Shown: positions 1-64,000 of the stretch, in pieces
Position numbering within the stretch: position 1 is the first letter of the stretch
Layout of the letters: every line of letters starts with the position of its first letter
NCBI RefSeq assembly: GCF_947331435.1
Contig: NZ_CAMZOF010000007.1
Coordinates: 186,001 to 250,000, forward strand
Direction of reading: 5' to 3'
DNA from: Pelagibius sp. Alg239-R121
Lineage (GTDB): Bacteria > Pseudomonadota > Alphaproteobacteria > Kiloniellales > Kiloniellaceae
Length of the DNA: 64,000 nt
The notes under the pieces: generated by a model
What the model saw: the letters and a program-made list of their open reading frames with translations, nothing else
Database searches by the model: none
Told to the model about the DNA's origin: nothing
Made by a program: the position numbers and the translations under genes

Positions 1-1
1 A

Positions 2-1123
2 GGGACCTTCCGCTACTACGCGGAAGCTATCGACAAGGTCTACGGCGAGATTTCACCCAGCGGCCCCGACGTCCTGGGGCTGATCCATCGCGAACCCTTG
101 GGCGTAGTGGGTGCGGTTGTGCCCTGGAATTTCCCTTTGATGATCGGCGCCTGGAAGCTGGCCCCGGCGCTCGCGGCGGGAAACTCTGTCGTGCTGAAGC
201 CACCGGAGACTGCATCTTTGACGTTGCTGCGTCTGGCCGAACTCGCTGCAGAAGCGGGACTCCCGGACGGAGTGCTCAATGTAGTGACCGGTGAAGGCCC
301 GGTCGTAGGCGAGGCCTTAGGTTTGCATATGGACGTGGATGCTCTGGTTTTTACCGGGTCGGGCGGTGTGGGGCGGCGTCTGCTGGATTACGCCGCACGC
401 TCGAACCTGAAGCGCGTGTATCTGGAACTGGGCGGCAAGTCACCGAACATCGTCTTTGCCGATGCGCCGGATCTGGAAAAAGCCGCTAAGGTGTCCGCTT
501 TCGGGATCTTTCGGAATGCCGGTCAAGTCTGTGTCGCAGGCTCCCGGCTTTTGGTCGAGGACTCTATCCACGATGCCTTCGTCGAAAAGCTCGTTTCGTA
601 CGCCGAAAAGATCAGGGTCGGTGATCCGCTGGATCTGGGCACGGAGATGGGGGCTGTTTCCAACGACGCCCAGTTGCACCGCGATCTGCTCTGTATCGAA
701 AGTGCGCAGTCACAAGGGGCTCATCTTGTGACCGGTGGAGCCAGGATCCTTGAAGAGACCGGCGGCAGTTACCTGCAGCCGACGATCTTCGATGAGGTCA
801 CGCCAGATATGACGCTGGCACAGGAAGAGGTATTTGGTCCGGTCCTTGCCGTGCAACGTTTCCAGGATGCAGAAGAAGCGGTCGCGCTGGCCAACGGCAC
901 GAGCTATGGCCTGGCAGCCGCTGTTTGGACCTCTGACCTCTCCAGGGCGCATCGGATGGTGCGTGCGGTCCGGGCAGGTGTGGTTCACGTCAATACCTAC
1001 GGCGGTGCCGATATGACAGTTCCGCTCGGTGGTACCAAGCAATCGGGTAACGGTCATGACAAGTCGCTGTATGCGCTTGAAAAATACAGCAATTTGAAGA
1101 CTGCCTGGATAGCCCTGGCTTAA
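2..1123 (+). CDS. NAD(P)-dependent aldehyde dehydrogenase, 5' partial
   Basis: The reading frame is open from base 2, so the start codon lies outside the window; about 373 residues are visible of a family usually near 490. It oxidises an aldehyde to a carboxylate. The FRYYAEAIDK segment, the PWNFPL cofactor-site motif, the general-base Glu in LELGGKSPN and the catalytic Cys in NAGQVCVAGSR are all visible. The N-terminal segment resembles gamma-glutamyl-gamma-aminobutyraldehyde/betaine aldehyde dehydrogenases (PuuC/BetB group), but substrate cannot be read from sequence. It is convergent with the LysR gene that follows and lies upstream of tdm. Oxidation of an amine-derived aldehyde is a reasonable guess. 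Confidence 0.9.
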   Translation, partial: GTFRYYAEAIDKVYGEISPSGPDVLGLIHREPLGVVGAVVPWNFPLMIGAWKLAPALAAGNSVVLKPPETASLTLLRLAELAAEAGLPDGVLNVVTGEGPVVGEALGLHMDVDALVFTGSGGVGRRLLDYAARSNLKRVYLELGGKSPNIVFADAPDLEKAAKVSAFGIFRNAGQVCVAGSRLLVEDSIHDAFVEKLVSYAEKIRVGDPLDLGTEMGAVSNDAQLHRDLLCIESAQSQGAHLVTGGARILEETGGSYLQPTIFDEVTPDMTLAQEEVFGPVLAVQRFQDAEEAVALANGTSYGLAAAVWTSDLSRAHRMVRAVRAGVVHVNTYGGADMTVPLGGTKQSGNGHDKSLYALEKYSNLKTAWIALA

Positions 1124-1133
1124 TCCGATGGGC

Positions 1134-2033
1134 TTACGAACCTGAAGTCAGCCATCCTGCAAATGCTTCCCGGTCAGGATTTGATGCTTTGATACGGGGC
1201 GTGAGCAGATAGTAGCCGGACTCGGTACGAACCGATTCTTCCAGCAGCCGCACGAGCTTGCCTTCCTTAAGGTGGTCGTCTACCAGATGGCGCCATCCCA
1301 GGGCTATGCCTAGCCCATCGCTCGCCGCTTGAACTGCCAGCGGGTAGGTATTGACGGTTAGATACTGGACGCTGTCGGGAAACGGGACTCCGACGGCGGC
1401 GAACCAACCGCGCCAGTCCAGCCATTCCTCGTGATGGCTCGCAACGTCAATCAAAGTGCAACTGGCGAGGTCTTCGGGGCGTGTGCCTTGAGGTACCCTG
1501 CTTGCCGGCGAGGTTCCACCAACGGGATAAACCTCCTCGTCCAGCAGCCTCTCAGCCATAAATCCTTCCCAAATGCCTTCGCCACGCAGGATGGCGAGGT
1601 CCACATCCGCTGCAAGGCAGTCGGCGTCGTCATCAGAGGAAATCAGTTTGATCTCAATGTCGGGATAGGCTTCTCGGAAGGATTGAATCCTCGGCATCAG
1701 CCAGAGCGTGGCGATCGAGTTGGTCGCCGCAATGGTCACACGCGCTGAAGTTTGCGCTTTGCGGATATCCCGAGAGGCGTCGGCGAGTTGGTCGAGGGCG
1801 CGGGCAACGATGCGGCGGTAGGCCTCGCCTTCAGGGGTCAGATGCACGGCCCTATGGGTCCGGACAAACAAATCCTGGCCCAAATTCTGCTCGAGCAGGC
1901 GGATCTTGCGGCTCACCGCGGCCTGGCTGACATTTAGTGAGTTTGCCGCGGCTGTGAAGCCGCCAAGCGCCGCCGCCGCCTCGAAAGCGATCAAATAATC
2001 CAGAGGCGGTAAGTGTTTGTGGCTATTTCGCAT
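1134..2033 (-). CDS. LysR-family transcriptional regulator (GcvA-like)
   Basis: A 299-residue protein of typical LysR length. The N-terminal winged helix-turn-helix covers about residues 8-68 (SLNVSQAAVSRKIRLLEQ recognition segment) and an effector-binding substrate domain covers about 95-295. The length and N-terminal style (PPLDYLIAFEAAA) resemble the GcvA subgroup. It is divergent from the tdm gene, with 105 bp between the starts, the usual arrangement for a LysR regulator and its target; control of tdm is therefore inferred. The effector is unknown. The ATG at 2033 is the first in frame that keeps the whole HTH. Confidence 0.88.
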   Translation of the reverse strand: MRNSHKHLPPLDYLIAFEAAAALGGFTAAANSLNVSQAAVSRKIRLLEQNLGQDLFVRTHRAVHLTPEGEAYRRIVARALDQLADASRDIRKAQTSARVTIAATNSIATLWLMPRIQSFREAYPDIEIKLISSDDDADCLAADVDLAILRGEGIWEGFMAERLLDEEVYPVGGTSPASRVPQGTRPEDLASCTLIDVASHHEEWLDWRGWFAAVGVPFPDSVQYLTVNTYPLAVQAASDGLGIALGWRHLVDDHLKEGKLVRLLEESVRTESGYYLLTPRIKASNPDREAFAGWLTSGS

Positions 2034-2138
2034 AACTTTTCTTGGCCCTAAGCCTTAAGCAATTTTTCTTCACAAGGCCTCCGCGTCAAGCTTCAATTGC
2101 AATGATAGAGCCATTCTTGATTCGGGGACTCGGTCGAA
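2034..2138. promoter_or_regulatory. LysR/tdm divergent promoter region
   Basis: This 105-bp spacer separates the divergent LysR and tdm starts, so both promoters and the LysR operator should lie here. It is more AT-rich than the flanking genes. I could not assign confident -35/-10 boxes. Confidence 0.4.
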
Positions 2139-4517
2139 ATGACGATAATGCCAAGGTTCGAAGCGCCTGCGACCCGTGGAACGATTTTGGTGCCGGGTCT
2201 TCCGGTGCTGCCGCCCGGCGTCGAACGGCATCCTGTACCCGGCGGTGGTTCGCGGGCCGTTCCCATAGAAGCCGGCGACGAAATTACTCTGGTTGACCGC
2301 GAAGGTCTTCAGCCTTGCGAAATCGTGTTTTTCGATGGGAATGGCCGGTCTGACGTCGCGATGCTCGGCGCCGAAGGCGCAGTTGCTCCCGTGGGACTTC
2401 AGCGCATCCTGGGCGGCAGGGAGTTCTCGGCGCAGCGGGTTCGAAAAGCGCTCGATGCTGGGGGCTTCGATCTCGGCGAGGCACAGGCCTTACGCCTGTT
2501 TGAGCAAAACTCAAGAGCCGGAGACAGCAAAAGCTTCGTGACAAGCAGTGACGGCCTGTTGATCGCTGCTGCACCCGGTGAAGCCATGGCCGTCGATGCG
2601 CAGACGCCGCCCACCGAAATCGTGCTCTACATCAAGCGCGCAAATCCGAAATTTCTCAAGCAACGGCGTTCAGCTCCGGATCCGCTGGCCGATCCCCTGA
2701 CGGACTTCAACATTCAGCCTGGTGAAGCCCAGGCCTACGAGGTCAAGGCTGGTCAATTCATTCAGATCCTCGATGTGCAGGGTAGGGAGTGTTCGGATTT
2801 TCAGGCTTTCGATCTGCGCGCGATCGAACAAGGGCGGGTCGCTGATATAGATCCGACCACGACACGCAGTCTGATGGGGTCTCTCTATCCGGCACCCGGG
2901 CTCTTCGCGAAGTACTATTCTCAAGACCAGGTACCGTTGGTGGAGATCGTCCAGGATACCTGCGGCCGTCATGACACCTTCGGGTTGGCCTGCACTGCGC
3001 GCTATTACGACGATATGGGCTATCCAGGTCATCTCAACTGCTCGGATAACATAAATACCGAACTTGAGAACTACGGCGTGCCGCCCCGTGGCGGCTGGCC
3101 GGCCATCAACTTCTTTTTCAACACAATGCTCGATGACGCCAATGCCATCGGGATGGACGACCCTTGGTCCAGGCCCGGTGACTATGTGCTTCTGCGTGCC
3201 TTAACCGACCTGCTTTGTGTCTCGACCGCCTGTCCTTGCGATGTCGATCCTGCCAACGGCTGGAATCCAACTGACATCCAGACCCGGGTCTATGATGCCA
3301 AGGAAGACTTTCAGCGATCGATAGGATTTCGTATGACCGCCGACGCCGACGTTCAAATGACCAAAAAAACCGGCTTCCACGAGCGGTTTGCGAAACACAC
3401 CCGTAACTTCACCGAATACAACGGCTACTGGCTGGCCAATGATTTCACCGGCCGCGGCGCGCTCGAAGAATATTGGGCCTGCCGTGAGAAGGCAGTGGTG
3501 ATGGATCTCAGCCCCCTGCGCAAATTTGAGGTGCTCGGCCCCGACGCCGAAACGCTGTTGCAGATGTGCATGACCCGCAACATCAAGAAACTCGCGGTGG
3601 GGCAGGTGGTTTACACCGCGATCTGCTACGAGCACGGCGGTATGATTGACGATGGCACTGTGTTCCGGCTCGGCGAAAACAATTTCCGCTGGATCGGAGG
3701 CTGCGAGACGTCGGGAATCTGGCTGCGCGAGCAGGCCGAAAAGCACGGTCTTGATGTCTGGGTGAAGTCCTCGACCGATCAACTGCACAATATCGCCGTT
3801 CAGGGACCGAAAAGCCGCGACATCCTCAAAGAAATCATCTGGACGCCGCCGACACAACCGACTATCGAGGAACTGCCTTGGTTTCGGTTCTCGATCGGCC
3901 GTTTGAACGATTTTCACGGTACGCCGGTGGTGGTCTCGCGCACGGGATACACCGGTGAATTGGGATTCGAAATCTTTTGCCATCCCAAGGCTGCGGAAGA
4001 GGTTTTTGATGCCGTTTGGCAGGCCGGTGAGCCCTATGGTATCTCGCCCTTTGGGCTCGAGGCTCTCAATATGGTTCGGGTTGAGGCAGGCCTGATCTTT
4101 GCCGGTTACGAATTTTCCGATCAGACCAATCCCTTCGAGGCGGGGATTGGTTTCACCGTGCCCCTGAAGTCCAAGAACGACGACTTCATCGGCCGAGACG
4201 CCATCGCCGAACGCAAAGAACATCCTGTGAAGAAGCTGGTCGGGCTGGAGCTGGAAGGCAACCTGGTGCCCGGGCTTGGAGACTGTGTTCGGATCGGGCG
4301 CGCCCAGGTGGGCGAGATCACCTCCGCCGTTCGCTCTCCCTTGCTGGGCAAGGTCATTGCGCTCTGCCGCATGGATGCAGTCCATTCCGAGATTGGCGTG
4401 GAAGTTGAGGTCGGGCAGCTCGACGGCCTGCAGAAACGCATTCCGGCCAAGGTCGTGGGCTTCCCGCACTTCGACCCGACCAAGGAGCGGGTCAAGGGCA
4501 ACTACGAAGCAGCGTAA
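2139..4517 (+). CDS. tdm: Trimethylamine N-oxide demethylase (DUF1989-GcvT fusion)
   Basis: This 792-residue protein has the two-part layout of Tdm: a DUF1989 (urea-carboxylase-associated) zinc domain at roughly residues 185-390 and a GcvT-type tetrahydrofolate-binding domain from about 405 to the end (RTGYTGELGFEIF is the GcvT signature). Tdm converts TMAO to dimethylamine and formaldehyde, and the GcvT part is thought to capture formaldehyde on THF. Cysteines at 275, 301, 360, 365 and 367 in DUF1989 are candidate zinc ligands. About 180 N-terminal residues precede DUF1989, consistent with the length of characterised Tdm. The start is uncertain: a second ATG lies at 2148 and no strong Shine-Dalgarno is visible. 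A DUF1989-GcvT protein acting on another methylated amine cannot be excluded, but tmm in the same window supports TMAO. Confidence 0.82.
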   Translation: MTIMPRFEAPATRGTILVPGLPVLPPGVERHPVPGGGSRAVPIEAGDEITLVDREGLQPCEIVFFDGNGRSDVAMLGAEGAVAPVGLQRILGGREFSAQRVRKALDAGGFDLGEAQALRLFEQNSRAGDSKSFVTSSDGLLIAAAPGEAMAVDAQTPPTEIVLYIKRANPKFLKQRRSAPDPLADPLTDFNIQPGEAQAYEVKAGQFIQILDVQGRECSDFQAFDLRAIEQGRVADIDPTTTRSLMGSLYPAPGLFAKYYSQDQVPLVEIVQDTCGRHDTFGLACTARYYDDMGYPGHLNCSDNINTELENYGVPPRGGWPAINFFFNTMLDDANAIGMDDPWSRPGDYVLLRALTDLLCVSTACPCDVDPANGWNPTDIQTRVYDAKEDFQRSIGFRMTADADVQMTKKTGFHERFAKHTRNFTEYNGYWLANDFTGRGALEEYWACREKAVVMDLSPLRKFEVLGPDAETLLQMCMTRNIKKLAVGQVVYTAICYEHGGMIDDGTVFRLGENNFRWIGGCETSGIWLREQAEKHGLDVWVKSSTDQLHNIAVQGPKSRDILKEIIWTPPTQPTIEELPWFRFSIGRLNDFHGTPVVVSRTGYTGELGFEIFCHPKAAEEVFDAVWQAGEPYGISPFGLEALNMVRVEAGLIFAGYEFSDQTNPFEAGIGFTVPLKSKNDDFIGRDAIAERKEHPVKKLVGLELEGNLVPGLGDCVRIGRAQVGEITSAVRSPLLGKVIALCRMDAVHSEIGVEVEVGQLDGLQKRIPAKVVGFPHFDPTKERVKGNYEAA

Positions 4518-4599
4518 TCTCTTCTGCCGGGGCAAATGGTTTCAAAGAGCGTGGCTGTGCTCTAATCTGGCTAGCCTGTGAATTTGGTTAGTTGAGTTT

Positions 4600-5889
4600 A
4601 TGAGTACCTATCGCTTCGGCGCGGATTTGGCAGTTTCCGCCGCCATGCCGAAATCCAACGTCAAAAGCCGGGAAGCGGTCAAGATTGGCGTTATGGCGCC
4701 TTTTACCGGCGATGCCTCCTCCTGGGGCTTGCCCGGATTCCATGCCAGCCTGATCTGGGCGGACTGGCTGAACGCGGGCGGCGGGCTGCAGGTCGGTGAC
4801 CGCCGCTATCCTGTCGAGATCGCCGCCTACGATGACCAGTATGATCCGGCCCGCGCGGCGATCGGCGCAAAAATGCTGGTCAACTCCGAAGAAGTCCGGC
4901 TGATCCTGACTCTCGGCGGCGACACAATGCCTGCCATCACCGAGTTTCTGACCCGCACCAAGACGCTTGCCACTACGCTGCTACCCAGCGACCTCTCACC
5001 CGACACGCCGTATCTGATCGCACCCTGTGAAGTGCATCCGATCTATGTGGTTACCGGCGTTGACTGGTTGGCCGAAAACCGTCCGCACCTTAAGACCGCG
5101 GCGATCTGTGCTCAGAAGGATGCACTGGGGTTGCCCTCGGTCGCGACCTATCGGGCGGCCTTCGAGGCAGCAGGTATCCAGGTGGTCGAGGAAATCCTTT
5201 TCCCTGGTGCCCTTAAAGATGTGGACGCGATGGTCGAGGTGCTTCTGGACAAGCAGCCTGACATCCTCTGCTGGGATACGGCCTACGAACCCTTCGTCCA
5301 TGCGCTGACCGAGGCGGCCTATCGCAAGGGCTTCAAGGGGCAGATCCTGTCCTGCACCTGCGACAACTACGCATCGCTGGTGGCCAAGACCAGCGAGGAA
5401 TTCATGGAAGGTTTCGTCTTCCAGTTCCCCGATTTCGACGACCCTGCGCTCAACGACCCGCGCATCATGTTCACCCGCCCCAACGAGTTCTACGCTGAAT
5501 TTAACCGCCGATATCCCGGCGAGTGGAGCGCGGTGCCCTGGGAATATTTCTCGATCCTGGAAATCTGGCGCGGCGCCGTCGAGCGCGCCCAGACGGTCGA
5601 AGCTTTGCCCGTGCTTACCGCCATGCGCACCGGCGGCCTGGGCCGTAACGTTTTCGGCGAAGCGCGCTGGTGGGGTAAGGAACTCTTCGGCATCGATCAT
5701 GCCTTGGTCGGCTCCTGGCCTGTCGTCGAAATCCAGCGTGGCCGCGCCCGCGTGGTCGAGTTCCGTTCCATCCTCGATTGGTGGGATCAGCACGGTGAAA
5801 TCCTGCTACGTCACATGCGCGGCTTCGGCCAGATGTGGGATCAGAGAATTGAGCAGCACTTGTCTGGAAGAGATAGTGGTGAAATATAA
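4600..5889 (+). CDS. Branched-chain-type ABC substrate-binding protein lacking a signal peptide
   Basis: A 429-residue Peripla_BP_6 (type I periplasmic-binding fold) protein. From residue 28 (VKIGVMAPFTG) to the end it is strongly similar to the binding protein at 25616, sharing LLPSDLSPD, QKDALGLPSVATY (Q-D-DALGLPSVATY in the other), EFMEGF-FQFPDFDDPALN and FGIDHALVG-type blocks. The N-terminus carries no hydrophobic signal or twin-arginine motif, and an in-frame TGA at 4579-4581 excludes an upstream extension. It should therefore stay in the cytoplasm or be exported atypically. It follows tdm by 82 bp on the same strand, so cotranscription is likely. A cytoplasmic ligand sensor or a decayed transporter component are the alternatives. 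Confidence 0.85.
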   Translation: MSTYRFGADLAVSAAMPKSNVKSREAVKIGVMAPFTGDASSWGLPGFHASLIWADWLNAGGGLQVGDRRYPVEIAAYDDQYDPARAAIGAKMLVNSEEVRLILTLGGDTMPAITEFLTRTKTLATTLLPSDLSPDTPYLIAPCEVHPIYVVTGVDWLAENRPHLKTAAICAQKDALGLPSVATYRAAFEAAGIQVVEEILFPGALKDVDAMVEVLLDKQPDILCWDTAYEPFVHALTEAAYRKGFKGQILSCTCDNYASLVAKTSEEFMEGFVFQFPDFDDPALNDPRIMFTRPNEFYAEFNRRYPGEWSAVPWEYFSILEIWRGAVERAQTVEALPVLTAMRTGGLGRNVFGEARWWGKELFGIDHALVGSWPVVEIQRGRARVVEFRSILDWWDQHGEILLRHMRGFGQMWDQRIEQHLSGRDSGEI

Positions 5890-5976
5890 GATAGTATTAA
5901 TGGTTGAAAATTCGATAATTACGCCCTATTTATAATAACATATGGATTGAAAAACATAGAGAGGTAAATAACAAAC

Positions 5977-6174
5977 ATGGAGTTGTTCGGGTTATTTATA
6001 CCTTTGCATTTTATAATTCTAGGCGCGTTTTCGGTGTTTTTTGTTTTTGGGTGTTGGACATTGTCCAGCGACGGACACGAGAGGCGCGATCCCAAGAAAA
6101 ACTGGTATCCTGATGCCGATCCAGTAAAAGCTGAAACCATACGCAATCACATCCCCGGCGGACTCGACAGGTAG
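5977..6174 (+). CDS. Small membrane protein of unknown function
   Basis: A 65-residue ORF with one strongly hydrophobic segment at about residues 3-29 (LFGLFIPLHFIILGAFSVFF) followed by a charged soluble tail rich in D, R and P. A purine-rich GAGAGGT sits about 11 nt before the ATG. The surrounding DNA is much more AT-rich than the neighbouring genes. I do not recognise the family. It follows the signal-less binding protein on the same strand and a hairpin lies just downstream. The ORF could be spurious, but the segment layout looks protein-like. Confidence 0.45.
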   Translation: MELFGLFIPLHFIILGAFSVFFVFGCWTLSSDGHERRDPKKNWYPDADPVKAETIRNHIPGGLDR

Positions 6175-6182
6175 AGAAGATA

Positions 6183-6205
6183 GATCGAATAGATCTCGTT
6201 CGATC
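6183..6205 (+). terminator. Candidate terminator hairpin after the small membrane protein
   Basis: A perfect 7-bp inverted repeat, GATCGAA and TTCGATC, encloses a 9-nt loop and is followed by GGATTTTCT. The stem is short and the T-run imperfect, so this is a weak intrinsic terminator at best. It lies 8 bp after the stop at 6174. Confidence 0.35.
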
Positions 6206-6376
6206 GGATTTTCTAGGACTTCAGATGCAGATTTCCATTGAACAAGGTCCTCCCGGAATTCTTAAATGATCCCGCTGTAACGGCTCGCAGATTTACGGCT
6301 GTCAAAGCGCCGTGCGGATTCAGGTCTGCTGTTGTAATACCGCCGAAATTTTGTGTTTTGCTTAGAGCGGATAAGT

Positions 6377-6853
6377 ATGAAGTTTTCTATACGCGAAGAC
6401 GACCTCACTGGCGAAGCCATCGCCGGTCTCCTCCAAAACCATCTGGATTTCACTGCCGGCCAATCACCACCGGAGAGCACGCATGCTCTCGATTTGGATG
6501 AACTGCGCGCGCCCGATATCACCTTCTGGAGCGCGTGGGACGGCGGGACTCTGATGGGCTGCGTGGCGTTAAAAGCGTTGGATGCAGTTGAGGGGCAACC
6601 TGGGCACGGCGAAATCAAATCGATGCATACGGCGGAGGCTGCGCGCGGACGTGGCGTGGCGCGTAATTTGATGGAGCATCTGATGGCCGAAGCGCGACGT
6701 CAGGGTTATGGCAGATTGAGCCTGGAGACTGGTTCCATGGAGTCCTTCGCTGCGGCGCGTAAGCTCTACGCCAGCTTCGGTTTCGAGACGTGCGATCCCT
6801 TCGGGAATTATGTAGTGGATCCCTATAGCGAATTCATGACCTTGGAGCTCTAA
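6377..6853 (+). CDS. GNAT-family N-acetyltransferase
   Basis: A 158-residue protein starting at the ATG of MKFSIRED; the earlier in-frame ATG at 6353 is less likely. The acetyl-CoA binding motif A is seen as MHTAEAARGRGVARNLMEHL (about residues 84-103), preceded by the beta4 strand GEIKS and followed by a C-terminal LYASFGFE block typical of small GNATs. It transfers acetyl from acetyl-CoA to an amine of unknown identity. It is convergent with choline-sulfatase, with only 9 bp between the stops. Confidence 0.88.
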   Translation: MKFSIREDDLTGEAIAGLLQNHLDFTAGQSPPESTHALDLDELRAPDITFWSAWDGGTLMGCVALKALDAVEGQPGHGEIKSMHTAEAARGRGVARNLMEHLMAEARRQGYGRLSLETGSMESFAAARKLYASFGFETCDPFGNYVVDPYSEFMTLEL

Positions 6854-6862
6854 GATTGGATG

Positions 6863-8320
6863 CTAATTCCGCACGTATTTCCGCGCGGCGTCATCCCTGA
6901 CGACATAATCCCAATAGGTTCCGTTTTTGGCCATGGCCTCGTTCACGACCTGCTTTTGGGCGAGGCGGGACCAAATTTCCCGTTGGATGAACTCAACATC
7001 GAAGGTCCCGCCAGTCACCAGGCTGGTCAGTTCCTCCTGCACCCTCGCGTAGTTTCGCTGTCCAGCGAGGTTATTCCACTCTCCGGGATCTTCGTCGAGC
7101 TTGAAAAGCTGCGGCTCGGATCCGTGGATGTAGATGAGCTTCCACGGCCCTTTTCGGACCATGAAGCAAGGCCGCATGATGCCTTCGCCATGGTACTCGC
7201 TGATGACCGGAATGATCTCGATATCACCGCCCTGAAGCGCGGAAAGCAGGGATCTGCCATCCATTGGCGTGACCGGTTCGACCGAGGCGATATCCAGAAA
7301 GGTCGCTGGAAGATCCAGCAGCGAAACCGGCGTATCAACGGTTCCTTTGGCGATTCCGGGACCTGCGGCGATCATCGGAATCCGTGTCGACCACTCATAT
7401 AGACTGCGTTTCTGGATCATGCCCTTCTCGCCGAGCATCTCGCCGTGGTCGGCCGTGAAGATGACCAGCGTGTTGCCGTCGAGGCCGGTTTCTTCCAGGA
7501 CCTCCAGTAACTCGCCCAGCTTGTCATCGACGTAATGCGTTAGCGCCAAAAACCCGCGCCGCATCGCGATCAAGTGTTCCGGATCCCGGATGCTGTTCCG
7601 GTCCAGGCCGTACCAGCGGATCAGCGCGCGATCCAGGTCGGAGTAGGAGGCCTCCATATTGTCGGGATAGTGAGGCAGCGGGACCTCCACATCTTTGTAG
7701 AGTTCCCAGTATTTCTTCGGGACGACATAAGGCGGATGCGGGTTGGTGTAGGAAACGGTTAGCATGAACGGGCAATCCGGTGCGTTCCGTAAATATTCCA
7801 GAGCCCGCAGGTGGGTTTCTTCGTCGTACTGAAGTTCGGTGCTCCACCCCGAGCCGATATTCTGGCTGCGGTACTGCGATGTGAAGTCGAAAGCCTCGGC
7901 ACTGTTCTCGTCGGGAAGCGGATAGGACCAGATAAATCCGGCGGGATAGACGTCGGTGTTCAGACGGCGCTGAAATCCGTGCAACTGGTCCGCCCCGATG
8001 AAGTGCATTTTTCCTGTTAGGACCGCTTCGTATCCCGCGTTCGTCAGGTAGTGGGCGAAGGTCGGAATAAAGCTGTGGTAGGGGTCGCCATTATCATAGC
8101 AACCGGTTCTGGACATGTATTGTCCGGTCATCAGACAGGACCTTGCCGGCACACAGATCGGGCTGGGTGTGTAGGCATTGGTGAATTGAACGCCGCGCTC
8201 GGCCAAGGCCGTCAGGTTTTTGGTCTTGGCGCCAGCGTATCCGCAGGCCCCGACCAGGAAGGGTGTCATCTGGTCTGCGACGACGAGCAAGATATTAGGA
8301 CGGGATGGGATTGAACTCAT
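6863..8320 (-). CDS. betC: Choline-sulfatase
   Basis: A 485-residue sulfatase of the alkaline-phosphatase superfamily. Cys56 in SPICVPARS is the formylglycine precursor in the C-x-P-A-R sulfatase signature, and Asp16 (VVADQM) is a calcium-ligand candidate. The segments SRTGCYDNGD, TGKMHFIGADQLHGF and TADHGEMLGEKG closely follow choline-sulfatase BetC, which hydrolyses choline-O-sulfate to choline and sulfate. No signal peptide is visible, as in cytoplasmic BetC. No betA, betB or betI genes adjoin it. It is divergent from a GlxA-type regulator of the kind that controls choline/betaine catabolism. Another sulfate monoester remains possible as the substrate. Confidence 0.85.
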   Translation of the reverse strand: MSSIPSRPNILLVVADQMTPFLVGACGYAGAKTKNLTALAERGVQFTNAYTPSPICVPARSCLMTGQYMSRTGCYDNGDPYHSFIPTFAHYLTNAGYEAVLTGKMHFIGADQLHGFQRRLNTDVYPAGFIWSYPLPDENSAEAFDFTSQYRSQNIGSGWSTELQYDEETHLRALEYLRNAPDCPFMLTVSYTNPHPPYVVPKKYWELYKDVEVPLPHYPDNMEASYSDLDRALIRWYGLDRNSIRDPEHLIAMRRGFLALTHYVDDKLGELLEVLEETGLDGNTLVIFTADHGEMLGEKGMIQKRSLYEWSTRIPMIAAGPGIAKGTVDTPVSLLDLPATFLDIASVEPVTPMDGRSLLSALQGGDIEIIPVISEYHGEGIMRPCFMVRKGPWKLIYIHGSEPQLFKLDEDPGEWNNLAGQRNYARVQEELTSLVTGGTFDVEFIQREIWSRLAQKQVVNEAMAKNGTYWDYVVRDDAARKYVRN

Positions 8321-8420
8321 GACGGCAATGATCCTTCACTACTGGATGCATTGAAGATAACCGGATTGCCGAGACTGACTTATCTGGAATTGGCCAAAAA
8401 ACATCGATAACTTGCCAGTC

Positions 8421-9410
8421 ATGATTTCGCGTTACGACATCGCCTTTTTCATCGCCGATCGCTTTTCCTTGTTTGGTTACGCAGTTGCCAGCGAGATGTT
8501 CCGTTTTGCGAACGAGGCTTTGGGTGAAGCAGTCTACGCGACGAAGGTCGTCGCCTCGTCCGGCAGCGTCGTGTCCTCCTCCAACGGAACGCAGATAACG
8601 CCATCAGCAGCTTTTCACGAAACTTCGAGGATCGACAGCGTCATTCTCTGTTCAGGGACCTGGAACAGGTCTGACAGTGCATCGCAGGATCTGCTGGCCT
8701 GGCTACGCACCCATCATCGTCATGGCGGAACGGTGTGTTCGCTGGCGTCCGCGGTTTGGACAGTTGCCGCGACCGGGTTGCTTGACGGCGGCAGTTGTGC
8801 GGCGCACTGGAGCGAGATAGTTGCGCTACAGCGAACGTTCCCCAATGCGCGGTTTACGACCAGACCCTTTGTCGTCGACAACAGGATCTGGACTTGCTCC
8901 GGCGGCGACAGCGTCACTGATATGATCCTGTACTTTCTGTCGGAACGTCATGGCCTGACACTTGCCGAGAAGGTCAGGAGGATGATCTTGCTGAAACCGG
9001 CTCAGGCCGTTCGTCATCAGCGGGACATCCTGGTTCATGAGCAGACATCCGATGCCGAGCTCGTAGGCGAGCAGCTCTTGGGACTGATCGAGGAAAACAT
9101 CGAAGCGCCGCTTTCAATTCAAGAGCTGTGTGCGCGGCTGTCTGTTCCACAGCGTTCGCTCAATCGTATCTGCCATCTGCTGTTTGGGTGCGCGCCGAAA
9201 GAAGTTTATCTGAACGCCCGATTGGAGCGTGCGAAAAGCCTGTTGGCGAACACCCGCTTTACCGTGACGGACATCGCCGGCTTGTGCGGATTCGGCACTT
9301 CGGCGTATTTTGCGGCGGCCTTCAAAGCCAGATTCAATGACACGCCAATCGCCTTTCGCCGGGATCCGAAAAGTGCCGGGATCGTCAACAGCTCAACGGA
9401 CACCGCATGA
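8421..9410 (+). CDS. GlxA-type AraC regulator (DJ-1/PfpI domain + HTH)
   Basis: A 329-residue protein from the ATG at 8421 (a TTG at 8412 is also in frame). An N-terminal DJ-1/PfpI-like ligand domain covers about residues 5-180; a C-terminal AraC double HTH covers about 215-315 (SIQELCARLSVPQRSLNR, then FTVTDIAGLCGFGTSAYF). This architecture is that of GbdR/CdhR, activators of glycine betaine and carnitine catabolism. It is divergent from choline-sulfatase with a 100-bp spacer, so control of that gene by choline or a derivative is a reasonable inference. Confidence 0.87.
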   Translation: MISRYDIAFFIADRFSLFGYAVASEMFRFANEALGEAVYATKVVASSGSVVSSSNGTQITPSAAFHETSRIDSVILCSGTWNRSDSASQDLLAWLRTHHRHGGTVCSLASAVWTVAATGLLDGGSCAAHWSEIVALQRTFPNARFTTRPFVVDNRIWTCSGGDSVTDMILYFLSERHGLTLAEKVRRMILLKPAQAVRHQRDILVHEQTSDAELVGEQLLGLIEENIEAPLSIQELCARLSVPQRSLNRICHLLFGCAPKEVYLNARLERAKSLLANTRFTVTDIAGLCGFGTSAYFAAAFKARFNDTPIAFRRDPKSAGIVNSSTDTA

Positions 9411-9431
9411 CTCTACGTATGCGAGGTGGCT

Positions 9432-10601
9432 TCAAAGACGCCAAGTAACCGGCAGGTTCAGAAGGCCGCGGAATGCCCAGCCTCCAATGCGTACCGGGTC
9501 TGTCTCATCGATTTCGAGATCTTTCAGCCGTTCGAAGAACATCGGCAGAGCGACACCCGCTACAAGGCTACGCGACGCAGCTGCGCCGGCACAGAAATGC
9601 GGGCCGGCACCGAAGGGCATGCTCATCTGATTGTCGCGTAATACTTCGAATCCTTCCGGTGTCTCGAAGTGAGCCTCGTCCCGGTTGGCCGATCCGAACA
9701 TGAAGAAGATTCGTTCTTCCGGATCGAACCGCACACCGCCGTAGTCATGTTCCTGGGCAATCCTGCGCGGCGACATGCCGATGGGGGAGATCCAGCGGCA
9801 GTATTCCTCGAAGGCCTGACTCCAGGACGCTTTACCTTCGCGCACCAGCGCCAGTTGATCCGGGTGAGTCAGCAGCGCCCAGATGCAGCCGAGGATGGCG
9901 TCGCGCGGCTCGTTCTGGCCACCTGAGATCGTCAGCTTGATGTTGGCACGGATGTTCTCCATTGGCATGCCACCCGCCAGCATGACCGACAACAGACTGT
10001 GGTTGGGTGTTTCGCGGACCACCGGCATCATGTCGTCGATGGCGGCATCGATTCCAGCGGTGGCGGCATGACATCGCGCTTCGATATCCGGATCGCCTGC
10101 GTAATTCGCGATGCCGTCGATCATGGCCTGGCTCCAGGCATCCATATCCTGGAAACGCATGTTGGTCAGGCCGGTCATGGACTTCAGGGCCTCGGCACTG
10201 AGGGGCAGGGCGTAGCCGGAGAAGAGATCAGCTGCGCCTTCAGGCACCAGCTCGTCCAGCAGACGTTCGGCATGAGCCTGAAATTGACTGGTCCAGACCT
10301 GACGCACTGCCTTTGGCGAGACGGCAGGGAAGAAGATCTTGCGCTCGGCCATATGCGCAGCACCGTCCTTGCGCATCATGTTCTGGCCCATCAGGACGTT
10401 CATTAGTCCGCCGGGCTGATCCGAGGAAAACACCTCGACATTCTTTTCGCAGACGGCGATGTCGTCACGTTTGGTGAAGAGCGTGGCGCCCAACTGCGGG
10501 ACACGGGCGATGGGGCAGTCTGCCCGCATGACCTTAAGATCAGGGTAGGGGTCCTGCCAAAAGTCCTGCAAATCGATCTCATAGACCGGGGCGTCGGACA
10601 T
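9432..10601 (-). CDS. Cytochrome P450
   Basis: A 389-residue soluble bacterial P450. The heme-thiolate loop is FGAGPHFCAGAA with the axial ligand at about Cys337; the K-helix ExxR motif is EYCR. It monooxygenates an unidentified substrate using external ferredoxin-type reductants; none is encoded nearby. The I-helix reads SGGQNEPRDAI, so the usual acid-Thr pair is Glu-Pro, which should alter proton delivery. A good AGGAG Shine-Dalgarno precedes the ATG. A LysR gene lies directly upstream on the same strand. Confidence 0.93.
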   Translation of the reverse strand: MSDAPVYEIDLQDFWQDPYPDLKVMRADCPIARVPQLGATLFTKRDDIAVCEKNVEVFSSDQPGGLMNVLMGQNMMRKDGAAHMAERKIFFPAVSPKAVRQVWTSQFQAHAERLLDELVPEGAADLFSGYALPLSAEALKSMTGLTNMRFQDMDAWSQAMIDGIANYAGDPDIEARCHAATAGIDAAIDDMMPVVRETPNHSLLSVMLAGGMPMENIRANIKLTISGGQNEPRDAILGCIWALLTHPDQLALVREGKASWSQAFEEYCRWISPIGMSPRRIAQEHDYGGVRFDPEERIFFMFGSANRDEAHFETPEGFEVLRDNQMSMPFGAGPHFCAGAAASRSLVAGVALPMFFERLKDLEIDETDPVRIGGWAFRGLLNLPVTWRL

Positions 10602-10658
10602 AGTTGTTCTCCTACGGTTGAAGAAGTCGGTTAATCCTTCACATGTTAAGCGTTTAAT

Positions 10659-11591
10659 TCAAGCTGATTTCGGTGTCACGATCAGCCGCTGCGCGAGCTT
10701 TGATGCAAAATACTGCTGGCATTCTCCGATGAAAGCTTTGACCAGCCGCCGGGGATTGCCCGGCAGGTAGCCCATCACCAGCTGCAGCGGCCTGACCTCC
10801 GACGAGAGGGGAATACAGCGCAGGAGGTCGCCCGCATAACTGACTTCGGTCATGGGCCGCATGTTCAAGATGGCGCTGCCGACACCGGCGCCGACCAGAC
10901 CGCGCACCATTTCATGGGTCGTTCCCGTAGCGGCGATACGCGGTGTCAGGCCAGCCTGTGTAAATATGCTGCGGTAGTATTCGCCGGCGAAAGGTCGGTC
11001 CAAAAGAACCAGGGGTTCTTCGCTCAGATCGGTTGGTGCGATGCTCTTCCTGCCTGCAAGCTTATGATCACGGGCGACCAGTGCATAGGGTGGTACGGTG
11101 ATCAGCGGGGCGCAGTCGATACCCGGTTTCAGGTCCTCGGACACGAAGAGGATGACGTCATAGGTGCCGTTCAGCAGCCCGGCCTGTGCCGTTTCGTTGT
11201 CGCACTCGTGAAACCGCAGCGAAATTGCGTTGCTGTCCTTTGTCAGGCGCGCGGAGATCGCCGGCAGGAAGGCCGACGCAACGGGAGCGTAATAGCCGAC
11301 GTTCAGGCTGCCGGTCAGCGCCGTCCTGAGGTCACCGCCTTCTGCGATCAGATTCTCGTACTCCTCGAGCAGATGACGGACCTTTACCAGCAGCAGCTTG
11401 CCCGTGGCCGTCGGCTGGATACCTTTTGAAGGCATACGGGTGACCAGCTGCAATCCGAAATCCTGCTCCACCTGTTCGATGGCCGCGGAAACGGCGGAAG
11501 GCACGACATTGAGGCTTTCGGCGGCTCTGGAGATGCTGTTGTGCTCCAGGGCCGTATGAAAGTAACGCAAGGCTTTGAGGCTGGGTGCCAT
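10659..11591 (-). CDS. LysR-family transcriptional regulator
   Basis: A 310-residue LysR protein: N-terminal HTH at about residues 5-63 (ISRAAESLNVVPSAVSAAI), linker helix, then the effector domain to about 300. A GGAGACT element precedes the ATG. It is upstream of the P450 gene on the same strand, with 57 bp between them, and divergent from the sterol-desaturase-family gene. Either or both may be its targets. The effector is unknown. Confidence 0.88.
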   Translation of the reverse strand: MAPSLKALRYFHTALEHNSISRAAESLNVVPSAVSAAIEQVEQDFGLQLVTRMPSKGIQPTATGKLLLVKVRHLLEEYENLIAEGGDLRTALTGSLNVGYYAPVASAFLPAISARLTKDSNAISLRFHECDNETAQAGLLNGTYDVILFVSEDLKPGIDCAPLITVPPYALVARDHKLAGRKSIAPTDLSEEPLVLLDRPFAGEYYRSIFTQAGLTPRIAATGTTHEMVRGLVGAGVGSAILNMRPMTEVSYAGDLLRCIPLSSEVRPLQLVMGYLPGNPRRLVKAFIGECQQYFASKLAQRLIVTPKSA

Positions 11592-11743
11592 TGCAGAGTC
11601 TCCCGTGAAAAGCCAATCATCGGAAAAAATGAGGAATAGATCCAGAAAATAGCGTTATTCCGATCTTTTGCGCTTGGGTTAAGCTCGAAGCAGATCGAAG
11701 CGCCGCTCGGAAAGAAGGCGGCATGCTTGTGGGAGTGAAATCT

Positions 11744-12790
11744 ATGAGCGAACAGCTAACCGCAGACGCCACCTCGGACGTCAATCGCACAGCGACGTCT
11801 GCGGTGCGCAGGGAAAAGCGCGGCAGCAAGTGGAACTACCGCCCGGACCTGCCGCTCCAGGTCTCGCCAATGTTTCAGTGGCCTGTACGGCCACTCGCGA
11901 TCTTCAGCTGGATCTGGAAGTCCTGGTTCCCGGTTTCCGAGCGCCTGATCATTGTCGGACTCGCGGCGATCTCATGGTTCTATCTGCATCCGGCTCTAGA
12001 AGACTGCCGGGACTTGGCATTTGGATGGATCGCCCAGATCTGGGCCCGTAACCTGGGCCTGATGTTTCTGGTCGCCGGCGGCCTGCATCTCTACTTCTTT
12101 GTCTTCCGCAAGCAGGGTGATGTCCGGCGCTACGATGCGCGAGCACTGAAGACCGATAACAACAGCTTCACCTTCAAGAACCAGGTTCTGGACAACATGT
12201 TCTGGAGCTGCGCCAGTGGGGTGACCATCTGGTCGGCTTACGAGGTCTTGATGATGTGGGGCATGGCCAACGGCTACGTTCCCACCCTGGCCTGGAGCGA
12301 GAGCCCGGTCTGGTTCGTCCTGCTTTTCCTACTCGTGCCGCTCTGGGAATCTTTCTACTTCTACTGGGTGCACCGGTTTTTACACTGGCCGCCGCTCTAC
12401 CGGATTGCGCACGCGTTGCATCACCGGAACACCAATGTGGGGCCCTGGTCGGGAATGTCGATGCATCCGATCGAACACGTGCTGTACCTCGGCACGGTGC
12501 TGATTCACTGGGTGGTGGCGGCCCACCCGCTGCACATCATCTATCATCTGCAATACTTCACCCTGACGGCTGCGACGACGCATACCGGCTTCGAAGGACT
12601 TGTGGTCAAGGACAAGAACCGCCTGTCGCTGGGCACTTTCCATCACCAGATGCACCACCGCTACTTCGAGTGCAATTACGGCGGTCTGGAAATGCCCTGG
12701 GACAAGTGGTTCGGCTCCTTCCACGATGGCACGAGCGAAGCCCACGAGCGTCTTCGCGGACGGCGCCGGCGCGCGCTGGGAGAGGCATGA
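11744..12790 (+). CDS. Sterol desaturase / fatty acid hydroxylase family protein
   Basis: A 348-residue integral membrane di-iron oxygenase. The start is placed at the ATG with GGGAGTG upstream; another in-frame ATG is at 11723. Several hydrophobic segments lie between residues 35 and 250. Histidine clusters HRFLH, HALHH, HPIEH and HHQMHHRYFE supply the metal ligands of the fatty acid hydroxylase superfamily. The substrate (sterol, lipid or carotenoid) cannot be told. The stop overlaps the start of the next gene in an ATGA, so the two are translationally coupled. Confidence 0.88.
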   Translation: MSEQLTADATSDVNRTATSAVRREKRGSKWNYRPDLPLQVSPMFQWPVRPLAIFSWIWKSWFPVSERLIIVGLAAISWFYLHPALEDCRDLAFGWIAQIWARNLGLMFLVAGGLHLYFFVFRKQGDVRRYDARALKTDNNSFTFKNQVLDNMFWSCASGVTIWSAYEVLMMWGMANGYVPTLAWSESPVWFVLLFLLVPLWESFYFYWVHRFLHWPPLYRIAHALHHRNTNVGPWSGMSMHPIEHVLYLGTVLIHWVVAAHPLHIIYHLQYFTLTAATTHTGFEGLVVKDKNRLSLGTFHHQMHHRYFECNYGGLEMPWDKWFGSFHDGTSEAHERLRGRRRRALGEA

Positions 12791-13575
12791 TGCCCAAGCT
12801 GACGGTAAAGGACCTGCTGGAAGCAAAGGGCAAGCGCAGGCTCGCATTCGTGCAGGTTGCCCGGGAAGAAGAGGCGGCGGCAGCGGCGCTTGCCGGCATG
12901 GATATGATCGGTACCGCTTTCCGCCCTGAAACCCAGAGTTTCCCGGCAGCAGCGGTGGACACGCACTTCCAGTTCGGTTTGCCGTGGGGGTGCCATGCGT
13001 CGGCTGAAGAAGCGCTCAGAGACGCCATGCGCGCCATGGAGGCAGGTGCCGACTCGATCTACTGTGCCATGAGCCCGCAGATCGTCGAGATCCTTGCTCG
13101 CGAAGGTGTTCCGGTGATCGCACACGTTGGTTTGGTACCGCCAAAAGCGACTTGGGTAGGTGGTATGCGCGCTGTCGGGCGTTCCGCAGAGCAGGCTCTG
13201 CAGGTCTATTCTGAAGTGCGCAGTTTCGAAAGCGCTGGCGCCTTTGCCGTCGAAATTGAGGTCGTGCCCGCGCGCCTGGCCGCCGAAATTACCCGCCGTG
13301 TTTCCCTCCTTACGATCTCACTCGGTTCGGGACTGGATTGTGACGTGCAGTATCTTTTTTCCGCCGATCTTCTGGGCGAGAACCGTGGCCATATTCCGCG
13401 GCATGCAAAGGTCTATCGTAATTTTGCCGCGGAGCGTGACCGGCTTCAGGTGGAGCGGGTTGCCGCTTATGGCGAATACCTCGCGGATGTCAAAGACGGC
13501 GCCTTTCCCGAAGCCGGGCATACGGTGCCGATGGCGGATGCGGACTTTGAGACCCTCTTGAGTAAGATTGGCTAA
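12787..13575 (+). CDS. PanB-like (ketopantoate hydroxymethyltransferase-family) protein, divergent
   Basis: A 262-residue TIM-barrel-type protein resembling 3-methyl-2-oxobutanoate hydroxymethyltransferase: a TVKDLLEAKGKRRL-type N-terminus, AMEAGADSIY, VIAHVGLVPP, AVEIEVVP with the equivalent of the catalytic Glu, and a GHIPRHAKVYRNF C-terminal block. The two Mg-binding aspartates of PanB (in GDS and ADLPF) appear replaced (GTA and GLPWG). It is therefore unlikely to be a normal pantothenate enzyme. It overlaps the desaturase-family gene by 4 bp, pointing to a joint pathway. The start is either of two consecutive ATGs (12787 or 12790). Confidence 0.72.
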   Translation: MMPKLTVKDLLEAKGKRRLAFVQVAREEEAAAAALAGMDMIGTAFRPETQSFPAAAVDTHFQFGLPWGCHASAEEALRDAMRAMEAGADSIYCAMSPQIVEILAREGVPVIAHVGLVPPKATWVGGMRAVGRSAEQALQVYSEVRSFESAGAFAVEIEVVPARLAAEITRRVSLLTISLGSGLDCDVQYLFSADLLGENRGHIPRHAKVYRNFAAERDRLQVERVAAYGEYLADVKDGAFPEAGHTVPMADADFETLLSKIG

Positions 13576-13992
13576 AGCGAGAATCGCCCTCAATCTGTAT
13601 GAATTCGGGGTCGACTTCGGTCAGGCAGCCGGATGGTATGTTAGAAGACCGGTCGTCGGAGGACCCAAGGGTACCGACAGGGCAGACGAGAACAGCAGGC
13701 CTTTATCACGCAACTTGTATAAGTTTTATCAGCGGGCAAAGACGGCCTTTTAGTTGCTCAACACAATGACCGTATTCTGTGCATTTTGCCGAGGGAAACA
13801 CAGGATCGGAGATTTGAGACCGCTTTAGAAAGTCCAGCGCGCAGCGATTTGAATGGTGTTTGGTTTAGTCATATGAAATTGAGCATAAGCGCGTAGAAGG
13901 CGCGTTCCCGGTTCCAAGCCGGAGATCCAGTGTGCGAAGTGTGGTGACTGCCTTTTAGCTTCGGTTCTCGTTCGGGTGAAACGACCGAACCA
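13576..13992. other. 417-bp intergenic region without a recognised gene
   Basis: This lies between the PanB-like gene (+) and the AraC gene (-), which converge. A short 61-codon ORF here has no supporting features. An imperfect hairpin, GGTTCTCGTT with AACGACCGAACC (2-nt bulge), at 13963-13991 abuts the AraC stop and could end that transcript, though no T-run follows. Nothing else is recognisable. Confidence 0.5.
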
Positions 13993-14841
13993 TTATCTAA
14001 GCACACGCCCGACCTCTATATGTCCCATCCGAAAGTTGTTGGGGGACACGCCTGTTTTGGATTTGAAGAACCTCGTAAAATGCCCCTGAGCGGAAAACCC
14101 CAATCGCTCGGAAATTTCCGCAATCGTAACGCCGGGATCGCTGAGAAGGTGAGAGGCGCGTTCACAGCACAGGGTGTCCAGATAAGTGCGCGGGGAAAGA
14201 CCGGTGCATTGGCGAAAGCGCGCATAAAACTGTGACCGCGACAGTCCCACGGCACGTGCAACGTCGTTCAGATCCAGTTCTTTGGAAGGTTCCTGACGAA
14301 ATGCCTTGATCGCCTTTCGAATCCGATGGTCGCTTACAAACGAACGATCCGTACTCTGCGCCGACATAACATCGGTGTTTGAGCATTGCAGGACAGACCA
14401 GACCAGATCGCGCAGCAATGTATCGAATTGCTCTTCATCGCTGTGCAAATCCACCATCTGATAGGCGAGTTGCGCAGCTTGTTCCTGTAGCTGGGAACTG
14501 ACGGTCGCCGTTGCTTTTAAGAAGGGCAGGTTTTTGGAACCTGCCAGAATTTTCACCCCATGCTCGCCGAACCAGAGCGTGTCGATATAGAGCGCCAGCA
14601 GGACCGTCGGTTCGACACCAGTAGGCCGCTGATTGGAATGCACGACCCAGGGATTGACCAGCACCACCTGCGTATCGGTGAGGCTCGCGCTTTTCCCGTT
14701 GACGCTATAGATCGTGTCGGGACCGGAAAGTTTGATGAGCGCGTGAACCTGGGAATGGGCGTGATCCAGAACCGGCTCCGTCGCCGACAACAGGGCGACC
14801 CGCCCAAACGCCCCTACGACAATTCCCAATGCGTCGGCCAT
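13993..14841 (-). CDS. AraC-family transcriptional regulator
   Basis: A 282-residue protein from the ATG of MADALGIVV, preceded by AAGGGA; a 22-residue longer form starting at 14907 is possible. An N-terminal cupin-like sensing domain spans about residues 1-150 and a C-terminal AraC HTH pair covers about 175-275 (LNDVARAVGLSRSQFYARF, then VTIAEISERLGFSAQGHFTRFF). It is divergent from the aldehyde dehydrogenase operon with a 143-bp spacer and is the likely activator of that operon. Confidence 0.87.
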   Translation of the reverse strand: MADALGIVVGAFGRVALLSATEPVLDHAHSQVHALIKLSGPDTIYSVNGKSASLTDTQVVLVNPWVVHSNQRPTGVEPTVLLALYIDTLWFGEHGVKILAGSKNLPFLKATATVSSQLQEQAAQLAYQMVDLHSDEEQFDTLLRDLVWSVLQCSNTDVMSAQSTDRSFVSDHRIRKAIKAFRQEPSKELDLNDVARAVGLSRSQFYARFRQCTGLSPRTYLDTLCCERASHLLSDPGVTIAEISERLGFSAQGHFTRFFKSKTGVSPNNFRMGHIEVGRVLR

Positions 14842-14984
14842 CGTATCCCTTTGGCATATGTCGCGAAATAATCGGACAAAAAGGTAAATAGCACGACGGC
14901 GGGGCAAAGACCACAGAATGAGGGCGTGTCATCCTGAGTTCGACAAACAAGTGCTGCGGCACGCGAACGAAAAGGAACGACACT

Positions 14985-16454
14985 TTGGCCCAATTGCCTG
15001 AATTTCTGAAATCTGAAGGTTATGTCGGCGGACAATGGGTGGCCGCCAATTCAGGTAATCGTCTTGACGTTCTTGACCCTGCAACCGGTGAAACTCTGGT
15101 AACGGTGCCGCGCATGGGCGCGGTTGAAACCACTGAAGCGATTGCCAAAGCGCAGGCTGCATTCGAAGGTTGGAGTCGCCGGACGGCTGTCGACAGGGCG
15201 ACTGTTCTACAGGCATGGGCCGCAGCGATGCGCGCCAATGCAGAAGACCTCGCTAGGTTGCTGACGCTCGAACAGGGCAAACCTTTGAGCGAGTCACGTG
15301 TTGAGATCGAGTATGCTGCCAGTTTCTTCAGCTGGTTCGCCGAAGAAGGTCGCAGGCTGTACGGGGATATTATCCCCTCGCACCGTACCGACGCGCGCAT
15401 TCTTGTCACTCGGAATGCGCTTGGCGTGGTTGGCGGCATTACGCCGTGGAACTTTCCGTCGGCGATGGTGACGCGCAAGGCCGCGCCCGCGCTTGCAGCC
15501 GGCAATTGCATGGTCCTGAAACCCGCCGAAGCCACGCCGCTGTCCGCGCTGGCAATCGCCGCGCTGGGGGAACAGGCGGGCGTTCCCGCCGGCGTGTTCA
15601 ATGTTGTCACCGGTGGCCGGGAAGAAGCTCCGCAAATTGGCAAAGCTCTGATCGACAGCCCCCTCGTGCGCAAGATCGGTTTTACCGGCTCAACAGCCGT
15701 CGGCAAGCAGCTGATGCGCGACTGCGCTGGTGATCTGACGAAGGTGAGTCTTGAGCTCGGCGGCAACGCTGCATTCATCGTGTTCGACGACGCCGATATC
15801 GAGGCGGCTCTTGACGGTGCGCAAATCTGCAAGTTCCGCAATGCCGGCCAAACCTGTATCGCGGCAAACCGCATTTTCGTTCAGGAGAGCATTCACGACA
15901 AATTCGTCGAAGCACTGTGCGCGCGGGCACAGGATATCGAGGTCGGCCACGGCCTTGAACAAAACGTAAGTCAAGGCCCTCTGATTGACACGCGCGGGTT
16001 GGAAAAGGTCGAGCGGCTGGTCGCGGATGCAACTGAGAAAGGCGCGACGCTCCACCTCGGCGGCCAGTGTCACGCCGCCGGCGGTACTTATTACCAGCCG
16101 ACGGTTATGACGGGTGTTACGCCAGCCATGGATATCTCTCACGAAGAGGTATTCGGTCCGGTTGCCGCAATCACCAGCTTTCGCGACGAACAGGATGCCA
16201 TCGAGATGGCGAACGACACGCCCTATGGCCTGGCCGGGTACTTTTACAGCCGCGATGTAGGGCGGATTTTCCGCGTCGCAGATGCCCTGAAAACCGGCAT
16301 TGTCGGCGTCAACACCGGGCTCATTTCCACCGAGGTCGCCCCCTTCGGCGGTGTCAAGGAAAGCGGCATCGGGCGCGAAGGATCGAAATACGGCATCGAG
16401 GACTGGACCGAGCTGAAATACATCTGCCTTGCAGGCCTGGAGGCTGCGTCATGA
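14985..16454 (+). CDS. Aldehyde dehydrogenase, succinate-semialdehyde dehydrogenase-like
   Basis: A full-length 489-residue ALDH starting at a TTG with AAGGA about 10 nt upstream; no good ATG is available. The cofactor motif PWNFPSAM, the general base in LELGGNAAF and the nucleophile in NAGQTCIAANR are intact. It resembles the GabD/succinate-semialdehyde or glutarate-semialdehyde group. It is first in an operon with a ThDP enzyme that could generate an aldehyde by decarboxylating a 2-oxo acid, so it may oxidise that product. Its stop overlaps the next start in ATGA. Confidence 0.9.
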   Translation: MAQLPEFLKSEGYVGGQWVAANSGNRLDVLDPATGETLVTVPRMGAVETTEAIAKAQAAFEGWSRRTAVDRATVLQAWAAAMRANAEDLARLLTLEQGKPLSESRVEIEYAASFFSWFAEEGRRLYGDIIPSHRTDARILVTRNALGVVGGITPWNFPSAMVTRKAAPALAAGNCMVLKPAEATPLSALAIAALGEQAGVPAGVFNVVTGGREEAPQIGKALIDSPLVRKIGFTGSTAVGKQLMRDCAGDLTKVSLELGGNAAFIVFDDADIEAALDGAQICKFRNAGQTCIAANRIFVQESIHDKFVEALCARAQDIEVGHGLEQNVSQGPLIDTRGLEKVERLVADATEKGATLHLGGQCHAAGGTYYQPTVMTGVTPAMDISHEEVFGPVAAITSFRDEQDAIEMANDTPYGLAGYFYSRDVGRIFRVADALKTGIVGVNTGLISTEVAPFGGVKESGIGREGSKYGIEDWTELKYICLAGLEAAS

Positions 16455-16768
16455 TCGTCGAAGAGCGCATCTATACACTGCATATTGGCAAGGTTCCTGA
16501 GTATCTGAAGCTGTATGAGGCCGAAGGTCTGGCCGTTCAGACCCGAATTCTGGGCAATCTTCTTGGATATTATCAGGTTGAATTCGGTCCTCAGAACCAG
16601 ATCGTGCACCTGTGGTCCTACAGCGGCCTAGAAGACCGTCAGACCCGACGCAAGGCGCTGGTCCGCGACCCCGATTGGACAAACTACGTCAAAAAAATCC
16701 GGCCGCTGGTCCGGTATCAGGAAAACAAACTGCTGCTGCCTGCGTCGTTCATGCAAGAACGAGCCTAG
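16451..16768 (+). CDS. NIPSNAP-family protein
   Basis: A 105-residue single-domain NIPSNAP protein: IVEERIYTLHIGKVPEYLKL at the start, then LGYYQVEFGPQNQIVHLWSY, the recognisable core of this dimeric alpha-beta barrel family. The biochemical role of bacterial members is unclear; they often sit in catabolic operons. It is translationally coupled to the upstream ALDH by a 4-bp ATGA overlap. Confidence 0.85.
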   Translation: MIVEERIYTLHIGKVPEYLKLYEAEGLAVQTRILGNLLGYYQVEFGPQNQIVHLWSYSGLEDRQTRRKALVRDPDWTNYVKKIRPLVRYQENKLLLPASFMQERA

Positions 16769-16788
16769 CGTTTTAGGGGAGAGTACCG

Positions 16789-17418
16789 TTGGAATTGCAT
16801 TTGTTTGAAGACAACCTTTCAGATGGTCAACAGGCTGCGTTCGGCGATACCATTGCCCGGGCGATCTATGTGACCGCAGGGGAAGTCACCGTCGAAGGAA
16901 AGGTGCATTCCTGTGACGAGGGGTTCGTTGCCGACGGGCCGGTGACGCTGGTGGCGGGAGCTGAGGGCGCATCGCTGTGGCGTTGGGATCTGTCCGATGC
17001 GCTGCCTGCTACAGGTCCACGGCAAACCGCCAAAAAACTCTCTGGCGAAATCCCGGAGAATCTGGCGGGACCCGGTAGTTTTCTGCGGCTTGACAGTGTT
17101 GCGTTCCCGCCCTCGGGCACGGCAATGCTGCACACCCATCAGGGCCCGGGTATCCGTTGCCTGCGCGAGGGTGCGATCAGGATTGACACTGGTGGTCAAT
17201 CCACCTCATTCGGACCCGGCGGCGCGTGGTTTGAAGTTGGTCCTTTGCCGGTTTTCGCTCAGGCCGATCATGCGATCCAGAGCCGGTTCATCCGCGTGAT
17301 GGTTCTGCCGGATGCGCTGCGAGGAAAATCCTCGATCCACTACGAAAATGAGGAAGACCGCGCAAAACCCAAATCCCAGAGTTACCGCAATTTCGGCGAG
17401 ATTGGGCTATCCCTGTGA
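16789..17418 (+). CDS. Cupin-like protein
   Basis: A 209-residue protein starting at TTG with a strong AGGGGAGAG Shine-Dalgarno. Two cupin-like halves are apparent: residues 10-70 (VTAGEVTVEG) and 95-170 (LHTHQGPGIRCLREGAIRI), the second with an HTH metal-site candidate. It may be a bicupin with one degenerate half. It could be an isomerase or dioxygenase-type accessory enzyme, or a sensor; the function is not recognised. Its stop overlaps the next start (GTGA). Confidence 0.65.
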   Translation: MELHLFEDNLSDGQQAAFGDTIARAIYVTAGEVTVEGKVHSCDEGFVADGPVTLVAGAEGASLWRWDLSDALPATGPRQTAKKLSGEIPENLAGPGSFLRLDSVAFPPSGTAMLHTHQGPGIRCLREGAIRIDTGGQSTSFGPGGAWFEVGPLPVFAQADHAIQSRFIRVMVLPDALRGKSSIHYENEEDRAKPKSQSYRNFGEIGLSL

Positions 17419-19109
17419 ATGTGCCGCTCCAAATTAAGTCCCTTACCGGTGCGCAGTGTCTGGTTGACTGTCTGCGCCAGCAAGAGGTCGAGCAGTGCTT
17501 TCTGGTACCCGGCGAAAGCTATCTGGCCGTGCTGGATGCCCTGACCGATGCCCCCGAGGTTGACATCACCGTCTGCCGTCAGGAAGGCGGCGCGGCAATG
17601 ATGGCGGAAGCCTATGGCAAGCTGACGGGCCGCCCGGGCATTTGCATGGTCACGCGGGGGCCGGGCGCGACCAATGCCTCTGCCGGGTTGCACATCGCTC
17701 GTCAGGATGCGACGCCGATGATCCTGTTTGTCGGGCAGGTGGCGCGCGGTATGCGCGAACGCGAAGCATTTCAGGAGATCGATTATCGCCGGATGTTCGG
17801 ACAGGTCGCCAAATGGGTGGCTGAGGTGGACAGTCCACAGCGGATGGCCGAGATGGTGTCGCGTGCCTTTCACGTCGCCATGTCCGGACGTCCCGGCCCC
17901 GTGGTGCTGGCGCTTCCCGAAGACATGTTGGTCGAGTTGACGGATGTGATCCCGCCGAAGCTGGCTGCGGCCCGCCCGGCTGTGGCCGCTCCCACAGATG
18001 CCGACGTCCGATCCCTGCTTAGCACATTGGCGGCAGCCTCAAACCCGATGATCATCGTCGGCGGAGGCGCTTGGTCAGATCAAGCTCGTCAGGATCTACA
18101 GGCCTTCGCCGCCAAATGGGCAGTCCCGGTTGCCGCATCGTTCCGATGTCAGGACTTTTTCGACAATAGGCATCCTTGCTACGCGGGGGACGCCGGCATC
18201 GGGATCAATCCCAAGCTCGCCGCACGGATCAGGTCGGTTGACCTGCTGATCCTGCTGGGCACTCGGTTCAGCGAGATGGAATCCAGCGGCTACAGCCTGA
18301 TCAACATACCGAAACCGCTTCAGAAGCTCATTCACATCTACCCGGATCCGGATGAAATCGGTCGAGTTTACGTACCTGGTCTAGGTGTGGCGGCCCCGGC
18401 CGCAGAAACCGTCGCCGCCCTGCTGGACCAGGCTGTACCAGAGCATGATCTGTCGGAACGACAGGCCTATGTTGAGGATTGCAATGCCGATTACCGCGCG
18501 TGGTCATCCCTGCCCGAGGGGCGCGGGGACCTGGCGATGGCAGAGGTTATGCAGCACCTGAAAAATGTTCTGCCGGATGATGCAATCGTGACCAACGGTG
18601 CGGGAAACTACACGGTCTGGGTGCACCGATTCCTGAACTATCGCAAGCACCGTACCCAACTGGCGCCGATCTCCGGGTCGATGGGTTATGGTTTGCCTGC
18701 AGCCGTGGCTGCAGCCCGTACCCACCCGGACCGCCAGGTTGTCTGCTTCGCGGGCGACGGATGTTTTCTGATGCACGGTCAGGAACTGGCGACCGCAATG
18801 AAGTATCGCGCTAATCTGAACGTGATCGTCGTAAACAATGGAATGTACGGCACAATCCGGATGCATCAGGAACGGAACTATCCAGGTCGGGTCAGTGCGA
18901 CTGATCTGGTGAACCCCGACTTTGCAATGCTGGCGAAATCCTACGGATGCCACGGTGAGACCGTGCGACGCACGGATCAGTTCGCGGATGCCTGGAACCG
19001 TGCCTGCGCATTTAACGGACCGAGCCTGCTTGAGCTACAGGTCGATCCGGAACTGATCACACCAACGCAAACGATTGAAGACCTTCGGCGCGCTTCACCA
19101 CGCACGTGA
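17415..19109 (+). CDS. ThDP-dependent enzyme, acetolactate synthase/2-oxoacid decarboxylase family
   Basis: A 564-residue ThDP enzyme with the usual three domains: N-terminal PYR domain with the cofactor-activating Glu in CRQEGGAAMMAEAYG, central TH3 domain at about 190-320, and C-terminal PP domain with the GDGCFLMHGQEL...NN Mg/ThDP motif. The start is a GTG overlapping the previous stop. There is no small regulatory subunit and the operon is catabolic, so biosynthetic acetolactate synthase is unlikely. A decarboxylase or carboligase for a 2-oxo acid imported by the linked TRAP system fits better. Confidence 0.85.
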   Translation: MNVPLQIKSLTGAQCLVDCLRQQEVEQCFLVPGESYLAVLDALTDAPEVDITVCRQEGGAAMMAEAYGKLTGRPGICMVTRGPGATNASAGLHIARQDATPMILFVGQVARGMREREAFQEIDYRRMFGQVAKWVAEVDSPQRMAEMVSRAFHVAMSGRPGPVVLALPEDMLVELTDVIPPKLAAARPAVAAPTDADVRSLLSTLAAASNPMIIVGGGAWSDQARQDLQAFAAKWAVPVAASFRCQDFFDNRHPCYAGDAGIGINPKLAARIRSVDLLILLGTRFSEMESSGYSLINIPKPLQKLIHIYPDPDEIGRVYVPGLGVAAPAAETVAALLDQAVPEHDLSERQAYVEDCNADYRAWSSLPEGRGDLAMAEVMQHLKNVLPDDAIVTNGAGNYTVWVHRFLNYRKHRTQLAPISGSMGYGLPAAVAAARTHPDRQVVCFAGDGCFLMHGQELATAMKYRANLNVIVVNNGMYGTIRMHQERNYPGRVSATDLVNPDFAMLAKSYGCHGETVRRTDQFADAWNRACAFNGPSLLELQVDPELITPTQTIEDLRRASPRT

Positions 19110-19138
19110 GCGAGATCGGAAAACAGGGAGACAGAACA

Positions 19139-19891
19139 TTGGACAGGAAAAATGTCGTCATCGTAACCGGCGGGGCCATGGGGATCGGGCGCGCCATCGC
19201 GGATCGGTTTGCCCAAGACGGCTCGGCCGTCGTGATTGCGGATGTTTCGGGAGCGGCCGAAGCCGCTGCGGAGATCTCGGCAACCGGAGCTGAGGCGGTT
19301 GGCGTGTTCTGTGACATCTCAGACTCGGATTCCTGTAAGGCGATGGTTGCCGAGGCTCTCAACGCCTTTGGACGCATAGACACTCTGGTAAACAATGCGG
19401 GTCTCTACTCCACGCTTAAGCTGACCGAATTCACCGAAATCACGCCCGAGGAATGGCAGCGTGTCTTGAACGTCAATGTCATGGGCCAGGCGCTTGTCAC
19501 GGCAGCAGTGTTGCCAAGCATGCAGGCACAAGGGGGTGGAACGATTGTGAACATGTCTTCGGGGACCCCGTTTAAGGGGGTGCCCTACCTGCTTCACTAC
19601 GTCGCCAGCAAGGGAGCGATCAACGCAATGACAAAGGCGCTGGCCAAGGAGCTGGGGGCCTCAGGTATTCGCGTGAATGGCGTCGCACCGGGCTTCACCA
19701 TGTCTGACGGTGTCAAGGCCAACCCTCATCAGATCGAGAAGCTCCAGGAGATTTCGCAAAAGGCGCGGGTGATCGCGCGCGATCAGCTTCCCGAAGACAT
19801 TGTTGGTGCAGTGGCGTTCCTCGCATCACCGGACGCAGCCTTCATGACCGGCCAGACGCTGGTCGTGGATGGCGGGGCATATTTTCACTGA
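19139..19891 (+). CDS. Short-chain dehydrogenase/reductase (SDR)
   Basis: A classical 250-residue SDR. The nucleotide-binding motif GGAMGIG lies near the N-terminus, NNAG follows at about 85, the catalytic Ser is in NMSSGTP, and Tyr-x3-Lys is YVASK. It oxidises or reduces an alcohol/ketone with NAD(P). The start is placed at TTG 19139, with AGGGAG 8 nt upstream; a GTG at 19106 overlapping the previous stop would add 11 residues. It is the last enzyme gene before the TRAP genes. Confidence 0.87.
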   Translation: MDRKNVVIVTGGAMGIGRAIADRFAQDGSAVVIADVSGAAEAAAEISATGAEAVGVFCDISDSDSCKAMVAEALNAFGRIDTLVNNAGLYSTLKLTEFTEITPEEWQRVLNVNVMGQALVTAAVLPSMQAQGGGTIVNMSSGTPFKGVPYLLHYVASKGAINAMTKALAKELGASGIRVNGVAPGFTMSDGVKANPHQIEKLQEISQKARVIARDQLPEDIVGAVAFLASPDAAFMTGQTLVVDGGAYFH

Positions 19892-19893
19892 CC

Positions 19894-19947
19894 GGGCAAG
19901 CAAACCAAACCTGGCAAGCGACCCAAACCGGGCAATCAAACCAAAAA
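19894..19947 (+). repeat. Three tandem imperfect 18-bp repeats
   Basis: Three adjacent 18-mers begin at 19894, 19912 and 19930, each of the form (G/T)GGCAA-C-AACCAAACC with a few substitutions. They fill almost the whole gap between the SDR stop and the Shine-Dalgarno of the TRAP binding-protein gene. Confidence 0.8.
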
Positions 19948-19959
19948 GGGAGAAATCAA

Positions 19960-20946
19960 ATGAAACGTCGCACTTTTTTGAAGGCCACATCGTTGGCGGC
20001 AGCGGCTCTTGCCGCACCGGGCATTGTCAGGGCGGGCGCGGAAAAAAAGCTCCGTATCGGGACCATCACGCCGGGCAGCCACTTCTGGACGCAGACCATG
20101 GATCGGGTGGGGGTGTCTCTGGCAGAGAAAAGCGGAGGCAAGTTTGAAACCCAGGTGTTCCCATCGGGTCAGGTGGGCAACGAAGCGACTATGATCCAGC
20201 AGATCCAGTCCGGTGGCCTGGACATGGGGTTCCTGACAGTGGCGGAATTCTCTAACCGTCTGGACGATATGGCGGCGCTGTTTACACCTTATCTGGTGCC
20301 CGATGTGAGCCAGGCGTCCAGGTTGCTGACCGGTCCGACAGCGACCGGAATGCTTGAGCAGTATTCTTCATTGGGAATGAAGGGGCTCGGGTTTGGGCTG
20401 GGCGGTATGCGGCACTTGATCTCACGCGAGGCAGGCCTGACTTCGGCTGACCTCGCCGGGCGCAAATACCGCATCACACCTTTCGCACCGCTGCGCGATT
20501 TCTACGAGCTGATGGATGTCGCTCCGACGCCTGTGCCATTGCCGGGCCTGTTCGATGCATTGGCAAACGGTCAGGTCGATGGCGCGGACATCGATCTGGA
20601 GCTGGCCTGGAAACTCAAACTTTACGATCAGGCTCCAAACCTTACGATCACCAGTCAGATGATGTTCCCGGTGGTTGCGGTGGTGTCAGGCCGCTACTGG
20701 GCCGCCCTGAGCGATTCCGAAAAGCAAATGCTGTCGGAATCGGTGGCTGAACAGATTGATTGGCTGTTTGCCCAATATGTTGAGTTTGAGCCGAAATGGC
20801 TGAATGACCTCAAAGGAACCGGGATCAATGTGGCTGAAGCCGCGCCGGACTTCTTTGGTGATACCGTCACCAAATGGAATGGCATATGGGAAGCCAAGGC
20901 ACCGTCCATCGCGGCACTGCGCGCGGAAGCAAAAGAACTGACATAG
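19960..20946 (+). CDS. TRAP transporter substrate-binding protein (DctP family)
   Basis: A 328-residue periplasmic protein with a twin-arginine-type leader (KRRTFLKATSLAAAALAAPG, cleavage near residue 26). The DctP fold follows; the family Arg that salt-bridges a carboxylate is likely in GRKYRITPF (about residue 170). AAAGGGAG lies 9-10 nt before the ATG. It binds an organic acid outside the cytoplasmic membrane for the DctQM permease encoded next. It follows the catabolic genes closely. Confidence 0.92.
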   Translation: MKRRTFLKATSLAAAALAAPGIVRAGAEKKLRIGTITPGSHFWTQTMDRVGVSLAEKSGGKFETQVFPSGQVGNEATMIQQIQSGGLDMGFLTVAEFSNRLDDMAALFTPYLVPDVSQASRLLTGPTATGMLEQYSSLGMKGLGFGLGGMRHLISREAGLTSADLAGRKYRITPFAPLRDFYELMDVAPTPVPLPGLFDALANGQVDGADIDLELAWKLKLYDQAPNLTITSQMMFPVVAVVSGRYWAALSDSEKQMLSESVAEQIDWLFAQYVEFEPKWLNDLKGTGINVAEAAPDFFGDTVTKWNGIWEAKAPSIAALRAEAKELT

Positions 20947-20952
20947 GTATCC

Positions 20953-20982
20953 TGACCGCCCCCTCTATTTTGGGGGCGGTCA
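20953..20982 (+). terminator. Strong hairpin between TRAP binding-protein and permease genes
   Basis: A perfect 11-bp stem, TGACCGCCCCC with GGGGGCGGTCA, encloses the 8-nt loop TCTATTTT. No T-run follows. Such hairpins downstream of binding-protein genes usually attenuate transcription or protect the upstream mRNA 3' end, giving more binding protein than permease. Confidence 0.75.
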
Positions 20983-21007
20983 ACCCAAGAACAGGTAGGG
21001 CCGCGGT

Positions 21008-21559
21008 ATGAACTTGATTTTGAGGTCATCCGACTGGATTGCCAGAATTGAAGCGGCGCTGCTGAAACTACTGGTGGCGGCTGTGCTGATGCTGATGGTT
21101 CTGAATGTCGTCAGCCGCGCGGTGAACTGGTCCCTGTACTGGGCGGACGAGCTGGCCATCAATCTCATGGTCGTCTTCGCCTTTGTCGGCTCCAGTCTGA
21201 TGTTTGCGCAAAGACGTAATTTTGCAGTGACTCTGTTGTCGGATGCGGTTTCCGGGGCGACCCGCCGCCGGATGTCAATCGCGGTCCAATGCATCAATCT
21301 TGGCTTTGCCTTGTTTCTGGCCTATGCCTGCTGGGTCTGGTTCGATCCGGCGACACTGGCGCAGAGTGGTTTCGATCTGAAGCTGTTTTTTGAGAAAACG
21401 TTTAACAGTGTCTATCAGGAAGTGACCAACACGATAGGCGTGCGCCGATTGTGGTTCTTCCTGGTGATGCCGCTCTTTGCGTTCACTTTGATCATACATA
21501 GCGCGGCCTGCCTTCTGCGGGATGTCTGCAATGTTCCAGCGACCGGAGCCGCGCCATGA
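21008..21559 (+). CDS. TRAP transporter small permease (DctQ family)
   Basis: A 183-residue protein with four predicted transmembrane helices at about 22-42, 55-72, 95-115 and 145-170. The WADELAINLMV segment in helix 2 is typical of DctQ. It partners DctM to form the membrane part of a sodium-driven TRAP importer. Its stop overlaps the dctM start in ATGA. Confidence 0.9.
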   Translation: MNLILRSSDWIARIEAALLKLLVAAVLMLMVLNVVSRAVNWSLYWADELAINLMVVFAFVGSSLMFAQRRNFAVTLLSDAVSGATRRRMSIAVQCINLGFALFLAYACWVWFDPATLAQSGFDLKLFFEKTFNSVYQEVTNTIGVRRLWFFLVMPLFAFTLIIHSAACLLRDVCNVPATGAAP

Positions 21560-22812
21560 TCACGGCTCTCGTCTTTGTCGGCTTGCTGTTTATTGGCGCC
21601 CCCATCGGTATCGTTCTTGCGGCCTCTGCGACCGTCTATCTGCTGGACACAGGCAACACCGCGTTGATCGGGTCCTACGCGCTTCAGTTACAGTCCGGCA
21701 TCGGCAAGTATGGGCTGTTGGCGATCCCGCTTTTCATGATGGTCGGCGAGATGATGAACGGGGGCGGCATCACGATCCGGCTGATTGGTATGGCGCGTGC
21801 CGTCGTTGGCACGATGAAGGGCGGGTTGGTCTATGTGAACATACTTGCCAACATGATGATGGCCTCAATTCTGGGATCGGCCACGGCGCAGATTTCGATC
21901 ATGTCCAAAGTCATGGTCCCGGAGATGGAACGCGCCGGGTACCGGAAGACCTTTGCGGTCGCGACGACAACGTCGGCCGGGTTGCTTTCTCCGATCATCC
22001 CGCCTTCGATGATGTTTGTCGTGTACGGCGTATTGGCCCAGATCTCGATTGGAGACCTGTTTATCGCGGGCATCGTGCCGGGCCTGATGATGGCCGCCGG
22101 CTTTATGGTCGTGATCTTTGTGATCGGCCTGTTCAATCCCTTCCCCGTTGCGCCGCCGCTGACCCGGCAGGAGCGGGTCGGCCTGCTGCGTGACGGTGTA
22201 TTAACCCTGGTTATTCCTGCGTCGATCATCGGGAGTATCTTACTGGGCATCGCAACACCGACTGAATCGGCAGCCATCGCCGCCGTCATGGCCTACCTGA
22301 TTGGCAAATTCGTCACACGCGAGCTTTCGGATCGGGACATTCCGAAGATGCTGCTGACCGCCGGATCAAACGCGGCCCTTGTCCTCTTCATGGTAGCCAC
22401 GGCGAATGTGTTCAGCTGGGTTTTGATCTATGGGCAGATACCGCAGAGCCTGGCCGAGTGGGTCGTGACCGTGGCCGAGCATCCAATCCTGTTCCTGCTT
22501 CTTGTGAACCTGATCATGTTGGCCGTGGGTATGATTATTGATGGCATTCCGGCCCTCATCATGGTCGTGCCCATCATTCTACCGGTTGCGATGTCTGTCT
22601 ATGGAATTGATCCTTATCACCTCGGCGTCATCCTCTGCCTGAACCTGACGCTCGGGCTGGTAACCCCACCCGTCGGTGTCGCCCTCTACGTGGCTGCAAC
22701 TGTGTCCGACGTGAAAGCCGGCGCGATTTTCAAATCCGCTTTGCCTTTTGTCGCGGTTGCCGGATTAGTCGTGGTATTGCTCAGCGTTTTCCCCGGGATG
22801 GTCTTTCGCTGA
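21556..22812 (+). CDS. TRAP transporter large permease (DctM family)
   Basis: A 418-residue, about 12-helix membrane protein of the DctM/ion-transporter superfamily, slightly shorter than the usual 425-430. Glycine-rich helices, SIMSKVMVPEMERAGYRK and the LSPIIPPSMMFVVYGVL hairpin are characteristic. It carries the substrate with Na+ co-transport, fed by the binding protein at 19960. It is the last gene of the operon. Confidence 0.93.
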   Translation: MITALVFVGLLFIGAPIGIVLAASATVYLLDTGNTALIGSYALQLQSGIGKYGLLAIPLFMMVGEMMNGGGITIRLIGMARAVVGTMKGGLVYVNILANMMMASILGSATAQISIMSKVMVPEMERAGYRKTFAVATTTSAGLLSPIIPPSMMFVVYGVLAQISIGDLFIAGIVPGLMMAAGFMVVIFVIGLFNPFPVAPPLTRQERVGLLRDGVLTLVIPASIIGSILLGIATPTESAAIAAVMAYLIGKFVTRELSDRDIPKMLLTAGSNAALVLFMVATANVFSWVLIYGQIPQSLAEWVVTVAEHPILFLLLVNLIMLAVGMIIDGIPALIMVVPIILPVAMSVYGIDPYHLGVILCLNLTLGLVTPPVGVALYVAATVSDVKAGAIFKSALPFVAVAGLVVVLLSVFPGMVFR

Positions 22813-22988
22813 GAACAGTCAAGTCCGCTGTAGGATCATTGCACTCGTTCGGATTTGAAGCAGCATCAGTCGAAGTGGGCTCGAACCAGCCGTTCGATGC
22901 TCCTTCAACGACAGGCCGCAAAAGGTGCCGCTGACCAGTTGTAGAACGTACTATTCTACTACGATCCGAAATGACCCTAATTGCCTCC

Positions 22989-23756
22989 TTAAGCGCTGCT
23001 GACAAGATCCTGATGAAAATCGGCCAGCAGCAGCTTTAAGTGCTCGACCGCCGACTCGATATCCCGGTTCTCGATCGCCTGACAGAGCGAGCGGTTGTGC
23101 AGTTGATGCTGCTTGATGCGAAGAGGAGAGAGGTTGCGTCGGCGGCTGACCGCCCAAGCGGCAGTGCTGCTGACCTGCAGAATGATCCGATGCATCGCGA
23201 TCAACAGGGGGTTGCGTGAGCCTTCCGCTAAGAGTGATCGGATTTCATCGTCGATTTTCGAGAACTTTTCGCCGTCCACCGTCACCTGTTCCAGGCGAAT
23301 CTGTATCTGCTTCATGCGTTCAACGTCGCGTGAGGTCATGTTGAGAACCGCGAGGCGGGCGATTTCGGGCTCGATGATGGAGCGTACGACGCCCAGTTCC
23401 AACGGACTGGTGATTTCAGCGATCTCTGCCAGGTTCAACAGGTTTTCGCTTGGCTGTTCGATGGGTTCCGGCTGTTGGGGGCTGCGGGCCTGGCGCAGGC
23501 GCACGACGGCGCCACTGCCGGGCCGGCGCTCAATGACGCCATAGCGTTCCAGCAATTCCAGGGCTTGACGCACCGTCGCGCGGGACACGCCGCTCTGCTC
23601 GGCAAAACTCCGTTCCGCCGGCAACCGAGTGCCGTAGTCATAGGTCCCGTTAATGATTTCGGCAAAAATATCGTCTGCCAATTTCTTCGTGGCACGGGTG
23701 ACCGGTTTATCAATCTTATCGTCGGCCTCCCAAGGGGGGCTGGTTAACAGGTTCAT
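22989..23756 (-). CDS. GntR-family regulator, FadR subfamily
   Basis: A 255-residue protein: N-terminal winged helix at about 25-90 (LPAERSFAEQSGVSRATVRQALELLERYGVIERRPGSG) and an all-helical FCD effector domain at about 105-245 containing the D/H metal-ligand pattern of the subfamily. FadR-type GntR proteins usually sense organic acids and repress catabolic operons. It is convergent with the TRAP operon, which it may control; it is also upstream on the same strand as nothing obvious and 177 bp from tmm. Confidence 0.9.
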   Translation of the reverse strand: MNLLTSPPWEADDKIDKPVTRATKKLADDIFAEIINGTYDYGTRLPAERSFAEQSGVSRATVRQALELLERYGVIERRPGSGAVVRLRQARSPQQPEPIEQPSENLLNLAEIAEITSPLELGVVRSIIEPEIARLAVLNMTSRDVERMKQIQIRLEQVTVDGEKFSKIDDEIRSLLAEGSRNPLLIAMHRIILQVSSTAAWAVSRRRNLSPLRIKQHQLHNRSLCQAIENRDIESAVEHLKLLLADFHQDLVSSA

Positions 23757-23933
23757 TCACTTTCCGATTCAGCATTGGCCCACTGCTCAAACTTGATCGC
23801 TTCGATTCAGGGTCGAGCACGCTCAAGATGCGCAGGCGGATTGGCCATTACTTAGTACAGAAAAATACCTTTGACCAGTTTCCGCCTGCACCTCGGGAGG
23901 ACCTTGGTTTCGGAAATTCAAAGCCTTTCGTGA

Positions 23934-25304
23934 TTAGGCCTGAGCCTCCTTCTTATCGTTCGGAGCATAGAGATAGCTCTCCAGCGAATCGTCCAGGGCT
24001 TCCAACCAAGGCGTGTGATGTGTTGGCGACATGGTGCCGGTCATAAGTGAGCGGTAGGCCTGATTGCGAAAACCCATGATGTTCTCTTCCTTATGGTGCT
24101 CCCACTCCATAAAGGTCTTGTTCACGCCGTCGACATCGAAGCTGGGGTAATCGGTGGCGTCGATCAAATCCTGTACGTAGTCGCCTTGGAAGTAGATCTG
24201 ATCCTCCGGCCCGCCCAATGCATCCTCGCGTTCGCACCAGGGCTGGTTTTCCTGCTGCATTTCCGCTTTGGAGGCAGGCAGCGTGATGCGACCCAATATA
24301 ATGTCCCGGGCGTACCAGGCCTGGGCGTCGAACATATTGAAGGTGTAGAACTGGTCCTGCATGCCCAGGTACATCAATTTCGGATTATCCTCCCAGCAGA
24401 TGCCCTTGTAGAGATTGCGCGTCCACATCCGGTTGGCGGTTTCCAAACGAAGGCCGTCTGGCAGGAAGGGGAAGTGGTGCAAATATCCTGTGCAGAGGAT
24501 GATGGCGTCCACTTCCTTGGTGGTGCCGTCCTTGAAGGTCGCCGTCTTGTTCTCGACCTTGGTTAGCAGCGGGACTTCCTGCCAATTGTCCGGCCAATGG
24601 AAACCCATCGGTCCTGTGCGATGGCTTACGGTGATCGACTTCGCGCCGTACTTGTAACATTGGGAACCGATGTCCTCGGCCGAGTAGCTGGTGCCGATGA
24701 GGAGAAGATCCTTGTCCTTGAATTCAAGCGCATCGCGGAAGTCGTGGGCGTGTAGAATACGCCCATTGAAGTCGCGGAAGCCCTCGAACTGAGGCACATT
24801 GGGTGTTGAGAAGTGACCGGATGCAACGATCACGTAGTCGAAGACTTCATCGTAGATGTGACTGTTCGGCAGATCGTGGGCCGTCACTGTGAACTTTCCG
24901 CTCGTCTCATCGTATTCGACGTGGCGTACGGGCGTACTGAAACGAATCCAATCCCTGACACCGGCTTTTTCGACCCGACCTTTTATGTAGTCCCAAAGGA
25001 CGGCGCGGGGCGGGTAGGAGGCAATCGGCCGGCCGAAGTGTTCTTCGAAACTATAGTCGGCAAATTCCAGGCATTCCTTTGGGCCGTTGGACCAGAGATA
25101 GCGGTACATGCTGCAATGAACCGGTTCGCCGTGTTCATCCAGACCTGTCCGCCAGGTATAGTTCCACAGCCCGCCCCAATCGGATTGCTTTTCGAAACAG
25201 ACCACTTCGGGAATCTCAGCGCCCTTGCTGGCGGCCGATTGAAAAGCGCGTAATTGCGCCAGCCCCGAAGGGCCGGCTCCGATGACGGCGACACGTGTTG
25301 TCAT
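23934..25304 (-). CDS. tmm: Trimethylamine monooxygenase (flavin-containing monooxygenase)
   Basis: A 456-residue FMO that follows known marine Tmm proteins almost throughout ([68 protein letters not shown]). It oxidises trimethylamine to TMAO with NADPH and O2. The FAD motif GAGPSG is at residues 9-14, the FMO signature is [11 protein letters not shown] and the NADPH motif is GTSYSAED. The ATG at 25304 is chosen because GGGAGA precedes it and it begins at the Rossmann strand; the ORF extends 39 codons upstream without support. It is divergent from an ABC importer operon. Confidence 0.95.
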
Positions 25305-25615
25305 GTTCGTCTCCCTGGATTGTTGATTGCCTCTTTGACCTTGATTCAGCTTACTTTTTGCTTCGAAAAAGATGTGAACCAAATTATACCAAATATTACC
25401 AATTTGTTCACAATAGGCCATTTTAAGTCCATTATCCAGACCAAATGACCCAATCCTGTTAACATTTGGTCTATTTTTGATTGAAACCTGACCTCCTTGT
25501 TGCTATCGTCCATGAAAATCGCCGTCAAATTGGTACATGAATGGTCCATTTTGGTCGAGCTGGAGCGGGCGATATTCCTGCCCGACTCTCAATCAAAACA
25601 GGGGAGGGAGATTCA
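25305..25615. promoter_or_regulatory. tmm / ABC-importer divergent control region
   Basis: This AT-rich 311-bp region has no gene. A near-perfect inverted repeat GTGAACCAAATT (25374-25385) / AATTTGTTCAC (25401-25411) and a perfect 9-bp one, GACCAAATG (25439-25447) / CATTTGGTC (25463-25471), are visible. ACCAAA or TTTGGT occurs several more times, including near 25388 and 25550. A possible sigma70 promoter for the importer has TTGAAA at 25481 and TATCGT at 25504 with a 17-bp spacer. The repeats are good operator candidates; the regulator is not evident. Confidence 0.55.
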
Positions 25616-26920
25616 ATGATCAGCAAGCTCTTGAGTGGAATGGTAAGCCGTCGTCGGTTGCTTGGGACCGCCGCTTCAGTCGCCGGTGCAGGCGCACTAG
25701 GCAGTCTTTTGCCCGTCCGGGCCTTTGCCGCCGACAAGGTGGTCAAAATCGGATTTCTTGCGCCACTGACCGGCGAAGTCGCGGCCTGGGGCAAACCTGG
25801 CCTCGATGGCTGCCAGATTTGGGCAGAGTGGGTCAACGCGGCAGGCGGTCTAACGATCGGCGGCGAGGCGCACCAAGTTGAGTTCGTCGCCTACGACAAC
25901 GAATACGACCCCGGAAAAGCCCGGGCAGGGGCGACCAAGCTGATCAAGGAAGACGGTGTCAAGTTTATCATGATGCTGGGCGGTGATACCTGGCCCGGCG
26001 TTCAGAAGGTCGCCGAGCGCGAGGGTATGCTGTTTTCAACGTTGCTGCCGTCTGATCTTTCACCGGATTCCAGCACGCTGCTGGCCCCGGCCGAGGTCCA
26101 CCCGATTTACAACGTCACCGGTGTCGAATGGCTCGCGGAAAACAAGCCCGATCTCAAGACCGCAGTGATGTGCGCGCAGGACGATGCGCTTGGATTGCCG
26201 TCCGTCGCAACTTATCTGGCTGCCTTCGAAGCCGCCGGAATCGAGATGCTGGACGATCCTCTGCTGTTCGATCCGGCCACCACCGACTTTGCGCCGGTTG
26301 TCACAAAACTGCTCGCCAAAAACCCTGCCATCGTTTCCCTCGACACCTGCTATTCAGACTACGTGCATCCAATTTGCGAGCAGCTGTTTCAGCAAGGCTA
26401 TAAAGGCCAGATCATCTCCTGCACTGCCGATTTCTACGAGAAGATCGTCGAGAAGACCTCGAAGGAATTTATGGAAGGCTTCATTTTCCAGTTCCCGGAC
26501 TTTGATGATCCTGCGCTGAACGGCGAGCAGATCAACTTCCAACGGCCCAACGAATTCTATGCCGAGTACAATAAACGCCATCCGGGTGAGTGGGGCGCGG
26601 TTTCATGGGAATACGCTTCGATCATGGATCTTTGGAAGGCCGGTGCCGAAAAGGCCGGTTCGGTCGAGCCTGACGCCGTGTTGGCGGCCATGAAAGATGG
26701 CGGTTCCGGCAAGCACGCCTTTGGTGACGCCAGCTGGTGGGGCGAAGATCTTTTCGGGATCGATAATGCGCTGGTCGGTGACTGGCCGGTTGTTGTCATT
26801 GAAAACGGCAAGGCCGTGATCAAGGGCTTCAAGTCGATCCCTGCATGGTACGACAAGCACGGCAAACTGTTGGTCAAGCACATGGAAGCGCTCGATCAGA
26901 TGCACTATCAGCGCGGTTGA
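25616..26920 (+). CDS. Branched-chain-type ABC transporter substrate-binding protein
   Basis: A 434-residue Peripla_BP_6 protein. The ATG at 25616 has an excellent GGGGAGGGAG upstream. A twin-arginine leader (SRRRLLGTAAS, cleavage near AFAA-DK) precedes the mature domain VKIGFLAPLTGE. It is closely related over its whole mature length to the signal-less protein beside tdm. It delivers ligand to the LivHMGF-type permease encoded next. Divergence from tmm makes TMA, TMAO or another methylated amine the leading ligand guess; amides, urea or branched-chain amino acids are alternatives for this superfamily. Confidence 0.9.
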   Translation: MISKLLSGMVSRRRLLGTAASVAGAGALGSLLPVRAFAADKVVKIGFLAPLTGEVAAWGKPGLDGCQIWAEWVNAAGGLTIGGEAHQVEFVAYDNEYDPGKARAGATKLIKEDGVKFIMMLGGDTWPGVQKVAEREGMLFSTLLPSDLSPDSSTLLAPAEVHPIYNVTGVEWLAENKPDLKTAVMCAQDDALGLPSVATYLAAFEAAGIEMLDDPLLFDPATTDFAPVVTKLLAKNPAIVSLDTCYSDYVHPICEQLFQQGYKGQIISCTADFYEKIVEKTSKEFMEGFIFQFPDFDDPALNGEQINFQRPNEFYAEYNKRHPGEWGAVSWEYASIMDLWKAGAEKAGSVEPDAVLAAMKDGGSGKHAFGDASWWGEDLFGIDNALVGDWPVVVIENGKAVIKGFKSIPAWYDKHGKLLVKHMEALDQMHYQRG

Positions 26921-26941
26921 TCTTCCCGGTTCTGAATAAAG

Positions 26942-26963
26942 GGGCCCGGTTTGCGCCGGGTCC
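26942..26963 (+). terminator. Hairpin between ABC binding-protein and permease genes
   Basis: An 8-bp GC-rich stem, GGGCCCGG with CCGGGTCC (one G-U pair), encloses a 6-nt loop, with further AAAGG/CCTTT pairing potential outside. No T-run follows. Its position after the binding-protein gene suggests mRNA stabilisation or partial termination to raise binding-protein levels. Confidence 0.55.
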
Positions 26964-26997
26964 GTCCTTTCACCCATAGAATCCGGGTTGATCCTTT

Positions 26998-27867
26998 ATG
27001 CTGGAACTGCTTGCGCAGACCGCCCTCAACGCCACTTATGCTGCCAGCTACATTGCACTTGTTGCCGTCGGTCTGGTGTTGATCTTCGGCGTCATGGGCG
27101 TGGTCAACTTTGCCCACGGCGAACTCTATATGCTCGGAGCCTACGCCGTCGTCGCGCTTTACGCTGATGCCGGTTTCCCCTTTTTCCTGGCCGCCGCCGT
27201 CGGACTGATTTTCGTGGGTATTGTCGGAATCGGTATGGAACGTACTTTGTTCCGCCCTTTGCGGGACAATCCCCTGGGTGGCCTGGTGGCCTCAATCGGT
27301 TTTCTGCTGATCCTACAGTCGTTGGCGTCCGTCTGGTTCGGTGTGCGCATGGAACATATTCCACCCTCGACCCAGCAGATCCTGCGGTTTTCCGATAGCG
27401 TCAGCCTGCCGGTTCAACGGCTCTATGTGATCGTCGGTGCTGTCATCCTCCTGACCGCGCTGTGGCTTTTCCTCAAACGCTCGCGTTTCGGTTGGGCGCT
27501 GCGGGCCAGTGCACAGGATCCCGAAGCTGCAGCTTTGCAGGGCATTTCCATCAACCAGACAGCCCGCATCGCCATGTTTATCGGCGCCGGGTTGGCGGGG
27601 GTTGCCGGTGCCCTGACGGCACCCCTGGTGCGCACTTTTCCCTACATGGGACACTCAGTCATAGTGACTGCCTTTATCGTTATCATTGTCGGTGGCGTGG
27701 GCAGTCTGGAAGGGGCCGTCCTGGCGGCTGTGATCTACGCTTTTGTCCATACCTTCGTGACTACCTTCTTCGATGGTGTAATCGCCGATATTGTCGGCCT
27801 GTCGCTGATGCTGCTGGTGCTGATCGTAAAGCCAACAGGTATGTTCGGGACTGCGGACCGTGCCTGA
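26998..27867 (+). CDS. ABC transporter permease (LivH family)
   Basis: A 289-residue integral membrane protein with about eight helices. It carries LivH-type motifs: VVNFAHGELYMLGAY near residue 37, RPLRDNPLGGLVASIG, and the cytoplasmic loop RFGWALRASAQDPEAAALQGI that contacts the ATPases. It is half of the permease pair fed by the upstream binding protein. It overlaps the next gene by 8 bp. Confidence 0.93.
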   Translation: MLELLAQTALNATYAASYIALVAVGLVLIFGVMGVVNFAHGELYMLGAYAVVALYADAGFPFFLAAAVGLIFVGIVGIGMERTLFRPLRDNPLGGLVASIGFLLILQSLASVWFGVRMEHIPPSTQQILRFSDSVSLPVQRLYVIVGAVILLTALWLFLKRSRFGWALRASAQDPEAAALQGISINQTARIAMFIGAGLAGVAGALTAPLVRTFPYMGHSVIVTAFIVIIVGGVGSLEGAVLAAVIYAFVHTFVTTFFDGVIADIVGLSLMLLVLIVKPTGMFGTADRA

Positions 27868-28882
27868 GGAACGCCGCAATAGCCACTCATTGGCCTGGCT
27901 AGCCGTGCTTTATGCAGGTCTGATCGCGTTGCCTTACGCGCTCAGTTATTCGCAACAGGAAATCCTGGTCTTTACCACCATCAATGTCCTGCTGGTGATG
28001 AGCTACCGCCTTCTAACCCTCACCGGCGAGTGGTCGCTCGGGCATGTTGTCATCATGGGCTGCGGCGCCTATGCCAGCGCCTTGGCGTCCAAGGCACTCG
28101 GTTTGCCTGTTCCGCTGTCCATGCTGATCGGCGGCGTTATTGCCGGCCTGATTGCCTGGGCGCTCAGCTATCCGCTGTTTCGCATGAAAGGTTTTTATTT
28201 CCTGATCGGGTCTTTTGCCGCCGGCGAGATCATCCGCCTACTGTGGAAACGCTTCCGAGATCCCTTCGGCGGGCCGAAAGGCATCAAACGTATTCCGGAC
28301 CTTGGCACCATTGAGATTGGCGGCTTCACGATCGATTTTTACGAGCCCGTGACCTATTACTACGTCGCACTGGCAGTTGTATCGGTATCGCTTTTCATCT
28401 TATGGCGGATCGAGCGCTCGCCCATCGGCCTGACATTTCACGCAGTCCACTGGCAGGACAAATTGGCAGAATCCGTGGGCGTCGATACACGGCGTTATCG
28501 TATCCAGGCCTTTGTCATTGCGTCGTTCTTCGCGGGGATTTCGGGTGCGCTCCTGGCTCACTATGTCGGCACGATCAATCCCAACCGCTTTAATGTCGAG
28601 GAGATGGTCTATGTCCTGACCTGGGCCATCGTCGGCGGCACCGCCACTTTCTACGGACCGATCCTGGGTGCGGTTGCCCTCATTGTGATCAACGACATTC
28701 TTTTGCGCGAGCTGGGTTTCGACCAGCTCAGACCCATGTTCTACGGTTTGATCCTCATCTGTTCCGTCCTTTTTCTGCCCAAGGGCCTGGAGAGTTTGGT
28801 GCCTCGAATCTCTAGGCTCGTTCGGCGAGGCAATCACAATCCAAGCCCGCCGAAGGTCCAACCGCAGGAGGGCGCGGAATGA
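27860..28882 (+). CDS. ABC transporter permease (LivM family)
   Basis: A 340-residue membrane protein starting at a GTG that overlaps the LivH-type stop. The LivM pattern is present: GEWSLGHVVIMGCGAY near residue 55, and the EAA-like loop SPIGLTFHAVHWQDKLAESVGVD. The C-terminus is a short charged cytoplasmic tail. It pairs with the upstream permease. The stop overlaps the first ATPase start by 4 bp. Confidence 0.92.
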   Translation: MPEERRNSHSLAWLAVLYAGLIALPYALSYSQQEILVFTTINVLLVMSYRLLTLTGEWSLGHVVIMGCGAYASALASKALGLPVPLSMLIGGVIAGLIAWALSYPLFRMKGFYFLIGSFAAGEIIRLLWKRFRDPFGGPKGIKRIPDLGTIEIGGFTIDFYEPVTYYYVALAVVSVSLFILWRIERSPIGLTFHAVHWQDKLAESVGVDTRRYRIQAFVIASFFAGISGALLAHYVGTINPNRFNVEEMVYVLTWAIVGGTATFYGPILGAVALIVINDILLRELGFDQLRPMFYGLILICSVLFLPKGLESLVPRISRLVRRGNHNPSPPKVQPQEGAE

Positions 28883-29646
28883 CGTTGTTGCTCGATGTGC
28901 GTGCCGCGACCATGCGCTTCGGCGGACTGACTGCCGTGGACAATCTGAGCTTTTCGGTCGAAGCCGGTTCGATCCATGGGTTGATCGGGCCGAATGGTGC
29001 GGGCAAGACCACCAGCTTCAACCTGATCAGCGGCTTCTATACTCCAACGTCTGGCGAAATCATCTATCGGGGCGAAAACATCGCTGGAATCGGTACCCAC
29101 CGCACAGCGGCCAAAGGGCTGGTCCGGACCTTTCAGCATTCGACACTGTTCCAGGAATTCACCCTGCTGGAAAATGCCGTGGTCGGCTGTCACCTCAACC
29201 TGCGGCCAAGCCTTGCCGGGGCGATATTTGGGAATGATCGCCGACGCCGGCGCGCAGCCCGGGAGCGGGCGGAGGAAGTTCTTGAATTTTTTGGCCTGGC
29301 TGAACGACGGCATGAACTGGCCTCTGAGCTTGCTCACGGGCACCAGCGCGCCCTTGGTATGGCAGTGGCCATGGCGGCAAACCCGACCCTGATGCTTCTG
29401 GACGAACCCTTTACCGGCATGAACCCTGAAGAAACCAAGCGCATGATGGAACTGACCTTCAAACTGCGCGACAGCGGGGTCACGATCCTGATCGTGGAGC
29501 ATGACATGCATGCCATCATGGGACTGTGCGACAGGATCACGGTTATGTCGTTTGGGCGCCTGCTCGCCGAGGGCGTACCGCAGGAGATTCGCGAGAACCC
29601 TAAGGTAATCGAGGCTTACCTGGGAGGAGGCGCCCATGCAGCCTGA
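28879..29646 (+). CDS. ABC transporter ATP-binding protein (LivG family)
   Basis: A 255-residue ATPase with Walker A GPNGAGKTT (residues ~35-43) and Walker B LMLLDEPFTGMNPEE. The ABC signature position reads LAHGHQRALGMAVA instead of the standard LSGGQ. LAHGHQR-type variants are common in LivG-like proteins (usually LPYGxQR). The NPEET sequence after Walker B is also typical of LivG. It energises the importer together with the LivF-type protein. Ends overlap its neighbours. Confidence 0.93.
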   Translation: MTLLLDVRAATMRFGGLTAVDNLSFSVEAGSIHGLIGPNGAGKTTSFNLISGFYTPTSGEIIYRGENIAGIGTHRTAAKGLVRTFQHSTLFQEFTLLENAVVGCHLNLRPSLAGAIFGNDRRRRRAARERAEEVLEFFGLAERRHELASELAHGHQRALGMAVAMAANPTLMLLDEPFTGMNPEETKRMMELTFKLRDSGVTILIVEHDMHAIMGLCDRITVMSFGRLLAEGVPQEIRENPKVIEAYLGGGAHAA

Positions 29647-30373
29647 TCCTCTGTCGTCCGAATCTGCCCTGCTTCAAATCGTCGGCGCTTCGGTCAACTA
29701 CAATAAGGTTTCCGCCGTCCGGAACCTGAACATGAAAATTCCGCACGGTGGCATCGTGACCATTATCGGTGCCAACGGTGCAGGTAAAACCACGACCCTG
29801 CGCGCGATTTCCGGCCTCTCGAAGCTCTCCGGCGGCGAAATCCGGTTCGATGGCGGCCGGATCGATAACCTGAACCCGGAACAGGTCGTTGCCAGGGGTA
29901 TCGCACATGTGCCCGAGGGACGGCGGGTCTTCCCCGATATGACGGTCGAAGAGAACCTGCGCACCGGCGCCTTCCTGCGTCGGGACCAGGAGGCGATCGA
30001 GAGTGACCTATCCGCAGTCTTTGGTCGCTTTCCTCGTCTGGAAGAACGGCGAAGCCAATTGGCCAAGACAATGTCCGGCGGCGAACAGCAAATGCTGGCC
30101 ATCGGCCGTGCCCTGATGGCGAAACCGCGCCTGCTTTTGCTTGACGAACCCTCTATGGGACTCGCGCCCGTGATCGTCGAGGAGATGGGGCGTATCGTCG
30201 TGGAGATCAGCCGCGAAGGTGTGCCGGTGGTTCTGGTCGAACAGAACGCCGAACTGGCGTTGGGTCTGGCAGACTATGCCTATGTTTTGGAAACTGGCAA
30301 TCTGGTGCTGGAAGGACCGGCAAAGGAGTTGCACGAAAATGACCATGTCCGCAGAGCCTACCTCGGTCTCTGA
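29636..30373 (+). CDS. ABC transporter ATP-binding protein (LivF family)
   Basis: A 245-residue ATPase: Walker A GANGAGKTT, ABC signature MSGGEQQMLAIGRALM, Walker B LLLLDEPSMGLAP, and the LivF-specific HVPEGRRVFPDMTVEENL. It overlaps LivG by 11 bp. It is the second nucleotide-binding subunit of the five-gene importer. The downstream unknown gene begins inside its 3' end. Confidence 0.93.
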   Translation: MQPDPLSSESALLQIVGASVNYNKVSAVRNLNMKIPHGGIVTIIGANGAGKTTTLRAISGLSKLSGGEIRFDGGRIDNLNPEQVVARGIAHVPEGRRVFPDMTVEENLRTGAFLRRDQEAIESDLSAVFGRFPRLEERRSQLAKTMSGGEQQMLAIGRALMAKPRLLLLDEPSMGLAPVIVEEMGRIVVEISREGVPVVLVEQNAELALGLADYAYVLETGNLVLEGPAKELHENDHVRRAYLGL

Positions 30374-30941
30374 ACCGAACCCGGAGCTTGCCGCTGCTTT
30401 AGCCGCTGGCTGGCGGCGGTGTGATCTGGAATGGGAGCAGTTGCAGGAGGCCGGTAACGCCGCTTTGCTCAACGGTGAAGATGCACGGGCGGTAAGCCTC
30501 TTCCTAAAAGCCTACCGCCTGGCCTTTTTCCGCTTTCGCCGCGGCGATCCGCGTTATGCCACCAGTCTCGCCAATGCCGGTTTGGCCGCTCGGATGCGAG
30601 GTAGAAAAGGGCAGGCTGATCGCCGCTATGACAAGGCTATGATGCTCTGGGGGCAGGTGCCAAACCAGATCGGCCAACTCCAGATCAAGCCCCGCGCCCG
30701 CAGCTCGCTTTTTCACCTGCGCATGGAAGCACGCCATTGGGAGACCTACCGCGCCAACATGGAAGCGCGCTTGGGCGGATTTGTCGGCGAGACCAGCGAA
30801 TGCCTGCAGGCCATTGCCCAGGGCGATAAGCCACTTCACCGTCTCTACGCCCGCTGGCGCGGCGAGCAGCCGTCGGTCTTCGACGATACCCGGAAATTGC
30901 TGGCTGCTGCGCTGTTGCTTGCGGCTCCCACTGCTGTTTAG
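30339..30941 (+). CDS. Helical TPR-like protein of unknown function in the ABC operon
   Basis: A 200-residue, Ala/Arg-rich protein predicted mostly helical, with a repeat-like segment at about residues 38-85 (GNAALLNGEDARAVSLFLKA, then SLANAGLAARMRGRKGQADR) reminiscent of tetratricopeptide pairs. No signal peptide or enzymatic motif is visible. The start is the ATG at 30339 with AAAGGAG about 10 nt upstream; it overlaps the LivF-type gene by 35 bp, so it is surely cotranscribed with the importer. The family is not recognised. A chaperone or regulator of the importer, or an adaptor for the imported substrate pathway, is conceivable. Confidence 0.7.
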   Translation: MTMSAEPTSVSEPNPELAAALAAGWRRCDLEWEQLQEAGNAALLNGEDARAVSLFLKAYRLAFFRFRRGDPRYATSLANAGLAARMRGRKGQADRRYDKAMMLWGQVPNQIGQLQIKPRARSSLFHLRMEARHWETYRANMEARLGGFVGETSECLQAIAQGDKPLHRLYARWRGEQPSVFDDTRKLLAAALLLAAPTAV

Positions 30942-30950
30942 GCCGCGCGC

Positions 30951-32099
30951 CTATTCGAATGCCCAGTAGATACCGTTCGGTGACCTTAGGGACAGTAGGC
31001 CCGGTCGTTGAGCGGCGCCTTCGCCGGTTTGTATCAATTGTGCGATATCGGATAGGACCGAATGGGTTTCGGCGAAGTATGAGTGGCCGTAGAAGCTTGT
31101 ATCTACATTCGTCGCGTCGATGGTTTCGACGCCGGGGACAACGACGAGGCCGTCACCCGCGTCACCAGCGCGGGGATAGCCGTTGATTTCCTGTGAAGCG
31201 ATCAGAGCGATATCCTCCGATGACGAGTAGAGGGTCGTCGACTGCTGCGCCTCTGCGAACACAGGCGCGATATCGCGCTTGAAGATATCCGCATCGATGT
31301 CCGGCGCTGTGAGGATCAGTTCGCCGATGCGCGCCTTTGCATCTGGGCTTTCGGTGATGAGCGAGGCCACGGCGCGGGTTACCGCACGGCTGCCCATGCT
31401 GTGGGCGACAATATGGACGCGCTGTGCGTCCGAGCGTGCTAGAACATCGGTGAAAAAACCTTTTAGATTGGTCTCGCTCCACGCGATGTTCGACTCATCG
31501 ATCGTATAGCCCTTGACGGTGGCTTGAGATGGCCAGCTATAAAAAACCGGCGCGCCGTCAAAGCCGAGATCGTAGGACATCTGCGCGGTTCGTCTGGCCG
31601 CATCTTCGAAGCTCACGTTGTAACCGTGAATGAAAACGAAGGCTTGTTTCGTCGAACTGTTTCGGACGTGGTTCGAGAGTTCGGAAAAGAACGCGTCTTT
31701 TGACCGCACAACGGCGTTGACCAATACGACGTGCTGGGTAGGATCCTCATTAAATTCGAACCGCAGCAGTGATGGCGATTCCAACGCGCCGATCTTATGA
31801 CGGCGCGGAATGCTCACGAAACAGGTCCCGTATTTGACGTCCGACCGGTCCGTGCCGAAGCGTTCACCCGGATGCACATTGGCTTGCATGGTTCGATCGG
31901 TAGCAAAGAATACGCGAACACCCCGCACATCGTCCTGAACATTGGTCGGCACCACTTGGCATGCCGTCATGTGCAATGCGACCACGACAACCGCAATCCT
32001 TCGCGCGACTCTTGCAACTACAATTGAGAAATTGCTTTGGCGTGTCACGTCATGCGGCCCAATAGATAACTGGTGCTCAAGGTAGTCTCCCAGAAACAT
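30951..32099 (-). CDS. DUF900-family alpha/beta hydrolase, probable lipoprotein
   Basis: A protein of about 382 residues from the ATG at 32099 (TTG at 32111 also in frame). A basic then hydrophobic stretch ends in a lipobox-like MTAC at about residue 48, which is late, so the true start may lie downstream. The DUF900 domain has FVFIHGYNVSFEDAARR and the nucleophile elbow AHSMGSRA, with a C-terminal His in FYGHSYF as a catalytic candidate. It is probably a serine esterase anchored in the envelope. It is convergent with the ABC operon, with 9 bp between stops. Confidence 0.82.
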   Translation of the reverse strand: MFLGDYLEHQLSIGPHDVTRQSNFSIVVARVARRIAVVVVALHMTACQVVPTNVQDDVRGVRVFFATDRTMQANVHPGERFGTDRSDVKYGTCFVSIPRRHKIGALESPSLLRFEFNEDPTQHVVLVNAVVRSKDAFFSELSNHVRNSSTKQAFVFIHGYNVSFEDAARRTAQMSYDLGFDGAPVFYSWPSQATVKGYTIDESNIAWSETNLKGFFTDVLARSDAQRVHIVAHSMGSRAVTRAVASLITESPDAKARIGELILTAPDIDADIFKRDIAPVFAEAQQSTTLYSSSEDIALIASQEINGYPRAGDAGDGLVVVPGVETIDATNVDTSFYGHSYFAETHSVLSDIAQLIQTGEGAAQRPGLLSLRSPNGIYWAFE

Positions 32100-32160
32100 T
32101 GTGAAATGCAAGAAAGTGACCCTATTTACAGGGTCGATTCGGGCGATTTTGTGCCGTGGG

Positions 32161-32598
32161 TCAATCTGGCGCCCATTCGTAATAGATATCCCACTCCTTC
32201 CGCTCCTGTTCTATGAAGTCGTGGCGCAGGTAAAATGCATTTGCTCTGCTTTCCTTGAGTGCTCCCAGCCGAAGCGGTTTTTTACGCTCACGGGCTATAT
32301 TCTTCACAATTTCGATGATCTGGCTGCCTGCGCCGAGACCGTGCTGTTCCACGGCAACATAGAGATGGTCGAGCCAGAGGTAGTCATCACGGTCCCGCAG
32401 CACATAGAACCCGATGAGGACGGAGTCAGACAGGACCCGGAAGGTTGATCGCGGGTCGAAACTGTTGAGGAAGCGAGTCCTTGCCCGTTCGGGTTCAAAC
32501 CTGCCGAGCGCCTCAAGACTCTCGCGCATTGCCGCGACCCGGAGCGCGGCAAGCGTTTCTCCGTCCTCGTCCGTCGTCGGGACGACTCTTAGCTCCAT
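32161..32598 (-). CDS. GNAT-family N-acetyltransferase
   Basis: A 145-residue GNAT protein. The acetyl-CoA site is seen as LYVAVEQHGLGAGSQIIEIV (about residues 80-99), with the C-terminal RANAFYLRHDFIEQE block (about 120-134) typical of the fold. The acceptor is unknown. It is the first of two unrelated GNAT genes on this strand. Confidence 0.87.
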   Translation of the reverse strand: MELRVVPTTDEDGETLAALRVAAMRESLEALGRFEPERARTRFLNSFDPRSTFRVLSDSVLIGFYVLRDRDDYLWLDHLYVAVEQHGLGAGSQIIEIVKNIARERKKPLRLGALKESRANAFYLRHDFIEQERKEWDIYYEWAPD

Positions 32599-32650
32599 GC
32601 CTTAAATCCATCTTAAAATCGATCGGAAGTACCGCTCGTTATAGATTCCG

Positions 32651-33181
32651 TCACAGCTCTTTGTCCGAGGCAAGTATCGCGTAAAGGTATGAACTGCGCC
32701 AATGTCCGCGCAGGAATTTATCGTCTCGCAGAAGACCTTCCCGCGTCATGCCGGCACGCTCCATGAGGCGCCATGAGGGGGCGTTGTCGATATTGCAGGT
32801 TGCCCAAATTCGGTGAAGTTGTAGTTCTTCGAAACCGAACCTGATTAGGCGTTGCACGGCCTCAGTCATGTAGCCTCTGCCTTGATATTCGGAATCGAGG
32901 GCATAGCCCAGATCGCCGTGACGGTGATTTTGGTCCCGAACTTCGATACGCACTGTACCGACGATAAAACCCACTTCCTTCGGCTCCAGGGCTAAGACGT
33001 GGCGGCCATCGTGCCGCTGCTTTTCCAACTCTTTCTGCAGAAAAACTGCGACGCTTTCCGGCGTCTGTTCCTCGATCGGGTTGTAGCGATAGAACTTCGG
33101 CCGCGTTGCGTAGCGCTGCATCTGCGGCAGATCGCTTTCCTTTAGCGGTCGCAGCTCAAGCCGTTCCGTTGTCAATTTCAT
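32651..33181 (-). CDS. RimJ/RimL-type GNAT N-acetyltransferase
   Basis: A 176-residue acetyltransferase with the Acetyltransf_3 layout: TERLELRPLKESDLPQ at the start, DLGYALDSEYQGRGYMTEAV for acetyl-CoA binding, and NAPSWRLMERAGMTREGLLR near the C-terminus. The ATG at 33181 is chosen because the family starts at this strand; the ORF runs 38 codons upstream. The acceptor may be a protein N-terminus or a small amine. Confidence 0.9.
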   Translation of the reverse strand: MKLTTERLELRPLKESDLPQMQRYATRPKFYRYNPIEEQTPESVAVFLQKELEKQRHDGRHVLALEPKEVGFIVGTVRIEVRDQNHRHGDLGYALDSEYQGRGYMTEAVQRLIRFGFEELQLHRIWATCNIDNAPSWRLMERAGMTREGLLRDDKFLRGHWRSSYLYAILASDKEL

Positions 33182-33258
33182 CGACCGTGCCCTTATAGAA
33201 ATGACAGCGCTTCGGGGGAAGCAGGTCGAAGACACAACTTCCCCCAAAGCACCAGCGC

Positions 33259-34383
33259 TCACCCCGGCTCGATTTCCAGATCGATGCCGTCCCACGCCAT
33301 GTCGAAGAGATCACGGATCGATTCCATCCGAGCATCTGAACGGCTTGCCCAGGTCAACACACGCCGGACGGCCTTACGGCAGTCCTTACCATCGAGCATG
33401 GCGAAGAGCGCGCCATGCAGCCGCTGGTCGAGCTTCTCGCGGGCGGCGAACGCAATCTCTTTGCGGGGCAGTGACTCATGCTGCTCTGCAAAGTCGTTCA
33501 CACGCGCGACATGCAGCTCCAAGGCCTCGAAGACCTGGTTCCGGTAGGTCGCAACACGCTCGGCGATGTCGTCAGCCAGCAGGGGCAGGACATCGTCAAT
33601 CGCGTCCTTCGCGATCCACTCGAGCAGATTACGCTCCTTCGAAACGCCAGCCAGTGCCTTATGCCGCAGAACATAGGCATCGGCCTTCAGCTTGATCCGG
33701 TGCCCATTCTCGAAAGCAACGACGTAGCCCTCGACATCCGTCAGGCCACGCCCCTTCGCCATGAAGGCGACGGCATCCTCGACACTTCCGAACTGTTCGA
33801 CCAACGGCACGCCATAACGTGTAGCGAAATCCATCAGTTCAGTGTGTCCCAGGTAAGCTCCGCTGATTGTCTCACGGACCGCAATCAGGGTCAGCTTCGT
33901 CTCGCTGTAAGCCAGGACGACCCGGTTCTCCGGCGAAGTAAACTCGAACACCGGCGTCATCCCGGCCGTCAGCAGATCACGGCTAAGCTTCAGAATCGCC
34001 GCATCGGCATGCGAAAGCGCTGCCTTGGCGTGCCGGCTTTCTCCCAAGCGGGTCATGAAAGTTAGCCGATCGCCCAGAAAACAGGGGTGAATCATGGATC
34101 CGTCGAGCTTATCGAGGACAACGTGCGGAATGGACCATTCGATTTCCGACACGCTTTGGCGCTCTCCGATATTGAAGAACTTATGCAGAGGGCGGGCCAG
34201 GATTCGGCCGTTGGGCGCAAACTTTAACCCCCGGCACTCCTGCGCCATGGGCGTGGGAAAAGTGGCTTCGGTGGTGAAGACATAGTCAATGATCCGGAGA
34301 CCCGGACGCTCAGTGACGACGATTCCGACATCCTGCGGGATGTGGGGTAGAACGTCGTCGATGTGCTCAATGCGTACCTGCAT
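33259..34383 (-). CDS. T4 Rnl1-like RNA ligase
   Basis: A 374-residue ATP-dependent RNA ligase. Motif I is KLDGSM, with Lys92 as the adenylated residue; FEFTSPENRVV (motif III/IIIa region), EGYVVAF (motif IV) and RIKLKADAY (motif V) follow in order. The upstream ARPLHKFFNIGE is a hallmark of the T4 RnlA subfamily. It joins RNA 3'-OH and 5'-phosphate ends; phage enzymes repair cleaved tRNA anticodon loops. ATG 34383 has AGGAG 7 nt upstream. No polynucleotide kinase is adjacent. A terminator hairpin and a short ORF lie directly upstream. A chromosomal orphan is unusual and suggests transfer from phage. Confidence 0.88.
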   Translation of the reverse strand: MQVRIEHIDDVLPHIPQDVGIVVTERPGLRIIDYVFTTEATFPTPMAQECRGLKFAPNGRILARPLHKFFNIGERQSVSEIEWSIPHVVLDKLDGSMIHPCFLGDRLTFMTRLGESRHAKAALSHADAAILKLSRDLLTAGMTPVFEFTSPENRVVLAYSETKLTLIAVRETISGAYLGHTELMDFATRYGVPLVEQFGSVEDAVAFMAKGRGLTDVEGYVVAFENGHRIKLKADAYVLRHKALAGVSKERNLLEWIAKDAIDDVLPLLADDIAERVATYRNQVFEALELHVARVNDFAEQHESLPRKEIAFAAREKLDQRLHGALFAMLDGKDCRKAVRRVLTWASRSDARMESIRDLFDMAWDGIDLEIEPG

Positions 34384-34400
34384 GACAAACTCCTGATACA

Positions 34401-34430
34401 AAAAAAGCCGCTTCTAAAGGGAAGCGGCTT
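34401..34430 (-). terminator. Intrinsic terminator/attenuator just upstream of the RNA ligase gene
   Basis: Read on the minus strand, a perfect 10-bp stem AAGCCGCTTC / GAAGCGGCTT with a 6-nt loop is followed by a run of Ts. It lies about 20 nt before the RNA ligase start and about 27 nt after the stop of the short ORF. It can end the short transcript or act as an attenuator for the ligase. Confidence 0.8.
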
Positions 34431-34456
34431 CGAACGGCTGTGCGTGAGATGAGGAT

Positions 34457-34594
34457 CTACATCAAACTCGACTCGCGCAGGCGCTCGGCCGCGTGCCGGT
34501 AGCACAGGCCTGAATCAAAGCCTTTCGCCACCACGGACATACGTCGGGTGGGTTCGAGCGCGATATGTAAGTTCGTGGTCATTGTTGATTTCAT
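34457..34594 (-). CDS. 45-codon ORF upstream of the RNA ligase (possible leader peptide or small protein)
   Basis: This ORF encodes a basic 45-residue peptide (starts MKSTMTTNLHIALEPTRRMS, ends with AERLRESSLM). AAGG lies about 9 nt before the first ATG and GAGG about 12 nt before a second in-frame ATG at 34582. It ends 27 bp before the terminator hairpin preceding the ligase gene. No run of one amino acid is present that would suggest classical amino acid attenuation. I do not recognise the peptide. It could be a stand-alone small protein with its own terminator. Confidence 0.45.
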   Translation of the reverse strand: MKSTMTTNLHIALEPTRRMSVVAKGFDSGLCYRHAAERLRESSLM

Positions 34595-34727
34595 CCTCAG
34601 GCGCCTTTTCCCTCATTTGGAGAAAAGGGTCAAGAGAAAATCTATTTGAGAGCTGCGCCGGTGTTCCTGAAAGGACTGGATTTCTCTGATATAGAAGTAA
34701 GAAAACTTCAGTAAAAACGTAATAAAA
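34595..34727. other. AT-rich intergenic segment
   Basis: This 133-bp AT-rich stretch lies between the LysR stop and the short ORF. It should hold the promoter for the short ORF/RNA ligase unit. TTGACC is present on the minus strand at 34633-34628, but no convincing -10 follows. Confidence 0.35.
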
Positions 34728-35603
34728 TCAATTTTTTGTAAGATATTCTACCAAAGCTTTCGTATTGTTGTTCGCGGCGACATTGTCAGGCCAGACTGCA
34801 TAGAGGGGCATGGGGTCTACAGACCAGTCGGGAAGAACAGCAATGAGAGCTCCTGCGGCGATTTCCCGGTCGACGAGGTAGTCAGGCGGCGTAGCCAACC
34901 CTAAGCCCTGCAGGCAGAGCTGCGTCATGGCTTCGGCACTGTCGACACAGATGCTGCCGTTCTGACGCACCTGAACCGGTGGCCGTCCGGGTTTTCGTAG
35001 CGTCCTGAAACCGGGCATCATCTCGAGCCTGATCCAATTCCAGGTTTCCAGATCCTGTGGCCGCTTGGGGGACGTTCTGCCGTTGATGTATGCGGGTGTG
35101 CAGACAAGCCGGCGCTGGATCTGTCCGATGCGTCTGGTCTTGAGGGAACTGTCTTCCATCTGTCCCGCGCGCACAGCCAAATCAATGCCGCCGGCGATAA
35201 GGTCCTGCCTGATATCTGAGTAGGAGATGTTCAGCACGACCTTTGGATGAAGCTTGTGAAAGGCTGCGATTTGCTCGTTGAGCGGAGAGCGCATCAACGC
35301 AGACGTCGCCGCAATGGTCAGCTTACCGCGGAGCTCATTGCCGTTCGAGAAAATCTCCGACAGACCCTGTTCGGCAGAGGTCAGCATATTGAGGGCGTGC
35401 CCGTAGAGGCGCTGACCTTCATGCGTTAGGGAAAGCTTGCGGGTCGATCGATAGATCAGCGCCGTGCCGACGCTTTTTTCAAGTTCTGACACGTGATAGC
35501 TGACCACGGAGGGTGACAGTTTAAGCTTCTTTGCGGCGCCGCGAAACGACCCTTGCCGGATTGATTCGGCAAATATCGCAATGGCACGCAGGTCATCAAT
35601 CAT
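34728..35603 (-). CDS. LysR-family transcriptional regulator
   Basis: A 291-residue LysR regulator. The ATG of MIDDLRAIAIF (35603) is preferred over one 10 codons upstream because it matches the usual N-terminus. The HTH covers about residues 3-60 (FRGAAKKLKLSPSVVSYHV) and the effector domain 90-290. It is divergent from a LysE-type exporter with a 91-bp AT-rich spacer containing ATTGATT-type repeats. It probably controls that exporter. Confidence 0.87.
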   Translation of the reverse strand: MIDDLRAIAIFAESIRQGSFRGAAKKLKLSPSVVSYHVSELEKSVGTALIYRSTRKLSLTHEGQRLYGHALNMLTSAEQGLSEIFSNGNELRGKLTIAATSALMRSPLNEQIAAFHKLHPKVVLNISYSDIRQDLIAGGIDLAVRAGQMEDSSLKTRRIGQIQRRLVCTPAYINGRTSPKRPQDLETWNWIRLEMMPGFRTLRKPGRPPVQVRQNGSICVDSAEAMTQLCLQGLGLATPPDYLVDREIAAGALIAVLPDWSVDPMPLYAVWPDNVAANNNTKALVEYLTKN

Positions 35604-35694
35604 TATAGCAATCAATCGAATAATGAATATCAATTAATCAAGATAGTCCTGAGGCGGAGGCATGGCTAGTCTGATCCTCCAATTAGGAGGCATC

Positions 35695-36288
35695 ATGTCG
35701 AGTATCTTGGCTATGTGTATATTTTCGCTGTCCATGTCGATTTCACCTGGACCGGTCAATCTGATCACTTTGTCGACAGGCGCCAATCATGGCCTAAGAA
35801 GCGCTATGCCCTTTGTCGCCGGTGCAACGATCGGCTTTACCCTGCTACTTTTTCTGATTGGATTGGGTCTGGGCGGCATCGCTGCCGAACACGGGTTGTT
35901 CCTGGATATCCTGGCTTTTGGCGGCGCTGGGTTGATCTGCTACATGGGTTTCAAGATTGCGTCGTCAGATCCGGAAATCGAGATTCGCATCGAGACAGTT
36001 CCGAGCTTTTCGCAGGGCTTCCTTCTGCAGTGGCTCAATCCCAAAGCCTGGGCGGCCTGCATCGCTGGAGTGTCGGCATTTGACCTTGTCGGCGCCCCTT
36101 CCAGACTGGCGCTGTTCGTGTCACTTTATTTTGCCATCTGCTATCTCGGGATCGGTAGTTGGGCCGTTATCGGCGAAAAGATCCATCTTGTCTTTAAGAC
36201 CGCAAGGAGTTTGAAGCGCTTCAACATTGCCATGGGGGGTGGACTAGTCCTTGTGGCACTGTATTTGCTCTTTCAACGTCTGGCCTGA
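35695..36288 (+). CDS. LysE/RhtB-family amino acid exporter
   Basis: A 197-residue membrane protein with about six helices. The SPGPVNLITLSTGANHG segment near residue 20 is the LysE-family signature. The start at 35695 is set by AGGAGG 4-5 nt upstream. It exports an amino acid or related metabolite; the substrate is unknown. It is divergent from the LysR gene at 35603, as in the LysG/LysE model. Confidence 0.9.
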   Translation: MSSILAMCIFSLSMSISPGPVNLITLSTGANHGLRSAMPFVAGATIGFTLLLFLIGLGLGGIAAEHGLFLDILAFGGAGLICYMGFKIASSDPEIEIRIETVPSFSQGFLLQWLNPKAWAACIAGVSAFDLVGAPSRLALFVSLYFAICYLGIGSWAVIGEKIHLVFKTARSLKRFNIAMGGGLVLVALYLLFQRLA

Positions 36289-36305
36289 TCCACTTCACGT
36301 CGTCC

Positions 36306-37196
36306 TCAGGAGGGTTTTGGAATCAGGCGCCCGTGGACGTGCTCGGTGAGAAAATCGAGGACAGCGCGGATGCGTGGGATCTTAGTCAGGTCACGATGGG
36401 TCAAGAGCCAAAGGTCGAGTGCGAGGTCGAAGTCGTCTATCAGAATCTGCCGCACGTTTGTCGCGCTGGAAATCATGTAGACGGGCAGAGCGACAATGCC
36501 CAAACCGGCTTCGACTGCCGAGAGCTCAACCATGATGTTGTCACAGGTGAAGGAAACCCGCGCGCCTTCGCTTTTCTGGCGCAGCCATGCCGTCTGCGGA
36601 AAATTGTTCATCTGGCGAACGGATTCGATAATGTTGTGGCTGGAAAGATCTTCAATGCTTTTGGGTTCGCCATGGCGCGCCAGGTATTCGGGCGAGGCAT
36701 AGAGGCCGAACCGGACCTGACCGAGGCAGCGGCCGACCAGGTCCTGCGAACGCGGATCACCGACCCGCAACGCGATATCGGCTTCACCATTGATGATATC
36801 GACGGCGTGGTAACCGATTATCAAATCTAGATCGATCTCAGGATGTTCGGCGTGGAAATTACCGAGCAGGTTCGATAGCCAGAAGTAACCGATATCCTCA
36901 GTCGTCGACAAAACCACACGGCCGATGGGCGATTTATCAATATAGCTGACCTTGCGCTCGATCCACAGGGACTCGCCGTTGATGACCTTGACCCGATCGC
37001 GTACCAATTCGCCCAATTCGGTGAGAAGATAGCCGTTCCGACTGCGTTGGAACAGTTTCGCGTTCAACCGCTTTTCCAGCTCGGCGATACGCCGGCCGAC
37101 GGTTGGCTGCGTGGTTTCCAGTTTTCGAGCAGCGCCCGAAACACTGCCTTCCTCGGCCACCGCCAGGAAAAATCGGTAATCGTCCCAATTCGTCAT
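36306..37196 (-). CDS. LysR-family transcriptional regulator
   Basis: A 296-residue LysR protein. The HTH is at about residues 5-62 (VSGAARKLETTQPTVGRRIAELE) and the effector domain extends to about 290. It is followed by the convergent LysE gene and lies downstream of the TMADH-like gene on the same strand, separated by 134 bp. A 17-bp palindrome upstream at 37260-37276 may be its operator. Its target is not clear. Confidence 0.88.
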   Translation of the reverse strand: MTNWDDYRFFLAVAEEGSVSGAARKLETTQPTVGRRIAELEKRLNAKLFQRSRNGYLLTELGELVRDRVKVINGESLWIERKVSYIDKSPIGRVVLSTTEDIGYFWLSNLLGNFHAEHPEIDLDLIIGYHAVDIINGEADIALRVGDPRSQDLVGRCLGQVRFGLYASPEYLARHGEPKSIEDLSSHNIIESVRQMNNFPQTAWLRQKSEGARVSFTCDNIMVELSAVEAGLGIVALPVYMISSATNVRQILIDDFDLALDLWLLTHRDLTKIPRIRAVLDFLTEHVHGRLIPKPS

Positions 37197-37259
37197 GATA
37201 CCGAACCGTTCCTCATCTTCTGATTCGATTCACTCTTGGGTAGCATAATCGTACGCTGA

Positions 37260-37276
37260 CGTATAACGCTTATACG
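37260..37276. promoter_or_regulatory. Palindromic operator candidate upstream of LysR
   Basis: CGTATAA-CGC-TTATACG is a perfect 7+3+7 palindrome 63 bp upstream of the LysR start at 37196 and 54 bp after the TMADH-like stop. Autoregulation by the LysR protein is the simplest reading. Confidence 0.4.
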
Positions 37277-37330
37277 AATTTCATTTAAGAGCGTTGCGCT
37301 TCATGGGGCGCAGATTGATTTGAAGCAGCT

Positions 37331-39397
37331 TTACCCCAGAGCCGCCATTTCCCGCCTGAAGAGAGCGGCATCCCACGCTTCGCCCAGAAAATTGCGTGCG
37401 GCCAGGTGTCCCTGATACACCGCGTTGGCAATGGTTCCGGGCGCGAGGCAGTCACCGACAGGCTGCAGTGTCTCAATTCCGGCGGTTGCCATTGCTTCGC
37501 TCTGCGCGGCTAGGGATTGCTGCAGACCTTGATTGGCATTACGCGCAGTGACCAAAACCAAGGCATCGGCGCTGATTTCTTCTCGCCGGCCCGTGTGCAT
37601 GCAGGCCAGTTCCAAACCGCTATCCGAAACTTTCGTGATGTTTCGGCGAACCGTCAGTGCGACGTTTTTCTCCAACAGGCGCGTTATGATCTTGTCCTGC
37701 TCGAGTGTGAAGTCGCTCCAGGCGGAGACACTCAGGGCCGGCGTCACGAGAGTGACCTCACAGCCAGACTCGGCAAGTCGCTCCGCGATTACACCGCCAA
37801 GGTAATAGTGGTCGTCATCAAACACCGCAACTCGCCCCGATGTGGGATGTTTTCCCGCCAAGACATCATCGGGTGTAAGGACCGGCAATTTGTCGAGCCC
37901 CGGGATCGGTCGATGATTCGCCCGGCCCGTTCCATCGCGCCGCCAACTTGATCCGGTTGCAAGGAAGATGTGAGGAAAACCGAAGTCCAGGATCGCGTGT
38001 GCGTCGAGCGGGCTTTCCAGGTAGATTTCGGCATCGGCCATGGTCCGCAGCAGGCCCTCGCGGTATTCCTTGACCCGTGCGTAGCTGGCGAGGCCGGGCA
38101 GCCGGCTTTCCAGCAGTGAACGTCCACCGAGCGCAGACGTTGCTTCCGCCAGCGTCACCTTGTGGCCGCGCTTGGTCAATTGAAGCGCGCATTCCAGACC
38201 CGCTGGACCGCCACCCACAACCAGTACCGGCGCGTCGGAGGCCCTGGCTGCGATCTTCTCCGGATGCCAGCCACGGCGCCATTCTTCGCCCATAGTTGGA
38301 TTCTGGGTGCAGCGGATGGGAACATTCAGATTGTCGCCACTGACGCAGATGTTGCAGCCGATGCATTCACGAATGGCTTCGATGCGGTCTTCGCGGATCT
38401 TTGCAGGCAGGAAGGGGTCGGCGATTGAGGGGCGTGCAGCTCCGATCAAGTCGAGCACACCGCGGCGGATCTGTGAGACCATGGCGTCGGGCGACGTGAA
38501 GCGGCCGACACCGACGACCGGTTTGCTGGTCATGGATTTAACGAAGGCGGTGTAACTCTCCTGATAGCCTTCGTTCGGCTCAAAGCGGGCTGTGGCGGAA
38601 TCATTTGACCAGCCACTGACGTTGACATCCCAAAGGTCGGGCAGTTCGGCCAGCAGGCCCACGATGTCCTGGGCCTCCCCGTCAATGGACAGGCCGTTTG
38701 CGCCCATGAGTTCATCCACGGCAAAGCGAAAGGCCACGCCGCAGCTATCGCCAACAGCATCTTTGATCTCGGAAATAACTTCGCGTGTCAGGCGGACCCG
38801 GTTTTCCAACGAGCCGCCGTATTCGTCGCTACGCTGGTTGTAACGTGGCTGCATAAAGTGCATCAACGTCGACATGCTGTGTCCTGCGTAGGCATACACG
38901 ATGTCATAGCCGGCGTTCTTGGCGCGCAGCGCCGCGTCGCGGTGCCAGCGGCGTAAGTTTCTGATGTCGGCAAGGTCCATGGCCCGCGCCTGGACTGGAT
39001 CGCTGGAATCGACGGGTGTTGCAGAGGGAGCCATTGGTGGCAGGCGGCTGATGCGGTTCGGCGCATGAAGACCGTTGTGAACCAGCTCTATCCCCGCCAG
39101 TGCTCCATGCTCGTGCACGGCGTCTGTCATCAGCCGATGGGATGGAATATCGAGATCGTCCCAGATTCGCCCTTCGACAGCCGGTGAGATCTCGGCTGTC
39201 GGATGGATTTCGACCTCTTCAGTACAGACGACACCCCAGCCGCCCTCGGCTTTGATGCCGCGCATCGCCGCCAGCCCTTTTGGCCGCAGGTGGCCAAAGC
39301 CGTTGCAGTGCGGCACCTGATAAAAGCGATTGGGTGCGGTGACGGGACCGATTTGCACCGGTTCAAAGAGGATGTCGTAGGGTGGTTTTGTGGTCAT
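37331..39397 (-). CDS. Trimethylamine dehydrogenase-family flavoprotein (probable N-demethylase)
   Basis: A 688-residue protein with the layout of trimethylamine dehydrogenase: N-terminal FMN TIM barrel, [4Fe-4S] site CIGCNIC...C (about residues 345-365) and C-terminal FAD/NAD-type domain (VLVVGGGPAGLE). Cys31 in QVPHC matches the Cys that covalently binds FMN, and Tyr170, His173 and Asp266 match the catalytic set. Two of the three aromatic residues that cage trimethylamine are lost (Tyr60 equivalent is Glu61; Trp355 equivalent is Asp), while Trp263 is kept. The substrate is therefore more likely dimethylglycine, an N-methylated amino acid or betaine than TMA. It overlaps the TetR gene upstream by 4 bp. 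Confidence 0.87.
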   Translation of the reverse strand: MTTKPPYDILFEPVQIGPVTAPNRFYQVPHCNGFGHLRPKGLAAMRGIKAEGGWGVVCTEEVEIHPTAEISPAVEGRIWDDLDIPSHRLMTDAVHEHGALAGIELVHNGLHAPNRISRLPPMAPSATPVDSSDPVQARAMDLADIRNLRRWHRDAALRAKNAGYDIVYAYAGHSMSTLMHFMQPRYNQRSDEYGGSLENRVRLTREVISEIKDAVGDSCGVAFRFAVDELMGANGLSIDGEAQDIVGLLAELPDLWDVNVSGWSNDSATARFEPNEGYQESYTAFVKSMTSKPVVGVGRFTSPDAMVSQIRRGVLDLIGAARPSIADPFLPAKIREDRIEAIRECIGCNICVSGDNLNVPIRCTQNPTMGEEWRRGWHPEKIAARASDAPVLVVGGGPAGLECALQLTKRGHKVTLAEATSALGGRSLLESRLPGLASYARVKEYREGLLRTMADAEIYLESPLDAHAILDFGFPHIFLATGSSWRRDGTGRANHRPIPGLDKLPVLTPDDVLAGKHPTSGRVAVFDDDHYYLGGVIAERLAESGCEVTLVTPALSVSAWSDFTLEQDKIITRLLEKNVALTVRRNITKVSDSGLELACMHTGRREEISADALVLVTARNANQGLQQSLAAQSEAMATAGIETLQPVGDCLAPGTIANAVYQGHLAARNFLGEAWDAALFRREMAALG

Positions 39398-40038
39398 GCT
39401 GTTTCGGCCTCTTCAGGTTTTAGCACGGCTTCAACAGCCTTGATGCCGATCGAAACCAGATCGTTTTCGGCGAACATGTCGCCGGCCAGACAGCCTTCCA
39501 GCCAGAGACCATCAATGACAGCATTGACGGCAATGGCGTATTTCGCGAGCTCGGCCTTGGTGGCGGATTTGCCTTCATCGTTGAAGACCGAAGCGATCAG
39601 CCTTTCAACTTCGTTTCGGAAAGCGAGATAACTTTCCTTGTGGATGGCCGCCATAGCCGGATCCACGTGGATCAGGCTGATAAAAGTGGCCCAGAGAGAA
39701 AGGGTTCTTGCATCAACGACGGGAGGACTCAGGCTGGCCTCGACGAAGAGGGCCAGACGCTGGCGCGGGTTGGCGTGTTCGTATGACGCCGTCTGTTCAG
39801 CCAGAAATTTTACTTGTCCGGTCATGCGGTTCATGGTTTCGCCGTAGGCAGCATGTACCAACTCGTCTTTACCCGGAAAATAATAGCGGATCAGGCCTGC
39901 GGTCACGCCCGCGCGCAATGCAATCTGACGCACTGTGGCACCCTGCAGGCCGTTTTCGGCGATGCAGTCCAGCGTCGCGTTGATCAAGTCCTGGCGTCGA
40001 GCGCCTTCCGGGGCGTGATGAAAACTACGTCGGGCCAT
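39394..40038 (-). CDS. TetR/BetI-like transcriptional regulator
   Basis: A 214-residue regulator. The N-terminal TetR HTH covers about residues 15-62 (VRQIALRAGVTAGLIRYYFPGKDEL), with a BetI-like all-helical C-terminal domain. It is the first gene of a two-gene unit with the TMADH-like demethylase, linked by an ATGA overlap, and is divergent from the dioxygenase operon 269 bp away. It may repress both in response to a quaternary or methylated amine, by analogy with BetI. Confidence 0.87.
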   Translation of the reverse strand: MARRSFHHAPEGARRQDLINATLDCIAENGLQGATVRQIALRAGVTAGLIRYYFPGKDELVHAAYGETMNRMTGQVKFLAEQTASYEHANPRQRLALFVEASLSPPVVDARTLSLWATFISLIHVDPAMAAIHKESYLAFRNEVERLIASVFNDEGKSATKAELAKYAIAVNAVIDGLWLEGCLAGDMFAENDLVSIGIKAVEAVLKPEEAETA

Positions 40039-40307
40039 GAACGCCTTTCAGATATGCCAAAACCGCGAAGGTCGAGCGGAGCTGCAGGTTTTCTCTTGTC
40101 ACAAAGCGCTCACAGTCCAAAGCGCAGGAAACGGTACTAAACTAGGACAGATAGAGGCGCCTGAGAACAAGGGTTTCAGGTTTTCGTTCAAATTATACAG
40201 TTGCATAAATAGCCGGTAAATGCGGTAGTATGAAGTGTGAAAACGACAAGCTGTTTTCGCGGCGTCCATTTAATGCGGCGCTGCCGTAGGTGTTGGAGGA
40301 GTCGTAT

Positions 40308-41462
40308 ATGCCGCAACTGGCTGAAGTGCGGGTGGCCGATGTAGAGCTCAAGGACGAAGGGCTCTCGCTGCGATGGATAGGGGGGCAGGAGACGATTTTC
40401 CCCTGGTTCTGGCTGCGCGATCACGGCCAGGATGAGGCCAGTTTAGACCCTGACACGCTGCAGAGACGCGTTGATACCTTTGCTATTGCGAACGATATTC
40501 GTGGGACGGCAAGCAAGCTGTTGGAAGAAGGCGCCGCCATCGAAGTTGCCTGGCAGAACGGCAGTTCCCCAAGCCGCTATTCTTGCGGTTTTCTCGCCAG
40601 CATGGCGGGGCTCGTTCCTGCCGATGCGGATCCGGCACCGGCAGTGCCACGCCGCTTGTGGTCAATGGCTGAGCCGTTTGAGCGGCCTGCTGTTTTCGCA
40701 CACGACGCGGTCCTGAATACGAAAAGTGGTCTGCGCGGTTGTCTGGAGCAGGTCTATTCGACGGGATTTACCGTCGTTGAAGGCGTCCCGACCGACGACG
40801 ACTCCATCGCACGTTTCCTGACCCGCATCGGCTATGTCCGCCAAACGATTTTTGGGGGTCTCTGGACCCTGTCCGCCGAGGTCGATGACCACGACGATAC
40901 GGCATACAGCACGCAGTATCTTGAGCCACATACGGATGGGACCTACAGCCACGATGCGCCGGGACTTCAGTCCTTCGTCTGTCGGGAGTTTGATGGCAGG
41001 GGTGGAGAGTCAATTTTGGTCGACGGTTTCGCGCTTGCCGAGACGATGCGCCGGGAAGCTCCGGACTACTTCCAAACATTGAGCGAAGTGACGGTTCCCG
41101 GGCGATATATTGAACCGGGGGTCCATTTGCGGGCGGAACGGCCCGCGATCCTGAGCGATGCCGACGGCGAATTGCGGCAAATCAGCTTCAACAATTATGA
41201 CCGGGCACCCTTTACACTGCCGCCGGACCGGATGTCCGCTTTCTATGCAGCCTATCGGGATTTCCATGCGCGTGTTATCGAAAAGGCGAACTGGCAGACG
41301 ATCCCATTGCGGCCGGGTATGGCATTGATTTTTGATAATTGGCGTCTGTTACATGGACGAATGGGGTATAGTGGTAAGCGGACGTTCTGTGGCTGTTATC
41401 ACAACCACGAAGACTTTGAGAGTGCGCTGCGCACCGTGATTGGCTCATCGACCGGAGAGTGA
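40308..41462 (+). CDS. Trimethyllysine / gamma-butyrobetaine dioxygenase homologue
   Basis: A 384-residue Fe(II)/2-oxoglutarate oxygenase. His208-x-Asp210 (EPHTDGTYS) and His349 (FDNWRLLHGR) form the iron triad. An N-terminal GBBH-type domain has FPWFWLRDH. Segments FNNYDRA and KRTFCGCYHNHED agree better with eukaryotic trimethyllysine dioxygenase than with gamma-butyrobetaine hydroxylase. The zinc-binding cysteines that follow WLRD in those enzymes are absent. The start at 40308 has GGAGGAG upstream. It hydroxylates a trimethylammonium acid, probably supplied by the ABC importer encoded next. Confidence 0.82.
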   Translation: MPQLAEVRVADVELKDEGLSLRWIGGQETIFPWFWLRDHGQDEASLDPDTLQRRVDTFAIANDIRGTASKLLEEGAAIEVAWQNGSSPSRYSCGFLASMAGLVPADADPAPAVPRRLWSMAEPFERPAVFAHDAVLNTKSGLRGCLEQVYSTGFTVVEGVPTDDDSIARFLTRIGYVRQTIFGGLWTLSAEVDDHDDTAYSTQYLEPHTDGTYSHDAPGLQSFVCREFDGRGGESILVDGFALAETMRREAPDYFQTLSEVTVPGRYIEPGVHLRAERPAILSDADGELRQISFNNYDRAPFTLPPDRMSAFYAAYRDFHARVIEKANWQTIPLRPGMALIFDNWRLLHGRMGYSGKRTFCGCYHNHEDFESALRTVIGSSTGE

Positions 41463-41528
41463 TCGGCAAGCAGCGTTTGTCAACAGCGGCAGTACAAATA
41501 GCCGCGTCAACTGCAGGGAAAAGAGAGA

Positions 41529-42368
41529 ATGAAACAGCTTTTTAGTATGGGTGCCGCGGTTTTGCTGGCAGCGACGGCGATGACCCCCTGGTCCCCGACC
41601 GCGATGGCTGGCGAGACGCTGGACCGGGTGATGAGCAGCAAAACACTCACCCTGTCGTCGGATCCTGAATATCCACCGCAGTCGTTCCTGAACGATCAAA
41701 ACGAGATGGATGGGTTCGACGTTGGTGTGGCTAGAGAAATTGCCAAGCGCATGGGCGCAGAGCTGAAGATCGTCACGCCGGCATGGGAAATCATCACTGC
41801 AGGCAATTGGGGCGGCCGCTGGGATATTTCCGTGGGCTCCATGACGCCAACCACGGCGCGGGCAAAGGTGCTGGATTTCCCCGCTGTTTATTACTACACG
41901 CCGGCTGCTTTTGCGGTTCACAAAGATTCATCTGCAGCATCAAGCGCAGACCTAAACGGAATGAAGTTCGGCGTTTGTGGCGGCTGCACCTACGAAGCCT
42001 ATCTGAATAAGGACCTGGTGATCGATGCCGAGGGAACACCGCCATTTGGCTACGATGTGACTGCAGGCAGTATTCGAACCTACGAGACCGATATCAACGT
42101 CCTGGATGATCTGCGCCTCGGGGATGGCGCGCGTCTCGATGCGATGTTGAGTGCGCGTCCGACCATCGACGAGGCCATCAAGAATGGCTATCCGGTAAAA
42201 GTTGTCGGTGATGCAGCCTTCTACGAACCTCTTTCGGTCGCTGTAGACAAGGGTGATCCCGAATTCTCTGCCAAGGTTGCGGAGATTGTGAAGAAGATGC
42301 ATGAGGACGGCACGCTGACCGCCTTGTCCATCAAGTGGTACGGTACCGACTTCACGACCGCTAAATAG
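41529..42368 (+). CDS. Polar amino acid ABC transporter substrate-binding protein
   Basis: A 279-residue SBP_bac_3 protein with a Sec signal peptide (cleavage near AMA-GET, residue ~27). It has the family start LTLSSDPEYPPQSFLNDQ and FDVGVAREIAKRMG. An inserted CGGCTYEAYL segment in the ligand region is unusual. It lies 66 bp after the trimethyllysine-type dioxygenase gene, so its ligand may be that enzyme's substrate. AAAGAGAG precedes the ATG. Confidence 0.9.
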   Translation: MKQLFSMGAAVLLAATAMTPWSPTAMAGETLDRVMSSKTLTLSSDPEYPPQSFLNDQNEMDGFDVGVAREIAKRMGAELKIVTPAWEIITAGNWGGRWDISVGSMTPTTARAKVLDFPAVYYYTPAAFAVHKDSSAASSADLNGMKFGVCGGCTYEAYLNKDLVIDAEGTPPFGYDVTAGSIRTYETDINVLDDLRLGDGARLDAMLSARPTIDEAIKNGYPVKVVGDAAFYEPLSVAVDKGDPEFSAKVAEIVKKMHEDGTLTALSIKWYGTDFTTAK

Positions 42369-42380
42369 TCGGCTCGTAAC

Positions 42381-43346
42381 GTGCCCTCCAACGATGCTGG
42401 GGCGCCGGGCGGTGTGGAACTTTCCGCGCTCCGGCGCCCCGCGCTTATCTTCGCCGTTTCAACGATCGTCCTTGCGGTAGCGAATGTAGGAGGCGGTTTT
42501 TTCGGTGAACTGGTTGCGCCCGCGGCAGAAGCGGGTTGGCATATCCGCATTGCCGCGGCGTTGGTTCTCTCGCTCATCATTGTCGCAAATGTGGAAGGCT
42601 TACGTTACTTGCCGTTCAAATGGCAGGTGGGGATCGTATGGTTCGAGCTGCTGTTCCTTGCGCTGGCGTTTTTCAATTCCTTCGGACTCAGCTATGAGTT
42701 TATTTGGTCTCGTTTGCCGTTTCTGATCACACAGGGCGCCTTTACGACCATTTACATTTCAGCGGCCGCGATCGTGATTTCCTTTATGATTGCGCTCGTC
42801 GGTGCCTTGGCCAAACTGTCGAACAGCGGCGTTGGTTACGGTATTTCGACTTTCTATATTTCGTTCTTTCGCGGCACGCCGCTGCTGCTCCAGGTGTACT
42901 TGATTTATCTCGGTCTGCCACAGATGGGCTTCATCGTCGATGCGGTTCCGGCAGGCATTGCCGCTTTATCGCTATGCTACGGCGCCTATATGGCAGAGAT
43001 TTTTCGTGCGGGTATCGAAGCGATTCCCAAAGGACAGAGTGAAGCCGGGCGCGCACTGGGACTCCGCAACAGCGTGATCATGCGCAAGATTATTCTGCCT
43101 CAGGCCATCAAGATCGTCATTCCACCGACCGGTAACCAGTTCATTGCCATGCTTAAGGATTCTTCCCTGGTCTCGGTCATGGGGGTTTGGGAGCTGATGT
43201 TTCTGGCGCGCACGCAAGGGCGTTCGGAATTCAAGCATCTTGAAATGCTGATTACTGCGGCGGTTGTCTATTGGGTGATCTCGATGATCTTTGAGGTTGT
43301 CCAGTCGCGTATCGAGCGTCACTACGGCAAGAGCAGCCTGCGCTAA
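42381..43346 (+). CDS. Polar amino acid ABC transporter permease (HisM/GlnP family)
   Basis: A 321-residue permease starting at GTG. An extra N-terminal region with three hydrophobic segments (about residues 15-110) precedes the conserved six-helix-type core beginning at LITQGAFTTIYIS. The EAA loop reads EAGRALGLRNSVIMRKIILPQAI. It presumably forms a homodimer, since only one permease is encoded. No GlnQ-type ATPase follows; the next gene is ABC-F, which is not a transporter subunit, so the ATPase must be elsewhere. Confidence 0.9.
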   Translation: MPSNDAGAPGGVELSALRRPALIFAVSTIVLAVANVGGGFFGELVAPAAEAGWHIRIAAALVLSLIIVANVEGLRYLPFKWQVGIVWFELLFLALAFFNSFGLSYEFIWSRLPFLITQGAFTTIYISAAAIVISFMIALVGALAKLSNSGVGYGISTFYISFFRGTPLLLQVYLIYLGLPQMGFIVDAVPAGIAALSLCYGAYMAEIFRAGIEAIPKGQSEAGRALGLRNSVIMRKIILPQAIKIVIPPTGNQFIAMLKDSSLVSVMGVWELMFLARTQGRSEFKHLEMLITAAVVYWVISMIFEVVQSRIERHYGKSSLR

Positions 43347-43543
43347 GACAGAGAGTGTCTGGTCAGGCCGCTCTTGAAGCTTTGACCGCGTGAAGTTATA
43401 TCTGTCGTATCAAGAACTTGATCTCCCATAGATCAGGTTGAAACTAAAGCGAAACGGGAACATGAAACAGGCGCTTTCCATCTAAGACATCGCCGTTTGC
43501 GCAACAAGCGTGGACAGACGTGGACAATGATGGGAGCCCAGTT

Positions 43544-45166
43544 ATGGCCCGCTCTCCTGCGGCGATTGCCGCGCGTTCGATCTCTTTTCATTTTGACGAC
43601 GGCCGGTTTCTTTTCGAGAATCTGGATATCGCACTTGGCCCACAGCTTTGCGGATTGGTTGGTCGCAACGGCGTAGGCAAATCAGTGTTGGCCCAGATTC
43701 TGGCAGGCCGCAGGCCGCCAAGCGACGGTCGGGTCGTGCGGCGCGCTTCGGTCGGCTATCTGCCTCAAAATGCTGCTGACCGCATACATGGAACCCAGGC
43801 AGAGGCACTTGGTGTATCCACTCGACTGGAGGCCCTGGACCGGATTGAAAAGGGCGGCAGCGACCCCGCGGACTTCGAACTGATCGGCGAAGATTGGTCG
43901 TTGAGAGAGGATCTTGACTTGGCTCTCGAAGCTGTTGGTTTGCCACCGGTTTTATCGGAGCCGGTAGAAAGTTTCAGCGGAGGAGAACGAACGCGCCTGG
44001 CTATTCTGGCGCTCGAAATCGGTCGTCCCGATTTTTTGATTCTCGACGAACCGACCAATCATCTTGATCGGGATGGGCGCCGTTGGTTGATCGAACGATT
44101 GGAACAATGGAGAGATGGCGCTCTGATCGTGACGCATGATCGAGGACTGCTGGACGCCGTAGACCGGATCCTGGAGTTGACCGGTCTTGGCTTGGCGACG
44201 TATGGCGGCAACTACAGCCTCTACCGCACTCGAAAAGATACGGAATTGACCGCCGCACAGCAAACGCTTGCCTCCGCGGAGGCGGTGCAGCTCAAGGAGC
44301 GGCGTGCAGTGCAGGCGAGAAAAGAGCGGCAGGCACGGCGGGATGCCTACGGGCGAAAGCAACGCGGGGACGGGAGCCAGGATAAAATGATCCTTGATGC
44401 TGCAAAGGCCCGCGCCGAAGCATCGACATCCAGACTGTCTCGGATAGCGGCAAACCGGAAAGACAACGCATTGGCCGCAACGCAGGAGGCGCGTGCGGTG
44501 GTCGAACGCATAGATCCCTTAAGTATTTTCACACCGCCGTCGGCACCTGCACAGGGTGTCCTTGCCGCGTTACGCGATGTCGCCATGCCCTATGGAGGTA
44601 AGGCGCTCCGGCAGGGTGTGTCGTTTCAGGTTGCCGCCGGAGACCGGATTGCGTTGGTCGGGTCCAATGGATCAGGTAAATCGACGCTCCTGCGCCTCAT
44701 TGAGAATACGACACAGCCGAGCCGCGGTGAGGTGAGGCTGCGCGCCAATCGATGCGTTCTACTCGATCAGCATCTAGGCATACTGGATGATACTGTTTCT
44801 CCGTTAGAAAATCTGACACGTCATTTACCGGAACTACGGGAAACGCAGGCACGTACGCGACTTGCTCAACTGAGGATGAGAGGGGACAGGGTCTTGCTTC
44901 CTACTGCCGATCTAAGCGGTGGAGAGCGCTTAAAGGTCGCTCTCGCAATTGTCTTCGGCGCCACCACTGCGCCTCCGTTATTGCTACTTGACGAACCTGA
45001 CAATCACCTGGATTTCGGCTCGCTCGACGTATTGGAACAGGCCTTGAGGGGCTATGTTGGTGCTTTGGTCGTTGTGTCCCATTCCCAAGCCTTTCTGGAG
45101 GCGGTAAGAATAGAGCGGTACATTGATCTGGATGTGCCGACTGCATTGTGCCAGCCAAAGGCTTAG
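43544..45166 (+). CDS. ABC-F family ATPase
   Basis: A 540-residue protein with two tandem ATPase domains and no membrane segment. Domain 1 has Walker A GRNGVGKS, signature SGGERTRLA and Walker B FLILDEPTNHLD; domain 2 has GSNGSGKST, LSGGERLKVA and LLLLDEPDNHLD. A charged coiled-coil linker at about residues 230-300 carries many Arg/Lys. ABC-F proteins act on ribosomes, in translation control or antibiotic protection. The ATG at 43544 has GGGAG upstream. It follows the permease gene by 197 bp and is probably a separate unit. Confidence 0.9.
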   Translation: MARSPAAIAARSISFHFDDGRFLFENLDIALGPQLCGLVGRNGVGKSVLAQILAGRRPPSDGRVVRRASVGYLPQNAADRIHGTQAEALGVSTRLEALDRIEKGGSDPADFELIGEDWSLREDLDLALEAVGLPPVLSEPVESFSGGERTRLAILALEIGRPDFLILDEPTNHLDRDGRRWLIERLEQWRDGALIVTHDRGLLDAVDRILELTGLGLATYGGNYSLYRTRKDTELTAAQQTLASAEAVQLKERRAVQARKERQARRDAYGRKQRGDGSQDKMILDAAKARAEASTSRLSRIAANRKDNALAATQEARAVVERIDPLSIFTPPSAPAQGVLAALRDVAMPYGGKALRQGVSFQVAAGDRIALVGSNGSGKSTLLRLIENTTQPSRGEVRLRANRCVLLDQHLGILDDTVSPLENLTRHLPELRETQARTRLAQLRMRGDRVLLPTADLSGGERLKVALAIVFGATTAPPLLLLDEPDNHLDFGSLDVLEQALRGYVGALVVVSHSQAFLEAVRIERYIDLDVPTALCQPKA

Positions 45167-45198
45167 ATACGTGAAATCGGCCCCGTCGGGAGAAAACG

Positions 45199-46518
45199 AT
45201 GGACCAAAGCAATAGACTCGCGATCCGAGGGCAGGTGCTGCAGTTCACCGGAGACCCCTTTCAAGTTGGAACAGACTCCGCCCTTCGGTTCTGGTCGGAT
45301 GGTCTGGTGATCATAGAGGCCGGCGTTATTCAGGAGGTCGGTGAGGCGCCCGCGTTGTTGGCTCGTCTGGAGCCGAGTGTTGAGCGCCACGATTATCCCG
45401 GCAGGCTGATCATGGCGGGCTTCGTCGACACCCATGTGCATTATCCGCAGATGGAAGTCATTGCCTCTTATGGAGCGCAACTAATCGAGTGGCTGAACGA
45501 ATATACTTTTCCGGCAGAAGGCAAATTCCACGATCGGGATTATGCCCGCAAGGCTGCTCAACTCTTTCTTGACGAAAGCCTGCGCAACGGCATCACCACC
45601 TCGGCTGTTTACTGCACGGTCCATCCGGAATCGGTCGATGCCTTTTTTGAGGTTTGCGCGCCTTATGATCTGCGGGTCATTGCAGGCAAGGTGATGATGG
45701 ACCGCAATGCGCCGGATTTTCTGACGGATACCGCTCAGTCGGCCTACGACGATTCGAAGTCGCTTATTGAGCGCTGGCACGGCAAAGGCAGAGCGCTCTA
45801 CGGCTTGACCCCGCGCTTCGCACCTACAAGCACAGAGGCCCAACTGGAAGCGGCGGGTGCACTGTGGCAGGAGACCGGTGGCGTCTATATGCAGACTCAT
45901 GTGTCGGAAAACCGCCAGGAGTTGGCCTGGGTTGCGGAACTTTTTCCGGATTGCGACGACTATTTAGGGGTATACGAGAAGTATGGCTTGCTCGGGCCGC
46001 GGAGCATATTGGGTCACGGCATCTATCTGTCCGAGCGCGAGAAAGCAGTCATTGCCGAGACCGGTAGTGCCATTGCGCACTGTCCGACCTCAAATCTTTT
46101 TATTGGCAGTGGCCTGTTTGATCTGAGGGCCTCGCAAGAGCACACAGAACCGCTGCGGGTTGGACTGGCTACGGATGTGGGCGGGGGCACCAGTTTTTCC
46201 ATCTTCGGGACTATGCGTGCCGCCTACGAGATTGCGCAGCTCCAGTCCTTCAGTCTCCACCCGGTCCAAGCCTATTACCTGGCAACCTGGGGCAGCGCGA
46301 GGTCGCTGTATCTGGATGATAAAATCGGGAATCTGGTCCCTGGTCTCGAAGCCGATCTTACGGTGGTCGATTTGAATTCGACGCCTTTGATTGCGCAGCG
46401 GATGAAGCATGCCAAGGATTTGGAGGAGGCCTTGTTCATCCAAATGATCCTGGCAGACGATCGTGCCATCGAGGCAACCTATGCCGCTGGCCGAAGAGTC
46501 TACCAGCGTGAATCATGA
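45199..46518 (+). CDS. guaD: Guanine deaminase
   Basis: A 439-residue amidohydrolase converting guanine to xanthine and ammonia. The metal site HxH is in GFVDTHVHYPQ, with later ligands in QTHVSEN, GHGIYLSE and ATDVGGGTSFS. The GLTPRFAPTST segment is specific to guanine deaminases. GGGAGA lies 9-10 nt before the ATG. It follows ABC-F by 32 bp on the same strand; no other purine genes adjoin it. Confidence 0.92.
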   Translation: MDQSNRLAIRGQVLQFTGDPFQVGTDSALRFWSDGLVIIEAGVIQEVGEAPALLARLEPSVERHDYPGRLIMAGFVDTHVHYPQMEVIASYGAQLIEWLNEYTFPAEGKFHDRDYARKAAQLFLDESLRNGITTSAVYCTVHPESVDAFFEVCAPYDLRVIAGKVMMDRNAPDFLTDTAQSAYDDSKSLIERWHGKGRALYGLTPRFAPTSTEAQLEAAGALWQETGGVYMQTHVSENRQELAWVAELFPDCDDYLGVYEKYGLLGPRSILGHGIYLSEREKAVIAETGSAIAHCPTSNLFIGSGLFDLRASQEHTEPLRVGLATDVGGGTSFSIFGTMRAAYEIAQLQSFSLHPVQAYYLATWGSARSLYLDDKIGNLVPGLEADLTVVDLNSTPLIAQRMKHAKDLEEALFIQMILADDRAIEATYAAGRRVYQRES

Positions 46519-46533
46519 GAGTCCTGAAAGCGG

Positions 46534-47286
46534 TTATCTGAAGTCCCGGTACGTGTCGGCGACCCACTTCATGCTGGGTCTGTCCTTCAGTCGCTCGAAT
46601 TCTTCTTCGATCTCCGGCGGAACCTCCACTCGTCTGTACATCCGCTCCCGGGAAAGCTGAGCGAAGGGAGCGAGGAGGCTGGCAGCGGCAAGATCGGCCC
46701 GCGTGAGACGATCGCCGACGAGATGGTGTTTGCCTTCCGCAAGCTTCTCGTCGAGCCAATCCAATTCCACATCGAGCTTGGCACGTGAATCCGCTACGGC
46801 GTCGGGCGCTGCGTCGAGGGTTTGGATCATGGCGGGTTGGATCTTGGGCCATAGATTATGGCCGACAGACCTGACCTTACTATCTAGATTACCGTAGAGC
46901 AGTTCCAACACGATGTCGGGGTGCTGTGTCAGGGTCTGAGCGTAGAGTAAGCGTCGGACTTCGACCCCGACAACGTCATCGGCCCGGGCCTCGATTTCGC
47001 GGATTTCTTCTCCATGTTTGCTGTCTTCGAGTGATTTTTCGGAATCTGTCCGGTTGACATATGCCCAGTCTAGGATTTCCCGGCTGCCCTGCAGGATTTC
47101 TCCGTCAAGCATGAGAATGGGGACGCAGGATTTGGGGACGCCGAGTTCCCGGGTCATCCTCATGTGGAGCCCGATCGGCCAAAACTCCTCAGTGTATTCG
47201 ATGCCATACCAGTCCAGCGCCCAGCGCGCTTTCTCGCAGTAATGCGATATGGCGAAGGAAATTAGCTTTGGCAGCTTCTGGTTCAT
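46534..47286 (-). CDS. Glutathione S-transferase-family protein
   Basis: A 250-residue GST-like protein. The N-terminal thioredoxin-fold domain (residues 7-80) has SHYCEKARWALDWYGI, with a Cys where catalytic Ser or Cys occurs in some classes, and VPILMLDGEILQGSREIL for glutathione contact. A helical C-terminal domain extends to about 240. ATG 47286 has AAGG upstream; a TTG at 47292 is in frame. It is convergent with guanine deaminase; the SARP-hydrolase gene is upstream. Confidence 0.87.
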   Translation of the reverse strand: MNQKLPKLISFAISHYCEKARWALDWYGIEYTEEFWPIGLHMRMTRELGVPKSCVPILMLDGEILQGSREILDWAYVNRTDSEKSLEDSKHGEEIREIEARADDVVGVEVRRLLYAQTLTQHPDIVLELLYGNLDSKVRSVGHNLWPKIQPAMIQTLDAAPDAVADSRAKLDVELDWLDEKLAEGKHHLVGDRLTRADLAAASLLAPFAQLSRERMYRRVEVPPEIEEEFERLKDRPSMKWVADTYRDFR

Positions 47287-47319
47287 GTCCAAAGACCTTC
47301 TTAAGGATCGGTGCCGCAG

Positions 47320-48900
47320 CTAATTCTGAGCTTTCTCAAGTTGCAATGTAAAGTCCGTAATCTCGCGTAGAACGCTCTGTTGGTCGCCGGCCCAGAACCA
47401 GTGATCCTTGCCGTCGAGTTCGACAAAGCGTGCGCCTGGAATCGCTTGTGCGAGATAGCGTCCGGCCTCGCTTCGAATGGCACGGTCGCCACGACGATGG
47501 ATCACCAATGTTGGTACCTCGATCTCGGGTAGAAGCGGCCTTACATCGAGATCGCGCAGGGCTTCCAGAACGCCCTTGATCGCGCCTGGACTGGAGGCGC
47601 TCCGCAGGAGGCCGGCCCACCAGTTTTCTGCCTGCCGATCGCCGACGAAGCTGGGGGCAAAGAAGGCCAACTCTGCCGGCCCACCCCATTCCCCGATCAA
47701 ACGTTTGAGCCAGATGTCGTATTGGTTCCGGCTCATGGCATAGGGATACCCCCGTTCCCTGCTGCCTTTGGCGAGGGAACCATAGAGGACGAGGCCAACA
47801 AGACGGTTCGGCGCAGAGGCTGCAAGGTGAATACAGCCCGGTCCTCCTTCTGAGGCGCCGATCAAGAGGGCTTTTCGCGAGCCTACGGCGTCCATCACGG
47901 CGGTAATATCCTGTGACGTCGCCTCCACGGTCGGGTTCATCCCAACCCGGTCGGAGAGGCCGACTCCTCGTCGGTCGAAAATAATCAGGCGGCCCAGTCC
48001 GGAAAGGGCGGTCAAAAAAGACCGGCAGCGTGCGTCTTCCCATGCGCGTTCGACATGCGAGACGAACCCCGGTACCAGGACGATATCCAGCTTGCCTTCG
48101 CCCAGCGTCTGATAAGCAATATGCAGGTTGTTGCTTGCGACGTAGAACGTCTTGGGTCTCGATTGGTTGGCAGAGGGCTTCGCCGGGCTTTCTGAGATTT
48201 CGGTTAAAAGTCGCTTGATTTCTTGTGCAGGTGCGATACCAAGTTCATCGCGCAAGAGATTGACACAGTTGTCATATTGGCGTTCTGCCGCCAAAGGTTG
48301 ACCGGCAAGAAGATGAATCCTGATGACGTGGCGGTGCGCGGCTTCGTTCAGTGGATCAAGCGCCAGAAGGCGTGTTGCAGAAGCAAGGGCTTCCCCGTAC
48401 TCGCCCTGTGCGATGTCGGCCTCGACAAGGCGTTCCAGAGCCTGCGTGAGGCGGCTGCGCAGCCCTTCGCGACGATAGAAAGCCCAGTCTTCGAACTCAG
48501 GACTGTCATCGAGCGCGAAACCGGAAAGATAATCGTTCTTGTAGAGCCGCGCGGCGCCAGCGAAGGCCCCGTCATTGCAAGCCTTCTCGAAATGCCGTGC
48601 GTCGAGTGTCACCTCCACTCTGGACTCAAAACGGAGCGTATCGCGGTCTGCTTCGATGAGATTGGTGCCGAAGGCCACACGGATCTTGTAGAGGGTCCGG
48701 CGCAGTCTTGCCCGGACGGTCTCCTGATTTGCTTCCGGCCAGAGCAGGGTGCCCATGATGTCGCGCCCGACCCGTCCTTCCGTCTCGACCAAATACACGA
48801 GCAAAGCGATTGCCTTGCGTAAACCAAGCTCGACACTGTTGCCGTTCAGGAAGAGTTGCGGAAAGCCAAGGGTTTTTAGATCGAGCTTCAGCTTTTGCAT
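47320..48900 (-). CDS. SARP-type regulator fused to an alpha/beta hydrolase
   Basis: A 526-residue two-part protein. Residues 1-100 form an OmpR-like winged DNA-binding domain (KAIALLVYLVETEGRVGRD, LRRTLYKIRVAFG) and 100-235 a bacterial transcriptional activation (BTAD) helical domain, as in SARP regulators. Residues about 250-520 are an alpha/beta hydrolase with oxyanion region VPGFVSHVE, nucleophile elbow LIGASEGGPG and catalytic His in GKDHWFW. It may sense a small ester or lactone-like ligand, or hydrolyse it. It is divergent from a methyltransferase gene. No frameshift separates the parts. Confidence 0.85.
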   Translation of the reverse strand: MQKLKLDLKTLGFPQLFLNGNSVELGLRKAIALLVYLVETEGRVGRDIMGTLLWPEANQETVRARLRRTLYKIRVAFGTNLIEADRDTLRFESRVEVTLDARHFEKACNDGAFAGAARLYKNDYLSGFALDDSPEFEDWAFYRREGLRSRLTQALERLVEADIAQGEYGEALASATRLLALDPLNEAAHRHVIRIHLLAGQPLAAERQYDNCVNLLRDELGIAPAQEIKRLLTEISESPAKPSANQSRPKTFYVASNNLHIAYQTLGEGKLDIVLVPGFVSHVERAWEDARCRSFLTALSGLGRLIIFDRRGVGLSDRVGMNPTVEATSQDITAVMDAVGSRKALLIGASEGGPGCIHLAASAPNRLVGLVLYGSLAKGSRERGYPYAMSRNQYDIWLKRLIGEWGGPAELAFFAPSFVGDRQAENWWAGLLRSASSPGAIKGVLEALRDLDVRPLLPEIEVPTLVIHRRGDRAIRSEAGRYLAQAIPGARFVELDGKDHWFWAGDQQSVLREITDFTLQLEKAQN

Positions 48901-49140
48901 CGGACTATGGGCTTGAACGTGAAGAGGGGACGTTCGAGGGACGGCAAAGTCTTATCTCCAGTGTCTAGAGTGCAATTGCTTTTTGTTGTGTCGATCAAAA
49001 ATGCGATCGGTCCTCTGTCCATACGTTGTAGAGGCTGGTTCGCTTTCTTCATCGATTCGATGAAAAACGATCAGACTCTAGAATCTCGAAATCGACGGCC
49101 TTCGCAAGATATTAGGTCGATCCAGACTGGAGTCCCAGCT

Positions 49141-49791
49141 ATGTGTTTTTCCTGCGTACCCAGCTATGAGCGGTTCGTCGCACCCCATGTCGTCCACGTA
49201 GGCTGTTCGCTGGGCACGTTCTCTAAAATGAGGATGCAGGTCGTTCCTCAGGCCAGCGGTGTCGTGGCCGAGATTGGTTTTGGGTCTGGCTTGAATCTGC
49301 CCTATTACGATATGTCGAGGATTGAGCGCCTTATCGCGATCGATCCCGACGAAAAGATGCTCTCGATCGCGAGACGCAAGTTGGCACGGAAGCAGCTGAG
49401 CGCTCAACGTCTGCGGACGGAACTGATGTCGGTGGGTGGCGAGTGTATCCCACTCGATAGGGCGAGTGTCGATACCGCTGTCGTGACCTATGCTTTTTGC
49501 ACAATTCCCGAGCCAGATCGGGCGTTAAGAGAAATTCGCCGCGTATTGAGGCCTGGCGGTCGCCTGTTATTTTGCGAGCATGGGCGCTCCGGCAGGCCCT
49601 TTTGCCGCAGGATGCAGGATCGCTTGAATGGGGTGTGGGGGCATATCGCGGGCGGTTGCAATCTTAATCGCAGCCCGCAGCAGATGATCGAGGAAGCCGG
49701 CTTTGCCGTTTGTAACCTGAGAAGAGACCGGTTCCCGCTTCACCTCTGGCCGCTTGGCGACCATTTTGCCGGTCACGCCGTGCCAAAGTAG
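49141..49791 (+). CDS. Class I SAM-dependent methyltransferase
   Basis: A 216-residue methyltransferase starting at the ATG of MCFSCVPSYERF with GGAG upstream; the frame is open for 82 codons further but that stretch overlaps a divergent promoter region. SAM motif I is AEIGFGSGLNLPYY, followed by the acidic IAIDPDE and the motif IV/V segments VVTYAFCTIPEPDRALREI and LRPGGRLLFCEHG. It resembles UbiE/phospholipid N-methyltransferase-like enzymes; the acceptor is unknown. Confidence 0.85.
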   Translation: MCFSCVPSYERFVAPHVVHVGCSLGTFSKMRMQVVPQASGVVAEIGFGSGLNLPYYDMSRIERLIAIDPDEKMLSIARRKLARKQLSAQRLRTELMSVGGECIPLDRASVDTAVVTYAFCTIPEPDRALREIRRVLRPGGRLLFCEHGRSGRPFCRRMQDRLNGVWGHIAGGCNLNRSPQQMIEEAGFAVCNLRRDRFPLHLWPLGDHFAGHAVPK

Positions 49792-49830
49792 GTAAGGGGC
49801 TGGTGATTTTCTTGGAGGCTCAGGGAGGAT

Positions 49831-49858
49831 GCAGGCGCGGGCTTAAACCCGTGCCTGC
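49831..49858. terminator. Bidirectional terminator-like hairpin
   Basis: An 11-bp stem, GCAGGCGCGGG / CCCGTGCCTGC (one G-U), with a 6-nt loop lies between the convergent methyltransferase and helicase genes. It lacks a T-run, but the position and stem strength suit 3'-end formation for both. Confidence 0.6.
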
Positions 49859-49870
49859 ATCTCATGTGCT

Positions 49871-51283
49871 TTAAGCGGCGCGTTTCCGCTTGGATCCCTT
49901 GTAGCCACTGTCTTTGAACTTGCGGAAATTCTGACCGTCGTTGGCGTGGTCTTTTCTGCCCGCGTTTTCGTTCCTGAATTTGCCTGCAGTTTTGGAAAAA
50001 GGCTTCTTGCCGCCTTTCCGTGCGCCGCCTTCGGCATCTGCAGATTTAAATCCGTCTTTCTTGAAAGGCTTGCGGCCGTTGCCAGCGTAGGGTTTTCCGA
50101 ATTTCTTTCCATTCCGCTTGGCGCCGTTGTTTCGGCTACCAGCCAGTTCCGCATGGAAAGGATGGTCTCTTTCAACAGGAACCGGCTGCCGGATCGCGCG
50201 CTCGACGTTGCGCAACAGATTGCCTTCTTTGGTCTCGCAGAGCGAAAGTGCGGTGCCCTTGGTGCCGGCACGACCTGTGCGGCCGATGCGATGAACGTAG
50301 CTTTCGGCCTCCAAAGGCATGTCGTAGTTGATCACATGGCTGATGTCCGGAACATCGATGCCGCGGGCGGCGACATCTGTTGCCACTAGAACGTCGATGA
50401 AGCCCTTGCGGAACTTCTGCAGGACCTTCTGGCGGATCCGCTGCTCCCGGTCACCATGAATGGCATCGACGCGGCGCCCACAGTCGCGTAGATCCTTCGC
50501 CAGATTGTCGGCCATGGCTTTCGTACGCGTGAAAACAAGAACCCGGCTAAGAGCATCGTCCTTTAAGAGGTGCAGCAGAAGCTCTTTTTTGTTGCGGTAG
50601 TCGACGCAAAGCACGCGATGGTCGATCGTGGAGGCGACCGTGCTTTCCTTGGCGGCTTCTACCTGAACCGGATCATTGAGCAGCTTATCGGCCAGGCTGC
50701 GGATTCCGCTGTTCATGGTTGCCGAGAACATGATCGTCTGGTGCTCTTTTGGCAGGCTGGCGGCCACCTGCTTTACTTCGTCGATGAAGCCCATGTCGAG
50801 CATGCGGTCGGCTTCGTCGAGGATAAAGGTCTGAACATCATCAAGTTTCAGATTGCCCCGGCGGATATGATCCATCATGCGGCCTGGTGTGGCCACGACG
50901 ATGTGGACGCCGCGCTGCAGGGCCTTCATCTGCGGGAAAAATGGAGAGCCGCCGAAGAGAACTGTGTGAAAAAGCCGCTGGCCCTTGCTGAACTGACGAA
51001 TGCAATCGCCAATCTGATTTGCAAGCTCGCGCGTCGGTGCCAAGATCAGTGCGTTGGCCATTCCCGGTTTGGTCGGCTGCTTCTCTGCGGCGAGCCTGTG
51101 AAGCAGAGGCAGCACAAAGGCTGCCGTCTTGCCACCACCGGTCTGCGCGACACCCTTGAGGTCGCGGCCGTCGAGCAGCATTGGGATTGCTTTGGTCTGG
51201 ATTGGCGTTGGTTCGGTAAAGCCCTGGGCTTGAACCACACGCAAGAGATCATCGCTCAAGCCGAGCGTGTCGAAAGATGCCAT
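49871..51283 (-). CDS. rhlE: DEAD-box RNA helicase, RhlE type
   Basis: A 470-residue helicase: Q motif GFTEPTPIQ, motif I AQTGGGKT, DEAD in FILDEADRMLDMGF, SAT in MFSATMN, and motif VI YVHRIGRTGRAG. A basic, low-complexity C-terminal tail from about residue 385 (K, R, G, N-rich) fits RNA binding. It unwinds structured RNA in ribosome assembly or RNA decay. AAGGAC lies before the ATG. A leader hairpin upstream suggests post-transcriptional control. Confidence 0.93.
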   Translation of the reverse strand: MASFDTLGLSDDLLRVVQAQGFTEPTPIQTKAIPMLLDGRDLKGVAQTGGGKTAAFVLPLLHRLAAEKQPTKPGMANALILAPTRELANQIGDCIRQFSKGQRLFHTVLFGGSPFFPQMKALQRGVHIVVATPGRMMDHIRRGNLKLDDVQTFILDEADRMLDMGFIDEVKQVAASLPKEHQTIMFSATMNSGIRSLADKLLNDPVQVEAAKESTVASTIDHRVLCVDYRNKKELLLHLLKDDALSRVLVFTRTKAMADNLAKDLRDCGRRVDAIHGDREQRIRQKVLQKFRKGFIDVLVATDVAARGIDVPDISHVINYDMPLEAESYVHRIGRTGRAGTKGTALSLCETKEGNLLRNVERAIRQPVPVERDHPFHAELAGSRNNGAKRNGKKFGKPYAGNGRKPFKKDGFKSADAEGGARKGGKKPFSKTAGKFRNENAGRKDHANDGQNFRKFKDSGYKGSKRKRAA

Positions 51284-51643
51284 CGTCTTTGTCCTTCCGC
51301 AGACGTTACAGCCCCTTTTTCAGGCAAGGGGCTGAGCATTCCGCGGTGTAACCCGTAGCTGGGCGTCAGGACGTAACTTTGGCCAAAACCGAAGCACGTG
51401 CAGAGGCACGGCGGAAACATTTTTGTTTTTTTGTAAAGCCGCCAACGATGCCGAGTGGAGGCATCAAGCAGCGAGAGACGGGGATGTGATGCTTTTTAGC
51501 CTCAATGTCAAGTCTTATCGCACCAGGAATTTCCCTAATATCAATGGTTAACTGACTGATAGACTATGTTTCATCGGCGAAAGAGGGTTCGCCTGAGGGT
51601 GCTTATTGTTGGTGGACCCTGCATAAAGAGAGGGATTACAGCC
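51284..51643. promoter_or_regulatory. Divergent helicase/aquaporin leader and promoter region with two hairpins
   Basis: This 360-bp stretch has no gene. A perfect 9-bp hairpin CAGCCCCTT / AAGGGGCTG (51309-51334, 8-nt loop) sits 26 nt upstream of the helicase start, inside its likely 5' leader. A second, GATGCC / GGCATC (51447-51465), lies farther out next to a poly-T/A tract at 51415-51432. The arrangement suits a structured leader for the helicase mRNA. Promoters for both genes must be here, but I could not define them. Confidence 0.5.
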
Positions 51644-52330
51644 ATGAACAAAGCTGTCGCGGAATTTATCGGAACCTTCACCCTTGTTCTTTTCGGGTGT
51701 GGGTCGGCTGTTATTGCCGGAGATGTCGTCGGAGTGTTGGGGATAAGCTTTGCCTTCGGACTGGCATTGATTGCCATGGCTTATGGAATCGGACCGCTAT
51801 CCGGTTGTCACATTAACCCGGCCGTCAGCCTGGGTGTCTTGATTGCCGGCCGCATGTCACCTGCAGACTTTGTGTCTTACGTTATTGCGCAGTGCTTGGG
51901 GGGGATCGCCGGTGCAGGTGTCCTCTATTTGATCGTCAGCGGAAAGCTGGCCGGGCATGATTTAGCGGCTTCGGGCCTGGGCCAGAATGGTTGGGGGGCC
52001 GGATATCTTGGTGAATACTCGATGGTCTCAGCCTTTGTCTTCGAGGTAATTGCAACCTTCCTGTTCCTGGTCGCGATCCTGGGCTCCACCCAGGAGGGTG
52101 GGCCAAACCTGCTGGCAGGCCTTGCAATCGGCCTCACGCTGGTGGTCATCCATATTGTCGGCATCCAGGTGACGGGTGTTTCGGTTAATCCTGCACGTAG
52201 CTTGGGCCCTGCGGTCTTCGTAGGAGGTCAGGCGCTTGCACAGCTTTGGCTGTTTCTGGTTGCGCCCTGCATCGGTGCGGCAGTCGCTGGCGTCGCATTC
52301 CGGACAAGGCTGCTGACTGCTGACGCCTGA
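51644..52330 (+). CDS. aqpZ: Aquaporin Z-type water channel
   Basis: A 228-residue MIP-family channel with six membrane segments and two NPA half-helices: SGCHINPAVS (about residue 63) and GVSVNPARS (about 182). The Arg after the second NPA and the His in the fifth helix (VVIHIVGI) build the narrow AqpZ-type selectivity filter, favouring water over glycerol. The start is placed at MNKAVAEF, because 26 upstream codons lack hydrophobic or family character. It is convergent with the P-loop gene of the oxalate operon. Confidence 0.93.
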   Translation: MNKAVAEFIGTFTLVLFGCGSAVIAGDVVGVLGISFAFGLALIAMAYGIGPLSGCHINPAVSLGVLIAGRMSPADFVSYVIAQCLGGIAGAGVLYLIVSGKLAGHDLAASGLGQNGWGAGYLGEYSMVSAFVFEVIATFLFLVAILGSTQEGGPNLLAGLAIGLTLVVIHIVGIQVTGVSVNPARSLGPAVFVGGQALAQLWLFLVAPCIGAAVAGVAFRTRLLTADA

Positions 52331-52346
52331 CAGCTACTTCCTCTTG

Positions 52347-52389
52347 AGTGCGATCGTTCTTGACCAAAATGTTTAAGGGCGATCGCACT
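52347..52389. repeat. Perfect inverted repeat AGTGCGATCG / CGATCGCACT
   Basis: The 10-bp arms at 52347-52356 and 52380-52389 are separated by 23 nt, 16 bp after the aquaporin stop. A second imperfect palindrome (CCGCTG...CAGCGG) lies at 52425-52446. Both are in the 177-bp gap between convergent genes and may form 3'-end hairpins. Confidence 0.5.
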
Positions 52390-52507
52390 GCAGTCATAGC
52401 GCATACAAACTGATCAACACCGCACCGCTGCGAAAATTTTCAGCGGTTTAGTGACAGATGCACAATCTCATGCTCGAACCAACCAGAAGGGCTTTATGCT
52501 GCAGAGG

Positions 52508-54310
52508 TCAATTGGTCTGATGAACGCCCCACCTACCCAGAGTGTAATTTTTTTCCGCTTCTAAATCCAAAACCTCCAGGCCAGTGCTTTCCGAGGGGGC
52601 TGCTCCCCAAAAGCCAAACGCCTCAAGGCTTTCTTTCACATCCGGCTCTTTGCTTAGATTTTCGACATAGTGGGCGTCGCACCAAGTCATTTTCCCGTGG
52701 TTCATCCGAGCATAAACGTAGCCTGTCTCCTGATCCGCGAAATTGATATCTGGTATGAGCTCGGCGCAGCGCTTCATGAAAGTGGTGTTGTCTCTTAGAA
52801 CCATGTCTTTGCGATCGAATATCCCGGCAGGCTCCTGGGCTTCAATATCCACCTTTCGATAGCGATCGATATTGACCATTAAATTGATATCCAGAATCGT
52901 CATGGTTCTATTCCACCCAAACGCGGCGGTTCTAGGAAGTTCTCCCTCAGGTACGTCGTTATCCAAAAACTCGAAATGCACGCGCTTTTCCTTCGACAGT
53001 ACCCAGGAAAAGAACAGATTGGGTATGCCGGTATAGGCTTCGACATTGTGGTAAAGCAGGTCGTCGACTGCTTTATAGCGGCCGGTTTTCAAACCACGCT
53101 CCCAGGCTCGTGCAACGGTTTCGCCCGGCGGCGTGATCATGAAAAACATAAAAATCAGATCGCCGAACCGGGTGAGGAGTCTGCTGTCGGAACTGCGGTC
53201 AGGATCCAACGTGAAACTGTCAAAGCGAAAGCGGTCAATCAGCAGATGAGACATGGCGCCTCTGGATGCTTTGTCTGCCATATAACGATCCAGTTTCTTG
53301 TCGATTATCTCCAGTTCCTGGCCAGTTAGCATCGCGGCATATTTGTAGTTTTCTCCAAGCGAATCATAATCCAGTAAAAATTTTCGCCAGTAGTCAGGGC
53401 TGATGAGCGCAAAGTCTTCCCACGGGATCCCAATTTTCTCCGCCAGTTTGCGTTGTTGCGGACGGATGGTGCTTTTACCCGAAGCAGATGCGCCCTTTAC
53501 GTTCATGACAACCGGTTTTTCCTGTGCCGGCAAGACCCGGTATCGCTCGCCTTCGACGGCCTTCTCAATCACGGGTTCGATGGATTTTCCGACCTGAATG
53601 CTTCCGAAGCTATTGCAGACCAGATTGGTTGCAAGATTGGCGATCATGTCTTGATCTCCAAGCAGCCGACCACGATGGCCGAGAATTCCGCTGACAACTT
53701 TTACCAAGGCGTCGAGGCAGGTCCTCTCCAACGGATCTTTGCAACCTAAGAGGCGATTTTGCCAGTTGGCGAGGGCGGTGACCTCTCTGGACTCGGAAGC
53801 CGGTGTTTTCTCCTGCTTGCGCTTGCCGAACAAGCTTCCGAAAAGCCTCGAGGTGAGGGAAGGTGGGTTTGGAGTGTCTTGAGTCGCGGCTACGGACACA
53901 AAGATCTGTTCAGAAAGTTCTTTGCCGATCAGGTAGCTGATTTCAGAGCGACTTTCTTCGAATGCAACTCTGATTTCTTCGATTTGAGGCGTGATGTAGC
54001 GATCGAGGATGGTCGCAACCATAGCCCTCAAGCTGATACCCAGATCTTCGTAGTTTGGCCCGTCGGGCACGGAAAGGTCAGCCGTGACCCGTATCAGCAA
54101 TTCGTGAATGACCAGGCGCTCGACCCGGAAGGAAATCAGCTCCGCAGTTTTCAGACCGCAGAACGTGGCAATCTCCTTAGCCTCTTTAATGTCGATCGTT
54201 GAATTTTCCGGCCGATAGAGCGTGACCAGGGGCATCAACTCGCTCGGAATCTCCGAAGCGATGCCCGGGTTCCAGGCCCCGTTTTCTTTATCCAGACCGT
54301 TTTTGTTCAA
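52508..54310 (-). CDS. P-loop (zeta-toxin-like) protein of unknown function
   Basis: A 600-residue protein I do not recognise as a named family. The N-terminal 260 residues are helical and charged. Walker A GASASGKST lies at about residue 285-293 in VMNVKGASASGKSTIRPQ, followed by ISPDYWRKFLLDYDSLG and LLIDRFRFDSF, which recall the kinase core of zeta-toxin-like phosphotransferases. The start is a TTG overlapping the tctA stop, with GGGAG close upstream; the ATG at 54235 is an alternative. The coupling to tctA is striking. No antitoxin-like gene adjoins it. A cytoplasmic kinase linked to transport is as likely as a toxin. Confidence 0.7.
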   Translation of the reverse strand: MNKNGLDKENGAWNPGIASEIPSELMPLVTLYRPENSTIDIKEAKEIATFCGLKTAELISFRVERLVIHELLIRVTADLSVPDGPNYEDLGISLRAMVATILDRYITPQIEEIRVAFEESRSEISYLIGKELSEQIFVSVAATQDTPNPPSLTSRLFGSLFGKRKQEKTPASESREVTALANWQNRLLGCKDPLERTCLDALVKVVSGILGHRGRLLGDQDMIANLATNLVCNSFGSIQVGKSIEPVIEKAVEGERYRVLPAQEKPVVMNVKGASASGKSTIRPQQRKLAEKIGIPWEDFALISPDYWRKFLLDYDSLGENYKYAAMLTGQELEIIDKKLDRYMADKASRGAMSHLLIDRFRFDSFTLDPDRSSDSRLLTRFGDLIFMFFMITPPGETVARAWERGLKTGRYKAVDDLLYHNVEAYTGIPNLFFSWVLSKEKRVHFEFLDNDVPEGELPRTAAFGWNRTMTILDINLMVNIDRYRKVDIEAQEPAGIFDRKDMVLRDNTTFMKRCAELIPDINFADQETGYVYARMNHGKMTWCDAHYVENLSKEPDVKESLEAFGFWGAAPSESTGLEVLDLEAEKNYTLGRWGVHQTN

Positions 54311-55839
54311 ACCACTCCCATTTTCGATTTCCGCACCCGATCTCGAATATACTTCAGCAGCGGCAGGAAGATCAGGATCAGTGCGACGATAGTGATCGGC
54401 CCGGCGATGGGCCGGGTAAAGAAGATGCTGAAGTCGCCATCCGAGAAGAGCAGAGACTGACGAAGTTTCGGTTCCGCAATCGGTCCAAGGACGATGGCGA
54501 GAACGGCAGGAGCGACTGGGTAGTCCAGGATCCGCAGGAAGAAGGCGCCGATTCCGACAATGACCATCAACCAGACGTCAAACATGTCCTGATAGGCTGC
54601 AAAGGTACCTACAAGTGAAAGGACGAATATCAACGGCGCCAAAATGGTAAAGGGCATCCGCAGCATCCAAAGAAAGATGGGGATGAACGCGAGGTTGATT
54701 GCGACGGCTACCAAGTTGGAAATGTAAAATGACCCGATCAGCGGCCAAACGAAGTCCGGCTGGTTGGTGAAGAGTAGCGGCCCGGGCTGCAGGCCCCAGA
54801 TAACCATTCCCGCCAGCAGCACTGCTGTCGTGGGGGAGCCGGGTATGCCCAGGGTCATCATCGGAAGCATGGCACCGGTCGAGGCTGAATTGTTTGCGGC
54901 CTCTGGCGCTGCAACGCCGTCGATTGAACCCTTGCCGAATTCCTCCGGTTTTTTGGAGGTGATCTTGGTAACACCGTATGACATCAGTGAACCGGGCGTT
55001 GCGCCTGCAGCAGGAAGGATTCCCACGAAGAATCCAAGCGATGAGCCGATGGCCGTACCGCGCCATGCATGCCGGAAATCCTTTATGGCTTCCCAGATCT
55101 TGCTGGCACGCAGATCCACGGTCGTCATGGTGTTGCCGTAGCGCGAGGTGTTGATCGTCCAGATCATCTCGCCGATTCCATAAACACCGATGGCCAGAAC
55201 CAGGAAGCGGATGCCGTGGGTAAAACCGGTGATATCGAAAAAGATCAATCTGGGTTCGCCGGAGACGATATCGAAGCCGACCGTCGCAAGGACCAGACCG
55301 ATACAGATCGAAAAAATCGTCTTGGGAATGTCATCGCCGCCGAGGCCGACGAAGGTCGCGAAAGCCAACAGCATTAGAGCGAAAATCTCAGGGTCGCCGA
55401 AGGAAAGTGCGACAGAGGCCAGGATCGGTGCGAAACCGGTGAAAAAGAGCGTAGAAACAGTGCCGCCGACAAAAGACGCGATGGCAGCTGTTACAAGCGC
55501 CAAGTGGGCCTTTCCCGACAGGGCCATGGGGCGGCCGTCAAAAGTGGTTGCAACGGCTGTGGAGGCGCCCGGGATGCCGAGCGTTATCGAGGATATCGCA
55601 CCCCCGTACATCGCACCGTAATAGATGGCCGCCAAAAAGATCATCGGTGACGTCGCACCGCCAGTGAAATTCTGAATGACGAATGTAAAGGGGAGAAGGA
55701 TGGCAACCCCATTTACGGATCCCAGACCCGGCATTGCACCAACGAATAGACCGACAATCACGCCTATAACCGCGAGGCCAAGATTAATCGGCTCGAGTGC
55801 GACCAATATGCCGTTCAGAAGGGAATAAACTACGTCCAT
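54307..55839 (-). CDS. tctA: Tripartite tricarboxylate transporter permease, large subunit
   Basis: A 510-residue, about 12-helix TctA permease of normal family length. Characteristic segments are GAMPGLGSVNGVAILLPFTF, YYGAMYGGAISSITLGIPG and its second-half equivalent GIPGSPTTAVLLAGM. It moves an organic acid delivered by TctC. GGAAG precedes the ATG. In this operon oxalate is the obvious candidate substrate. It is followed, with 4-bp overlap, by the P-loop gene. Confidence 0.94.
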   Translation of the reverse strand: MDVVYSLLNGILVALEPINLGLAVIGVIVGLFVGAMPGLGSVNGVAILLPFTFVIQNFTGGATSPMIFLAAIYYGAMYGGAISSITLGIPGASTAVATTFDGRPMALSGKAHLALVTAAIASFVGGTVSTLFFTGFAPILASVALSFGDPEIFALMLLAFATFVGLGGDDIPKTIFSICIGLVLATVGFDIVSGEPRLIFFDITGFTHGIRFLVLAIGVYGIGEMIWTINTSRYGNTMTTVDLRASKIWEAIKDFRHAWRGTAIGSSLGFFVGILPAAGATPGSLMSYGVTKITSKKPEEFGKGSIDGVAAPEAANNSASTGAMLPMMTLGIPGSPTTAVLLAGMVIWGLQPGPLLFTNQPDFVWPLIGSFYISNLVAVAINLAFIPIFLWMLRMPFTILAPLIFVLSLVGTFAAYQDMFDVWLMVIVGIGAFFLRILDYPVAPAVLAIVLGPIAEPKLRQSLLFSDGDFSIFFTRPIAGPITIVALILIFLPLLKYIRDRVRKSKMGVV

Positions 55840-55897
55840 TTTTCTTCCATACAGATTTTCTGTGCCTGCTAGAGCGCGACGGTTCTTTATCCTCTGG

Positions 55898-56428
55898 TTA
55901 GAGGAAAATGTCGTAGAGCGGGATGAACAGCGGCTCGAGATATCCCTTCGGCAAAACGATTCGCATTGCGATGTCGAAGAAGAAGAAACTCACGACCGGA
56001 ACGCAGACAGCGACCGTCACAGATTGCTTGATCGAATGGCGTCCGAGAAAACGAAGGTAATAGATCAGAAAAGCGAACATTCCTCCGTAGAATCCGACGA
56101 AATGAATGAGCGCAAGAAAACCGAACAGGCCTCCGCCCACCAGCAACAGCATCCGTTTGCCGTACCCGTCGAGAAAAGGTTCTTCAGAGACTGAAACCGG
56201 CGAAGCACGCAGAAACCAGTTCACAGCAATCCATATGCTGCAGACGAGCATGATGGCGGAGAGCCAGAACGGCCAGAAACCGCTACCTGGACCTTCGCCT
56301 TCGATCAGGCCGATATTTGCGAAACGTGCAACATCCGGATCCCATGCCGGCGGCTCGCCGCTTTTCCACATGAGATAGATTGAGAGAATTCCGAGGATCA
56401 CCGCAGTGACAATTTCGGCTCTACGCAT
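55898..56428 (-). CDS. tctB: Tripartite tricarboxylate transporter small subunit (TctB)
   Basis: A 176-residue protein with four predicted helices (about residues 4-20, 50-70, 85-120 and 140-165), matching TctB topology. ATG 56428 is preferred over a TTG at 56446, because it starts with MRRAEIVTAVILG leading into helix 1. It sits between tctC and tctA in the standard C-B-A order. Confidence 0.9.
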   Translation of the reverse strand: MRRAEIVTAVILGILSIYLMWKSGEPPAWDPDVARFANIGLIEGEGPGSGFWPFWLSAIMLVCSIWIAVNWFLRASPVSVSEEPFLDGYGKRMLLLVGGGLFGFLALIHFVGFYGGMFAFLIYYLRFLGRHSIKQSVTVAVCVPVVSFFFFDIAMRIVLPKGYLEPLFIPLYDIFL

Positions 56429-56470
56429 TTCTTCGAAATCTCCCAATCTTCTCTTATGCGATCCCGGCGA

Positions 56471-57448
56471 TTACTTGATCGCGCCAGAAGCCTTCAGGAT
56501 CTTCTGGTGGCGGTCGCGCTGGGTTACCCAGTAGGCTTTCAAGTCATCACCGTTGGTGAAGTCACCCATGAGAGATTTTGCCGACTTGTATTTCTGCCAT
56601 TCGGCCGAATCGTAGACCTTTTGGAACAGACCTTCGTAGTAAGCCAAAGCCTCGTCGGACATACCAGGCGCACCCACGACAGCACGCTGCATGAAGTAGG
56701 AGAAATCACCGCCGAGTTCTTTCAGAGTCGGCACGTCAGGGAACAATGGCAGGCGCTCGTCCGTGAAGGCGACCAGCGGCACAAGATCACCTGATTCGAA
56801 AAACCCGAGAGCTTCTGAGGGGTTGTTCACGGATGAATTCAACTGCTTGCCGGCGACCTGCTTGGCGACTTCCCCACCACCCTTGTAGGGGATGTACTTC
56901 ATGGAGAGGCCGTAGTTGTTATTCAGGAAGTCGGTGATGATGTTGTCTTCCGAGTTCTTGCCGGTGCCGCCCATGACCCAGCCAGAACCGCGCTCTGCCG
57001 CAACTTTCAAATACTCTTCGAAGGTATTGATGCCTTCGTCCTTGTGCACCCACAGCAGGAAGGTATCTTCCGCCATACGGCCGACCGGCGCGAACTTCAT
57101 GATATCCACATCAAGTCCGGGCTGACGCAAAGGTGTCGTGAAGAATGAGTTCAATGTCACCATGATGGTGTGATTGGGGTCGTTGGCATTCTTCATCGCG
57201 ATCAACGCTTCGGCACCCGAACCGCCCGACTTGTTAACCGGCACCAGTGGGCGGGGCGCCATCTTTTCTTTTTCGATGATGGCCTGCATCAGTCGCGCCA
57301 TTTTGTCAGCGCCGCCGCCTTTACCCGCCATGATGACGAAATCAATTGGTTTGTTGGGTTCGAAGGCGCTTGCGATGCCAGAAAATGTCGTCGCAGCCAA
57401 GGCGGTTGCGCCGATGAAACTCACCATCAGTCCTCTTGCGATAGTCAT
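56471..57448 (-). CDS. tctC: Tripartite tricarboxylate transporter substrate-binding protein (TctC/Bug)
   Basis: A 325-residue periplasmic protein. The ATG at 57448 has GGGAGGAAG directly upstream. A Sec signal (cleavage near ASA-FEP, residue ~28) precedes the Bug fold: KPIDFVIMAGKGGGADKMAR, VNKSGGSGAEA, and YIPYKGGGEVAKQVAGK typical of the family. It captures a carboxylate for TctAB. The location beside frc/oxc makes oxalate likely, though many Bug proteins bind other acids. Confidence 0.92.
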   Translation of the reverse strand: MTIARGLMVSFIGATALAATTFSGIASAFEPNKPIDFVIMAGKGGGADKMARLMQAIIEKEKMAPRPLVPVNKSGGSGAEALIAMKNANDPNHTIMVTLNSFFTTPLRQPGLDVDIMKFAPVGRMAEDTFLLWVHKDEGINTFEEYLKVAAERGSGWVMGGTGKNSEDNIITDFLNNNYGLSMKYIPYKGGGEVAKQVAGKQLNSSVNNPSEALGFFESGDLVPLVAFTDERLPLFPDVPTLKELGGDFSYFMQRAVVGAPGMSDEALAYYEGLFQKVYDSAEWQKYKSAKSLMGDFTNGDDLKAYWVTQRDRHQKILKASGAIK

Positions 57449-57573
57449 ATCTTCCTCCCATACAATCATTATTTCTATTCGGCGTGAAAGCGTCACGCAG
57501 CGCATACTCGTTTGGTCTCCAAACTACCTGTAACTGGCTCCTTTCTTCTCGAGTGCGTTAGCGAATACGTTCC

Positions 57574-58428
57574 TTAGTGCACCAGAATCACCGGCATCTT
57601 TGCCGTATCGACAATGGTTTGCGTGTTGCCGCCAAAGACGGTTTCCCGTTCGTGGCTGTCGCCGTAAGCGCCCATGATCATCAAATCGGCGCCACAAGAT
57701 TTAGCTCTTGCAAGAAGCTCCACGCCGATCTTTTTCTCTGCGGTGAAACGGTCGACTTTTGTCGTGATGTTCCGATCCGCCAAGTACGACACAAGATCGG
57801 CTGAGCCGGCACCATGAACCTCGCTGCCTGCGGACAGGATGGTCACTTCAGAGGCCGTCTCGATGATACCCATGGTCAAAGCCACGGCGCGTGTCGCCTC
57901 GGTAGAACCGTTCCAGGCAATCGCGATCTTGTCCCCCAGCACCTCGGGCGGCGTTTCAGCCGGCGGGCACATCATTACGGGACGCCCGGTATGGAACAAC
58001 GCCGATTTCAGGGTGTTGGCGCCGAGATTGCGGTCGATATCGGGTTGGGCAACGACGATTAAGTCGGCAAGTCTTCCATGCCGTTTGATAACGTCAACCT
58101 GCCGGCCGGCTTCCTCGATCCAGGATGCCGATGGGGAATCGCCGTTTGATTGCTGAACGACCTTCAGGCCCAGAGTCTCCGCCAATTGAATGAATTCGGT
58201 GCGGAGAACACCTTCCTCTTGATCGGCAAGCTCCACGGCCTGTTTCATCATTTGTTTCTTGAGGACAGCGGGAATCGGAACGCCGAAAGGAAGCAGATCC
58301 TCCGGTCTTGGCCTGCAATGGGTAACGACGACATGGGCATCAAACCGACGTGCCAGTGCGGCGGCATGGGCAAGGACATTTTCGCCCTTCCCATCACCAC
58401 GCACCGGTATGATGATTTTTTTCACCAC
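57574..58428 (-). CDS. Universal stress protein, tandem UspA domains
   Basis: A 284-residue protein with two Usp domains (about 1-145 and 155-284). The C-terminal domain has the ATP-binding pattern G-x2-G-x9-G-(S/T/N) in GAYGDSHERETVFGGNT. It starts at GTG. Such proteins bind ATP and modulate stress or metabolic responses. It lies 11 bp after fhs, inside the oxalate operon, and 125 bp before tctC. Confidence 0.9.
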   Translation of the reverse strand: MVKKIIIPVRGDGKGENVLAHAAALARRFDAHVVVTHCRPRPEDLLPFGVPIPAVLKKQMMKQAVELADQEEGVLRTEFIQLAETLGLKVVQQSNGDSPSASWIEEAGRQVDVIKRHGRLADLIVVAQPDIDRNLGANTLKSALFHTGRPVMMCPPAETPPEVLGDKIAIAWNGSTEATRAVALTMGIIETASEVTILSAGSEVHGAGSADLVSYLADRNITTKVDRFTAEKKIGVELLARAKSCGADLMIMGAYGDSHERETVFGGNTQTIVDTAKMPVILVH

Positions 58429-58439
58429 GCTTTACTCGC

Positions 58440-60116
58440 CTAAAACAAGCCTTCGATCTGGCCTTGGTCATTCAGCATAATCGACTCTGAAGAGGGAACA
58501 CGGGGTAGCCCCGGCATGGTCATGATCTCCCCGCAGATCGCCACGACGAAACCCGCACCCGCTGAGAGACGCACTTCGCGAATCGGTATCGAATGACCGG
58601 TCGGTGCACCGCGCACGTTGGGGTCGGTCGTAAAGGAATACTGCGTCTTTGCCATGCAGACCGGCAGGTGCCCGTATCCTGCTTCTTCCCACTGTTTCAA
58701 CTGATCGCGGATTTTCTTGTCGGCAAGAACTTCGTCGGCCCGGTAAATGCGCTTGGCGACCGTCTCGATTTTCTTGAACAGCCCTATCTCGTTTGGATAG
58801 AGCGTTTGGAACTGGGACATGCCGCTTTCGGCGATTTCGGCGACACGCGTTGCGAGTTCTTCAATGCCTTTCGAGCCGTTAGCCCAGTGCTTGCAGAGAA
58901 TCGCTTCGGAACCCAGGCTTGCGACGTATTCCTTGATGGCGTCGACTTCGGCATCCGTATCGGTCACGAAATGATTGATGGCGACGACAGCGGGAACACC
59001 AAAACCCTTCACGTTTTCGATGTGGCGTCCGAGATTGGCACAACCGTCTTTCACGGCCTGCACGTTTTCGGTGCCGAGATCATCTTTCTTCACCCCGCCA
59101 TTCATTTTCATGGCACGGACGGTCGCTACAATAACTACGGCGTCCGGGGCCAGACCGGCGTGCCGGCACTTGATGTTCATGAACTTTTCAGCGCCCAGGT
59201 CTGCACCAAAACCGGCCTCTGTCACGACGTAATCGGCAATCTTCAACGCCGTGGTGGTTGCGACGACAGAGTTACAGCCGTGGGCGATGTTGGCGAAGGG
59301 ACCGCCGTGCACGAACGCCGGATTGTTTTCCAGCGTCTGGACGAGATTGGGCTGCATCGCGTCCTTCAACAGGACGGTCATTGCGCCGTCGGCCTTGATA
59401 TCCCGACAGTAGACAGGTGATCGGTCGCGGCGGTAGGCGATGATGATATCGCCAAGTCGCTTTTGAAGATCGTCGAGGTTCTTGGCCAGGCAAAGAATCG
59501 CCATGACTTCGGAGGCAACGGTGATATCAAAGCCGGCCTGGCGCGGGAAGCCGTTGGGCACACCGCCAAGCGATGTGACGATGTCGCGAAGGGCGCGGTC
59601 GTTCATGTCCATCACACGGCGCCAGACGACCCGACGCGTATCGATATCAGCCGAATTGCCCCAATAGATATGGTTGTCGATCATAGCCGACAGCAGGTTA
59701 TGGGCCGAGGTGATGGCGTGGAAATCACCCGTGAAGTGCAGGTTCATGTCTTCCATCGGAACGACCTGTGCGTAGCCGCCGCCGGCAGCGCCGCCCTTCA
59801 TGCCGAAGCAGGGACCGAGCGATGCTTCACGGATGCAAATCGCGGCTTTCTTTCCGATGGCATTCAGGCCATCGCCGAGGCCGACCGTGGTTGTGGTTTT
59901 GCCTTCTCCTGCAGGGGTCGGGTTGATGGCCGTGACGAGTATGAGCTTCCCGTTGTTCTTATCCGCCTGCGCGGCGATGAACTCTGCTGACACCTTGGCC
60001 TTGTCGTGGCCATACGGAACCAGGTCTTCCGCCGATATGCCGAGCTTTGCACCGATCTCCTGAATGGGGCGCTTGCTGGCTTCGCGAGCGATTTCGATAT
60101 CTGTCTTGTAACTCAT
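58440..60116 (-). CDS. fhs: Formate--tetrahydrofolate ligase
   Basis: A 558-residue enzyme making 10-formyl-THF from formate, THF and ATP. The P-loop is [10 protein letters not shown] (about residue 68), and [23 protein letters not shown] and [17 protein letters not shown] are hallmark segments. The ATG at 60116 ([10 protein letters not shown]) matches the family start; the frame extends 22 codons upstream. It would capture the formate released when Frc transfers CoA from formyl-CoA to oxalate. It is 17 bp from the formyltransferase gene. Confidence 0.95.
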
Positions 60117-60133
60117 CTGTAAAAACCTGCTCC

Positions 60134-61048
60134 CTAAGAACCGAATTGATCGCCTGCAGACAGGCCGCATGCAGCGGCCCATTCAGCTGCGGGCTGTTTG
60201 CCTTCGCCTTTGGCGCGTACGCGCTTGAGTAAAATTCGTCCCCCTTCAGCCTGAACGGTCACCCCGTCATCAGAAATGGAGATGACGCTGCCGGTTTTTC
60301 CGTCGCCGTCGACTCTGGCACTGTCATAAATCTGAACTTCCAGTCCGTTCAGAGTCGTCCAGGCGCCTGGGGCGGGATTTGCGGCGCGAATCTTGTTGTA
60401 GACATCGGCAACCGGCTTCGACCAGTCGATCTCGGCTGCGCCTTTGTTGAACCAGCTCTCATAGGAACCGTCCTCAAGCCGCTGATCGTGCTTGATGATG
60501 ATGCCCGCCTTAACCAGATCGAGCCCCTCGATCATGGCGTCGACACCCATCGGAAACAGCTTCTTGAAATAGACGTCACCCAGGGTTTCGTCAGGACCGA
60601 TCTCGCAGGACTTCTGCATCAGGATTGGGCCTTCGTCGAGACCATCGTCAGGCCAGAAGATGGTAAGGCCGGTTTGCGTTTTACCCATTGCGATCGGCCA
60701 ATTGATTGAACTTGGACCACGGTGCAGCGGGCAAAGGGAAGGGTGGTACTGGAAGGTTCCGAAGCGTGGCGCATCGCGCACGGCCTCGGGAACGAACAGC
60801 AGAACGTATGCCATCATGCAGACATCTGCATCGAAGGACTTCATCAATTCCAGCGCTTCGGGTGTTTTCCAGGAGGCCGGTTGATGTACCGGAAGTCCTT
60901 TTTCGCGGGCGAACTCGACCAAGGGATCTTCCGGCCGACCTTCCTTCGTGGGAGCGGAGCAGACGGCGACAACATCCTCGCCGCGCTCCAACAGCTTCTC
61001 GAGGACAGCTTTACCAAAGGCCTGCTGACCGTGAACAACAATACGCAT
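60134..61048 (-). CDS. Formyl-THF hydrolase-like formyltransferase (ALDH1L1 N-domain type)
   Basis: A 304-residue formyltransferase-fold protein. Its N-terminal domain follows the hydrolase domain of 10-formyl-THF dehydrogenase more than methionyl-tRNA formyltransferase: [17 protein letters not shown] carries the catalytic His, and [12 protein letters not shown] the catalytic Asp. A C-terminal OB-like domain covers about 205-285. It may split 10-formyl-THF to THF and formate or transfer the formyl group elsewhere. It lies between frc and fhs in the oxalate operon. True tRNA formyltransferase (Fmt) is unlikely, since no peptide deformylase gene adjoins it. Confidence 0.8.
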
Positions 61049-61105
61049 CTAACTAATCCCCAAGGCCGTCATTCAATTCTGTAGCATTTCTAGTCTGCGA
61101 CATTT

Positions 61106-62380
61106 CTACTCTGCGGCATCTGCACGAACCTCACCGACCGCACCGGAACCAACGATGCGCTCTAAGTCATCGCCGCTGTATCCAAGAACTTCTGAGAGTA
61201 TTTCTTTCGTATGCTCGCCGAGTAGTGGTGAGCGCTCAACCATAACTTCGCTGTCTGACAGTTTGATCGGGCAGCCCACACTGAGATATGGCCCGCGTTC
61301 CGGGTGATCCACCTTGACCATCGTACCGGTTGCAAACAGCCCCTCATCTTCGGAAATTTCTTTCATCGATAGGATCGGACCGACTGGAATGTCATGCGGA
61401 TTACAAGTGTCCATAACTTCGAACTTGCTCTTCGTCATGGTCCATTGTTCGATCCGCTCGAAGATCTCATTGAGCTTGTCGAGCCGCTCTGGTGGCGTGG
61501 CATAACCTTCCTTGGTTTTCCAATCCGGTTCACCAATGACATCGCAGATCTTGCCCCAGATCGCCGCCTGGCAGATGAAGTAGGTGTAGGCGTTGGGATC
61601 GGTTTCCCATCCTTTGCACTTCAGAATACGGCCGGGCTGTCCACCGCCGGAATCGTTGCCGGCACGCGGCGTTGCGTCACCGAAGGGAATGCCTTCGCCG
61701 AACTGGGAATATTCCGTCAGGGGGCCTGCATCGAGACGCTGCTGATCACGCAACTTGACCCGGGCCAAATTCAAAACTGAGTCCTGCATCGCAGTTGTCA
61801 CCTTTTGGCCTCGCCCGGTCTTCTCTCTTTGGAACAGAGCCGTAACGATACCGAGGCAGAGGTGCAGACCGGTCCCGGAGTCGCCGATTTGCGCGCCTGT
61901 TACAAGTGGCGGGCCATCGAGGAACCCGGTTGTGGATGCCGAGCCGCCTGCGCACTGGGCAACGTTCTCATAGACCTTGCAATCTTCATATTTGCCGGGA
62001 CCGAAGCCTTTGATCGACGCCATGATGATACGGGGGTTAATTTCCTGAATGCGTTCCCAGCCGAAGCCCATACGGTCCAGGGCTCCCGGAGCAAAGTTTT
62101 CCACCAGCACATCGCATTGCTCGATCAACCGGGTCAGCACTTCCTTGCCAGTCTCATTCTTGGAGTTCAGCTCGATGGAACGCTTGTTGTGGTTCAGCAT
62201 TGTAAAGTAGAGGCTGTCGGCACCGGGGACATCGACGAGCTGTTTGCGCGTCGCATCGCCAACGCCGGGGCGTTCAACTTTGATGACATCGGCACCGAAC
62301 CATGCCAGCAACTGTGTGCAGGTCGGACCCGACTGCACGTGCGTGAAGTCGAGAATTTTGATTCCTTCGAGGGCCTTCAT
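61106..62380 (-). CDS. frc: Formyl-CoA:oxalate CoA-transferase
   Basis: A 424-residue class III CoA-transferase. Asp167 in [10 protein letters not shown] matches the catalytic Asp169 of Oxalobacter Frc, and the glycine loop [17 protein letters not shown] is conserved. [28 protein letters not shown] and [17 protein letters not shown] follow Frc closely. It swaps CoA between formyl-CoA and oxalate, giving oxalyl-CoA and formate. Its start overlaps the oxc stop by 4 bp. Confidence 0.95.
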
Positions 62381-64000
62381 TGAGCTGCCTTTTGCTTAAG
62401 TATTTCAAGAACCTCGTGGTTCATTTTTTTGGAGACCACACTGGTTGGATTGAGACTGCCGATGTTGCCGCTTTCCTTGCCGGCTGCAGGGTCGATGACG
62501 GCGTTTATCAGCGTTGGTTTACCTGAATCCATTGCTTCGTTGACTGCGCGGGTCAGAGCATCAGGATCGGTTACATGGCGACCTTCTCCACCAAAGGCCT
62601 GCATCATCATGTCGTAGCGGCTGTTTTCTACAAATACTGTCGGTGCAGGATCTTCGCCGCCTGCGCGGTTCTTGTCCGTGCCGCGATAAATGCCATTGTT
62701 GTTAAACACCACGATGCAGACCGGAAGCTTGTAGCGGCAGATGGTTTCGACCTCCATGCCGGAGAATCCAAAGGCGCTGTCACCCTCTACTGCAAGAACC
62801 GGCTGACCGGTCTCTACGGCAGCAGCGATCGCGGTTCCCATGCCGATGCCCATCACGCCCCAAGTGCCGACGTCGAGGCGCTTGCGTGGTTTATGCATAT
62901 CAATGATTGAGCGGGCGAAATCGAGTGTATTGGCGCCTTCGTTGACGAGGATCGCATCCGGCCGTTTTTCGATAATCCGTTTCAGCGCACCGAGTGCGCC
63001 CGCATAATTCATCGGTGAGGCGTTGTTCTGTAAAGTCGGCGCCATCCTGGTGACGTTAGCATCGCGTTTCTCACGCACTGCGTCGGTCCATTCCTGTGGG
63101 GGCGCTTTCCAGTCCGCGCCCATGCCTTCGCTCAAAGCTGACAGGCAGGATTCGATGTCGCCGACCAATGGCGCAGCGATTTCGACATTCGAATCCATTT
63201 CCTTCGGCTCAATGTCGATATGCACGAATTTAGTTGAATGCGGTGCGCCCCAGCTTTTGCCCTTGCCGTGGGACAGCAGCCAGTTCAGGCGTGCGCCAAC
63301 CATGATGACGACATCGGATTCTTTCAGTACCAGCGAGCGCGCCGCTCCGGCGGATTGCGGATGATTGTCCGGCAACAGGCCTTTGGCCATGCTCATCGGA
63401 AGATAGGGAATGCCGCTCTTCTCGACAAAATCCTTAACAATTTCGTCGGCTTGGGCATAAGCAGCGCCTTTACCCAGAACGATCAATGGCTTTTTCGCAC
63501 CTTTGATCACTTCGAGCGCGCGTTCAATTGCTGCTGGGGCTGGGATCTGTGCTGGGGCGGGATCAATGACCTTGACCAATGACTTGGCGCCCTCAACCGC
63601 ATCCATTGCCTGCCCGAGCAACGCGCCCGGTATGTCGAGGTAAACACCGCCGGGGCGGCCTGACACTGCAGCACGAATAGCGCGGGCAACCGCAATACCG
63701 ATGTCCTGGGCGTGAAGAACGCGATAGGCCGCCTTACAAAGCGGCTTGGCAATCGCGAGTTGGTCCATTTCCTCGTAGTCGCCTTGCATCAGGTCAACCA
63801 CCTCGCGCTCGGACGAACCGGAAATCAGGATCATCGGCCAACAGTTTGTGGTCGCATGGGCAAGAGCGGTGAGGCCGTTGAGAAATCCCGGGGCGGAAAC
63901 GGTCAGGCAGACGCCTGGCTTCTTGGTGAGGAAGCCGGCAATAGCCGCCGCGTTCCCCGCATTTTGCTCGTGACGGAACGAGAGTACACGCATCCCTTCT
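62377..64000 (-). CDS. oxc: Oxalyl-CoA decarboxylase, 5' partial
   Basis: About 541 residues of the ThDP enzyme are visible; the frame is open to the window edge, so roughly 30-50 N-terminal residues are missing. It decarboxylates oxalyl-CoA to formyl-CoA. [34 protein letters not shown] (active-site Tyr-Glu) and the ThDP motif [18 protein letters not shown]...NNN match Oxc of Escherichia coli and Oxalobacter. It is the first gene of the visible oxalate operon and is translationally coupled to frc. Confidence 0.95.

Follow-up and report, generated by a model that had tools for sequence, protein, structure and literature searches.

A Liv/Urt-type ABC importer linked to TMA and TMAO enzymes in Pelagibius, and a signal-less paralogue of its binding protein

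Trimethylamine (TMA), a fishy-smelling compound, belongs with its relatives to the nitrogen compounds that are widespread in the sea. AmiC, the cytosolic amide receptor of Pseudomonas aeruginosa, is a binding-protein relative that acts as a sensor, with AmiR as its partner. ABC import has been linked to tmm and tdm in the case of the TMAO importer TmoXWV (available text of PMC8918994), the binding protein of which, TmoX, is of the betaine type. For TMA uptake, the available text of the 2024 TmaT paper (PMC11708041) names only two transporters, the hypothetical MttP and TmaT, a BCCT Na+/TMA symporter, and the term 'ABC' is absent from that text; no description of an ABC-type TMA importer was found. 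TmoR (SPO1553), the GntR repressor of tmm in Ruegeria pomeroyi, is encoded near tmm (SPO1551), from which it is usually separated by a gene of unknown function (available text of PMC13390433).

The window, a stretch of 64,000 nucleotides from Pelagibius sp. Alg239-R121, contained the features given in Table 1. The preliminary description had placed a Peripla_BP_6 protein (A) after tdm, and tmm divergent from a full LivHMGF-type importer. Both arrangements were recovered: Tdm and Tmm each exceeded an NCBIfam equivalog cut-off, A matched PF13458, and the importer comprised two BPD_transp_2 permeases, two ABC ATPases and a PF13458 protein (B). A lies 82 bp 3' of tdm, both being on the + strand. 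The NF058570 match opens at residue 43 of the listed tmm ORF, and therefore tmm probably starts near 25304. At 51 of the 80 named loci, which represent the best 80 of 424 relatives, the last ATPase was followed by a protein of one family (c4); the TPR-like protein of the window is presumably a member, judging by its place and a common weak TPR match.

Table 1. Coordinates, strand and evidence for features of the methylated-amine loci in the window
Feature	Coordinates	Strand	Evidence
tdm, TMAO demethylase	2139..4517	+	NCBIfam NF053776 equivalog, 1258.7 bits vs cut-off 1100; DUF1989 + GCV_T
Protein A, signal-less Peripla_BP_6 paralogue	4600..5889	+	PF13458; 54% identity to B; no Tat motif
GntR/FCD regulator, just downstream of tmm	22989..23756	-	PF00392 + PF07729; TmoR-like by position and family
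tmm, TMA monooxygenase	23934..25421	-	NF058570 equivalog, 850.4 bits vs cut-off 675
Candidate operator in the tmm-B gap, perfect 10-bp inverted repeat with 15-bp spacer	25438..25472		Repeat search; putative function
Binding protein B, twin-arginine signal	25616..26920 (listed ORF from 25541)	+	PF13458; Tat motif
LivH/UrtB-type permease	26998..27867	+	PF02653; under UrtB and LivH cut-offs
LivM/UrtC-type permease	27860..28882	+	PF02653; under LivM and UrtC cut-offs
LivG-type ATPase	28879..29646	+	PF00005 + PF12399 (BCA_ABC_TP_C tail); under LivG and UrtD cut-offs
LivF-type ATPase	29636..30373	+	PF00005; under LivF and UrtE cut-offs
Small TPR-like protein after the LivF-type ATPase	30367..30941, start approximate (listed ORF 30219-30941)	+	Weak TPR_12 match, below cut-off

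Lying in one gene row, the importer components identified an ABC system of the HAAT (Liv/Urt) type, with the five-gene layout, the PF13458 protein and the paired PF02653 permeases and ATPases of LivJKHMGF and UrtABCDE. However, every part scored below the NCBIfam cut-offs (bits/cut-off) for both Liv (LivG 265/362, LivF 246/441, LivM 127/366, LivH 120/379, binding protein 41/477) and Urt (UrtA 29/493, UrtB 194/250, UrtC 100/296, UrtD 204/304, UrtE 214/286). The domain matches of B were to PF13458 and PF13433 only; B is therefore not betaine-type, and belongs to another family than TmoX. Its AF2 model (pLDDT 86.8) found UrtA and LivK as the best fold matches in the PDB; in the same comparison the AmiC structure 1qnl ranked 41st (E = 9.5e-17), the fold class being shared, while a PDB profile search returned one partial match, 4n0q. 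In the leucine-binding protein, Ser79 and Thr102 are carboxylate-binding contacts; by one remote HMMER alignment, to the amino-acid receptor 3ip5, the corresponding positions of B are Gly122 and Leu148, and neither contact is kept. Asp147 and Trp58, which are conserved in A and B, were rejected as markers of a methylated-amine pocket because the two outgroup proteins, L178 from Rhizobium and the L074 relative, carry them as well; Asp272 is replaced in these outgroups, by Glu and Leu.

The two binding proteins had been described as near-identical, but A and B share only 54% identity across 407 aligned amino acids. PF13458 gave 26 matches in the 8.0-Mb genome, 25 of them above cut-off, and the relative of B that scored next after A was only 29% identical; therefore, one distinct A/B pair stands beside the two enzymes. 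The Tat export motif was present in all 108 copies of B considered (105 by strict motif and the remaining three by eye) and in none of 45 copies of A, these counts omitting matches below 45% identity and matches with the mature start off the locus. No signal peptide was visible in the sequence of A from the window, and A is therefore unlikely to be a periplasmic binding protein. Copies of A formed one group in the phylogeny (support 100/99; 162 sequences, 95 in the tree, with sequences under 330 aa and then near-copies excluded); both the N-terminus and core residues are conserved among them. The proposal had paired one binding-protein family with both enzymes; however, A, lacking a signal and probably cytosolic, would not be importer hardware.

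Physical linkage to methylated-amine enzymes was recurrent. Among the named loci (the best 80 of 424 relatives), 50 had a Tmm, Tdm or TMA dehydrogenase (TMADH)-type enzyme within the flank; of the genomes with the remaining 30 loci, 28 were searched, and Tdm exceeded its cut-off in 23. Tmm was the commonest flank enzyme (45 of these 80 loci), and was directly divergent from A in 29 cases and from B in 15. True TMADH, defined by matches of at least 49% identity, was confined to five genomes (G018, G076, G145, G254 and G346), where it lay no more than 6 kb from B; Tyr60, Ser74 and Trp105 were present in five of six copies, and four of these five genomes had neither Tmm nor Tdm. A looser count, with TMADH at E <= 1e-100 in 21 of 29 clade genomes, was discarded, since the matches beyond these five genomes were 40-45% identical and represent a different paralogue group. 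A Rhizobium relative with 42% identity lay beside choline dehydrogenases.

That the clade might be common in genomes without tmm or tdm had been named beforehand as evidence to the contrary; in the sampled genomes it was not, and co-occurrence was enriched. In a class sample of 308 genomes, which are related by descent, Tdm was found in 11 of 14 clade genomes versus 11 of 294 others (p = 4.7e-12) and Tmm in seven of 14 versus eight of 294 (p = 3.8e-7). An order sample of 61 genomes, also related by descent, gave 15/17 versus 9/44 for Tdm and 11/17 versus 5/44 for Tmm. At least one of Tmm, Tdm and true TMADH occurred in 28 of 29 distinct clade genomes, a figure with no background rate, as TMADH was searched in clade genomes alone; none of the three was seen in the remaining genome, G019. 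The clade is dispensable for the pathway, being absent from eight of the 15 Tmm genomes and 11 of the 22 Tdm genomes of the class sample. L011, the next-best paralogue of B here from outside the clade, was found in two of 308 genomes at E <= 1e-100, too few for a control.

This genomic linkage suggests that B, with its permeases and ATPases, is probably a methylated-amine ABC importer, and TMA (or dimethylamine, DMA) is a likelier substrate than TMAO. The substrate captured by Tat-exported B would be a small methylated ammonium ion, with trimethylamine the likeliest candidate and dimethylamine a possible one; B would pass it to the LivHM-type permeases, driven by the LivGF-type ATPases (25616-30373). 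The imported TMA would be oxidized by Tmm here, or by TMADH in other genomes, and Tdm would then act on the TMAO that Tmm had made. It is very improbable that the system is an ordinary importer of branched-chain amino acids, urea or short amides with these neighbours by chance. The fold class is the same, UrtA and LivK being the top solved matches, and the NCBIfam cut-offs are strict, so that failing them is compatible with Liv/Urt substrates; nonetheless, no part reached either set of cut-offs, the two carboxylate contacts are replaced in the 3ip5 alignment, and linkage recurs with three different TMA/TMAO enzymes.

Among methylated amines, DMA (or MMA) rather than TMA would be a rather unlikely substrate, given that TMA-acting Tmm predominates in the flanks of the named loci and is so often divergent from A or B. 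In its favour, DMA is formed by both Tdm and TMADH, a gmaS-like gene adjoins the importer in two genomes (G010 and G011), and DMA is the main effector of TmoR in R. pomeroyi (available text of PMC13390433). Tdm was the commonest companion of the clade (24 of 29 genomes). Seven of the 29, of which G221 and G318 are 100% complete, encoded Tdm but no Tmm and no true TMADH, a pattern better explained by DMA or TMAO than by TMA. A second TMAO system next to TmoXWV is nevertheless distinctly unlikely, because a TmoX-like protein is already encoded in this genome (a separate gene, G000:C11:100589-101464) and because the importer accompanies TMADH in four genomes devoid of Tmm and Tdm. TmoX-like proteins (E <= 1e-45) occurred in eight of 14 class clade genomes, with 61% identity here, 66% in G318 and 39-45% in the other six, where their function is less sure; a replacement of TmoX by this importer was rejected on this count. 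Of the original proposal that the importer handles TMA, TMAO or a relative, the methylated-amine connection was upheld, while TMAO itself became less likely.

A would probably bind the same amine or a downstream one, and its most likely role would be that of an intracellular receptor acting together with the GntR/FCD regulator. Homologues of this regulator (33-60% identity) were found in similar clusters elsewhere. At 36 of the 39 named A loci (from the best 80 of 424 relatives) A had a GntR gene as its immediate neighbour, in convergent orientation, as it did at eight of nine plasmid A loci. A occurred beside tmm without this importer in eight of 10 plasmid loci inspected (Paracoccus-type plasmids), and three of the 29 clade genomes (G006, G019 and G060) showed A alone. 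In Paracoccus aminophilus JCM 7686, of which tmm mutants have been made (PMC4543880), A adjoins tmm2 on pAMI6. Like AmiC, A appears to combine a binding-protein fold, taken from its 54% identity to B, with the lack of an export signal; unlike AmiC, it had no AmiR/ANTAR partner in the mapped loci, the adjacent regulator being GntR/FCD. An ANTAR gene was present about 6 kb away in one mapped locus (L183). The chance that A is a receptor of any kind is put at a little short of even. More specifically, A is tentatively seen as an internal methylated-amine receptor that eases or steers TmoR-type repression by GntR/FCD, one lineage thereby serving both uptake (B) and sensing (A). It is also possible that A is a cytosolic amine carrier or buffer, or has some other role that is not sensing: in the window it directly follows tdm, with the GntR gene some 17 kb away, position alone is no proof of regulation, and three of the 39 named A loci (same best 80) had clusters without a GntR gene. 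The convergent arrangement elsewhere argues against such a role, as do the single clade of A and its conserved residues.

The candidate operator was the only such exact repeat in the window and appeared in none of 100 shuffles, the pattern having been picked after being seen. A shorter motif, TGGTN4ACCA, was present in 14 of 42 tmm-A or tmm-B intergenic regions versus one of 30 GntR regions; when a single mismatch was tolerated, it was present in 30 of 72 regions, whereas mononucleotide shuffles averaged 7.6. TTGGTN4ACCAA with up to two mismatches was no more frequent in the window than expected by chance, and therefore 25438-25472 is the sole repeat listed.

If the favoured reading is true, the B system would be an ABC-type TMA importer, a kind for which no description was found. 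An ABC route in cultured Roseovarius and Leisingera would then alter the inference of TMA use from genomes, in which permeases of this kind are labelled branched-chain amino acid transporters. The gene between tmm and tmoR occupies the same place as A in 29 of the 80 named loci (best 80 of 424 relatives), a match by position; A may, if this reading is true, account for that reported gene. A and B would provide a clear natural case of a possible switch from import to intracellular sensing.

The two loci were arranged as the preliminary description had it, with tdm followed by protein A, and tmm divergent from protein B, the Tat-signal Peripla_BP_6 binding protein of a LivHMGF-type importer, of which A is a signal-less paralogue. 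The observation was real, since both enzymes exceeded their cut-offs (see table) and A and B were 54% identical across 407 amino acids, against 29% for the nearest relative of B other than A in the 8.02-Mb Pelagibius genome (26 matches to PF13458, 25 above cut-off); by the same figures, the term 'near-identical' was too strong. The importer set behind B was complete (BPD_transp_2 permeases and ABC ATPases, two of each). The window corresponds to G000:C7:186001-250000. A second Tdm-like gene (G000:C2:187368-189683) scored 1021 bits, below the 1100 cut-off, and comparable sub-cut-off copies were seen in all three same-genus genomes searched.

Features of the tdm and tmm loci and their surroundings (window positions)
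Feature	Position	Strand	Remarks
Tdm	2139-4517	+	above NCBIfam equivalog cut-off
Protein A	4600-5889	+	82 bp after tdm
Choline-sulfatase-like enzyme	6863-8320	-	near tdm; 415.5 bits, just below cut-off (433.45)
GbdR-like AraC regulator	8412-9410	+	adjoins choline-sulfatase-like gene; also below its cut-off
Tmm (ORF)	23934-25421	-	above NCBIfam equivalog cut-off
Perfect 10-bp inverted repeat	25438-25472		tmm/B intergenic
Protein B	25616-26920	+	divergent from tmm; first gene of importer set
Small TPR-like protein	30219-30941	+	immediately 3' of last ATPase
Flavoenzyme	37331-39397	-	42% identity to TMADH; below NCBIfam cut-offs shown

Relatives of A and B (the clade) were defined by E <= 1e-60 to B, a threshold that catches both proteins, while Tmm and Tdm were counted only above cut-off. 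The genomes in both samples are related by descent, so p-values are a guide only: among 61 genomes of the order (clade 17, Tmm 16, Tdm 24), 11 of the 17 clade genomes had Tmm (Fisher p = 7e-5) and 15 had Tdm (p = 1.7e-6); among 308 genomes of the class (clade 14, Tmm 15, Tdm 22), the clade overlapped with Tmm in seven (p = 3.8e-7) and with Tdm in 11 (p = 4.7e-12). The link is one-sided, the clade being absent from 8/15 Tmm genomes and 11/22 Tdm genomes in the class sample. Over both samples, 28 of 29 distinct clade genomes had Tmm, Tdm or a true trimethylamine dehydrogenase (TMADH), the last searched for in clade genomes alone. Only A was visible in three (G006, G019 and G060). The sole enzyme-less genome, G019, was a draft at 90% completeness; its A-GntR pair lay on a 7.3-kb contig ending just past the GntR gene, at the point where B should follow.

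A scan of species genomes gave 424 encoded relatives, of which the best 80 (71-82% identity) were examined; these partly repeated sample genomes (L101 with G018, L099 with G020). Carriers among these 80 included Roseovarius sp. 217, R. mucosus and several Leisingera. The Bacillota-labelled record of Oceanobacillus sp. HTM 045 (L130), whose importer copy nested among alphaproteobacterial ones, is probably mislabelled or contaminated. Within flanks of up to 10 kb, often shortened by contig ends, Tmm was found at 45 of the 80 loci, Tdm at 18, TMADH at four and any of these at 50. For the 30 enzyme-less flanks, 28 genomes were searched, showing Tdm above cut-off in 23, only below cut-off in two and none in three; the other two loci, L147 and L167, correspond to G040 and G017, both with Tdm. 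The order tmm(-) A(+) GntR(-) B(+) occurred at 29 of these 80 loci, tmm was directly divergent from B at a further 15, and a protein family to which the small TPR-like protein would belong held the same post-ATPase place at 51. TGGTN4ACCA was present in 14 of 42 tmm-to-A or tmm-to-B regions from this set.

The exceptions bearing TMADH are the best evidence for the methylated-amine tie. Five clade genomes lacked both Tmm and Tdm (G018, G019, G076, G145 and G254), and in all except G019 a TMADH lay 0.2 to 5.6 kb from B; the G018 protein scored 1300 bits to PDB 1djn and that of G145 996 bits, while those of G076 and G254 were 58-60% identical to the G018 protein. The G018 cluster also held serine-cycle-type genes, including malate-CoA ligase above cut-off. 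G346, where Tdm is present, had two B copies, each with its own TMADH-family gene less than 250 bp away. Dimethylamine dehydrogenase differs from TMADH at Tyr60, Ser74 and Trp105, which were kept in five of six copies; one G346 copy (L089:5981-8155), next to its own B paralogue, had Ala60 and Leu74, and possibly reflects another amine specificity co-varying with its binding protein. In G010 and G011 the importer adjoined a type III glutamine-synthetase homologue instead. The G010 homologue, above its family cut-off, shared 62% identity with the gene next to tmm2 of P. aminophilus, where PMC4543880 places an mgsABC-gmaS operon, and would be gmaS.

The genomics gives good support to a proposed methylated-amine importer. 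According to PMC11708041, two proteins, MttP and TmaT, are implicated in TMA transport; the titles and abstract openings searched, which left most subscription papers outside and are not proof of absence, held no description of a Liv-type methylated-amine importer. The B model (pLDDT 86.8) best matched the folds of UrtA and LivK, with AmiC at rank 41. Gly122 and Leu148 of B aligned with what we take to be the carboxylate-contact positions of leucine-binding protein, and argue mildly against an amino-acid ligand; Asp147 and Trp58 were conserved in A, B and both outgroups, and so carry no ligand-specific information. TMA, which fits both Tmm and TMADH, is favoured as the main ligand of B, with somewhat less than an even chance. 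DMA or MMA is considerably less likely; DMA fits Tdm and TMADH. TMAO is slightly less likely again: it would suit Tdm as a companion but not the genomes with TMADH alone, and proteins like TmoX, the known betaine-type TMAO-binding protein, were already present in 8/14 class-sample clade genomes, G000 included. Something else takes the remaining probability. Since A retains many core residues of B, it probably binds a similar ligand.

The division of A from B by export signal is a stronger and more testable observation than the importer originally described. In a scan upstream of the mature start, with some genomes represented by more than one locus, 105 of 108 B copies matched a strict twin-arginine pattern, and the remaining three showed RRFFL or RRMFL on visual inspection. 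None of the 45 A copies carried such a motif, and their short N-termini were alike among themselves. A maximum-likelihood tree of 95 sequences placed all 41 A copies in a single group (100/99), inside B as the tree was rooted for drawing. Among plasmids, 17 records matched and 10 were inspected. A was divergent from tmm in eight, and a comparison of permeases showed none of LivH type akin to the window's in their fetched flanks. The ninth was plasmid IV of P. aminovorans, on which A lay together with a GntR/FCD gene by a TMADH of 79% identity, with no tmm in the fetched flank. Of these nine records, eight had A and the GntR/FCD gene in convergent orientation; the exception was Thioclava, where that gene lay beyond tdm and where a further importer, labelled branched-chain in its annotation and with a binding protein of its own, was near. 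The tenth, Rhizobium sp. NZLR1 plasmid p5 (L178:8911-14238), carried a 42% identical, signal-bearing relative and a full importer adjoining two choline dehydrogenases, a sister importer, perhaps for another amine.

A is probably not importer hardware. According to PMC13390433, DMA is the main effector of TmoR, the GntR repressor of tmm in R. pomeroyi, and a gene whose function is unknown usually lies between tmm and tmoR; A occupies that place at 29 of the 80 named loci (best 80 of 424 relatives), and would act on the TmoR-type GntR/FCD regulator.
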